This document shows positions 1-37,202 of a stretch of DNA of 37,202 nt, piece after piece. Each line of letters begins with the position of its first letter. The first letter of the stretch is position 1. The stretch comes from Bacteroidota bacterium (GTDB taxonomy: Bacteria; Bacteroidota; Bacteroidia; Chitinophagales; Saprospiraceae), in assembly GCA_020160935.1 (NCBI GenBank), contig JAIUPL010000041.1, positions 1-37,202 of the forward strand. The letters are read 5' to 3'. Position numbers and translations under genes: made by a program. The notes under the pieces are model-generated. The model saw nothing but the letters and a program-made list of their open reading frames with translations. It did no database searches and was not told the origin of the DNA.

Positions 1-567
1 AGCGTTGCCTTTTCCCCCGACGGAAGCAGGCTTGCAACAGGGGCTTCCGACAATACGGCCAAAATCTGGGATCTGGCCACGGGAAAAGCATCGCTCACCC
101 TCGAAGGCCATACTTCCTCCGTCTCAAGCGTTGCCTTTTCCCCCGACGGAAGCAGGCTTGCAACAGGGGCTTCCGACAATACGGCCAAAATCTGGGAAGT
201 GACTTCAACAAGCAGCCTGGCAAAACTTGCTAAAACTGGTGTCACGTGGCGCACCCCCGACTCCACCACCCACCTCCTCCTCCTCGCCTCCCTCACACTC
301 CCCCAACTCACCGCCTACAACCTCGAATCCCTCCTCGACCAGCACCCCGACAACGAAGAAAAACTCATCGCTTCCGGCGAAACCTGGCAAATCGCCGCCT
401 TTGCCGATCTCTACGCTGAAAAGATCGCCAAAAGCCTGCCCCGCCGGGCCGATTACGAGCGGGCACAGCGGCTGTATGCGGCCTGCCTGCGCTCGGGGGT
501 GGAGGAGGAATATTTCAAGGAGAAAGTGGAGGAACTGGAGCGGGTGTGGAAGGAGCGGGGGGAGTAG
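1..567 (+). CDS. WD40-repeat protein, C-terminal part (5' end outside window)
   Basis: The frame is open from base 1 to a TAG at 565-567. Translation shows two consecutive WD40 blades, each with the pattern SVAFSPDGSRLATGASDNTA followed by KIW and then D or E, spaced 42 residues apart. After the second blade comes a tail of about 120 residues without WD40 features, rich in Leu, Glu and Lys and probably helical. WD40 propellers are protein-interaction scaffolds; in Bacteroidota they often end large kinase-, caspase- or TPR-containing signalling proteins, but the N-terminal effector lies outside the window, so no specific function can be given. The two blades are identical at the DNA level over about 71 bases (1-71 and 127-197), which points to recent duplication or gene conversion. 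Confidence 0.85.
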   Translation, partial: SVAFSPDGSRLATGASDNTAKIWDLATGKASLTLEGHTSSVSSVAFSPDGSRLATGASDNTAKIWEVTSTSSLAKLAKTGVTWRTPDSTTHLLLLASLTLPQLTAYNLESLLDQHPDNEEKLIASGETWQIAAFADLYAEKIAKSLPRRADYERAQRLYAACLRSGVEEEYFKEKVEELERVWKERGE

Positions 568-570
568 ACC

Positions 571-607
571 TCACCCCCCGGCCCCCTCTCCAACGGAGAG
601 GGGGTGA
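571..607. repeat. GC-rich hairpin after the WD40 stop codon
   Basis: A perfect 10-bp stem (CCCCCTCTCC at 582-591, GGAGAGGGGG at 595-604) with an AAC loop begins close behind the stop codon at 565-567. An alternative pairing of TCACCCCC (571-578) with GGGGGTGA (600-607) overlaps it. No T-run follows, so it is not a classical terminator; it resembles a dispersed intergenic palindrome. Confidence 0.6.
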
Positions 608-780
608 CTTAACCCTTGGCATTGTTGGGATATTTAGGGGAATAGAATGCTTAAGTGGACGCATTTTTTATATCATACACATGAAAAACTCGCGGTAGTT
701 GCACTTTGTTTTCAATATATGTAGTTACAGCATGACTTTCCCGAAAGCACAATCCTACTTCTACTATACAGAAAATGCCA

Positions 781-825
781 AGGGTAGGCCTCACCCCCTT
801 GGGGGCCGGGAGTGAGGCCTACCCT
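781..825 (-). repeat. Hairpin spanning the CPBP protease stop codon
   Basis: A perfect 14-bp inverted repeat (AGGGTAGGCCTCAC at 781-794 and its complement at 812-825) encloses a G/C-rich centre. The right arm contains the stop codon of the minus-strand protease gene (819-821), so the hairpin starts inside the last codons of the message and forms its immediate 3' end. No strong U-run follows on the minus strand. Confidence 0.6.
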
Positions 826-1568
826 CCTGCCAAAACCATCACCACATGCGCCAGCAAATGCGCCAAAAACGCGCTTTCCAGCCCTTTTTTCCAGTATAGC
901 CAACCAAAAATGACACCGCCCACAGAATTTCCGATCAGGATATATGCCAGAAAAGCCGGCGAAGGGTTCGCCACACTTTGAAAAGCAATAGGGAAATGCC
1001 CCAGCGCAAAAACGATGGCCGCTACCACAATGCCCGTCCAGTACACCGCCGGGCGCAGGCCCTTGAAGGCTTTGGAAAACAGCCATACCACGAGGGTCAT
1101 AAACCCGAAACGCATCATAATTTCCTCGGTCATGCCGCCGTAGAGGAATCGGGCAGCCAGGGTGGGCTGGAGTTTTTCGGATAATTCCGTGAATTCCGCC
1201 GGCAGCACGGGTTTGAACAACAGCCCGATCAGGCTCAGCAGCACGCCCGCCAGCACACCGCCCAGGGCGCCGTACAGCAGCAATCCTTTCCAGTCGGGCG
1301 GGGTTTGTGTCACGCCCGTCAGGCGTTCGAGCGCCGGGACGCTGAACTGCACTTTGTCATACAGCGAAACGCCTACCGCCACGGCAATCAGCAGCATGAT
1401 GGTGGGATTGATCAGCAGCACTATTTTTATTTCTTCGGGCGAATACCGGGCTTTCAGAATGGCCTCTGCTTCGGGCGGCAAGGGAATGTCCATCGTCAGG
1501 ATGGACGCCACGCCTGCCAGGCCGAGCAGAAAGAGGGCGAGGGCGAGGAATGCTTTTTGTTTGTTCAT
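819..1568 (-). CDS. CPBP family intramembrane glutamic endopeptidase
   Basis: A 249-residue multi-pass membrane protein. It carries the CPBP (CAAX protease and bacteriocin-processing, formerly Abi) signatures: motif 1 EEIMMR at residues 148-153, motif 2 FALGH at 187-191, and a C-terminal helix ending HLLAH at 237-241. Glu148/149 and the two histidine positions form the expected membrane-embedded active site. Hydrophobic segments lie near 5-25, 48-68, 96-118, 155-166, 178-190, 205-223 and 232-247. The start at 1568 (MNKQKAF) was chosen because upstream in-frame codons only translate the inverted repeat at 1657-1771. A TACCTTGT box on the minus strand at 1600-1607 is a weak promoter match. Substrate unknown; members include prenyl-protein proteases and bacteriocin self-immunity proteins. 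Confidence 0.85.
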   Translation of the reverse strand: MNKQKAFLALALFLLGLAGVASILTMDIPLPPEAEAILKARYSPEEIKIVLLINPTIMLLIAVAVGVSLYDKVQFSVPALERLTGVTQTPPDWKGLLLYGALGGVLAGVLLSLIGLLFKPVLPAEFTELSEKLQPTLAARFLYGGMTEEIMMRFGFMTLVVWLFSKAFKGLRPAVYWTGIVVAAIVFALGHFPIAFQSVANPSPAFLAYILIGNSVGGVIFGWLYWKKGLESAFLAHLLAHVVMVLAGG

Positions 1569-1656
1569 GAATGTTCGATTGGCGGGTGGCGGGTTGGCAA
1601 CAAGGTAATTACATTTTTTGAACAGGATGGGAAAATGCCCCGACGCGAAAATACGA

Positions 1657-1771
1657 CCGTCCACTCTACGCCTTGTGCCCTTTGTGAAACCTTTGTGCAC
1701 CTTGTGGTAAAAATTTTTAACCACAAAGGACACCACGGTTTCACAAAGGACACAAGGCGTAGAGTGGACGG
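1657..1771. repeat. 115-bp imperfect palindrome with CTTTGTG words
   Basis: The ends CCGTCCACTCTACGCCTTGTG (1657 on) and their complement (ending 1771) match perfectly, and the interior arms match with several mismatches around a short AT-rich centre (AAAAATTTTT). The arms repeat the word CCTTTGTG or its complement CACAAAGG. It lies between divergent genes, so it is not a shared terminator. Its outer motif resembles that of the palindrome at 27113-27278. Confidence 0.75.
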
Positions 1772-1833
1772 GTTTCAATGGAATATCTCAAAAAGTGGTT
1801 TCAAAAAATATCCGTTTAAATCCCCTTCAACCA

Positions 1834-1862
1834 TTTTCCCATCTCGCTGTGCCGTACGTTTG
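1834..1862 (+). promoter_or_regulatory. Candidate sigma-ABfr promoter for the TraB-like gene
   Basis: TACGTTTG at 1855-1862 matches the Bacteroidota -7 consensus TAnnTTTG exactly. A T-run at 1834-1837 is a weak -33 element with a slightly short spacer. The start codon follows at 1882, leaving a short leader. Confidence 0.5.
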
Positions 1863-1881
1863 TACCCACAACTCGTATGCT

Positions 1882-2754
1882 ATGAAACCATTGTTCATCC
1901 TGTTGCTGCTTTGCACCGGCTTGCACGCCCAAAACACACCCGGCACCTTGCTATGGGAAGTGTCTCGACAGGGCAGCCCTTTCAAATCCTATCTTTTCGG
2001 CACTTTTCACGAAGTAGAACCTTCGTTTTTTGCCACACTACACAACGCGGTGGCCAAACTCAGCGCTGCCGAACAGGTATTTGTGGAAGAAAGCAGCGCA
2101 CAGGCCTCGTCTTCGGCAGCGATGTTTTCCCAATTGGGCACCTGGAGCCGCCCGCAGTGGGACTCGCTGCTGACGCCCGGCCAGCAAGCCGTTTTTCAGG
2201 AATTCACAGGCAGGGCCGAACGCCCCGATTTTTACAAATTGCCACCGCTGGTGCTGAACCGAACCGTTTCAGGCATGTATTTTCTGGAATTTTGCCCGGT
2301 CGCCGCTCGCAGTTCCTATGAAATGCTGGATACCTACATCGAGCGACTGGCCCGCCACCAGCAAAAACCTGTGAGCAGCCTCGACCGCAAACAAAGTGAT
2401 GTGCTCCAGCAAGCCGCGGCTACCCGCTCGGCTGCACAAGATTCGATGTATGCACGCTACTGCATCGATTGGATGCAAAAAATGCTGCAGGATGATACGA
2501 AAGACTGCGCCTTGCTCGACAAATACAAACGATTCGAGGTAGATTACCAACTGGATACCGACCTGTCGCAAACCCTGGACGGCGCTCCGTTGTTGATAGA
2601 ACGCAACCGGCAGTGGATCGCCACGCTCGAAACAGCCATGACCAGCAAAAACTGTTTTGTGGCGGTAGGGCTGCGCCACCTGTTTTATAAACAAGGTTTG
2701 ATAGAACAATTGCGCGCCCGAGGCTTCGAGGTGACACCCATCGCCGCAATATAA
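1882..2754 (+). CDS. TraB/GumN family secreted protein
   Basis: 290 residues with a clear signal peptide (residues 1-16, hydrophobic stretch FILLLLCTGLHA, cleavage near HAQ). The mature protein starts with the TraB/GumN hallmark: LLWEVSR followed by YLFGTFHEVEP, where GTFH is at residues 40-43. The C-terminus has FVAVGLRHLF, corresponding to the family's second conserved VGxxHL block. The family (PF01963; related to Tiki metalloproteases) is thought to use these Gly/His/Glu motifs for metal-dependent proteolysis, but most bacterial members are uncharacterised. The start at 1882 gives a proper signal peptide; an in-frame upstream ATG at 1795 would add an unlikely 29-residue leader. It is followed, 36 bases later, by a small membrane protein gene on the same strand, with a heptamer tract between them. 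Confidence 0.8.
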   Translation: MKPLFILLLLCTGLHAQNTPGTLLWEVSRQGSPFKSYLFGTFHEVEPSFFATLHNAVAKLSAAEQVFVEESSAQASSSAAMFSQLGTWSRPQWDSLLTPGQQAVFQEFTGRAERPDFYKLPPLVLNRTVSGMYFLEFCPVAARSSYEMLDTYIERLARHQQKPVSSLDRKQSDVLQQAAATRSAAQDSMYARYCIDWMQKMLQDDTKDCALLDKYKRFEVDYQLDTDLSQTLDGAPLLIERNRQWIATLETAMTSKNCFVAVGLRHLFYKQGLIEQLRARGFEVTPIAAI

Positions 2755-2759
2755 ACCCC

Positions 2760-2787
2760 AGATAACAGATAACCAATAACTGATAAC
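2760..2787. repeat. Single-arm heptamer tract (AGATAAC x4)
   Basis: Four consecutive 7-mers, AGATAAC, AGATAAC, CAATAAC and TGATAAC, fill almost the whole 36-base gap between a stop codon (2752-2754) and the next ATG (2791). There is no reverse-complement arm. Each word contains TAA, so the tract puts stops in all three frames. Confidence 0.7.
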
Positions 2788-2790
2788 CAC

Positions 2791-3318
2791 ATGTCTTCCC
2801 GGCCCAAACTCTACGCAGCCCTTGCCGTGCTTGCTTTTTTCCTGCTCATTGCGCTGTATGCCAATGAATACCAGTATTTGTCGAATACCATCGGCGTACA
2901 AGGGCTGGTCGGCGGCTCGGTGCTGGTCGGGGTGATCGTGGCTGGCGCCGGCCTCTGGCTGGGTCAGCAGCGATTCACGCCCTGGAAGCGGCACCTGCCC
3001 GAAGTGCTCTTCATAGGGGTGTTCAGCCTGTTTTTTGCACCCTTGTTCGGCAGCCTGCTCAACCGCGCGTTCAGCCTGAAATCGTACGAATCCTTCGAGT
3101 TTGTATCCGAACAGCCCTACTTCGCTTCCGGCTATGGCGTTTTGAAAGATGAAAAACTGCAACCCACCGGCTACTACCTCCAGGTGCGTCAAAATGGCCA
3201 AATCCATCGTTTTAAATATAAAAAGCAGCCTTACTACCCCCTCACCAAACCTGGAGAAGTGATTATGCTGCCGGTCCGGCGGGGGATATTTGGGCCGAGG
3301 GTGGTTTTACTGGGGTGA
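2791..3318 (+). CDS. Small integral membrane protein, unknown function
   Basis: 175 residues. Three hydrophobic segments are visible, about residues 7-25 (LYAALAVLAFFLLIALYA), 38-56 and 70-90, followed by a soluble C-terminal domain of about 80 residues rich in Tyr, Phe and Lys (for example FKYKKQPYY). I do not recognise a named family. It lies directly downstream of the TraB-like gene and may be cotranscribed with it. The stop codon TGA (3316-3318) is already part of the first GAGTCCT word of the large hairpin behind it. Confidence 0.7.
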   Translation: MSSRPKLYAALAVLAFFLLIALYANEYQYLSNTIGVQGLVGGSVLVGVIVAGAGLWLGQQRFTPWKRHLPEVLFIGVFSLFFAPLFGSLLNRAFSLKSYESFEFVSEQPYFASGYGVLKDEKLQPTGYYLQVRQNGQIHRFKYKKQPYYPLTKPGEVIMLPVRRGIFGPRVVLLG

Positions 3319-3457
3319 GTCCTGAGTCGTAAGTCCTAAGTCCTGAGTCTGTAGAGTACACCTTGATACATCTGGCATCCAATCAGACTAACGCCAAACA
3401 TCTCAAGGCGTACTCTACAGACTTAGGACTCAGGACTCACGACTCAGGACTTTTTTT
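3317..3457 (+). terminator. Large heptamer hairpin ending in a T-run
   Basis: The left arm (3317-3366) is built from GAGTCCT/AAGTCCT 7-mers followed by TGTAGAGTACACCTTGA; the right arm (about 3402-3451) is its reverse complement with five mismatches, all transitions. The right arm runs into seven T residues (3451-3457), so the plus-strand RNA would be a very long intrinsic terminator-like hairpin for the preceding gene. It also insulates the rpsL promoter just downstream. Confidence 0.75.
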
Positions 3458-3466
3458 ACGAGACAC

Positions 3467-3498
3467 TTGGAAAATTCCCCCACTTTCCATTACCTTTG
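3467..3498 (+). promoter_or_regulatory. rpsL promoter (sigma-ABfr type)
   Basis: The -7 element TACCTTTG lies at 3491-3498 and the -33 TTG at 3467-3469, with a 21-nt spacer. This matches the Bacteroidota housekeeping consensus. Transcription would start near 3505, giving a leader of about 80 nt before rpsL at 3587. Confidence 0.75.
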
Positions 3499-3509
3499 CG
3501 TTCGCTTTT

Positions 3510-3541
3510 GGAAAAGGCATGTCCATTTGTGCCATTTTTCC
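3510..3541 (+). promoter_or_regulatory. Leader hairpin upstream of rpsL
   Basis: GGAAAA-GGCA (3510-3519) pairs with TGCC-(AT)-TTTTCC (3530-3541), a 10-bp stem with a two-base bulge and a 10-base loop. It sits inside the predicted rpsL 5' UTR and has no U-run, so it is a candidate for ribosomal-protein feedback rather than a terminator. This role is inference. Confidence 0.4.
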
Positions 3542-3586
3542 ATTGATTTTGAACGAGTTACAATAAAATTACAGTAAAATAACGGT

Positions 3587-3961
3587 ATGCCTACCATTAA
3601 TCAGCTTGTACGCAACAGCCGCGAAAAGGTGGAATACGCCAGCAAAAGCCGTGCGCTCAATTCTTGCCCGCAACGCCGTGGCGTTTGCACCCGTGTGTAC
3701 ACCACTACACCGAAGAAACCTAACTCCGCGCTGCGTAAAGTTGCCAAAGTGCGTCTGACGAACAGCATCGAGGTGATTGCATACATCCCCGGTGAAGGCC
3801 ACAACCTGCAGGAGCACTCCATCGTACTCGTACGGGGCGGTCGTGTAAAAGACCTGCCCGGTGTACGTTACACCATCGTTCGGGGTGCACTCGATACTGC
3901 CGGTGTAAACAACCGCAAGAAAAGCCGTTCGAAATACGGTTCGAAGCGTCCGAAGAAATAA
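3587..3961 (+). CDS. rpsL: 30S ribosomal protein S12
   Basis: 124 residues, normal length. S12 sits at the decoding centre of the 30S subunit and monitors codon-anticodon pairing. The sequence is diagnostic: [10 protein letters not shown] at the N-terminus, [19 protein letters not shown] in the middle and [11 protein letters not shown] near residue 90. The lysines in TPKKPNS and GRVKDLPG, where mutations give streptomycin resistance in other bacteria, are the usual sensitive residues. First gene of the str cluster, followed after a 107-base gap by rpsG; that gap is almost entirely an AATGATG hairpin. Confidence 0.98.
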
Positions 3962-3970
3962 ATCATTCTT

Positions 3971-4062
<92 letters not shown>

Positions 4063-4068
4063 AAAGAA

Positions 4069-4536
4069 ATGCGTAAGCACAAACCGAAACCTCGAGTATT
4101 GGCCGCCGATCCGCGTTATAACGACACGATGGTAACACGTTTCGTGAATAACCTGATGTGGGAGGGCAAGAAGAGCGTTGCTTATGGGATCTTCTACGAT
4201 GCATTGGATATCGTAAAATCCCGCACCAACGAGGACGAGTTGCAAGTCTGGAAAAAAGCGTTGAACAACGTCATGCCACAAGTGGAGGTTCGCAGCCGCC
4301 GTATCGGGGGCGCCACGTTCCAGATTCCGACCGAACTCCCTGCCAACCGTAAAATCTCGATTGGCATGAAGTGGCTCATTAAATATGCACGCGCCCGCAG
4401 CGGCAAAGGTATGGCCGAAAAACTGGCCGCCGAAGTCATCGCTGCATCCAAAGGCGAAGGCAGCGCCGTTAAAAAACGCGAGGATACGCACAAAATGGCT
4501 GAGGCGAACCGCGCCTTTGCCCACTTCAGAGCGTAA
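4069..4536 (+). CDS. rpsG: 30S ribosomal protein S7
   Basis: 155 residues, normal length. S7 nucleates assembly of the 16S rRNA 3' major domain. Recognisable blocks are the basic N-terminus [33 protein letters not shown] in the middle and [20 protein letters not shown] at the C-terminus. It follows rpsL in the standard str order. A terminator-like structure follows, so fusA 284 bases further on may be transcribed partly from its own promoter. Confidence 0.98.
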
Positions 4537-4576
4537 TTGCGCACAGGCGCCTGAGCACCCTACCGTCGGAACTTGC

Positions 4577-4626
4577 CCCTGCCATATTTACGTGGCAGGG
4601 CCAATTTCCGGCGGTATTGGTTTTTT
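4577..4626 (+). terminator. Double hairpin and T-run after rpsG
   Basis: An 8-bp stem CCCTGCCA/TGGCAGGG (4577-4584, 4593-4600) is immediately followed by a second, weaker stem CCAAT/ATTGG (4601-4605, 4616-4620) running into TTTTTT (4621-4626). This is a plausible intrinsic terminator or attenuator between rpsG and fusA. Confidence 0.55.
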
Positions 4627-4688
4627 AAGAGGGTTGGGATTTAAAAGAGCCATTTTATTTTCCCGAACTTTTAAAGTGCCATACGCCA

Positions 4689-4723
4689 TTTTGCCAAAGT
4701 AATTTTTGACAGGAATACATTTC
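4689..4723 (+). promoter_or_regulatory. Candidate internal promoter for fusA
   Basis: TTTTG at 4689-4693 and TACATTTC at 4716-4723 (seven of eight matches to a TAnnTTTG-type -7 box) are 22 nt apart. Together with the preceding terminator this suggests fusA has its own start site. The match is imperfect. Confidence 0.35.
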
Positions 4724-4820
4724 AACTTTTGGCAGTACCCGGCTTTTCAAATCTCCAGGCGCCAAAAGTCCGAGTCGCACTCATTTTATTTCATTCAACC
4801 ACTCAATATTATAACAAGTC

Positions 4821-6953
4821 ATGGCAAACGACCTCCGGTTCACCCGAAATATCGGTATTGCCGCTCACATCGACGCAGGTAAAACTACTACCACTGAGCG
4901 TATTCTCTACTACACCGGTGTAAACCACAAAATCGGCGAGGTACACGAAGGTGCCGCTACCATGGACTGGATGGAGCAGGAACAAGAGCGTGGTATCACG
5001 ATCACTTCCGCTGCTACCAAATGCCAATGGAAAGTAGCCGACCAGGTGTATGATTTCAACATCATCGACACCCCTGGCCACGTTGACTTTACGGTAGAGG
5101 TAAACCGCTCGCTGCGCGTACTGGACGGACTGGTGTTCCTGTTCTCCGCTGTAGACGGTGTGGAGCCGCAATCGGAAACCAACTGGCGTCTGGCCGACAA
5201 CTATAAAGTGCCGCGTATCGGTTTTGTAAACAAAATGGACCGTGCCGGTTCCGACTTCTTCATGGTTGTGAACGACATGAAAGCCAAACTGGGCGCCAAC
5301 GCAGTTCCGCTGCAGGTGCCAATCGGTTCGGAGCACAACTTCAAAGGCGTGGTCGACCTCGTAAGCGGTAAAGCCATCGTTTGGAACGAATCCGACCAGG
5401 GTATGTCGTACACGGAAATTCCGATTCCCGACGACCTGAAAGATACGGTAAACGAATACCGCCAGAAACTGATCGAAGAAGTAGCCGGCTACGACGACAC
5501 GCTGCTGGAAAAATTCTTCGACGATCCGGAAAGCATCACCATCGAGGAAATGCGTTCCGCTATCCGTGCTGCGGTCATCGACATGAAAATGACGCCCGTG
5601 ATGTGCGGTTCCGCCTTTAAAAACAAAGGCGTACAGGCTTGCCTCGACGCAGTGTGCTACTTCCTGCCTTCGCCGCTGGATAAAGACAACATTAAAGGTA
5701 CCGACCCGAAAACGGAAAACGAGATCACCCGCAAACCATCCGTGAGTGATCCGTTTACGGCCCTGGCATTCAAAATTGCTACCGACCCGTTTGTAGGCCG
5801 TCTGTGCTTCATCCGCGTGTACTCGGGCCAACTCGACGCCGGTTCCTACGTACTGAACACCCGCACGGGCGATAAAGAACGTATCAGCCGTCTGTACCAG
5901 ATGCACGCCAACAAGCAAAACCCGATCGACAAGGTAGAAGCAGGCGACATCTGTGCAGCAGTAGGTTTCAAAGACATCCGTACGGGCGATACCCTGTGCG
6001 ACGTGGCACACCCGATCATCCTCGAATCGATGGTATTCCCAGAGCCGGTAATCGGTCTGGCCGTGGAGCCAAAAACGCAGAAAGACCTGGATAAACTGGG
6101 TATGGCCCTCAACAAACTGGCTGAGGAAGACCCCACTTTCCGCGTTCGTTACGACGAAGACACCAACCAGACGGTTATCTCCGGTATGGGTGAGTTGCAC
6201 CTCGAAATCATCGTCGACCGTCTGCGTCGCGAGTTCAAGGTAGAATGCAACCAGGGCGCTCCACAGGTAAACTACAAAGAGGCTCTGACCAAAACCACTT
6301 CACACCGCGAGCGTTTGAAAAAACAATCCGGTGGTTCGGGTCTGTTCGCCGATATGGAATTCGAACTCGGCCCTGCCGATGAGGAATTCCTGAACAGCGA
6401 TGACTTCAAGAACGGCAAGAAAAAACTGCAGTTCGAATGGGCCATCGTGGGCGGTGCCATCGATAAAAACTACCAGAAGCCGATCGCCGATGGTTTCACG
6501 CAGATGATGAGCAATGGTATCCTCGCCGGTTACAACATCGACTCGATGAAAGTACGCGTGATCGACGGTGGTATGCACTCTGTGGACTCGAAACCAATCG
6601 CGTTCGAATTGTGCGCCAAAGAAGGTTTCCGCGCTGCTGCGCCGGCTACCAAACCGCAAATCATGGAGCCAATGATGAAACTGGAGGTAATCACTCCGGA
6701 AGAATACGTGGGTCCGGTGATTGGCGACCTGAACCGTCGTCGCGGCCTGCCGAAAGGCCAGGAAACGCGTATGGGCGGCGCTGTTGCTATCCAGGCGGAA
6801 GTTCCGCTGGCTGAAATGTTCGGTTACGTTACTTCGCTGCGTACCCTCACTTCCGGCCGCGCTTCTTCTACCATGGAATTCAGCCACTACGCTCCGGCGC
6901 CAGAAGGCGTTGCCAAAGCGGTGATTGAAAAAGCCAAAGGCGCGAAAGCATAA
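4821..6953 (+). CDS. fusA: Translation elongation factor G
   Basis: 710 residues, slightly longer than the E. coli protein. EF-G is the GTPase that drives tRNA-mRNA translocation and, with RRF, ribosome recycling. GTPase motifs are all present: [15 protein letters not shown] (P-loop, about residues 16-30), GITITSAAT (switch region), DTPGHVDF (G3) and NKMDRAG (G4). Domain IV features and a C-terminus with [18 protein letters not shown] are typical. No frame disruption or missing key residue was seen. Codon use is GC-rich and regular, as expected for a highly expressed gene. A strong terminator follows, and neither tuf nor rpsJ comes after it. Confidence 0.98.
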
Positions 6954-6997
6954 GATTGATTACAAGCGGTTGATTTTCAACCCGATGGAATATAGCG

Positions 6998-7035
6998 CGG
7001 GCCGCTCCGAAGTTTCGGGGCGGCCCGTTTTTTTT
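6998..7035 (+). terminator. Intrinsic terminator of fusA
   Basis: A 14-bp stem (6998-7011 with 7014-7027, one T-G pair) with a two-base loop is followed by eight T residues (7028-7035). It lies 44 bases after the fusA stop codon. The stem core GGCCGCTCCG/CGGGGCGGCC resembles the tsf and metK terminators. Confidence 0.9.
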
Positions 7036-7040
7036 GTGTT

Positions 7041-7565
7041 TTATTTGGGCGAATCCGATTGAAAAACGATGGAGCCGATACATCCGCCATCACCCGTTTT
7101 GCAAGTGCTGGATTGTCTTTTACACTTTTCATGGATGGTTAATTCGCACGTTGTACAGGGATTAAATGCAGCCTGATCACACCTGTGCGTACATCCATCG
7201 CTATTTAAACTTAAAACAGGGCCATTGGGATCGAAATCAAGCGGGATAGCGATGGTACTGTTCAGGTCGTCTTTTTGACCTTTTGAATAAAGATAGAAAA
7301 AGGTACCGTCGTCTGATCTGCGCAAATCCGTAGAAAGAATCTGTGTTCCATCATCCAGTAACTTTTCTACTTGAACATTTAAATCATTGTAACTTTTAAT
7401 ATTAACCTGCTCTCCAGTTATTTTAAACTTTGAGAAAAAGACGTGTTCCGGGTTTTGCTTTTGATCAACATTGTCGTCCTGTCTGCATGCATTTATCAGA
7501 TTGAACGTCAGTAACATGCACATAAGGCTTAGAGCCCACGAAATAGAAGATGATTTGAGTTTCAT
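7041..7565 (-). CDS. Cys-rich lipoprotein, unknown function
   Basis: 174 residues. The N-terminus is a lipoprotein signal: basic start, hydrophobic stretch, then LINAC (lipobox Cys near residue 27). The middle is Asp/Lys/Asn rich. The last 45 residues hold seven cysteines in close spacing (CTHRC, CTTC, KC, STC, GGC), which could form disulphides or bind metal. I do not recognise a family. It is convergent with fusA; the two stops are separated by the fusA terminator. It appears monocistronic, with a promoter-like box 41-48 bases upstream. Its AT-rich upstream region contrasts with its GC-richer neighbours. Confidence 0.7.
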   Translation of the reverse strand: MKLKSSSISWALSLMCMLLTFNLINACRQDDNVDQKQNPEHVFFSKFKITGEQVNIKSYNDLNVQVEKLLDDGTQILSTDLRRSDDGTFFYLYSKGQKDDLNSTIAIPLDFDPNGPVLSLNSDGCTHRCDQAAFNPCTTCELTIHEKCKRQSSTCKTGDGGCIGSIVFQSDSPK

Positions 7566-7605
7566 AATGAAGTGCTTTTGAACTGTTTATAAAAAATTCG
7601 TAAAC

Positions 7606-7636
7606 CAAACCTATAAGAAACAAATGGTTGAAAAAA
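7606..7636 (-). promoter_or_regulatory. Promoter of the Cys-rich lipoprotein gene
   Basis: On the minus strand TAGGTTTG (plus 7606-7613) matches TAnnTTTG exactly. A T-run (plus 7631-7639) lies at the -33 distance. The start codon is about 41 bases downstream. Confidence 0.55.
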
Positions 7637-7701
7637 AAATTAACAAATTATTAACAAGTTTGATTTAGTCGTGGCATACGTTGAAGCGGTATACCCATCC
7701 T

Positions 7702-8298
7702 CTACTCATTCCACGCATTCCCCACTTCCGACACCGGCATACAACCCACATACACGCCTGGCAGCGGGTCATAACTCAATACATTTTTCCCGATTTCTTC
7801 TGAAGTGTAATAACCCAGCAAGGTCAGTTCCTTGATGCGGTGGAAAAACTCGCCGGCCGAAGGCGCCGAACCCAGCCGGATTCCCCACACGGAAGGCGGT
7901 TGTTTGGCAGCCTCGCGGTCGAGTTCGAGCAGCATTTCCTGTTGTTGCATGGCCGTGCAGCCTACGAATTTATGGCCATATCGCTTCGTGCAGTTTTGCT
8001 CAAATGCTGCCAGTTCTGCCAGAAAATGCTGCTGTTCTTCCGCCGAAAGCAGGTCTTTCAGCATTTTATCGATGAATTTGTCGATATGCAAATCCCTGGC
8101 GCCCGGCGTTTGGGTGCGGGGGAGTATCCGTTCAGTTATTTCACCGATGGTATGCGCTTGCTCGCGGTTGAGAAACACCGGTTTCCAGTGCGCGTATTTT
8201 TGTGTGGTGCAGCGCACAAACAATTCCGATACGGCCGATGCCGACACGGCGTAGCCCAGAAAGAGGGCTGTTGTTTTGAGTGCTTTTCTACGATTCAT
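7702..8298 (-). CDS. Gluconate 2-dehydrogenase subunit 3-like protein
   Basis: 198 residues. It begins MNRRKALKTTALFLGYAV, a twin-arginine-like export signal, and continues with AHTIGEITERILPRTQTPGA, typical of gluconate 2-dehydrogenase subunit 3 family proteins (PF13618). In characterised flavin dehydrogenases this small subunit accompanies a GMC-type FAD subunit and assists its export or electron transfer; folded export with the FAD partner by Tat is the usual model. The GMC gene lies directly upstream on the same strand, which supports the call. The start at 8298 was chosen because further upstream codons translate only the GGTTGAG repeat. The pair is probably one transcription unit despite the 223-base gap. 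Confidence 0.85.
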   Translation of the reverse strand: MNRRKALKTTALFLGYAVSASAVSELFVRCTTQKYAHWKPVFLNREQAHTIGEITERILPRTQTPGARDLHIDKFIDKMLKDLLSAEEQQHFLAELAAFEQNCTKRYGHKFVGCTAMQQQEMLLELDREAAKQPPSVWGIRLGSAPSAGEFFHRIKELTLLGYYTSEEIGKNVLSYDPLPGVYVGCMPVSEVGNAWNE

Positions 8299-8307
8299 AA
8301 GAAAAAA

Positions 8308-8521
8308 GTTGAGTGGTTGAGTGGTGGAGGGGTTGAGAAGGTTGAGAAGGTTGAGGGGGTTGAGGGGGTTGAGAGGTTGAGGGGTTGAGGGGGTTGAGGG
8401 GTTGAGGGGTTGAGAGGTTGAGGGGGTTGAGAGGCCAAAAAGCAACCTTCAAGCAGGGCCAAGGGTAAAAATCTCAACTCCTCAACCCTCTCAACTCCTC
8501 AACCCCCTCAACCCTCTCAAC
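8308..8521. repeat. GGTTGAG tandem-word hairpin between GMC gene and its subunit
   Basis: The left arm (8308-8434) has about 15 GGTTGAG words separated by one or two bases, giving an 8-9 base period. The right arm (8473-8521) has six CTCAAC words, the complement. The loop includes GGCC...GGCC pairs. In the minus-strand message the repeat starts immediately after the GMC stop codon (8522-8524) and ends nine bases before the next ATG. Confidence 0.9.
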
Positions 8522-10225
8522 CTACAGACGCTTGCTCTTCATCTCCTCCACTGCAAAATCGGCCGCGCGGGCCGTGAGTGCCATATAGGTGATGGAAGGA
8601 TTGACGCAGGAGGAAGAAGTCATACAGGCGCCGTCGGTGACGAACACATTGGGTACCGCGTGCACCTGGTTGTGGGCGTTCAGCACCGATGTTTTGGGAT
8701 CGCGGCCCATGCGGGCGGTCCCCATTTCGTGTACACCTACGCCGATACCACCCATGTGATCGAAGGTGGTGACGTTTTTGAAACCTGCTTTTTCGAGCAT
8801 TTCCGCAGCGTCTTCTTTTATGTAGCGACGCATGTTCATTTCATTGGTTTTGAATTCGCAATCCATCGACAGCGTTGGCAGTCCTGCTTTGTCTTTCAGG
8901 TCGTGGTTGAGCGTCACCTTGTTTTCGTGGTAAGGCAGGCATTCGCCGAAACCGACGAGGGTCATGCCCCAGGCGCCGGGTTTGAACAGGTTGTCCTTGA
9001 AATCGCCGCCAATGCCTTCCGAGTTTACGCCCGTACTCCAGTTGCCCCTGCCGGCGCCGCCCTGGTAGCCATAGCCGCGCAGAAATTCCGGATGGCGCGT
9101 GCGTTCGTCGAGGTTTCGGAAACGCGGAATATAAATGCCATTGGGTCGGCGGCCTTTGTAATACTGATCCTGGAAGCCGTCATAACTACCCATGGCCCCG
9201 AGGCGGTAGTGGTGGTCCATGAGGTTGTGGCCGAGTTCGCCGCTGTCGTTGCCCATTCCATTGGGGAAACGCGCAGAAGTAGAGTTCAACAAAATGGCTG
9301 TAGAACCCAGTGTCGATGCATTCACAAAAATGACGCGGGCAAAAAACTCGGTGGTTTCGTGCGTAACCGTGTCAATGATGCGCACACCTGTTGCCTTGCC
9401 CGTTTTATCGTCGTACATAATGGAATGCACCGCCGAATCGGGGCGAAGGGTAAGATTTCCAGTAGCATCGGCAGCAGGAAGCGTCACGGCATTGCTGCTG
9501 AAATACGCGCCAAAGGGGCAGCCACGCGAGCATCGATTCCGGTACTGGCATTTACCGCGGCCATTGAGCGGTTCGGTCAGGTGCGCTACCCGGCCGATGG
9601 TGAGGTAACGGCCGGCAAATTCCTTTTCTATACGCGCCTTGACGTGTTTTTCTACACAATTCAACTCCATAGGTGGCAGAAAATGCCCGTCGGGCAGGTG
9701 CGAAAGCCCGAGTTTTTCGCCGCTGATACCCACGTATTTTTCAACATAAGAGTACCAAGGTTCGATGTCCTTGTAGCGGATAGGCCAGTCGACACCGATG
9801 CCTTCGCGGGCGTTGGCTTCAAAATCGAGGTCGCTCCAGCGGTAGCATTGTTTGCCCCAAAGCAGGGAACGGCCACCCACCTGATTGCCGCGAATCCAGT
9901 CGAAACGCTTTACCTCGGTGTACGGGTTATCTACATCGTTGTTGTAAAAATGTTTGTTGGTTTCATTGATGAATCCACTTCGCGTTTGCACGTAATATTG
10001 CCGTGTATCTTCATACGACAAGCGTTCGCGGTGTGCAAAATCCCAATGCTCATCGTTCATGGTGGGATAATCAGTCACATGGCGCACCATGCGGCCGCGT
10101 TCCAGCACCAGGGTTTTGAGGCCTTTTTCGCAGAGTTCCTTGGCGGCCCAGCCACCACTGATGCCGGAGCCGATGACAATGGCGTCGTAGGTGTGGTCGG
10201 CGTTGATTTGAGTAATGAAATTCAT
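8522..10225 (-). CDS. GMC family FAD-dependent oxidoreductase
   Basis: 567 residues. The Rossmann dinucleotide-binding motif GSGISGG lies at residues 19-25 (YDAIVIGSGISGG), followed by the Glu of LVLERG that binds the FAD ribose. A Cys cluster (CQYRNRCSRGCPFGAY, about residues 235-250) is seen in gluconate/fructose dehydrogenase-like GMC enzymes. The C-terminal domain ends with HEMGTARMG and CVNPSITYMALTARAA, carrying the catalytic His and Asn of GMC enzymes. With the small subunit downstream it should oxidise a sugar or polyol in the periplasm and pass electrons to a cytochrome or quinone; glucoside 3-dehydrogenases have this arrangement. The exact substrate is not readable from sequence. 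No own signal peptide is visible, as expected for a partner carried by the small subunit. Confidence 0.93.
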   Translation of the reverse strand: MNFITQINADHTYDAIVIGSGISGGWAAKELCEKGLKTLVLERGRMVRHVTDYPTMNDEHWDFAHRERLSYEDTRQYYVQTRSGFINETNKHFYNNDVDNPYTEVKRFDWIRGNQVGGRSLLWGKQCYRWSDLDFEANAREGIGVDWPIRYKDIEPWYSYVEKYVGISGEKLGLSHLPDGHFLPPMELNCVEKHVKARIEKEFAGRYLTIGRVAHLTEPLNGRGKCQYRNRCSRGCPFGAYFSSNAVTLPAADATGNLTLRPDSAVHSIMYDDKTGKATGVRIIDTVTHETTEFFARVIFVNASTLGSTAILLNSTSARFPNGMGNDSGELGHNLMDHHYRLGAMGSYDGFQDQYYKGRRPNGIYIPRFRNLDERTRHPEFLRGYGYQGGAGRGNWSTGVNSEGIGGDFKDNLFKPGAWGMTLVGFGECLPYHENKVTLNHDLKDKAGLPTLSMDCEFKTNEMNMRRYIKEDAAEMLEKAGFKNVTTFDHMGGIGVGVHEMGTARMGRDPKTSVLNAHNQVHAVPNVFVTDGACMTSSSCVNPSITYMALTARAADFAVEEMKSKRL

Positions 10226-10538
10226 AAGGCGTTATTTCGAATACAAGTCTGGTGTTCGTCAAATATGTGGCAATGTCTGAATTATTCGGTATATAAATTT
10301 TAAGAGAGGTGGAAAATAAAAATTTTAGGGAGCAAAAGGGTGTCTCGGCATGGAGTTTCTTGTAAAACCGCAACTTTTTTCTTTTCAACCACGAAGTACA
10401 GGTGTATTCGAATTAAATCCCCCAATCTGGTTAAAGTTTTGTTAGACTTTCAACTTCACCTTGACTCTCCGCCCAAACGCCTGATATTTTTAGGGCATAT
10501 TTTCAAAAACTACTGTTCACCATTTAACTTCACATGCC
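10226..10538. other. Divergent intergenic region, no gene
   Basis: This 313-base stretch separates the GMC gene (minus) from a T9SS cargo gene (plus). It is AT-rich in the middle and must hold two divergent promoters. The only candidate box I see is CATATTTG on the minus strand (plus 10260-10267), a near match to the -7 consensus for the GMC gene. No palindrome or heptamer tract is present. Confidence 0.5.
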
Positions 10539-11540
10539 ATGAAGCAATGCTCCATTCTGCTTTTCTTTTGCTTGTTTATTCCTGCCCTTCGTTCCCAAAC
10601 TTTTCCGTACACACTCACTGTCGACCAGGCCGCATACGCGCCGCTTGAAAATGCAATAGCCCTTACAGACGGCGTGTGGGACGACCCTGATCTGCAAACG
10701 CCGGTTGGATTTAATTTCCAGATGTTCGGCCAAACCATCCCGAGCCTGTACTGGTACGGCGAACTGACGGCCAACCTCGTAGCGGGCGCTCCGACAGCTG
10801 GCGCCACGCCCTTCCTAGTTGCCTACGGCGCTGACCTGATAGACCGCGGGTACGAATCAGGCACCTCGATGTCGCCCATTCGGTACAAAACGGAAGGCGC
10901 GCCGGGCAGTCGCATTTTCAAAATGGAATGGGCCAACGCCGGATTTTATGAAGATGCAACCGGAGAGGCCTTTATCAATTTTCAGGTATGGCTGTATGAA
11001 GGCAGCAACAATGTGGAACTGCGTTTTGGCCCTACCCAAACCAATGGTCAACAGGTTTTCACCGATTTTAGCGGTCCGCTGATCGGGTTCATGGATCAGT
11101 TTTCGTTGCAAGACGGCACTTTCGATAATCTGTTCTACCTCACAGGGTCGCCTGAACATCCGATCATTCAAACAGTCGATCTCAACAATGCCGATACCTT
11201 GTTCAATACCCTGAGCGACACGCCGACAGATGGCACTGTTTATCGCTTCAGCACCGGCATCGTTGGCACGGAAAATCCGACCGCCGTAGCGCAACAGGCC
11301 CGTGTATTTCCTACGCTTGCCAAAGACGCCGTATCCATCGAACTGGCCGATGAACTGCTTGCCGACAACACCGAAGTTCGCTACCGCGTCGTCGATCAGT
11401 GGGGCAAAAACCTGCGCACAGGTCAGGTAACGGATGTGCTCACCCGTGTGGATATGTCCACATTACCAGCAGGCGCTTATTATGTCAATCTTTTTTCGCC
11501 GGATCAGGTGGTGGCGACTGTGAAGGTTTGGAAAGAGTGA
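10539..11540 (+). CDS. Secreted protein with T9SS type A sorting domain
   Basis: 333 residues. Signal peptide at 1-19 (ILLFFCLFIPALRSQ, cleavage after RSQ). The mature part, about residues 20-245, is beta-rich with many aromatic and Gly residues (VWDDPDLQTP, GFNFQMFG, WLYEGSNNVELRFG), compatible with a beta-sandwich. From about residue 250 comes a typical type IX C-terminal domain: VFPTLAKDAVSIEL, a central VDQWGKNLRTG block, LPAGAYYVNL and terminal VATVKVWKE. The protein is therefore exported by Sec and then across the outer membrane by the Por/T9SS machinery. Function of the passenger unknown. The stop codon is followed within about 20 bases by the AAGGGGC heptamer hairpin. Confidence 0.85.
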   Translation: MKQCSILLFFCLFIPALRSQTFPYTLTVDQAAYAPLENAIALTDGVWDDPDLQTPVGFNFQMFGQTIPSLYWYGELTANLVAGAPTAGATPFLVAYGADLIDRGYESGTSMSPIRYKTEGAPGSRIFKMEWANAGFYEDATGEAFINFQVWLYEGSNNVELRFGPTQTNGQQVFTDFSGPLIGFMDQFSLQDGTFDNLFYLTGSPEHPIIQTVDLNNADTLFNTLSDTPTDGTVYRFSTGIVGTENPTAVAQQARVFPTLAKDAVSIELADELLADNTEVRYRVVDQWGKNLRTGQVTDVLTRVDMSTLPAGAYYVNLFSPDQVVATVKVWKE

Positions 11541-11552
11541 GGTTTTGAGGGG

Positions 11553-11808
11553 TGAAATTTCAAGGGGCAAAAGGCAAGGGGCAAATTTCAAGGGGCAAGG
11601 GGCAAAAGGCAAAAGGCAAAATTTAAAAACTCAAAGGCTCCTTTGTCTAATTTTGGCTTCATTATCATTCCTGACCCTTGCCTTTTGCCCCTTGAAATTT
11701 GCCTCTTGCCCCTTGCCTTTTGAAATTTGCCCCTTGCCTCTTGCCTCTTGCCCCTTGCCCCTTGCCTTTTGAAATTTGCCCTTTGAAATTTGCTTTTTGA
11801 AATTTTTT
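11553..11808. repeat. AAGGGGC/AAAAGGC heptamer hairpin
   Basis: Left arm from 11562: AAGGGGC, AAAAGGC, AAGGGGC, AAATTTC, AAGGGGC and so on, in exact 7-base register. Right arm from about 11670 to 11808: some 19 words such as CCCTTGC, CTTTTGA and AATTTGC, the complements, again in 7-base register. The right arm is about twice as long as the left. The structure fills nearly the whole 274-base gap between two plus-strand genes. Confidence 0.9.
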
Positions 11809-11814
11809 TGAAAA

Positions 11815-13254
11815 ATGAAAACACGCCTGCTCGCCCTCGCCTTTTGCATTGCCCTGAAACTACCCGCCCAGCCGGCCGAAATTTCCATCCAACTGGACGG
11901 ATACAACGCTTTGGTTCACAAGAATTTTATCGAGATTGATCTGTCGGATGTGAATTTCCCCAAAAAAACACAATTGCAATTGCTTGAAAACGGAACGGTG
12001 ATCGCCAACCCTGTGATTGACCAAAACAGGGAAATCATGGTCACATATGACGATCGGGAAATACCACTCCTCCTTGCTCCGGGCGATCACGTGAAGTTGC
12101 AAATCAATACGGACAGCCTGCTCGTCCGAAATACGACGGAGGCGAAAGTCACAGGCGCATTTCAGGTTTCCAATACATTGATTTTAAAACATTTACAAAC
12201 AATGGAGGGTTGGTTTTTCGAGGCATCCAACGCATTTGCGGTCGATAAAACCATGCCTGAGGAGGACTATTTAGCGCTGCGTTGGGGCGAAATGCAGACA
12301 CAATTGAGGCGGCTGGACACTTTGGTGCGCAAGGAGCAGATCAGCGACCCTATTTTTATGACCTGGGCTTCTTCATGGGTTCGATATGAGGCAGCGCATG
12401 ACCTGTGTGTTTTCCCTTTTCTGGGCAAAAGAAACAACAAGGCCTCTGAAACGGATGCCTATTTTCATTTTGTCGGCACGATGGAACCTGCCAATGCTAT
12501 GGTAGCCACATTTCGCTCCTTTACGGATTATGTTCGCGTACTTGCGGGTGATTTCCAGATTATTGGCGGTATTTCGGACAAATATGCCGAACAACGACAA
12601 ACGCTGCGGGCATCCGGGCAATCCAGTTTCCCAATCATTTTTCAAATTGTTTCCCGCCTGCCACCCGGCGCCCAGCGGGAATCCGCCATGATTTATATAT
12701 TTCAGAATACGCCCAAAATTCCGCCCGCCTATCAGGACAGCCTGGTGGGGTATGTGTCGGCTGCCCAACTGAACGAACTGAATCGCCCGACCATCGTCCA
12801 GTCTGCCACACTGCTGCAATTGCTGCAAGCATTTGGCTTGAATGAACAGGAAAAACAGGAATTGCAGCAACTCTACGCCGATACGCAGGGGAAAGTGGTG
12901 TACCACGATTTCTGGTTTTTCGGCTGCGCGCCCTGCATGGCAGAAATGCCATATTACAACCAACTCATGGATGCCGCCGGCGACAGCACGCAGTTTATTT
13001 TTCTGGCAGCCCACACCCAAAAAGATGACTTTCAACGTGTTATTCAAAAGTATCAATTGAAAGGCAGGCACCATTTGTTGTCGAAAAACCAACTGGCGTT
13101 TTATGAGCGCTATTTCAACATAAAAGGGTTTCCGCACCACCAGTTGCTGAACACCAAAGGTGTAGTGGTAGATCGAAGGATATCGCCTTTCTCCGGCGCC
13201 GACCTCGACCAGATATTGAAATTGCTGGAAACGGTACACACAGAAGAGCATTAG
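11815..13254 (+). CDS. Thioredoxin-like (TlpA/ResA-type) periplasmic protein
   Basis: 479 residues with a signal peptide at 1-19 (LLALAFCIALKLPAQ). The first 350 residues are a variable N-terminal domain seen in many Bacteroidota TlpA-like proteins. The C-terminal 120 residues are a thioredoxin fold: VVYHDFWFFGCAPCMAEMP, with the redox pair Cys371-Ala-Pro-Cys374, and a cis-proline motif GFPHHQLL further on. Family members reduce disulphides in the periplasm, for example in apocytochrome c before haem attachment. That fits the c-type haem motif proteins encoded just downstream, but the link is inference. The start codon follows the heptamer hairpin by only six bases. Confidence 0.85.
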   Translation: MKTRLLALAFCIALKLPAQPAEISIQLDGYNALVHKNFIEIDLSDVNFPKKTQLQLLENGTVIANPVIDQNREIMVTYDDREIPLLLAPGDHVKLQINTDSLLVRNTTEAKVTGAFQVSNTLILKHLQTMEGWFFEASNAFAVDKTMPEEDYLALRWGEMQTQLRRLDTLVRKEQISDPIFMTWASSWVRYEAAHDLCVFPFLGKRNNKASETDAYFHFVGTMEPANAMVATFRSFTDYVRVLAGDFQIIGGISDKYAEQRQTLRASGQSSFPIIFQIVSRLPPGAQRESAMIYIFQNTPKIPPAYQDSLVGYVSAAQLNELNRPTIVQSATLLQLLQAFGLNEQEKQELQQLYADTQGKVVYHDFWFFGCAPCMAEMPYYNQLMDAAGDSTQFIFLAAHTQKDDFQRVIQKYQLKGRHHLLSKNQLAFYERYFNIKGFPHHQLLNTKGVVVDRRISPFSGADLDQILKLLETVHTEEH

Positions 13255-13400
13255 TCAGCCAGTTTTGTTTTTAAAATAATCACTTACTTTTTTATCAAGC
13301 CGCCCCGTATTCACTGCATTTCCATACGCGCATCCAAATATAATTGTGATATTTGTCGGCACGAAACAGGAAGCACTTCCCTGTCAGAAACGGCCATGTG

Positions 13401-15719
13401 ATGCGCACAATCAGGTTTTTTGCCTTTTTTCTGGTACTTTTTCTTGCCTTTCAAGTATGGCAGGCCTGCCGCAGCGTCGGTGGCGAGGATGCCTTGCCCG
13501 CTACGGTAACGTACAATTTTCACGTCCGCCCGATCCTGTCCGACAAATGCTTCAAATGCCACGGGCCGGATCAAAAGCAATTGAAAGCGGGCCTGCGGCT
13601 CGACCAGCCTGAAAGCGCCTACGCTCCGTTAAAAGAAACGAAAGGCGCTTTCGCCATTGTGCCGGGCAAGCCAGAAGCCTCGGAAGTGATGAAACGCATC
13701 CGCTCTACCGACAGCACCTACAGGATGCCAACGCCCGATTCGCACCTGGGCGCATTGACAGATCAGGAAATCCGCATCATTGAAAAATGGATTGCACAGG
13801 GCGCCCGATATGAAAAGCATTGGGCTTTTGTAGCGCCCGTAAAAAGTGAATTGCCGAAAGCGAGCGACCCGGGCTGGGTAAAAAACGAGATCGATTATTT
13901 TACCCTGGAAAAAATGGCCGATAAAGGGCTGCAACACAACCCCGAAGCAGCCCCGGAGTACCTGCTCAAACGCATTTTCCTCGACCTCACCGGCCTGCTG
14001 CCCACCGAGGCCGACATGGATGCTTTTGCTGCAGATCATTCGCCCGAGGCCTATGAAAAAACCATCGACCGCTTGCTTGCCACACCCCAGTACGGCGAAA
14101 AAATGACCTTGCACTGGCTGGATGTGTCGCGGTATTCGGACAGTTACGGGTATCAGGACGATAACATTCGCTCTCAATGGCCCTACCGCGACTGGCTCAT
14201 TCATGCCTTCAACAACAACCTGGCTTACGACCAGTTTCTGACCTGGCAACTGGCCGGCGATATGCTACCTCAGGCTGGCAAGGAACAAATTTTAGCCACG
14301 GCTTTCCTGCGCAACCACAAATACACCGAAGAAGGCGGCGTCATTCCGGAGGAATACCGCGTGGAATACATCGTCGACAAGGTAAAAACATACACCCGTG
14401 GCTTGCTGGCACTGACCGCCGAATGCGCGCAATGCCACGACCACAAGTACGACCCCATTTCCCAAAAGGACTACTATCAATTGTTCGGCTTTTTCAACAC
14501 CTCCAAAGAGGAAGGTTTCGAAGGCTCGGTCACGGCTTCCAAACCCGCCAAAAAACCTGCGCTGGTGCTCTCGCGTGCTGAAATCGATAGCATTTACACC
14601 TTCATACACAAACGCGATACGGGCAGCGTGATGGTGTCGGTGATGCACGAACAGGATACGCCGCGTATCACCCGCGTCCTTCAGCGCGGCGCATACGACA
14701 AACCGGGCGATACCGTGCGTGCATCGGCGTTTGAGTCGATTCTTGCTTTCGATACGCTGGTGTACCCGCGCAACCGGCTCGGGCTGGCGCAGTGGACTGT
14801 CTCCAGGCAAAATCCGCTCACAGCACGTGTGTTTGTCAATCAGATGTGGCAAGAGTTTTTCGGAACCGGCCTCGTCAAAACCACCGGCGACTTCGGTATG
14901 CAAGGCAATTTGCCCACGCATCCGGCGCTGCTCGACTGGCTGGCCGTCGATTTTATGGAACACAACTGGGATATAAAACGCCTGGTAAAACAAATCCTGA
15001 TGTCGGCTACTTACCGCCAGTCTGCCGAAATCACAGAACAGCACCTTGCGGTTGATCCCGACAATCGTTTCCTCGCACGCGCGCCGCGCATCCGCCTGAA
15101 AGCGGAATTTGTGCGCGATCTGGTGCTGGCCACCAGTGGACTGCTCACCCGCGACATTGGCGGGCCCAGCGTGAAACCCTACCAGCCAGCCGGTTTGTGG
15201 GAAAGCGCGACTTCCGGGCGGGGTGAATTGCGTATGTACGAGCCTGATACCGGCGCTGCGCTGTATCGGCGCGGCATCTACACCTTTATCAAACTGACCT
15301 CGCCACCGCCTTCCATGGCTATTTTCGACGCCAGTAACCGCGACCAATGCGAGGTAAAACGCCTGAATACCAATACACCCCTCCAGGCCTTTGTGATGAT
15401 GAATGACCCAACGGTGCTCGAAGCCGCCCGTGTGCTGGCCCAGCGCCTGGTGGCACAACAACGTCCGGCAGAGGAAGCCATCGCCTGGGCTTTTCGTACC
15501 ATCATTTGCCGCCAACCTACTTCCAAAGAGATAGACATCCTGAAAACCTATTATGCCGAACAACTGCAACTGTTCCACGATCGCAAATTAAACGCCTCGA
15601 AAACGCTGGCCGTGGGCGAATCACCGGTAAGAAAAGACCTCGACCCCGATCAATCAGCCGCCCTGATGAAAGTAGTGGAGGTGGTTTATAATATGGAAGA
15701 AGCGATTGTTAGAGGATGA
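13401..15719 (+). CDS. PSCyt1-PSD1 (DUF1549/DUF1553) cytochrome-type protein
   Basis: 772 residues. The N-terminus is hydrophobic (FFAFFLVLFLAFQVWQAC), with Cys23 as possible lipidation site. Then comes a planctomycete-type cytochrome c domain with CFKCHGPDQ (haem motif CxxCH at 50-54), followed by DUF1549, which has its own CxxCH in TAECAQCHDHKYDP, and DUF1553 near the C-terminus (RLNTNTPLQAFVMMNDPTVLEAAR). These proteins are common in Planctomycetes and Bacteroidota, nearly always next to a DUF1501 gene as here, and are thought to act in envelope carbohydrate degradation; their enzymatic activity is unproven. The start at 13401 was chosen because it begins directly with the signal sequence; an in-frame ATG at 13353 would put 16 charged residues in front. 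Confidence 0.9.
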   Translation: MRTIRFFAFFLVLFLAFQVWQACRSVGGEDALPATVTYNFHVRPILSDKCFKCHGPDQKQLKAGLRLDQPESAYAPLKETKGAFAIVPGKPEASEVMKRIRSTDSTYRMPTPDSHLGALTDQEIRIIEKWIAQGARYEKHWAFVAPVKSELPKASDPGWVKNEIDYFTLEKMADKGLQHNPEAAPEYLLKRIFLDLTGLLPTEADMDAFAADHSPEAYEKTIDRLLATPQYGEKMTLHWLDVSRYSDSYGYQDDNIRSQWPYRDWLIHAFNNNLAYDQFLTWQLAGDMLPQAGKEQILATAFLRNHKYTEEGGVIPEEYRVEYIVDKVKTYTRGLLALTAECAQCHDHKYDPISQKDYYQLFGFFNTSKEEGFEGSVTASKPAKKPALVLSRAEIDSIYTFIHKRDTGSVMVSVMHEQDTPRITRVLQRGAYDKPGDTVRASAFESILAFDTLVYPRNRLGLAQWTVSRQNPLTARVFVNQMWQEFFGTGLVKTTGDFGMQGNLPTHPALLDWLAVDFMEHNWDIKRLVKQILMSATYRQSAEITEQHLAVDPDNRFLARAPRIRLKAEFVRDLVLATSGLLTRDIGGPSVKPYQPAGLWESATSGRGELRMYEPDTGAALYRRGIYTFIKLTSPPPSMAIFDASNRDQCEVKRLNTNTPLQAFVMMNDPTVLEAARVLAQRLVAQQRPAEEAIAWAFRTIICRQPTSKEIDILKTYYAEQLQLFHDRKLNASKTLAVGESPVRKDLDPDQSAALMKVVEVVYNMEEAIVRG

Positions 15720-15723
15720 GGGA

Positions 15724-15772
15724 GTGAGTAGTGAGTAGTGAATAGTGAGTAGTGAGTAGTGAGTAGTGAGAA
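15724..15772. repeat. Single-arm GTGAGTA heptamer tract
   Basis: Seven 7-mers in register from 15724: GTGAGTA twice, GTGAATA, GTGAGTA three times, GTGAGAA. It starts four bases after the PSD1 stop codon. No complementary arm follows, unlike the rpsI-rpsB hairpin that uses the same word. Confidence 0.85.
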
Positions 15773-15800
15773 AATAGCCACTCATTACCACCACGGAGGA

Positions 15801-15843
15801 GCCCTGAAAGGGCGTTTTCAATAGCATAGGGCAACGCCCTATG
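15801..15843. repeat. Pair of small GGGC hairpins before the DUF1501 gene
   Basis: GCCCT/AGGGC (15801-15813) and CATAGGGC-AAC-GCCCTATG (15825-15843, perfect 8-bp stem, AAC loop) lie side by side. The core resembles dispersed intergenic palindromes of environmental bacteria. No T-run follows. Confidence 0.6.
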
Positions 15844-15897
15844 TGTTCGATGAGTACGACATTTTCGACGTGTCCGATATATAAAAACCAACACACC

Positions 15898-17343
15898 ATG
15901 GAAAAAGAATTGCTGGAGCAGGGTTTAAACCTCAACCGCCGCAAATTTCTGTCGCAACTGAGCATCGGCCTGGGCAGCGTAGCCCTGGGCTCTTTGCTCG
16001 TGCCCGACCTTTTTTCCGAATACGGCGCAGAAGGGCTGCTGGCGGGTGTGCCGCATTTTGCGCCAAAAGCCAAACGGGTGATTTATCTGTTCCAGAACGG
16101 CGCGCCTTCGCAACTGGATTTGTTCGATTACAAACCAAAACTGCGTGAAATGCACGGCAAGGATTTGCCCGAATCGGTACGCAACGGACAGCGCCTGACG
16201 GGCATGACCTCCAACCAGAAATCCTTCCCGCTGGCAGGTTCGAAATTTGCCTTCCAACAATACGGACAAACAGGCGCCTGGGTCAGCGAACTCATGCCCT
16301 ACACCTCCAAAGTGGTCGATGACCTGTGCTTTGTCCGCACCATGTACACCGAAGCCATCAACCACGATCCGGCCCTGACATTTTTCCAGACCGGCGCGCA
16401 AGTGGGCAACCGGCCCAGCATGGGCGCCTGGCTGAGTTATGGCCTGGGCAGCGAAAACAAAAACCTGCCGGCCTTCTGCGTCCTGCTTTCCAAAGGTAAA
16501 GGCAATAGCCAGGGCGTGTACTCCAAACTCTGGAGCAACGGCTTCCTCGATTCCATCCACCAGGGCGTACAATTCAGCAACAGCGAGCACCCGGTGCTGT
16601 ACCTCCAAAACCCGGAAGCCATCGACCAGGCCGATCGCCGTCGCATGATCGACCGCGTGGCCAGCCTCAATGAAGAAGGTTTCAAAACCTTCGGCGACCC
16701 GGAAATCAAAACCAAAATTCAGCAGTACGAAATGGCGTACCGCATGCAAACAGCCATTCCCGAAGTGACCGACCTGAGCAAAGAGCCGGAAAGTATTGTG
16801 AAATTGTACGGCCCCGAATGCCTCATTCCCGGCACTTACGCCGCCAATTGCCTGCTGGCGCGCAAACTCTCCGAAAATGGCGTACGCTTCGTGCAACTTT
16901 ATCACCAGGGCTGGGATGCGCACGACAACCTGCCCAGTCAAATTACCGGCCAGTGCAAGGACACCGATCAGGCATCGGCAGCGCTCATTACCGACCTGAA
17001 ACAACGCGGATTGCTCGATGAAACACTTGTGATCTGGGGCGGCGAATTCGGCCGCACCAATTATTGCCAGGGCAACCTCACGGCCGACAACTATGGCCGC
17101 GACCACCACCCACGCTGCTTTACGATCTGGATGGCCGGCGGCGGCATCAAACCCGGCCTGTACGGTGAAACGGATGAATTTGGTTACAATATCCAGTCAG
17201 ACCCGGTACATGTGCACGATTTTCATGCCACCGCCCTGCACCTGCTGGGCCTCGACCACGAAAAACTGGTGTACAAACACCTCGGCCGCCGCTACCGCCT
17301 CACCGATGTGAGCGGGAAAGTCGTGCCAGGAATTATTGCATAA
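15898..17343 (+). CDS. DUF1501 family Tat-exported protein
   Basis: 481 residues. The N-terminus carries a twin-arginine type signal: LNRRKFLSQLSIGLGSVALG, residues about 11-30. The body matches DUF1501 (PF07394), a family related to alkaline phosphatase/sulfatase-like enzymes: YLFQNGAPSQLDLFDYKP near the start, GGEFGRT in the middle and GRDHHPRCFTIWMAGGGIKPG near residue 400. The His/Asp residues of these motifs correspond to the metal site of the superfamily. Partner of the upstream PSD1 protein; such pairs are widespread but biochemically undefined. The start at 15898 is preferred over 15841 because the upstream codons overlap the small hairpin. The next gene follows after 15 bases. Confidence 0.9.
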   Translation: MEKELLEQGLNLNRRKFLSQLSIGLGSVALGSLLVPDLFSEYGAEGLLAGVPHFAPKAKRVIYLFQNGAPSQLDLFDYKPKLREMHGKDLPESVRNGQRLTGMTSNQKSFPLAGSKFAFQQYGQTGAWVSELMPYTSKVVDDLCFVRTMYTEAINHDPALTFFQTGAQVGNRPSMGAWLSYGLGSENKNLPAFCVLLSKGKGNSQGVYSKLWSNGFLDSIHQGVQFSNSEHPVLYLQNPEAIDQADRRRMIDRVASLNEEGFKTFGDPEIKTKIQQYEMAYRMQTAIPEVTDLSKEPESIVKLYGPECLIPGTYAANCLLARKLSENGVRFVQLYHQGWDAHDNLPSQITGQCKDTDQASAALITDLKQRGLLDETLVIWGGEFGRTNYCQGNLTADNYGRDHHPRCFTIWMAGGGIKPGLYGETDEFGYNIQSDPVHVHDFHATALHLLGLDHEKLVYKHLGRRYRLTDVSGKVVPGIIA

Positions 17344-17358
17344 CGCAAAAATGCTATC

Positions 17359-18387
17359 ATGCGCAGAAGAGATTTTTTGTTCAACACTTCGGTCGGCGTC
17401 GCAGGCGCCTTGTATATGCCAAAATTACTTCTTCAAAACGACACCATCCTGGGGCACAACCAGAAACGTTACCGCCTCAACGCCCGCTGGAGCCAGGCCG
17501 ATGTGAGCAAATACCCCGTGAAAGACTGCCATGAAATGGTGCAGGATCAGAAAGGGCGCATCTTGCTGCTCACCAATGAAACGCAGAACAATGTACTCAT
17601 TTATGACAAAAACGGCCAAATACTCGATGCCTGGGGTACAGAATACCCGGGGGCGCACGGATTTACCTTGTTCAATGAAAACGGAACGGATGTGCTGTTC
17701 ATTTGCGACAACGCACGCCACCAGGTCATCAAAACCACCATCGACGGACGGGTACTGCTGACGCTGGATTACCCGAAAGAGACCGGGCAGTACACCAAAC
17801 CGGAAGAATATGTGCCTACCGAAACGGCCATTGCTGCCAACGGCGACATTTATGTAGCCGACGGCTATGGCAAGGATTTTATCATTCAATACGATGCTTC
17901 AGGGCGTTACATCCGGCATTTTGGCGGGCGCGGCGAAGGCCCGCAGCACCTGCTCAACGCACATGGCGTGTGCATTGACGTGCGCGACCCCCAGCAGCCC
18001 TGCCTGCTGGTGTGCTCGCGCCAGCAAAATGCACTGAAACGTTTCGATTTTGAAGGCAACTACCTGAGTACCATCGAGTTGCCCGGGGCCTGGGTTTGCC
18101 GACCCGTCATCCATGGCGAATACCTGTACGCCGCCGTGCTGCAATCCAGCAGCCTGCTGTGGAAACAATCGGGTTTTGTCACCATCCTCGACAAACAAAA
18201 CAGAGTGGTATCCAACCTGGCAGGTACAGAGCCGACGTACAGCGACGGCAAGTTGCAGGAAATGAGCCAGACGATGCCCGTGTTCGTGTACCCGCACGAT
18301 GTATGCATCGATGATGAAGAAAACCTGTATGTTGCCCAGTGGAATTCGGGCAAAGCCTACCCGTACAAACTCGAACCCGTACCGTGA
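17359..18387 (+). CDS. Tat-exported NHL-type beta-propeller protein
   Basis: 342 residues. Begins MRRRDFLFNTSVGVAGALY, a twin-arginine signal. The remainder has repeated blades typical of NHL/six-bladed propellers: HEMVQDQKGRILLLTNE, NNVLIYDKNGQILDAWG, DIYVADGYGKDFIIQYD, RYIRHFGGRGEGP and PHDVCIDDEENLYVAQW. Such proteins bind ligands or act as lyase-like enzymes (peptidylglycine lyase family); no catalytic set can be assigned here. It lies 15 bases after the DUF1501 gene and overlaps the next gene by four bases (GTGA), so the three genes are probably cotranscribed. Confidence 0.85.
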   Translation: MRRRDFLFNTSVGVAGALYMPKLLLQNDTILGHNQKRYRLNARWSQADVSKYPVKDCHEMVQDQKGRILLLTNETQNNVLIYDKNGQILDAWGTEYPGAHGFTLFNENGTDVLFICDNARHQVIKTTIDGRVLLTLDYPKETGQYTKPEEYVPTETAIAANGDIYVADGYGKDFIIQYDASGRYIRHFGGRGEGPQHLLNAHGVCIDVRDPQQPCLLVCSRQQNALKRFDFEGNYLSTIELPGAWVCRPVIHGEYLYAAVLQSSSLLWKQSGFVTILDKQNRVVSNLAGTEPTYSDGKLQEMSQTMPVFVYPHDVCIDDEENLYVAQWNSGKAYPYKLEPVP

Positions 18388-20531
18388 AAAAAGACCGTTG
18401 GCGCTCGTCGATGTATCATGTTTGTCTGGCCTGCAACTGCATGCTGGTGTTCCTGGCCTTGTTCGGCACTCACCTGGATATACCCGCATGGCTACAGGTA
18501 AGCGGGCGCATGCACCCATTGTTGCTGCATTTTCCGGTTGCCTGCATGGTGCTGGCGGCAGTTTGGGAAACAACGACCTACTCCCGAAACGAAGCATTTT
18601 TCAAATACACCGGCGACTGGCTCCTGCTCCTTACAGCCACCAGCGCCGGATTGTCGGCACTCACGGGACTGTTTCTATCTAATGAAGGGGGTTACAACGA
18701 AGACTCACTGCTGTGGCACCGCTGGAGCGGACTGCTGGTGTCGTGGCTGGCATTCGGCTGGTATGTGCTGCGCAAACAGGCGCGGGATTCCCGAATGCGT
18801 ACCACAGTGGTGTCTGTCGCTGGATTTGTGTTGATCGTTCTGGCAGGCCACCTCGGCGCTACATTGACACATGGAGAAAATTACCTGTTGGCCCCGATTA
18901 CCCTTGAAAAACAGCCCGTACAAGTAGCACTGGAAGACGCACTGGTATTTCAGGATGTGGTGCAGCCGGTTTTAAAGGAAAAATGTATGTCGTGCCACAA
19001 TGCCCGAAAATCCAAAGGCGACCTGAATATGGAGTCGGAGGCCACGCTGCTGCAAGGTGGCAAAAACGGCGCCTTGTGGGACAGCAGCGCCGCCGGATAT
19101 GGACATTTGCTGCGCCGCATCCACCTGCCCATAGCAGAAAAGGAACACATGCCGCCGCAAGGCAAACCGCAATTGTCGGAGGAAGAGGTTCGGATCTTGT
19201 ATTTCTGGATAAAAAACGGGGCCAGTTTCACCCAAAAAGTGATCGATTTGCCCGAAAATGACACCCTGCGGATGTTGGCCACGGCACGTCTGCAAGCCGC
19301 TGTCGTGGAGCAATTTGATTTTCCGGCAGCCGATGAAAGTACCATTCGACAACTGAACAACGATTTCCGAACGGTTTATCCGCTGGCAACCAACTCGCCG
19401 GCACTGACCGTCGATTTTTTCGGAAAATCGGCCTTCAACATCCAGTCCCTGCACGAATTGGACAAGGTAAAAACGCAGATTGTACACCTCAATCTCAACA
19501 AAATGCCGGTGCAGGATGCCGATTTGAGCATTATAGGCCGATTTTCAAACCTGCGAAAACTCAACCTGGCAGGTAGTGCTATCACAGGCGCTACACTGGG
19601 CGAATTGAAGAACCTCCACGAATTGCGCCAACTGACCCTGTCGGGAACACCCGTCAAAGCCGACCAACTCGATGTGCTGCGAGACCTGCCCAAACTCTCG
19701 GTCGTGCACCTCTGGAACACCGGCGTTACCGAAGCCGACCTGGCCGATTTGCGGCAGCGTATGCCGCAGGTTCGTTTTGAATCGGGTTTTTCGGGCGAAG
19801 GCGTGGTGGCCCAACTCAATGCCCCTATCATCGAAAGTCCGACCGATGTGTTTTATGACAGCGCCCGGGTAGTACTGAAAAACTTCATTCCCGGCGCTGT
19901 GGTGCGCTACACCCTCGACGGCAGCATACCTGACAGTTTGAATTCGCCGGTTTTCAAGGGCGATACCATTGTGATCCACAAAAATTGTGTACTGAATTCC
20001 AAAACCTTTTTACCCGGCTGGACGAGTAGCGTGCTTGCAACGCGCACGTTTTTCAAGGTAGGTATTACACCCGATTCGGTGGCGCTGATTACACAACCCG
20101 ACCCGCAATACAGGGCGCTGGGCGCAGAAACGCTCATCAACCACAAAATCGGCGATACCGACTACAAAACCAATAAATGGATCGGTTACCGGGAAACGCC
20201 GCTGGTGTGCATGCTCTTTTTCAAGCGCCCTACCCTGCTGTCGTCGGCTTATATCAGTGCCCTGGCTCATATTGGAAATTATGTGATGCCTCCCGCCGAG
20301 ATTCAGATTTGGGGCGGCGACGCACCCAATCATCTTGTTTTGTTGCACAAAATGCGGCCCGAACAGCCTACCAAACTCGCCAAATACCGCGTGGGTTATG
20401 AATGCGCTTTCACACCACGCGCCCTGAAAGTGATGAAAATTATCCTGAAACCCGTGGCGAAACTACCAGCCTGGCACCCGCAAAAAGGAGAAAAAGGTTG
20501 GGTGTTTATGGATGAGGTGTTTTTGAATTGA
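18384..20531 (+). CDS. Membrane protein with cytochrome c, LRR and C-terminal beta domains
   Basis: About 715 residues from the GTG at 18384, which overlaps the preceding stop as GTGA; a longer start at 18339 would overlap the upstream gene by 49 bases. The first 170 residues contain about four membrane helices, starting with the block MHPLLLHFPVACMVLA seen in DUF2231-like proteins. Then comes a PSCyt1-type haem motif CMSCHN (C201-H205) with the characteristic HMPPQGKPQLSEEEVRILYFWI. A leucine-rich region follows (LRKLNLAGSAITGATLGELK, LRQLTLSGTPVKADQLD). The C-terminus has YTLDGSIPDSLNSPVF, typical of chitobiase/FN3-like beta domains, and a discoidin-like end. Likely electron carrier or sensor of the PSD1/DUF1501 system (inference). 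Confidence 0.85.
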   Translation: MKKDRWRSSMYHVCLACNCMLVFLALFGTHLDIPAWLQVSGRMHPLLLHFPVACMVLAAVWETTTYSRNEAFFKYTGDWLLLLTATSAGLSALTGLFLSNEGGYNEDSLLWHRWSGLLVSWLAFGWYVLRKQARDSRMRTTVVSVAGFVLIVLAGHLGATLTHGENYLLAPITLEKQPVQVALEDALVFQDVVQPVLKEKCMSCHNARKSKGDLNMESEATLLQGGKNGALWDSSAAGYGHLLRRIHLPIAEKEHMPPQGKPQLSEEEVRILYFWIKNGASFTQKVIDLPENDTLRMLATARLQAAVVEQFDFPAADESTIRQLNNDFRTVYPLATNSPALTVDFFGKSAFNIQSLHELDKVKTQIVHLNLNKMPVQDADLSIIGRFSNLRKLNLAGSAITGATLGELKNLHELRQLTLSGTPVKADQLDVLRDLPKLSVVHLWNTGVTEADLADLRQRMPQVRFESGFSGEGVVAQLNAPIIESPTDVFYDSARVVLKNFIPGAVVRYTLDGSIPDSLNSPVFKGDTIVIHKNCVLNSKTFLPGWTSSVLATRTFFKVGITPDSVALITQPDPQYRALGAETLINHKIGDTDYKTNKWIGYRETPLVCMLFFKRPTLLSSAYISALAHIGNYVMPPAEIQIWGGDAPNHLVLLHKMRPEQPTKLAKYRVGYECAFTPRALKVMKIILKPVAKLPAWHPQKGEKGWVFMDEVFLN

Positions 20532-20561
20532 TCAAAAAAACGGACTTCCAGCACAGGTTTT

Positions 20562-20569
20562 TACATTTG
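20562..20569 (+). promoter_or_regulatory. Candidate -7 element for the sugar-isomerase-like gene
   Basis: TACATTTG is an exact TAnnTTTG match, 63 bases before the ATG at 20632. No clear -33 TTG lies at the right distance, so the gene may instead be read through from the upstream operon. Confidence 0.4.
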
Positions 20570-20631
20570 CCATCGGCACTTCACAGGTGATCAGACATAC
20601 CGGCATTCTTCTTTTTTACAAACATTTTATC

Positions 20632-21489
20632 ATGCAAAACATTTCCAAATTTTCCTGGCTTCTCCCTGCCCTTCTTCTTTTCAGCGCATGCAGCCACCGC
20701 TATGGCGGCCTTACGCTCTATACCGTGCGAGAAGACATGAAAAAGCAACCGAAAGAAGTCATCCAGAAAATATCCGACCTTGGATACAAATACATAGAGG
20801 CTGCAGGCTATGACAACGGCAAGTTTCACGGCATGGCCCCGACGGAATTTAAAAATTACCTGCATGAAAAAGGTTTGACCCCCATTAGCACCCACATGCC
20901 AACGGTGACGCTGGACAACGCCGATCAATTGATCGCCGACGTCAAAGCAGCCGGGTTCAAGTACTTCGTGATACCCGTGCCACCCATGGGCCATTTCAAA
21001 TATGATGCCGCCGCAAAAACCATTAGCATGAGCGAAGAGGTGGAGACCATTACCGACATCTTGAATAAAATTGGCAAAAAATGCAAGGATGCAGGGCTGG
21101 AAATGCTTTACCACAACCACGATTTCGAATTCAAAAAGAACAGCAAAGGCGTGGTGCCGATGGATTATTTTCTGACGCACGTTGACCCCCAATATGTCAA
21201 TTTCCAAATGGACCTGTACTGGGTAACCAAAGCAGGCGTCGATCCGGTGGCGTATTTTGAAAAATATCCGGGCCGCTTCATCATCTGGCACGTGAAGGAT
21301 ATGGACAAACAGGGCCGATTTGCGCCGGTGGGTGAAGGCACCATCGATTTTGCCCGAATCCTGGCGAAAAAAGAACTATCGGGCATGAAATACTACATCG
21401 TCGAGCAGGACATGACCTTCGATGGCATGCAAGCGATGCAGGCTGTGGAGATCAGCCACAAGGGATTGAAGAAGTTTGGGTTTAAATGA
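20632..21489 (+). CDS. Sugar phosphate isomerase/epimerase-like lipoprotein
   Basis: 285 residues. The N-terminus is a lipoprotein signal (FSWLLPALLLFSAC, lipobox Cys near 19), so it is a periplasmic or outer-membrane lipoprotein rather than a cytoplasmic enzyme. The remainder is a xylose-isomerase-like TIM barrel (PF01261): ISDLGYKYIEAAGY, KYFVIPVPPMG, LEMLYHNHDFEF (metal-binding His/Glu motif), VNFQMDLYWV and FIIWHVKDMD. Related Bacteroidota proteins occur with GMC oxidoreductases and act on 3-keto sugars; that role is inference here. The start at 20632 (MQNISKF) is chosen because it begins with the signal peptide; an upstream ATG at 20587 adds an unlikely 15-residue leader. Confidence 0.85.
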   Translation: MQNISKFSWLLPALLLFSACSHRYGGLTLYTVREDMKKQPKEVIQKISDLGYKYIEAAGYDNGKFHGMAPTEFKNYLHEKGLTPISTHMPTVTLDNADQLIADVKAAGFKYFVIPVPPMGHFKYDAAAKTISMSEEVETITDILNKIGKKCKDAGLEMLYHNHDFEFKKNSKGVVPMDYFLTHVDPQYVNFQMDLYWVTKAGVDPVAYFEKYPGRFIIWHVKDMDKQGRFAPVGEGTIDFARILAKKELSGMKYYIVEQDMTFDGMQAMQAVEISHKGLKKFGFK

Positions 21490-21569
21490 TCTGAGTGGCT
21501 TAAAATCATGTGGCTATCCGCATATGGTACCTATTTGGGCTTATGCTGATGGTCAGGGATTCTACAAAA

Positions 21570-21639
21570 AAAAGCCAGTCGTTGTTCGGTGGTAGTATGG
21601 GCTTTAGCCCATACTACCACCGAACAACGATTGGCTTTT
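21570..21639. repeat. 70-bp near-perfect palindrome
   Basis: AAAAGCCAGTCGTTGTTCGG and onward (from 21570) is the reverse complement of the right half ending at 21639, with a single G/A transition and a two- to four-base loop (GCTTTAGC centre). It lies between two plus-strand genes, 80 bases after the first stop. It lacks the heptamer register and is followed only by GG, so it is not a textbook terminator. Confidence 0.85.
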
Positions 21640-21675
21640 GGAACCCTCTCAGACACATATCTTAAAAAAACACGT

Positions 21676-22758
21676 ATGCGCTTCCTGAAAAACTTATTTG
21701 CAAACAATCACCCGATACGCACCTATTCCGATTTCTGGAACTGGTTTAAAAAACAGGAGCGCACGTTTTTTCGCACTGTCCGCCGGGGCGTCCATATTGA
21801 AAAAGCGTTTCTGGATCAGGTATCGCCTAAACTTGCAGAACTGCATGAGGGTATCGGGCTGCTGACCGGTATGTACGATGACCAGACGGCCGAACTCATT
21901 TTTACTATCGAGGGACTTGTCCGAAATGTATTTTGGGTGGAAGACCTGGTACAACACGCCCCTGCTATAGAAGGCTGGAAGTTTACGGCACTTACGCCTC
22001 CTGTCGATATCCAAAACTGCAATATCGACATGCATGGCAGGAGTTTCAATGGCGCCAATCTGTTTTTCTATGCAAATGACCTGCCCGAATACCCCGATGA
22101 GATAGACCTGGCTGTTGTGTACAGCGGGTACGAAGAAAAAGACGCCGATCAAATCATTCACGGCTGTCACATCTTTCTGGATAATTTCCTGGGGGAACTT
22201 GATTTTGCCACAAAGATCGACAACATAGACGTGATGGGGCCACAAGATGCGACCAGGGAATTGATTCCGATCAGCAAGTTAAAGGCTTATCTGAACTGGC
22301 GCGAAAAAGAGTTTCTGGAGAAATATGACACCTTCCAGGCGCCTGAAAATCAAACATTTACACTTTTTACTGCAAAAGATAAAGAGGGTAATCCAGCCAT
22401 CGCAATCATCAATACTGCTTTGCTGGATTGGGGTGAAAAAGCATCGCATTCCTGGATAACAATCATTGAAATAATGCTCTCCACTGAAGGATTACCGGAT
22501 GCTGAAACAAACCAGGCGCTTGTTGACTGGGAAGAGCAACTACTGCGCCACCTTCAGCCATTGGAGGGGCATTTGCACATCGGCCGACAGACTACCTCTG
22601 GGAAACGGGACATTTATTTCGCTTCCAGAGAATTTCGTGCGTTTTCAAAGGCGGTATTCGAATACATACATTTCCCCAAAGCCGATATGGAAATTTCCTA
22701 CAGGATATTTCGCGACAAATACTGGCAAGGATTCGAGCGGTTCCAAAAGAAGTTGTAG
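21676..22758 (+). CDS. DUF695 domain protein
   Basis: 360 residues, no signal peptide, probably cytoplasmic. The C-terminal region (about residues 210-360) resembles DUF695: LNWREKEFLEKYDTF, then LVDWEEQLLRHLQPL and HIGRQTTSGKRDIYFASREF, then DKYWQGFERFQ. The first 200 residues are acidic and aromatic (NWFKKQERTFFRTV, FTIEGLVRNVFWVEDL) and match no family I can name. The function of DUF695 is unknown. The start at 21676 follows the palindrome; an upstream ATG at 21589 would translate the palindrome itself. It appears to stand alone and is convergent with the Old Yellow Enzyme gene, the stops being 28 bases apart. Confidence 0.7.
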   Translation: MRFLKNLFANNHPIRTYSDFWNWFKKQERTFFRTVRRGVHIEKAFLDQVSPKLAELHEGIGLLTGMYDDQTAELIFTIEGLVRNVFWVEDLVQHAPAIEGWKFTALTPPVDIQNCNIDMHGRSFNGANLFFYANDLPEYPDEIDLAVVYSGYEEKDADQIIHGCHIFLDNFLGELDFATKIDNIDVMGPQDATRELIPISKLKAYLNWREKEFLEKYDTFQAPENQTFTLFTAKDKEGNPAIAIINTALLDWGEKASHSWITIIEIMLSTEGLPDAETNQALVDWEEQLLRHLQPLEGHLHIGRQTTSGKRDIYFASREFRAFSKAVFEYIHFPKADMEISYRIFRDKYWQGFERFQKKL

Positions 22759-22786
22759 TTTTTTAACCTGCTTCACACAGCGCCGC

Positions 22787-23857
22787 TTACGCCGGCTTCC
22801 CCCGCAAATATTGCTTTGGCCATGCCACATCTTCACCCAGTTCATGGGCCATATTCAGCGCCACATACGGATTGCGCAAAGCCTCCCGCGCCATAAAGAT
22901 CAGATCGGCCTGGCCGTTTTCGAGGATGGATTCGGCCTGCTGTGCGCTGGTAATCATACCGACGGCGCCGGTGAGCATGCCCGTTTCTTTTTTTATTTTT
23001 TCGGCAAATGGCACCTGATAACCCGGGGCGGCAGGAATATGTACACCCGGCACTATAGCGCCCGAAGAGCAGTCGATCAGGTCGACACCTTTTTCTTTCA
23101 GGATGGCCGCCAGCCGCACCGAGTCGTCGGCATCCCAGCCGCCGGGCGCCCAGTCGGTAGCCGAAATGCGTACGAATAGAGGCAGATCGTAAGGCCATAC
23201 CGTTTGTACGGCGGCCGTAATTTCCAGCAACAGGCGAATGCGGTTTTCAAAACTTCCGCCATAATCGTCGCTGCGATGGTTGGCCAAGGGCGACATGAAT
23301 TCATGGATGAGATAACCGTGCGCGGCATGAATTTCTGCTACCTGATAACCAGCACGCACAGCGCGAGCAGCAGCGATTCGGTAGTCGTCGATTACTTTTT
23401 GAATGGCGATGGCATCCATTTCCACAGGCGTTTGCCAGCCTGTAGTGAAGGGAATGGCGGAAGGTGCCACGGTTTGCCAGCCATTTGGAGTATCGGGAGC
23501 AATTTGTCCGCTGCCCTCCCAGGGAATATGCGTACTCGCCTTGCGCCCGGCATGTGCCAGTTGGATACCGGCAACAGCGCCCTGCGAATGAATAAAAGAA
23601 GTGATGCTTTTCAGTTTTTCAACGTGTTCATCCTTGTAAATGCCCATATCGCCCGGCGAAATACGGCCTTCCGGCGATACGGCTGTTGCCTCCTGCATCA
23701 CCAGCCCTGCTCCGCCAACGGCCCTGCTGCCAAGGTGTACGAGGTGCCAATCGGTGGCAAACCCATCGATAGAGGAATACTGGCACATGGGTGAGATGGT
23801 AATGCGGTTTCTGAAAGTGACACTTTTGATGTTCAGCGGGGAAAAAAGCAGCGACAT
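22787..23857 (-). CDS. NADH:flavin oxidoreductase, Old Yellow Enzyme family (YqjM/NamA-like)
   Basis: 356 residues. TIM-barrel FMN enzyme of the YqjM-like class of Old Yellow Enzymes: N-terminal LFSPLNIKSVTFRNRI, then ISPMCQYSS with the Cys that tunes FMN and the Tyr, LAHAGRKAS, and the substrate-binding EIHAAHGYLIHEFMSP with both histidines, then NHRSDDYGGSFENRIR. Such enzymes use NADPH to reduce activated C=C bonds of enones and other electrophiles, often in xenobiotic or oxidative stress defence. Start at 23857 (MSLLFSP) fits the family; two upstream ATGs would add a Cys-rich leader. It lies downstream of tsf on the same strand but behind the tsf terminator, so it is probably expressed separately. 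Confidence 0.9.
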   Translation of the reverse strand: MSLLFSPLNIKSVTFRNRITISPMCQYSSIDGFATDWHLVHLGSRAVGGAGLVMQEATAVSPEGRISPGDMGIYKDEHVEKLKSITSFIHSQGAVAGIQLAHAGRKASTHIPWEGSGQIAPDTPNGWQTVAPSAIPFTTGWQTPVEMDAIAIQKVIDDYRIAAARAVRAGYQVAEIHAAHGYLIHEFMSPLANHRSDDYGGSFENRIRLLLEITAAVQTVWPYDLPLFVRISATDWAPGGWDADDSVRLAAILKEKGVDLIDCSSGAIVPGVHIPAAPGYQVPFAEKIKKETGMLTGAVGMITSAQQAESILENGQADLIFMAREALRNPYVALNMAHELGEDVAWPKQYLRGKPA

Positions 23858-23935
23858 GAGGCAGGCATTTTTGTTACAAGAGGTCATGTAACAGCAAAGC
23901 GGGAAAAGGGATGTGAAAAGACGGGGATTTTCACA

Positions 23936-23974
23936 AAATAAAAAAGCGCCGCCCCGGAAATCCGGAGCGGCGCT
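23936..23974 (-). terminator. Intrinsic terminator of tsf
   Basis: On the minus strand a 13-bp stem (plus 23945-23957 with 23962-23974, one wobble) and a four-base loop is followed by TTTTTTATTTT (plus 23935-23945). It lies 25 bases behind the tsf stop and closes the rplM-rpsI-rpsB-tsf operon. Confidence 0.9.
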
Positions 23975-23998
23975 CATGTATTCGTTCAACCCCTGGGC

Positions 23999-24829
23999 TT
24001 ACAGCCAAACGTGTTTGAAACTGCTTACCGTCAGGTCTTTGTTCAGACTTTTCAGGTATTGGTCAACCGTTTTGTCGTTGTCTTTTACAAACTTCTGGCT
24101 CAGCAGGGTGCTTTCCTGGAAGAATTTGTTCAGACGGCCGAGGGCGATTTTCTCGAGCATTTCTTCGGCTTTGCCTTCGTTGCGAGCGAGTTCTTTACCG
24201 ATTTCGATTTCTTTCTCTACAATTTTCGGATCAACGTCGTCTTTGCTAACAGAAACCGGGTTCATAGCAGCGATTTGCATGGCTACATCGCGGCCTGCTT
24301 GTTCGAACGCCGTGTCGGCATTGGTGAGCGCTACCAGTACGGAGCGTTTGTTGTTGGAGTGGTTGTAGGTCAGAATCTGGGCACCGGTGATAGGTTCGTA
24401 ACGGCTCAGTTCGATTTTTTCACCGATGATACCGTTCTGCTCGCCTACTTTGTCGGCGATGGTCACGCTGCCTTCGTAAGGCAGGGCCATGAGATCTTCC
24501 AGGGTAGCCGGGAATTTCTCCAGAGCGATTTCAGCGATTTTAGTGGTCATCGCGATGTAGTTTTCGTTGCGGGCAACGAAGTCTGTTTCGCAGTTCAGCG
24601 ATACGATCACACCACGGGTGCGGTCTGCATTTACCAGGGCCACTACTACGCCTTCTTTTGCTTCGCGTTCTTCGCGTTTAGCAGCTTTGGCAATACCTTT
24701 TTTGCGCAGCCAGTCTTGAGCGGCTTCGAAATCGGCATTGGATTCTTCCAGGGCTTTTTTACAGTCCATCATACCTGCGCCGGTCAGTTCGCGCAGTTTC
24801 TGGATATCTGCTACAGCAACTTTTACCAT
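23999..24829 (-). CDS. tsf: Translation elongation factor Ts
   Basis: 276 residues, normal length. EF-Ts is the nucleotide exchange factor that regenerates EF-Tu-GTP. The N-terminal UBA-like domain reads IQKLRELTGAGMMDCKKALE, and the core carries the EF-Tu-contacting motif CETDFVARNE near residue 80, followed by the dimerisation domain. Last gene of the rplM-rpsI-rpsB-tsf operon; the 157-base gap to rpsB is filled by a TGTTTTTG repeat hairpin. The start at 24829 (MVKVAVADIQ) fits; upstream in-frame codons translate the repeat. Confidence 0.97.
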   Translation of the reverse strand: MVKVAVADIQKLRELTGAGMMDCKKALEESNADFEAAQDWLRKKGIAKAAKREEREAKEGVVVALVNADRTRGVIVSLNCETDFVARNENYIAMTTKIAEIALEKFPATLEDLMALPYEGSVTIADKVGEQNGIIGEKIELSRYEPITGAQILTYNHSNNKRSVLVALTNADTAFEQAGRDVAMQIAAMNPVSVSKDDVDPKIVEKEIEIGKELARNEGKAEEMLEKIALGRLNKFFQESTLLSQKFVKDNDKTVDQYLKSLNKDLTVSSFKHVWL

Positions 24830-24871
24830 TATATATAGAATTGAATGGTTGTTGAAAATGATTTGATGTAA

Positions 24872-24983
24872 GTGTTTTTGTGTTTTTGTGTTTTTGTGTT
24901 TTTGTGGTGCTTCGCTTCCGGAATGGAAAATGATTTGAGCGAAGTACCACCAAAACACTAAAACACCAAAACACTAAAACACC
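24872..24983. repeat. TGTTTTTG octamer hairpin between rpsB and tsf
   Basis: The left arm (24872-24907) has four TGTTTTTG words, the right arm (24946-24983) CACCAAAA/CACTAAAA words, the complement, with an 8-base period. Inside, GTGGTGCTTCGCT pairs with AGCGAAGTACCAC and encloses TTCCGGAA. In the minus-strand message the structure starts three bases after the rpsB stop. Confidence 0.9.
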
Positions 24984-24986
24984 AAT

Positions 24987-25712
24987 TTACGCTTCAGCCG
25001 AGTCTTTCTCCTCGCCTTTCATCGCTTTGCGCTCTTCGAGGCCTTCGCGGATCGCTTCCACCAGGTAGTTGGTCACGTACAGGATGGCTTTCGACGCGTC
25101 GTCGTTGCTCGGAATAGCGTAGTCTACGAGGGTTGGGTCGGAGTTGGTGTCGACCATACCGAATGTTTTAACGCCCAGTTTTTTGGCTTCAGCCAGTGCC
25201 AGGTGTTCGTGGTGAATGTCCACGATGAACACAGCCGAAGGAAGGCGGTTGAGTTGTTCGATACCGCCGAGGTGTTTCACCATTTTAGCGTGTTCGCGGC
25301 TCAGCGTGAGGCGTTCTTTTTTGGTGATGCTGGTCAGCGTGGTATCGGCGAGCATACGCTCGATGCTTTGCATCTTTTTCACCGATTTGCGGATGGTCAT
25401 GAAGTTGGTCATCATGCCACCGAGCCAGCGTTCAGTTACGAACGGCATGCCTACGCTTTCGGCTGCTTTTTGTACGATGACGCGTGCCTGTTTTTTCGTG
25501 GCTACGAACATGATTTTCTTGCCACTTTTGGCCATGGCTTTCATGGCGAGGGCAGAACGTTCGAGCATTTCAGCCGTGCGGTTCAGGTCGATGATGTGGA
25601 TACCCTTGTGCTCCATGAAGATGTAGGGAGTCATTTTCGGATTCCACTTTTTGCGCAGGTGACCGAAGTGGCAACCCGCGTCCAGCAGTTCTTTATATGT
25701 GGGCTTTTGCAT
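24987..25712 (-). CDS. rpsB: 30S ribosomal protein S2
   Basis: 241 residues, normal length. S2 binds late to the 30S subunit and recruits S1-type factors. Clear motifs: LLDAGCHFGHLRKKWNPKM at the N-terminus, GIHIIDLNRTAEML, ERWLGGMMTNF in the centre and GMVDTNSDPTLVDYAIPSND near residue 190, followed by an acidic tail. Second-last gene of the rplM-rpsI-rpsB-tsf operon; a 147-base gap with a GTGAGTG hairpin separates it from rpsI. Confidence 0.98.
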   Translation of the reverse strand: MQKPTYKELLDAGCHFGHLRKKWNPKMTPYIFMEHKGIHIIDLNRTAEMLERSALAMKAMAKSGKKIMFVATKKQARVIVQKAAESVGMPFVTERWLGGMMTNFMTIRKSVKKMQSIERMLADTTLTSITKKERLTLSREHAKMVKHLGGIEQLNRLPSAVFIVDIHHEHLALAEAKKLGVKTFGMVDTNSDPTLVDYAIPSNDDASKAILYVTNYLVEAIREGLEERKAMKGEEKDSAEA

Positions 25713-25733
25713 GATTCAAAAGCAAGTTTTATA

Positions 25734-25855
25734 GTGAGTGGTGAGTGGTGAGTGGTCAGTAGTGAGTGGTTAGCAGTGAGTGGTCAGTAGTGAGTGGTGA
25801 GTGATAAACACTCTATTCACTACTCACTATTCACTACTCACTATTCACTACTCAC
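25734..25855. repeat. GTGAGTG/GTGAGTA heptamer hairpin between rpsI and rpsB
   Basis: Left arm (25734-25803): ten 7-mers in register, mostly GTGAGTG with GTCAGTA and GTTAGCA variants. Right arm (25811-25855): alternating ACTCACT and ATTCACT 7-mers, the complement of GTGAGTA/GTGAATA. In the minus-strand message the GTGAGTA arm comes first, four bases after the rpsI stop. It shares its word with the single-arm tract at 15724. Confidence 0.9.
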
Positions 25856-25859
25856 AATT

Positions 25860-26246
25860 TTAGCGTTTGGAGAACTGGAAGCGTTTGCGTGCTTTCGGTT
25901 TACCATATTTCTTACGCTCAACGGCGCGGCTGTCGCGCGTGAGGAATTTCCGTGCTTTCAGCGGCTTGCGGAATTCTTCGTTGAGTTTTACCAGCGCACG
26001 GCTGAGGCCCATGCGAACGGCTTCGGCCTGGCCTTTGTAGCCACCGCCACGAACCGTTACTTTCAGGTCGTAGATATTTTCAACGCCCACTACACCAAAC
26101 GGGTCGGTTACGTTGTGCTGAACATGCTGTTGCGGGAAGTATTCGCGGTAATCTTTGCCGTTTACCGTTACTTTTCCTTCTCCTTTCATCAGATAGACGC
26201 GGGCTACGGCGGTTTTACGACGGCCCACAGCGTTTATCATTTCCAT
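25860..26246 (-). CDS. rpsI: 30S ribosomal protein S9
   Basis: 128 residues, normal length. S9 lies in the 30S head and its C-terminal tail reaches the P-site tRNA. Typical features: INAVGRRKTAVARVYL at the N-terminus, VRGGGYKGQAEAVRMGLSRAL in the core and a basic C-terminus ending FQFSKR, the conserved SKR tail. A second in-frame ATG (MINAVG, at 26240) is an equally possible start. It follows rplM, the standard L13-S9 pair. Confidence 0.98.
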   Translation of the reverse strand: MEMINAVGRRKTAVARVYLMKGEGKVTVNGKDYREYFPQQHVQHNVTDPFGVVGVENIYDLKVTVRGGGYKGQAEAVRMGLSRALVKLNEEFRKPLKARKFLTRDSRAVERKKYGKPKARKRFQFSKR

Positions 26247-26262
26247 ATTTCTTGTTTAAAGT

Positions 26263-26808
<546 letters not shown>

Positions 26809-26842
26809 TGTCGAATGTTAATAATAAGAAGTTCAAGTTTGG

Positions 26843-26880
26843 ATGTTTTCACCGGCGAAATGACGCTGAAATGAAAACAT
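26843..26880 (-). promoter_or_regulatory. Structured leader upstream of rplM
   Basis: Within the predicted rplM 5' UTR, ATGTTTTCA (26843-26851) pairs with TGAAAACAT (26872-26880), a perfect 9-bp stem enclosing a GC-containing 20-base loop. It could be an autoregulatory ribosomal-protein leader, as known for L13 operons in other phyla. That function is inference. Confidence 0.45.
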
Positions 26881-26906
26881 ATTGGCTCTTTTTTTCAAAA
26901 GGCCCG

Positions 26907-26937
26907 CAAAGGTAAGAATCGGGATTTGGCTATGCAA
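26907..26937 (-). promoter_or_regulatory. Promoter of the rplM operon
   Basis: On the minus strand the -7 box TACCTTTG (plus 26907-26914) and -33 TTG (plus 26935-26937) are 20 nt apart, a good sigma-ABfr match. The leader to the rplM start is about 95 nt. The sequence around the -7 box, CCGCAAAGGTA on the plus strand, recurs before metK. Confidence 0.75.
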
Positions 26938-27112
26938 GGAATCTTGAAAGTTTTTCCTGTTGTTTTTTCATAAAACATTGATAATGAGGGGAATTTTGGC
27001 TCTCATGAAAAATGTTAATGTTTTTTATAGTTTTGTTTTAATGTTGATTATCAAGCATTTATGTTAAATATCTGTTTATAGTTACTTTCCTTGCTAAGTA
27101 GTATTTTTTTAT

Positions 27113-27278
27113 AAACCAGGAAGAACACGAGGGACACAAAGCGTAGCGTACACTTTTTTACGCTTGATCTATATCAGTTGTTGATACATGATGACGCATA
27201 TAAGGTGTACGCTACGCTTTGTTTCCTTGGTGTCCTCCGTGGTTCAATAAATAAAATATTGGTGTCCTTCGTGGTTTA
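27113..27278. repeat. Palindrome with GGTGTCC(T/C)YCGTGGTT repeats
   Basis: The left half (about 27113-27153, ending CACAAAGCGTAGCGTACAC) is complementary to the right half (about 27202-27244, GTGTACGCTACGCTTTGT and onward). A third copy of the end word, GGTGTCCTTCGTGGTTT, follows at 27261-27277. The core resembles the palindrome at 1657-1771. It lies in the 551-base gap between rplM and metK, both minus-strand genes. Confidence 0.75.
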
Positions 27279-27294
27279 ATAAAAAAATAGCGGT

Positions 27295-27332
27295 AAAAAA
27301 CAGCAGCCGCCCCGAAAAACTCCGGGGCGGCT
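27295..27332 (-). terminator. Intrinsic terminator of metK
   Basis: On the minus strand a 10-bp stem AGCCGCCCCG/CGGGGCGGCT (plus 27305-27314 and 27323-27332) is followed by a U-run (plus A-run 27295-27300) after the short linker CTG. It lies 27 bases behind the metK stop. Confidence 0.9.
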
Positions 27333-27359
27333 GTCATTCTTCAGATATTTTTACAGTAT

Positions 27360-28616
27360 TCAGAGGCCAAATGCCCGCTTGATATCTGCTACAGCGTCGA
27401 GTTTTTCCCAGGTAAAGGTTTCTACCTCCGTTTTTTTGGCGCTGCCGTTCATTCCGATCTCCACTGTTTTTTTGGCTGGAATGCGGCCAAAGTGGCCATA
27501 AGCGGCAGTTTCGGAGAAAATTGGATTCTTGAGGCCAAAACGACGCACGATGGCCGCCGGCCGCAGGTCGAATACCTCACCCAGTTTGTGGGCAATTTCG
27601 CCATCGGTCAGGCCTTTTACCTTACAAGTGCCATATGTGTTGACATACAAACCGACGGGTTGTGCTACTCCGATCGCATAGGCTACCTGCACCAGGGCCT
27701 GGCCGCAGAGGCCCGAAGCCACCAGATTTTTAGCAATGTGGCGTGTAGCATATGCTGCGGAACGATCCACTTTGGAAGCGTCTTTGCCGCTGAATGCACC
27801 GCCGCCGTGTGCGCCTTTCCCGCCGTAAGTATCGACGATGATTTTACGGCCCGTAAGCCCTGTATCGCCGTGTGGACCACCGATCACAAATTTACCGGTC
27901 GGATTGATGAAATATTTCACATCCGCAGTGAACAGGCGCGCTACACGGGCAGGTAATTGTTTTTTGACACGAGGAATGAGAATTTTTTGAACGTCTGTGG
28001 CAATTTTTGCCAACATTTTTTCATCCTTGTCGAAATCGTCGTGTTGGGTACTGATGACAATCGTATCGATTTTTTTCGGTACGTGTTTGTCTGTGTATTC
28101 AATAGTCACCTGGCTTTTAGCATCCGGGCGCAGGTACTTCATTTGTTTTCCTTCCTTGCGAATGGCAGCCAGTTCGCTGAGCAGCATGTGTGCCAGATCG
28201 AGGGCGAGTGGCATATAGTTGTCGGTTTCGTTGGTAGCATAACCGAACATCATGCCCTGGTCGCCAGCGCCCTGGTCTTCTTCTTTTTTACCCACATCGA
28301 CACCTTGTGCGATGTCGGCACTTTGTTCGTGTACAGCGCTGATTACGCCGCAACTTTTGGCTTCAAACTGATATTCGCTTTTGGTATACCCGATTTTTTC
28401 AATGGTTTGCCGGGCTGTTTCCTGAATATCTACGTACACCTTGGAGCGTACTTCGCCGGCTACCACTACCAGGCCAGTAGTAACGAGTGTTTCGCAGGCC
28501 ACTTTCGAGTCGGGGTCCTGGCGGAGAAATGCGTCAAGAATGGCGTCGCTGATTTGGTCGGCTACTTTATCGGGGTGTCCTTCGGAAACGGATTCGGAGG
28601 TGAATAGGTATGGCAT
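27360..28616 (-). CDS. metK: S-adenosylmethionine synthetase
   Basis: 418 residues, at the length usual for Bacteroidota (longer than the 384 of E. coli). MetK makes S-adenosylmethionine from ATP and methionine, the methyl donor for methylation, including that by RsmG encoded nearby. Family signatures: [20 protein letters not shown] at the N-terminus, [12 protein letters not shown] (about residues 115-126) and the P-loop-like [19 protein letters not shown] (about residues 273-291). Start at 28616 ([13 protein letters not shown]) fits. No SAM riboswitch of a class I can recognise is visible in its leader. Confidence 0.97.
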
Positions 28617-28737
28617 TGCTTGAAAATGAGTGATAATACCCGGCTAATTTTCGGAGTATTTTGAAAAATTAAAGAGCAAAAAGGCGCCGATTTGCTTTTT
28701 TTGATGCAAAAAAGTACCATTCGCTCATTTCGAGCCG

Positions 28738-28745
28738 CAAAGGTA
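28738..28745 (-). promoter_or_regulatory. Promoter -7 box of metK
   Basis: On the minus strand TACCTTTG lies about 122 bases before the metK start. The upstream T-run (TTTTTC, about 16-20 nt further) is a weak -33. A small hairpin (AAGTTCCC/GGGAACTT) overlaps this upstream part. Confidence 0.5.
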
Positions 28746-28910
28746 GAAGTTCCCGTTGGGAAAAAGAAGGGAACTTGCCGTTCGTTGTGCAGTAGATCGT
28801 ACATTGAACGCCTTTGTACACATCCCTGCAACCCAAAATCACCAACAGCCCTGTAATTTGTCATGCAAGCGCATTAAACATGCCCTTACTTTTGAGCGTT
28901 TATCAGAGAA

Positions 28911-29564
28911 ATGCAGCATATGTCAACAGATATCTCTACCCTGCGTAAAAATTATGCCCGGGAAGCCCTCTCGGAAAGCGATGTTTCATCCAGTCCGCTG
29001 GTTCAATTTGATCGCTGGTTTCAGGAAGCGCTCGATGCACAACTGACCGAACCGAATGCCATGACCCTGGCTACCGCTACCCGCGACGGCCACCCCAGCG
29101 CCCGCACTGTACTTTTGAAAGGGGTCGACAAGGAAGGGTTCGTGTTTTTTACCAATTATGAAAGCCGAAAAGGACAGGAACTCGCCGACAATCCGCAGGC
29201 GGCTCTCCTGTTTACCTGGCTCGAACTGGAGCGACAGGTTCGTATTGAAGGCATGATTGAGCGTATTTCAGCCGAAGCATCAGAGGCTTATTTCCAAAGC
29301 AGACCCAAAGGAAGCCAGATTGGCGCCTGGGTGAGTCCGCAAAGCCGTGTTATTCCCGGCAGGGAGGTGCTGGAAGCCAAACAACAGGCACTGGAAGCCG
29401 AATATGCCCACGCCGAAGTGTTGCCTCGGCCTACATTTTGGGGCGGGTATCGTTTGCTTCCCGATACGGTGGAATTCTGGCAAGGGCGGCCGAGCAGACT
29501 ACACGACCGCATTTTGTACCGGCGTTTTGCCGGCGCCTGGAAAATTGAACGGCTGGCACCCTAA
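28911..29564 (+). CDS. pdxH: Pyridoxamine 5'-phosphate oxidase
   Basis: 217 residues, normal length. PdxH is the FMN enzyme that oxidises pyridoxamine/pyridoxine 5'-phosphate to pyridoxal phosphate, the last step of vitamin B6 synthesis and salvage. Aligns in my reading with the E. coli enzyme throughout: [19 protein letters not shown], then [57 protein letters not shown], and the C-terminal [13 protein letters not shown] with IERLAP at the end. The start could be 28911 (MQHMST) or the nearby in-frame ATG at 28920. It is divergent from metK, sharing the 294-base gap. The stop is 20 bases from that of the convergent beta-propeller gene. Confidence 0.96.
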
Positions 29565-29583
29565 ACTGCTTTCAGAACGTGTT

Positions 29584-30408
29584 CTAATATAGCATTGCAT
29601 ACACTTCCACGCCTTCCGGGGTTTGCACCATCACCCAGGAGTGTGAGGTCCATACTTTCTTGCCACGGGCACGAGGTGGTAATACAAGTTGTTCGCTTTG
29701 CAGGCGTCCAGGGTTTTCAAAACGCAATACATCCTTTTCGACAAACACCAACCAGTCGCCCAAGACTTCAAACTCCAGCGTTTTCAAGTGCTGGTAGGCA
29801 CGCAAAAAAACGCCGTACTGGTCGAACGTAGCGATCCCCTGCTGTGGATCACTTACAAAAACCATGTTCCCATTGTCGTGTATGCAGGCTGCGCTGAAGG
29901 GCCGGGGAAAAATCAGGTTCAAGGGTTGACTTTCCTGCAACACAGTGCCATCAGAAGCAATCTTCAGCAAGCGAAAACGCGTGTCGTCGTACAGCCAGAT
30001 ATTGCCGTCCTGTGCCAGGGCAACGGCTCTTACGGATATATAACCTGCATCGTTGAGTGCAATTTGTCCGATTTCGTTCAGGGTGCGATCCAGGGTTACA
30101 ATTGTTTGAAAATCAGCATACCACAGGAGTATTTTCAATGGATTGGACACATCCGCCACCGCCAGCGAACCCAGTCGGTTATTGGTATAACGCGCCACCC
30201 TTTTCCCTGTAGAATCGTATTTTTCGAAAGCATTGTTTTCTCCGATCAAGTAAATATTGGAGAGGTGGTCGGCACTTGCAAATGTTGCACGTGCAGGTAA
30301 GGTGAAAAGCAACCGGGCGCTATCGGCAGCCTGAACAGGAGCCTGAGCCGCCATTTGCAGAGATGCGCAGGTCGCAAAAGCCGCTATGATCGAAACACAA
30401 TAATTCAT
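29584..30408 (-). CDS. Periplasmic six-bladed beta-propeller-like protein
   Basis: 274 residues with a signal peptide (VSIIAAFATCASLQMAAQA, cleavage near AQA). The mature part has repeated blades of the type found in 6-bladed propellers: HLSNIYLIGENNAFEKYDS, NEIGQIALNDAG, GNIWLYDDTRFRLLKI, GNMVFVSDPQQGIATFDQYG, and DWLVFVEKDVLRFEN. It lacks a T9SS tail and a lipobox. Function unknown; possibly a binding scaffold. It is convergent with pdxH and divergent from hsp20. Confidence 0.7.
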   Translation of the reverse strand: MNYCVSIIAAFATCASLQMAAQAPVQAADSARLLFTLPARATFASADHLSNIYLIGENNAFEKYDSTGKRVARYTNNRLGSLAVADVSNPLKILLWYADFQTIVTLDRTLNEIGQIALNDAGYISVRAVALAQDGNIWLYDDTRFRLLKIASDGTVLQESQPLNLIFPRPFSAACIHDNGNMVFVSDPQQGIATFDQYGVFLRAYQHLKTLEFEVLGDWLVFVEKDVLRFENPGRLQSEQLVLPPRARGKKVWTSHSWVMVQTPEGVEVYAMLY

Positions 30409-30478
30409 TTCTACAATGCTATTCTACTGAACCGCCTGGACACAATTTTATTGTTTGCACCTGGGAAGAAACACTGTA

Positions 30479-30523
30479 TGACAAAATGTCACTAGTAACA
30501 ATTCAATTCGCGCCATTTTGACA
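30479..30523 (+). promoter_or_regulatory. Candidate operator upstream of the Hsp20 gene
   Basis: TGACA-AAA-TGTCA (30479-30491) is a perfect interrupted palindrome, and a half-site-like TTTTGACA recurs at 30516-30523. They lie about 140-185 bases before the Hsp20 start and could be a stress-regulator site. No exact sigma-ABfr promoter is visible in this AT-rich 254-base gap. Which of the two divergent genes it would control is uncertain. Confidence 0.35.
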
Positions 30524-30662
30524 CTCGACGCTTTCAGATAAATGCCAAATTATCCGTTTTTCCCTGCTGGTACGGCATTTGAAAAAAGGAGTTCGTCCGA
30601 CGCACAAATGGGTGTTGGACCTCAGATCGAAAACTTCTTTTAAAACTACAAATTTTTAAAAA

Positions 30663-31106
30663 ATGACAAACATCGTAAAATTTCATCCGTACCCTTCAAC
30701 CAAAACCTTTGTCAACGGTTTATTTGATGAGTTCTTCAATCGTAACCTGGCTGATCATGTGGGCGGTGACAATTTTGTGAGCCATGCAGCTGTCAACGTC
30801 GTCGAAACGGATGACGCCTTCCGCATTGAAATGGCTGCTCCAGGTTTCGACAAGCAGAACTTCTCCCTTCAGGTGGAAAATGACCAACTGACGATTGAAG
30901 CCAAACAAGAAACCAAAAAAGAAGAAACCAACGAGCGCTACACACGCCGTGAGTTTCAGGTAAATGCAATTAAACGTTCTTTCAAATTGCCAAAAACGGT
31001 GAACCAGGATGCCATCAATGCTGTTTATGAAAATGGTATTCTGAATGTCACTATCGGCAAGAAGGAAGAAACCAAACCCCTCGTAAAAACCATCACGATC
31101 GGCTAA
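30663..31106 (+). CDS. Hsp20/alpha-crystallin small heat-shock protein
   Basis: 147 residues. ATP-independent holdase that keeps unfolding proteins soluble. The alpha-crystallin domain spans about residues 38-140: VNVVETDDAFRIEMAAPGF, then QVENDQLTIEAKQE, RREFQVNAIKRSFKLP and the hallmark AVYENGILNVTI. The N-terminal FVNGLFDEFFNR is typical of Bacteroidota Hsp20. A terminator follows 64 bases after the stop. Monocistronic. Confidence 0.95.
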   Translation: MTNIVKFHPYPSTKTFVNGLFDEFFNRNLADHVGGDNFVSHAAVNVVETDDAFRIEMAAPGFDKQNFSLQVENDQLTIEAKQETKKEETNERYTRREFQVNAIKRSFKLPKTVNQDAINAVYENGILNVTIGKKEETKPLVKTITIG

Positions 31107-31169
31107 TAGGCTGATCTGCAACAAGTTGTTTTCATAAGGTTAGTTAATAGGGTTTTAGGTGTTTTCATG

Positions 31170-31200
31170 GAGCCGGGGCAGCAATGTCCTGGCTCTTTTT
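31170..31200 (+). terminator. Intrinsic terminator of the Hsp20 gene
   Basis: GAGCCGGG (31170-31177) pairs with CCTGGCTC (31188-31195, one wobble), followed by TTTTT. The -33 element of the next promoter overlaps this T-run. Confidence 0.75.
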
Positions 31201-31227
31201 GTTTTCATCTTACATCACCTACCTTTG
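31198..31227 (+). promoter_or_regulatory. Promoter of the TPR-like/rsmG operon
   Basis: TTTG (31198-31201) and TACCTTTG (31220-31227) are 18 nt apart, a good sigma-ABfr match. Start codon at 31278. Confidence 0.65.
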
Positions 31228-31277
31228 CTTTTTTTGTGTGGGAAGCCAACATCTTCCATATTCCCAAATCCAGCGTC

Positions 31278-32543
31278 ATGATTTCCGATTCTGAAGAAAA
31301 TATATCCTCAACTACAGCCTGGGATGCCCTGCGATCGCCTGAATCTCCCGAATTCAAGTCGACCTATCTGGCTTATCAGAAGCAGGTAGCCGCCGTCGTT
31401 GCAAGTGGGGAAGCCACTTTTGCCGACGGCGCTGTGTTTTACAGAGTGGCTGTTATTCACCTTGCCCAAATGGTGCAATCGGGGCATATTCCGACGGATA
31501 TTTCATTGGAAAAATATCTGGAAGCACTTGCTATGGCGCACTACCACGACTGGCAAGCCGAACGTAAAGGTGCTGCCGTTGCAGAAGTCGCCCCGGGTGC
31601 GGCTTCCGAGGCTCCACTACCCGATTGGGCCGAATTTCGGGAAATACGTCATAGTATCTGGGCGCGCCGCCAGTTTTTCAGGCTTTCGAAAGAATATGGT
31701 TATCGCATTCAGGAATTGGCCGATGATGCAGCATTGCCTCTTTCCGAGCGACGATTTGCGACAGAAACAGCCGCCATCGAAGAAGGATATGGCCCTGCAC
31801 TGACGGCGTATAAAAATCTGTTGCAGGACTATCAGGTATATTGGAAAGATGTGTTGCCTGCATGGGTGGTAAAAGCATTGACCAATCCCGATTTTATTGC
31901 CGTTTGGGATCGAACCCAACAATTAGAACAGGAACGCACGAAAGCGGCTGAAGCGCCACCTGAAACCAGTCATTTTTGGCGCAATGCCTTCGTTGTGATG
32001 GGTATCGTCACCATTATCGGTATTGCCTTGCAATGGTGGATGCGCCCTAAAACGCCACATGAGGTGTATGAGGACAACTTTTCGGCTCCTAAAAGCCTGA
32101 TCGCCGATCTGGCTCAGCGCCGTGAGCAAAGCCCCGACAAAGATTCGCTGGGCACGCGGACAATGCTTTGCGAAGATGCTTTTCGCGCGGCTGACGAGGC
32201 ATATCGGCAACACGACTATCGTTCGGCAGCATCTGAACTGAGCATCATACTCGACGATACCAGCACGGTTTGTCATTCTGATGCATATTTCTACCTGGCA
32301 ATTATTGGATTACACATCGACGAACCAGGCCTTACCATCGAGTGCCTGTCCAATATCGAAGATCTTTCCAGGTATGGAGAAGACATTTACTGGTATCAGG
32401 CGTTGGCGTTTGTGAAAATGGCTACCAAGAATCCGATGGTGCACGACAAGGCGGTTCGTGCTGTTGAACGGGTCATTTCCAATACTGAAATTCCGGAGCG
32501 CCGGCAACAGGCAGAAAAAATGCTCCAGCAACTCAACAACTAG
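31278..32543 (+). CDS. Membrane-anchored TPR-like protein, unknown function
   Basis: 421 residues. A cytoplasmic N-terminal helical region (about 1-230, rich in Ala, Glu and Trp; SYLAYQKQ-like and LEKYLEALAMAHYHDWQ helices) precedes one transmembrane helix near residues 236-254 (AFVVMGIVTIIGIALQWWM). After it come two or three TPR-like helical pairs: LCEDAFRAADEAYRQHDYRS, AYFYLAIIGLHIDEPG and IYWYQALAFVKMATKN. Topology: N-terminus inside, TPR domain outside, or the reverse. No named family recognised. The start at 31278 (MISDSEEN) fits the promoter at 31220; an earlier ATG at 31167 lies in the terminator. rsmG starts four bases after the stop, so the two are cotranscribed. Confidence 0.75.
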   Translation: MISDSEENISSTTAWDALRSPESPEFKSTYLAYQKQVAAVVASGEATFADGAVFYRVAVIHLAQMVQSGHIPTDISLEKYLEALAMAHYHDWQAERKGAAVAEVAPGAASEAPLPDWAEFREIRHSIWARRQFFRLSKEYGYRIQELADDAALPLSERRFATETAAIEEGYGPALTAYKNLLQDYQVYWKDVLPAWVVKALTNPDFIAVWDRTQQLEQERTKAAEAPPETSHFWRNAFVVMGIVTIIGIALQWWMRPKTPHEVYEDNFSAPKSLIADLAQRREQSPDKDSLGTRTMLCEDAFRAADEAYRQHDYRSAASELSIILDDTSTVCHSDAYFYLAIIGLHIDEPGLTIECLSNIEDLSRYGEDIYWYQALAFVKMATKNPMVHDKAVRAVERVISNTEIPERRQQAEKMLQQLNN

Positions 32544-32547
32544 TGTG

Positions 32548-33189
32548 ATGGACGATTTGATCAGGAAGTACTTCCCCGGGCAAACACCCGACCAATATGC
32601 TCAATTTGAGCAACTTACATCTTTATACACTGATTGGAACAGCAAAATCAATGTGATTTCACGCCTCGATATCGACAACCTGCAGGAACGGCATGTGTTG
32701 CATTCGCTGGCTATCGCCCACCTGTTTACTTTTAAACCTGGTGCACAGGTGCTCGATTTGGGCACGGGCGGTGGATTCCCTGGAATTCCACTGGCTATTT
32801 TTTTTCCGGAAACACAATTCACCCTCGTCGATGGCACCGGCAAAAAAATCAGGGTTGTCCAGGCCGTTGCAGAGGCGCTAGGCCTTGAAAATGTGAAGGC
32901 CCTGCACAGCCGTGTGGAGGACCTTCGCATGAACATGGGATTCGACTTCGTTGTCACACGCGCAGTTGCCCCGCTCGATCAATTGATGCAATGGGGTCAA
33001 CGACTGATTAAAAGGAAACACACACACAGTTACCCCAACGGGCTGATAGCGCTGAAAGGTGGTGATATTCGTTCCGAGATAAAGGCTTTACCTGGCAAGG
33101 CTGACAATTACACGGAAATATTCCCAATTCGGGAATTTTACAAAGAGCCTTTTTTTGATGAAAAGTTTGTGGTGTATGTGCAAGGTTGA
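32548..33189 (+). CDS. rsmG: 16S rRNA (guanine527-N7)-methyltransferase RsmG
   Basis: 213 residues. RsmG (GidB) methylates N7 of G527 of 16S rRNA, using SAM. The SAM-binding motif is VLDLGTGGGFPGIPLAI (about residues 70-86), with TLVDGTGKK next and VVTRAVAPLDQL near residue 137. The N-terminal LTSLYTDWNSKINVISR is typical. The start at 32548 lies four bases after the previous stop; upstream codons in frame read into the previous gene. The stop codon (33187-33189) is inside the left arm of a 139-base palindrome. Loss of this enzyme gives low-level streptomycin resistance in other bacteria. Confidence 0.95.
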   Translation: MDDLIRKYFPGQTPDQYAQFEQLTSLYTDWNSKINVISRLDIDNLQERHVLHSLAIAHLFTFKPGAQVLDLGTGGGFPGIPLAIFFPETQFTLVDGTGKKIRVVQAVAEALGLENVKALHSRVEDLRMNMGFDFVVTRAVAPLDQLMQWGQRLIKRKHTHSYPNGLIALKGGDIRSEIKALPGKADNYTEIFPIREFYKEPFFDEKFVVYVQG

Positions 33190-33323
33190 ATTAGGATTTT
33201 TAGGATTTTAAGAATTAGAAGGATTCCCAACTGAGCGTTGACAATTGATGAATTTAAAAAAATGTGTCAATGCTCAGTTAGGAATCCTTCTAATCCTTAA
33301 AATCCCAAAAATCCTAATTCAAC
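33185..33323. repeat. Long palindrome between convergent rsmG and glucosaminidase genes
   Basis: 59-base arms (33185-33243 and 33265-33323) with only four mismatches, all transitions, around a 21-base loop. The arms start with TTAGGATT-type words and end with AACTGAGC. The left arm already contains the rsmG stop; the right arm ends six bases before the stop of the opposite gene (33330-33332). It could terminate both convergent transcripts. An 8-base register is loosely visible. Confidence 0.9.
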
Positions 33324-33329
33324 CCGACC

Positions 33330-34229
33330 CTATCTGTCATACTTATGCAAATCGTACCGCTCAATAATTCCGATCAGTTTTTCTGCATAGGTACGGTCGG
33401 TGGCATAGCCTACAGACTTTAGCCCATAAGCCCACTGCCGGTAATCGCGACCATATTTTCGCAGTTTTTTGTATCGTCCCGAAGCAAGCAGTTTGCTGTG
33501 TTCGCGCCAGCTCTCCCAGGGATTCTGGAATTTTCGGAAAAAGTCTTTGTGTGTATCATCAGTGAAGTTGGTGCAATGCCCTTTCCGGCAATTGCGTGAA
33601 AAACATTTGATACCAAAATGGTTGTTGTTTTCCACTGCCAGTTTGCTGCTGCCTGAGCGGCTTTCGATCAGACCTTGTGCAAGACTGATGCTGGCCGGGA
33701 TGCCATACTTTTCCATTTCTCCAATGGCGATTTTACTGAACCGCTGAATATACTGCGACGATTGATCGCCAGCCATTTCCGAAGCGGCTACCGGAGCAGC
33801 CTGGTTTTGGCGGCTACGTTTGCTGAGTACTGGTTTTTCGTCACTGGACACAACATCCAGCGAAGTTTCAACAATTTTCCCTGTGCCGAAAATACTGCGT
33901 GACACCAGACCGGCGTCTTCTTCTCCGGTAGGCAAGGCAATATAATACAGCAGTCCTGCGATGGCGCCAAGTTTCAGAAGGGCATTCCGATTGAATACGC
34001 CCATGGAATAACGGTTGAACTGGAACCTGAACGCAATCCAGGACCTTCTCATCCGTCCCCAGATCAGGCGCAGCAGGTCAGGGACCGGCATGTTTTCTGG
34101 ATTTTCCCTGTTCACGGGCGTTATCTGGCTACTGCTACGGCGTTGTCTTTGCGAACTGCCTGCACGGCCTGCATATCCTGACTGTATGTTATTGATTTCC
34201 GGCTCAGAGTTTCTTTTTGCGAATCCCAT
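33330..34229 (-). CDS. Membrane-anchored glucosaminidase (PF01832)
   Basis: 299 residues. A basic cytoplasmic N-terminus is followed by one hydrophobic segment near residues 88-104 (LLKLGAIAGLLYYIALP), so the enzyme domain faces the periplasm. The C-terminal 150 residues carry the mannosyl-glycoprotein endo-beta-N-acetylglucosaminidase/FlgJ-type fold: ISLAQGLIESRSGSSKLAVE with the catalytic Glu, NNNHFGIKCF, then NFTDDTHKDFFRKF, WREHSKLL and KSVGYATDRTYAEKLIGIIE. Such enzymes cleave peptidoglycan between N-acetylglucosamine and N-acetylmuramic acid in cell-wall remodelling. Start at 34229 (MGFAKRN) chosen over an ATG at 34292 that lies upstream of the -7 box. Confidence 0.9.
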   Translation of the reverse strand: MGFAKRNSEPEINNIQSGYAGRAGSSQRQRRSSSQITPVNRENPENMPVPDLLRLIWGRMRRSWIAFRFQFNRYSMGVFNRNALLKLGAIAGLLYYIALPTGEEDAGLVSRSIFGTGKIVETSLDVVSSDEKPVLSKRSRQNQAAPVAASEMAGDQSSQYIQRFSKIAIGEMEKYGIPASISLAQGLIESRSGSSKLAVENNNHFGIKCFSRNCRKGHCTNFTDDTHKDFFRKFQNPWESWREHSKLLASGRYKKLRKYGRDYRQWAYGLKSVGYATDRTYAEKLIGIIERYDLHKYDR

Positions 34230-34278
34230 AACGGAGTGCGGGTGAAAGATGAACAAAAAAGGGGGTTGTTTGACATGA

Positions 34279-34310
34279 CAAATGTAAAACAAAAAGTTTT
34301 TTATTTACAA
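34279..34310 (-). promoter_or_regulatory. Promoter of the glucosaminidase gene
   Basis: On the minus strand TACATTTG (plus 34279-34286) and TTG (plus 34308-34310) are 21 nt apart. Start codon about 50 bases downstream. Confidence 0.65.
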
Positions 34311-34503
34311 CACTTTTTGTTTAAATATTTTTCCACTCTCTTTTTGTTTTAAAAAACAGGCACATGCAGGCAGCCTTATTTTATTTACACACACCTATTC
34401 AGGCAGCGTTTGGAACATGTCTGCCGTTTCGATTCAGGAAATTGTGTTGCAGATATGCTTTGCCGGACTATTACGACTTACTAACTTACATCGGAAATCG
34501 CTT

Positions 34504-35088
34504 ATGGATTTCGCCCTTAATTTGGATCGCGCTGAACATCAACTCGTAGCCGCCCTCGTTCGGCAGGAACGCTGGGCGCAGCAGTACCTCTACGAACATC
34601 ATTATGGCAAAATGATGGGCGTATGCATGCGTTATGCCGGCTCACGCGACGAAGCGCTCGATCTGCTGCACGAAGGTTTTATCAAGGTGTTCCAGAACAT
34701 CAGCCGCTACAAAGCCGGCACCTCTCTCCCTGCCTGGATCCGTACGATCGTTGTCAATACCTGTATTGATTACTACCGCCGCAACACGCGCCGCCGCACG
34801 GAAGACATTGATGAAGCATATCAACTGTCCGACGATGTTCCGGACGTATTAAGTAACCTTACTGAAAAGGAAATTCTGGCTGCCGTACAGGAATTATCGC
34901 CCGCTTATCGGGCTGTTTTCAACCTGTATGTGGTGGAAGGGTATTCACACAAAGAAATTGGTGAAGCGCTTAATATAACGGAGAGTACCTCTCGCAGCAA
35001 TCTGGTAAAAGCGCGGATCAAGTTGCAGGAGTACTTTGCTACACGCCGGATGGAATTTGAAGCAAGTTCCGACGAGAAACCCCAGTAA
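34504..35088 (+). CDS. ECF-type RNA polymerase sigma factor
   Basis: 194 residues. Region 2 is clear: YGKMMGVCMRYAGSRDEALD, then LLHEGFIKVFQNISRY (the -10 recognition helix) and LPAWIRTIVVNTCIDYYRRN. Region 4 follows near residue 135: LSPAYRAVFNLYVVEGYSHK, EIGEALNITESTSRSNL and KARIKLQEYF. ECF factors direct transcription of stress or envelope regulons and are usually held by an anti-sigma factor. The next gene, 35 bases on, is the obvious partner. Start at 34504 (MDFALN) is taken because it lies at the usual distance from region 2; an ATG at 34417 would add 29 residues. No sigma-ABfr box is obvious upstream. Confidence 0.92.
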   Translation: MDFALNLDRAEHQLVAALVRQERWAQQYLYEHHYGKMMGVCMRYAGSRDEALDLLHEGFIKVFQNISRYKAGTSLPAWIRTIVVNTCIDYYRRNTRRRTEDIDEAYQLSDDVPDVLSNLTEKEILAAVQELSPAYRAVFNLYVVEGYSHKEIGEALNITESTSRSNLVKARIKLQEYFATRRMEFEASSDEKPQ

Positions 35089-35123
35089 TTTTCTCTTTTA
35101 TTGAAAAACACAGGCTTTTTGCC

Positions 35124-36494
35124 ATGAAACGTACTGAATTCGACGCACAAATCAAGTCTTCACTCGAGCATTTGGAAGCCGAATATCAACCGGCCTCCTG
35201 GGATATGCTGCGCCAGAAAATGGATCGGCTCCTGGTTGAGGAAGACCCCGCGCCCGTCAGTGAAATAGACAAGGCTGTTTTCCACAAACTTCAACAGGTG
35301 GAAATACCTTATGAACCCGCACATTGGGATATGCTGGCTTCCCAGATGGACAAGGCTGCACGTTTGCGTCGGCGTATCTGGATCGGAAAAATTGCTGAAG
35401 CAGCCATTTTCCTGCTCCTGCTGGTCAATCTGGACGATTTAATGAACATGGCTGATGGCAACCACGATCGGTCGCGCCATCGCTCCAACAGCAACCGCCC
35501 ACAGGTTGATGTTCCCGCTTCCAAACTGCGTGCCCGACAGTATGCGGCCCTTTCAGGTCAGCCCGGTGAAGATCAGTCGTTGATGAATTCCGCATTTTTT
35601 GATGCTGCAAATGAATCTGTTGCTGCTGTTCTTAACTCCCTGGTAAATGATCCCGCAAATTTGATAGATGCCCCTTCTTTTAATGGCAACCTGATGGAGC
35701 CTGTTTCCGATAATGGGGTGTCTGAACAGGAACAATGGCATGCATTGGCCACTTTTGCTTCCCTGGATATGCGCGAATCGAATATGGCGCCAAGTGCTGG
35801 CGGATTCCGCGCGCCTTTTTTCCCTGTAAAACCAACACGCAGCAGCAAAATGTATGCTGCTACTTTTGGCACCTACCATCATAATTTCATCCGCACTGGC
35901 AACGACCAACGTTCGGCGAGTGGTTATGGTGGCGGCATTGCTGTAGGTTACAAGAACGGTAAATGGGCAGTCGAAGCCGGGCTTACATACAACCAGATGG
36001 CCTATGCCCCTAAAAAGGAAATTGAAATTTACGCCGGTAGCCTGCAGGAAGGTTATCTGGGTACTTATGCCAGCCAAATCGAGGCAGACGTATTCTCATT
36101 CCCGATCAAAGCCGTGCGCAAATTTGCCCAAATGGGCCGCACCAGCATTCATGGTGTGGCAGGTGTTTCGGGAAATGTCGCCGTTCAAAAGTCATATCAA
36201 TACCGCACGATTGCATTTGGAAATGGTCCTTCCACTCAGCCGAATCCTAACCAGCAACTACAACCGCAACTTTCGAGAAAAGGCGCCGGACTGCTGGAAG
36301 AAAATGGCAAGTTGAAAGGTAATTTTTATGCTACTGCCGATGCAGGTATCCGTGTGCAACAGCCGGTAGGCAAACGTTTCACCGCATTTGTCGAACCTGT
36401 GTATCACCAGGCTTTAGGCAATTCAGGTATCGGCCCTAAAACAAACAGAGTCAATGCATTCTCTTTAAATGCTGGCGTGATTGCCTCCCTGTAA
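35124..36494 (+). CDS. Sigma-factor-linked membrane protein with C-terminal beta-barrel-like domain
   Basis: 456 residues. The N-terminus (1-85) has two copies of one motif: EAEYQPASWDMLRQKMD at about 18-34 and EIPYEPAHWDMLASQMD at about 57-73. After a basic stretch (RLRRRIWIG) comes one transmembrane helix near 92-106 (AEAAIFLLLLVNLDDL). A low-complexity linker, probably periplasmic, leads to a Gly/Tyr-rich C-terminal domain, about residues 245-456: ATFGTYHHNFIRTG, YGGGIAVGYKNGKWAVEAGL, VAGVSGNVAVQ and FVEPVYHQALG, typical of outer-membrane beta-barrels. The N-terminal repeat would be the anti-sigma-like part. Known Bacteroidota relatives carry a single PxxW motif; two copies are unusual to my knowledge. 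Confidence 0.75.
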   Translation: MKRTEFDAQIKSSLEHLEAEYQPASWDMLRQKMDRLLVEEDPAPVSEIDKAVFHKLQQVEIPYEPAHWDMLASQMDKAARLRRRIWIGKIAEAAIFLLLLVNLDDLMNMADGNHDRSRHRSNSNRPQVDVPASKLRARQYAALSGQPGEDQSLMNSAFFDAANESVAAVLNSLVNDPANLIDAPSFNGNLMEPVSDNGVSEQEQWHALATFASLDMRESNMAPSAGGFRAPFFPVKPTRSSKMYAATFGTYHHNFIRTGNDQRSASGYGGGIAVGYKNGKWAVEAGLTYNQMAYAPKKEIEIYAGSLQEGYLGTYASQIEADVFSFPIKAVRKFAQMGRTSIHGVAGVSGNVAVQKSYQYRTIAFGNGPSTQPNPNQQLQPQLSRKGAGLLEENGKLKGNFYATADAGIRVQQPVGKRFTAFVEPVYHQALGNSGIGPKTNRVNAFSLNAGVIASL

Positions 36495-36762
36495 GCGTTA
36501 TCCATTTTTGGACGTTGGCTGGGTTGTTGATCTGGCATGTATGATAACTTCGGTTCTGTTTGCAGTGCGGAATGATGAAATCGTGCTGTTGTAAACTAAC
36601 CCGAGTTCGGGATTATTCGCCCACTTCAACCCGTGTAAACATTTGAAAATCAATGCATTGACCTAGCCTTGTTTGGAGGGCCTTATTCAAATATCAATAT
36701 CTCCTTTTTTGTTTTATTCCAATCAAATTATAGCCGAACTCACGTTAAATTATTATGTGACG
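36495..36762. other. Intergenic stretch without recognised gene
   Basis: The roughly 270 bases behind the beta-barrel gene contain no convincing reading frame. A tiny hairpin CCCGA-GT-TCGGG (36600-36611) is the only structure seen. An open frame further on (36669-36863) has a composition unlike a real protein and is not called. Confidence 0.5.
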
Positions 36763-36803
36763 TCCCGAATTTTGGTGAAAGCCAGGATTCGGGATTGTTT
36801 TTT
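36763..36803 (+). terminator. Intrinsic terminator, probably of the sigma/beta-barrel operon
   Basis: TCCCGAAT (36763-36770) pairs with ATTCGGGA (36787-36794), followed by TTGTTTTTT (36795-36803). It lies 269 bases behind the beta-barrel stop codon, unusually far. Confidence 0.55.
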
Positions 36804-36872
36804 ATTGGTAGTTCGTTTCTTCTAGAGTTATGTTGCCTTCGTCCGCTCTATATTCTTGTTTGAAATAACAAA

Positions 36873-36903
36873 GGCGCCACACCTGATGAACAGATGTGGC
36901 GCC
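36873..36903 (-). terminator. Hairpin downstream of the T9SS cargo gene
   Basis: GGCGCCACA (36873-36881) pairs with TGTGGCGCC (36895-36903). On the minus strand TTTGTTATTTC follows, a weak U-rich tail. It could end the transcript of the gene at 37056-37202 after three tandem hairpins. Confidence 0.5.
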
Positions 36904-36906
36904 GTA

Positions 36907-37054
36907 TTGCTGTCAGAATTGACAACTTTTAAAAAGTTGTCAATTCTAAACTGTTGTGCGTTGCTGTCAGATTTGACAACTTTTAAAAAGTTGTCAAATC
37001 TAAACCGTTGTGCGTTGCTGTCAGATTTGACAACTTTCAAAAAGTTGTCAAATC
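36907..37054 (-). repeat. Three tandem 54-base hairpin units
   Basis: Units start at 36907, 36961 and 37015 (period 54). Each contains TTGACAAC-TTTT-AAAA-GTTGTCAA-type palindrome with about 16-bp arms and is separated by CTGTTGTGCGTTGCTGTCAG-like linkers. Between unit 1 and units 2-3 the base pair next to the stem changes from A-T to T-A on both sides (AGAATTG/CAATTCT against AGATTTG/CAAATCT), so pairing is kept. In the minus-strand message the first hairpin starts two bases after the stop codon of the next gene. Confidence 0.9.
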
Positions 37055-37055
37055 G

Positions 37056-37202
37056 TTACTTCGACTGAATCATCTTCTTCGTCGCACTATCCGTCGCCGT
37101 TTCCAGCGTGTAGTACAACACACCTACAGTGTTCAGCAACTGGCGATCCACGGAGATCGTGTTGTAACCTTTTGCGAACGAACCGCTCTGTGTGAATACC
37201 AT
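37056..37202 (-). CDS. T9SS cargo protein, C-terminal fragment (5' end outside window)
   Basis: The minus-strand frame runs from the window edge to a TAA at plus 37056-37058, giving 48 residues. They match the end of a type IX type A sorting domain of the Saprospiraceae kind: FAKGYNTISVDRQLLNTVG, then VLYYTLETATDSATKKMIQSK at the very end. The protein is therefore secreted by the Por/T9SS system. The identity of the passenger is not in the window. An ATG at the edge exists but is almost certainly internal. Confidence 0.85.
   Translation of the reverse strand: MVFTQSGSFAKGYNTISVDRQLLNTVGVLYYTLETATDSATKKMIQSK

What the first reader, a model, noticed from the sequence alone, without database searches (positions are those of the whole stretch)
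2760..33323. A family of heptamer-built hairpins placed right behind stop codons, each with its own word
Seen directly: ten intergenic stretches (2760, 3317, 3971, 8308, 11553, 15724, 24872, 25734, 26263, 33185) consist of short tandem words. Seven of them (2760, 3317, 3971, 11553, 15724, 25734, 26263) keep an exact 7-base register; the others use 8-9 bases. Eight are inverted repeats with complementary arms; two are single-arm. All begin within about 21 bases of the preceding stop codon, several overlapping it. The words differ between loci (AGATAAC, GAGTCCT, AATGATG, GGTTGAG, AAGGGGC, GTGAGTA, TGTTTTTG, TTAGGATT), so they are not simple copies of one mobile element. Established: heptanucleotide tandem repeats (STRR) are known from heterocystous cyanobacteria, and degenerate heptamers form the P6b stem of the cyanobacterial tRNA-Leu intron. 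Inference: a comparable process operates here, perhaps slippage plus template switching that turns a tandem tract into a hairpin, fixed at 3' ends because they tolerate or benefit from structure. Most words include a stop triplet, and a 7-base period shows it in all frames.
Basis: partly seen in the sequence, partly recalled or inferred. Interest (0 to 1): 0.85.

Follow-up and report, generated by a model that had tools for sequence, protein, structure and literature searches.

The report
Word-swapping intergenic palindromes in a bacterium
The gaps between this bacterium's genes carry many DNA hairpins whose arms repeat short 7-10-letter words; its closest relative keeps most of them in the same place but sometimes with a different word, so this looks like a known class of repeat that gets rewritten in place.

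Summary
The observation largely holds. All ten elements exist; eight are inverted repeats, seven have a 7-base register, and all lie beside a stop codon, four of them on the minus strand. In 818 kb of the same genome, tandem tracts of period 7-10 occupy 125 of 423 gaps (2 after shuffling) and 8 of 581 genes. "Each with its own word" is wrong: ten elements use eight words, and AATGATG arrays recur across the genome. About half of the gaps with tracts (59 of 125) share an inner core with another gap of the same word: dispersed near-palindromes. One core occurs with several words. Stop adjacency is a preference: 24 of 96 divergent gaps also carry tracts. Against the sister species, position is conserved (both 17, one only 7, neither 24), the word differs in 4 of 18 gaps, and some elements match other loci better than their ortholog. 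With three further relatives, positional conservation was not significant. Some words fit the Class II motif of the cyanobacterial tRNA-Leu intron; fixed arm polarity matches Xanthomonas GGGAATC repeats. Best reading: dispersed non-coding palindromes whose arms turn over by slippage, hairpin-templated copying and replacement. They are not intrinsic terminators as a class. Mechanism inferred; no enzyme identified.

The parts
2759..2789 (+). single-arm tract, word CAGATAA/CTGATAAC, 5 nt behind the stop of the gene 1882-2754
   Evidence: does not fold
3316..3451 (+). two-arm element, word TGAGTCC (CCTGAGT family) with core GTAGAGTACACC; stop codon 3316-3318 is part of the first unit; T7 follows
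   Evidence: (I5)
3966..4065 (+). two-arm element, word AATGATG, between rpsL and rpsG; word TATGAGT at this place in G028 and G016
   Evidence: (I22)
8308..8523 (-). two-arm element, words of 8-9 bases (GTTGAGGG); abuts the stop of the minus-strand gene 8522-10225
   Evidence: I14
11555..11805 (+). two-arm element, words CAAGGGG/CAAAAGG
   Evidence: I1
15723..15770 (+). single-arm tract, word AGTGAGT, 4 nt behind a stop; GTGAGAG words at this place in G028
24872..24985 (-). two-arm element, word GTGTTTTT (8 bases), between rpsB and tsf (minus strand)
25732..25859 (-). two-arm element, word GTGAGTG/GTGAGTA, between rpsI and rpsB (minus strand); TATGAGT at this place in G028 and G031
26263..26371 (-). 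two-arm element, word AATGATG, between rplM and rpsI (minus strand)
   Evidence: (I18)
33184..33324 (.). two-arm element, 9-base word TTAGGATTT, between convergent genes; overlaps the stop at 33187-33189
   Evidence: (I3)

Best explanation
These are non-coding, near-palindromic intergenic elements, many of them dispersed, built in two layers: an inner core hairpin, shared within some families, and outer arms made of 7-10-base tandem words. SHOWN: far above chance; words recur; about half of the gaps share a core with another gap of the same word; one core occurs with several words; position is conserved to the sister species while word, loop or copy can differ; arms of one element match each other better than chance pairs of the same word. 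INFERRED: (1) units are gained and lost by replication slippage; (2) a polymerase paused at the hairpin switches to the opposite arm as template, which makes the arms complementary and mirrors variant units; (3) sometimes the copying runs on another dispersed element and returns, overwriting word and core while leaving the flanks, or adding a nested palindrome in the loop. They gather beside gene ends, most of all stops, probably because they do least harm there. Inside ribosomal-protein gene runs they may act as intercistronic hairpins, but no function is shown.
For: Enrichment. Families and cores: 59 of 125 gaps share a core with a same-word gap; dozens of roughly 120-160 bp copies, on both strands, of single elements in the sister genome and the own genome (lists capped). 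Core with several words: GTAGAGT core preceded by CCTGAGT, GTGAGAG, ACACAAAG and CGCAGA words, and by CGAAGTG words at the ortholog of L192:701 in G006. Position against G028: both 17, G000 only 1, G028 only 6, neither 24, odds ratio 68, p 4e-7. In-place change with flanks kept; base stem CACACAAAGA/TCTTTGTGTG constant in four species at L187:15104 with the words above it changed. Replacement: the G028 element before rpsL has a 96% copy in G028 but 79% to its ortholog (rank 14 of 24); L192:701 77%, rank 20 of 23. Unit-number change: one unit in G000, four in G028 at L190:17880. Arms: 51 of 72. Half-changed, mixed or nested elements. Tree conflict at rpsL-rpsG.
Against: Positional conservation was not significant with G016, G006 or G031 (p 0.16, 0.37, 0.72). 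Cores are not shared for AGTGAGT (0 of 7), AAGGGGC (0 of 10), TTGAGGG (0 of 5) and AATGATG (0 of 2), so copying is not shown for them. Arm matching was not above chance for AGTGAGT and TTGAGGG. In 4 of 11 tested elements the ortholog is the best match, as plain inheritance predicts. Rapid decay of one copy could mimic replacement. No switch point and no copying event was observed directly. Gene calls are home-made.
Confidence: 0.55

Rival explanations
1. Each tract arises in place by slippage and is turned into a hairpin by template switching; words change by point mutation and homogenisation, without exchange between loci.
For: AATGATG, GATGAGT and TATGAGT are one or two substitutions apart, and G016 mixes them in one element. 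G007/G009 differ by 166 against 13 bp of one array. AGTGAGT and AAGGGGC share no core between loci. One-armed states occur at rpsL-rpsG in G005 and partly in G008, G024 and G032.
Against: Shared cores in 59 of 125 gaps, 96% copies elsewhere, orthologs that are not the best match in 7 of 11.
Confidence: 0.2
2. Miniature transposable elements moved by a transposase, possibly a RAYT (PF01797), with arms as variable ends.
For: Dispersed palindromic copies. 21 of 33 congeners with a PF01797 match have the NNTGAGT arrays, against 1 of 8 without (p 0.016). The core holds GTAG, the tag of one REP superfamily (PMC3733652 seen only as abstract start in a listing).
Against: The two PF01797 loci of this genome are flanked by other palindromes; the only heptamer tract in the two 3.2-3.3 kb loci stands downstream of another gene in L195. 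RAYT count and array load correlate weakly (rho 0.31, p 0.05), genome size better (0.58) and confounds. Outer ends are not constant, and insertion beside a pre-existing element does not remove it, whereas swaps keep the flanks. Target-site duplications were not testable here.
Confidence: 0.15
3. Selected intercistronic or 3'-end RNA hairpins (message stability, processing, insulation) whose sequence is free as long as the arms pair.
For: Strong folding (median -107.9 kcal/mol over 58 co-directional hairpins), stop proximity 48 of 73 against 29.9 expected, hairpin kept while words change at rpsL-rpsG and at L187:15104, a place in each gap of rplM-rpsI-rpsB-tsf.
Against: 25% of divergent gaps carry them; single-arm tracts occupy the same places (43 of 123 labelled gaps lack a clear second arm of the same word); 19 of 41 congeners lack NNTGAGT arrays, and G013 and G021 have 30-nt rpsL-rpsG gaps without a hairpin.
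Confidence: 0.15
4. Intrinsic terminators.
For: T7 follows the 3317 element and T6 the base stem at L187:15104.
Against: A T4 run follows 5 of 58 co-directional hairpins, below the 14.6% background; several lie inside ribosomal-protein gene runs.
Confidence: 0.05

Closest known systems
GGGAATC / GGGGA(C/T)T heptamer repeats of Xanthomonas and Nostoc (Rehm et al. 2015, PMC4692102; sections 10, 13, 16 and passages read)
   Same: Tandem heptamers, mostly intergenic, close to the stop on the coding strand, few between divergent genes, 70 and 75 inverted pairs all convergent in two Xanthomonas species, places kept with length and sequence variation between species.
   Different: One word per organism there, proposed as G-quadruplexes; here many words of 7-10 bases, most unable to form quadruplexes, shared cores, and exchange of words at kept places.
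P6b stem of the cyanobacterial tRNA-Leu group I intron, Class I TDNGATT and Class II NNTGAGT (PMC4476775, PMC3488679; passages read)
   Same: Hairpin arms of degenerate heptamers, the same motif classes for some words, repeated replacement of one class by the other at a fixed place.
   Different: One site inside an intron; here intergenic and at many loci; only 4 of 19 words fit Class II and 1 fits Class I.
TAACTGA repeats of Beggiatoaceae, Cyanobacteria and some Bacteroidetes (MacGregor 2015, PMC4679880; abstract and sections 3, 10, 16 read)
   Same: Intergenic heptamers, patchy distribution, also in ribosomal-protein operons.
   Different: One word, mostly direct repeats just before start codons; here palindromes, mostly behind stops.
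REPINs (Bertels and Rainey 2011, PMC3116915; abstract read)
   Same: Dispersed extragenic hairpins without genes.
   Different: Constant REP ends linked to RAYT genes there; variable tandem-word ends here, not seen flanking the two own PF01797 genes.

Membership tests
bacterial heptamer simple-sequence repeats | tandem units with period 7 over-represented in intergenic DNA | tested here: met
   663 vs 15 shuffled; lags 8-10 also raised
bacterial heptamer simple-sequence repeats | copy-number variation of the unit between relatives | tested here: met
   L190:17880 one vs four units; G007/G009 gap 20, 13 vs 166 bp
Xanthomonas-type inverted heptamer pairs | pairs always convergent, G-rich strand first | tested here: met
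   80 of 80 two-arm elements keep one first arm per word; first arm G over C in 88 of 108, reverse in 13
Xanthomonas-type inverted heptamer pairs | word GGGAATC, quadruplex-forming | tested here: not met
   word inventory has no GGGAATC
tRNA-Leu intron P6b heptamers | word classes TDNGATT / NNTGAGT | tested here: inconclusive
   4 and 1 of 19 words; none of five words in 200 kb of Nostoc plasmids fits NNTGAGT (by reading)
tRNA-Leu intron P6b heptamers | located in a group I intron | tested here: not met
   elements are intergenic; no Rfam match at gathering score in four sources
MITE / REPIN | near-identical dispersed copies with a hairpin | tested here: met
   96% over 158 bp between loci of G028; cores shared in 59 of 125 gaps
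MITE / REPIN | constant ends | tested here: not met
   outer arms are different words around one core
MITE / REPIN | association with a RAYT or parent transposase | tested here: inconclusive
   not flanking the two own PF01797 genes; weak genome-level association
MITE / REPIN | target-site duplication | not testable with these tools
   no clean filled/empty pair was found
intrinsic terminator | hairpin followed by a T run | tested here: not met
   5 of 58, background 14.6%

The most novel reading that the evidence does not exclude
One DNA process, shared by distant phyla, writes G-rich 7-10-base words (often NNTGAGT) into the outer arms of palindromes, G-rich arm first, and exchanges the word at a fixed place while the hairpin persists. 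The Xanthomonas GGGAATC pairs, the class switches in the Nostoc tRNA-Leu intron and these elements would be outcomes of that one process, carried out by an unidentified replication or repair activity.
Probability: 0.2. Interest if true: 0.85.

Novelty: new variant of a known kind. Interest (0 to 1): 0.6.

Why it matters
Heptamer repeats have been described one word at a time, and why seven bases and why those words is open. One genus here offers many words, array loads from 0 to 707 matches per genome, kept places and visible exchanges, so origin, polarity and route of copying become testable by sequencing relatives. If the arms are kept complementary by mutation, this would also caution against reading compensatory changes in hairpins as proof of function.

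Tried and rejected
Intrinsic terminators: no T-run enrichment. Reverse transcriptase as the writing enzyme: no RVT_1 match in five of the nine congeners with 50 or more array matches, and no correlation with load (rho 0.02; most of these assemblies are fragmented). Loss of SbcCD as the cause: TIGR00619 is over its cut-off in 5 of 41 congeners (38 have a weak match), but load is 0 in many without it and 161 in G008 with it. Stop triplets as the purpose: AAGGGGC, GTGTTTTT and GTTATCAG words carry none on the first arm (reading); TGA is nonetheless frequent (10 of 19 words on either strand, 4.4 expected). Known RNA families: none at gathering score in four sources; the sub-threshold miRNA matches look like matches of any long hairpin. 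Rho sites were considered, not tested.

Results against my reading, in one place: position not significantly conserved with three of four relatives; no shared core for four word groups; Nostoc plasmids (200 kb) have only 7 period-7 arrays, no more than periods 4-6 (7, 7, 8), none with NNTGAGT; the reversed TATGAGT pattern, itself an NNTGAGT word, matches in 8 of 395 Bacteroidota against 19 for the pattern; hairpins without word tracts also lean to a G-rich first arm (97 to 44 of 171).

Misfires and dropped rows: the built-in control is void, because the pattern equals its own reverse. One search was meant for the rpsL-rpsG gap of G028; the stretch chosen was the gap before rpsL. Of the G007/G009 gaps 9 of 99 passed the detector, several not word tracts. 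One search found no plasmid match (low-complexity filter is on). One search tested 11 of 17 G028 gaps (tract span of at least 45 nt). One search kept 108 of 125. At rpsL-rpsG I labelled 13 of 30 genomes by eye; G005, G007, G008, G009, G024 and G032, which have one arm, unlike arms or other words, were not labelled. Eleven own stretches with known AATGATG hits (L164, L168-L177) were left out of all counts except. Gene calls come from my own codon-bias caller; word labels rest on word lists of mine. rpsG and fusA are named from reading, not from a family scan.
Full report
Organism. The window is the whole contig C18 of a 5.84 Mb, 51-contig genome, G000. By rpsG the nearest named records are Saprospiraceae and relatives (best 78% identity, Lewinella sp. 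and Phaeodactylibacter luteus), so this is one of the Bacteroidota. One search gave 36 and one search gave 40 other genomes of the same genus.

Check of the observation. Tandem Repeats Finder, direct reading and the inverted-repeat search show all ten elements: seven of period 7, three of 8-9; eight inverted repeats, two single-arm. Neighbouring genes include rpsL, rplM, rpsI, rpsB and tsf. All ten lie within about 20 nt of a stop codon, but for 8308, 24872, 25734 and 26263 that stop is at the right-hand end, on the minus strand. Two words are used twice, so ten elements have eight words.

Extent. In 23 stretches of the same genome (418 kb) 7-mer matches at lag 7 number 663 in intergenic DNA, 15 after shuffling and 71 in 355 kb of coding DNA; lags 8, 9 and 10 (505, 250, 138) and sums such as 14, 16, 17, 21 and 24 are high, lags 4-6 and 11 are not, 12 and 13 little. 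In 43 stretches (818 kb) tracts occur in 73 of 253 co-directional, 28 of 74 convergent and 24 of 96 divergent gaps, against 1, 1 and 0 after shuffling, and in 8 of 581 genes. In co-directional gaps 48 of 73 begin within 25 nt of the upstream stop; uniform placement gives 29.9 and at most 38 in 2000 trials; 26 end within 25 nt of the start. Stop adjacency is real but not exclusive. In 80 loci from other bacteria (1.17 Mb) arrays of period 7-10 number 27, against 91 in 455 kb here at a slightly looser threshold.

Families. Of 125 gaps with tracts, 123 fall into eleven word groups by my word lists. With the words masked, the core is shared with another gap of the same word in 59 of 125: 17 of 19 CCTGAGT, 17 of 18 TATGAGT, 16 of 36 GTGAGAG, 4 of 10 TTGATGAGG, and 0 of 10 AAGGGGC, 0 of 7 AGTGAGT, 0 of 5 TTGAGGG and 0 of 2 AATGATG. 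Three 20-kb own stretches, searched in four relatives, gave many short matches of about 100-160 bp on both strands, most in G028 (lists capped), as expected of dispersed palindromes. The core GTAGAGT-N-AC follows CCTGAGT, GTGAGAG, ACACAAAG and CGCAGA words, so core and word are separable. Elements can be nested (TTGAGGG inside a TATGAGT element, L190:3480) or have unlike arms (L179:18224).

Polarity. In 80 of 80 two-arm elements each word group has one fixed first arm. The first arm has G over C in 88 of 108 hairpins and C over G in 13; hairpins in gaps without tracts lean the same way, less strongly (97 to 44 of 171). Two hairpins in 200 kb of Nostoc plasmids (AAAAGGG, AAGGCAG) have the same sense, and Rehm et al. 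report 70 and 75 inverted GGGAATC pairs in two Xanthomonas species, all convergent. I have no tested explanation.

Relatives. G028 is syntenic with most of the window. Flanks are conserved up to the element while the word differs at rpsL-rpsG (AATGATG/TATGAGT), at 8308, at 15724 (AGTGAGT/GTGAGAG, single-arm) and at 25734 (AGTGAGT/TATGAGT); the word is the same at 3317, 11553, 24872 and 26263. Over 48 orthologous gaps of the window and three other stretches, both have a tract in 17, G000 alone in 1, G028 alone in 6, neither in 24 (odds ratio 68, p 4e-7); the word is the same in 14 and different in 3, and 15724, not in that set, adds a fourth. With G016, G006 and G031 the association was not significant (p 0.16, 0.37, 0.72; 34, 19 and 29 gaps); words differed in 4 of 8, 2 of 4 and 2 of 9 labelled cases. 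A tree of rpsL, rpsG and part of fusA gives ((G028,G000),(G016,(G031,G006))) with full support, while word and loop at rpsL-rpsG group G000 with G031, G006 and G023, and G028 with G016 (reading). The fewest word changes there are 7 for 6 words in the 13 genomes that I labelled. At L187:15104 a base stem followed by T6 is constant in four species while the upper stem changes word.

Replacement. The G028 element before rpsL is 96% identical over 158 bp to a copy on another contig of G028 but 79% to its ortholog, which ranks 14th of 24 hits in the sampled G000 gaps; L192:701 gives 77% and rank 20 of 23. Of 11 elements tested, the ortholog was the best hit for 4, a lower hit for 4 and no hit for 3. 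Fast decay of one copy is an alternative.

Arms. The arms of one element match better than the median of arms from other elements of the same word in 51 of 72 cases; AGTGAGT and TTGAGGG do not show this. Template switching within a hairpin would give it (Monttinen and Loytynoja 2022, PMC8794818, abstract and opening text seen); so would selection on pairing.

Distribution. TGAGTNNTGAGTNNTGAGT matches in 22 of 41 congeners, 0 to 707 times. TATGAGTx3 matches in 19 of 395 Bacteroidota, this genome included; the reversed pattern in 8. Load rises with genome size (rho 0.58), less with PF01797 counts (0.31) and not with RVT_1 (0.02).

Known kinds. Four of 19 period-7 words fit NNTGAGT, Class II of the Nostoc P6b stem (0.27 expected); in the congener loci 4 of 19 (0.43 expected), with no Class I word. 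Eight paper searches listed studies on Xanthomonas and Nostoc, Beggiatoaceae and lichen Nostoc; no listed title described word exchange at fixed places in Bacteroidota. The library holds open-licence papers only, and I read parts of six.

Verdict. Real, abundant and of a partly known kind. New here are the many words on separable cores, the change of word or copy at a kept place, and the fixed polarity across words. Mechanism and function are inferred.

Noticed in passing
window 4537-4820 (rpsG-fusA gap): About 280 nt conserved in five species of the genus with paired motifs (TACCGTCG...CGGCGGTA; TGGCAGGG) and no Rfam match: a candidate leader RNA of fusA.
   Followed up: partly
window 36907-37054: 54-base unit, 2.7 copies, each unit itself a palindrome (TTTGACAACTTTTAAAAAGTTGTCAAA).
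   Followed up: no
window 1657-1771 and 27104-27254: Long palindromes with CACAAAGG-type words and the GTAGAGT/GTAGCGT core; at 1657 the core is on the outside, the reverse of the usual order.
   Followed up: partly
window 21570-21639: A 34-bp inverted repeat, 97% complementary, 2 nt loop, without tandem words, between genes 20632-21489 and 21676-22758.
   Followed up: no
L187:15104-15666: Conserved stretch with GGGGAC...CCCC and a terminator-like base stem whose upper part is a heptamer element; possibly an unnamed small RNA.
   Followed up: partly
L195 and L196: The two PF01797 (RAYT-like) genes of the genome; each is flanked by other long palindromes that may be their own repeats.
   Followed up: partly
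L050 (Chitinophaga MAG) 1345-1559 and 2298-2473: Another member of the Bacteroidota with dense period-7 intergenic arrays in other words (GTCCATA, ACCCGAT, CTCTAGC).
   Followed up: partly
41 genomes of the genus: SbcD (TIGR00619) is over its cut-off in only 5 of 41, which may permit long palindromes.
   Followed up: partly
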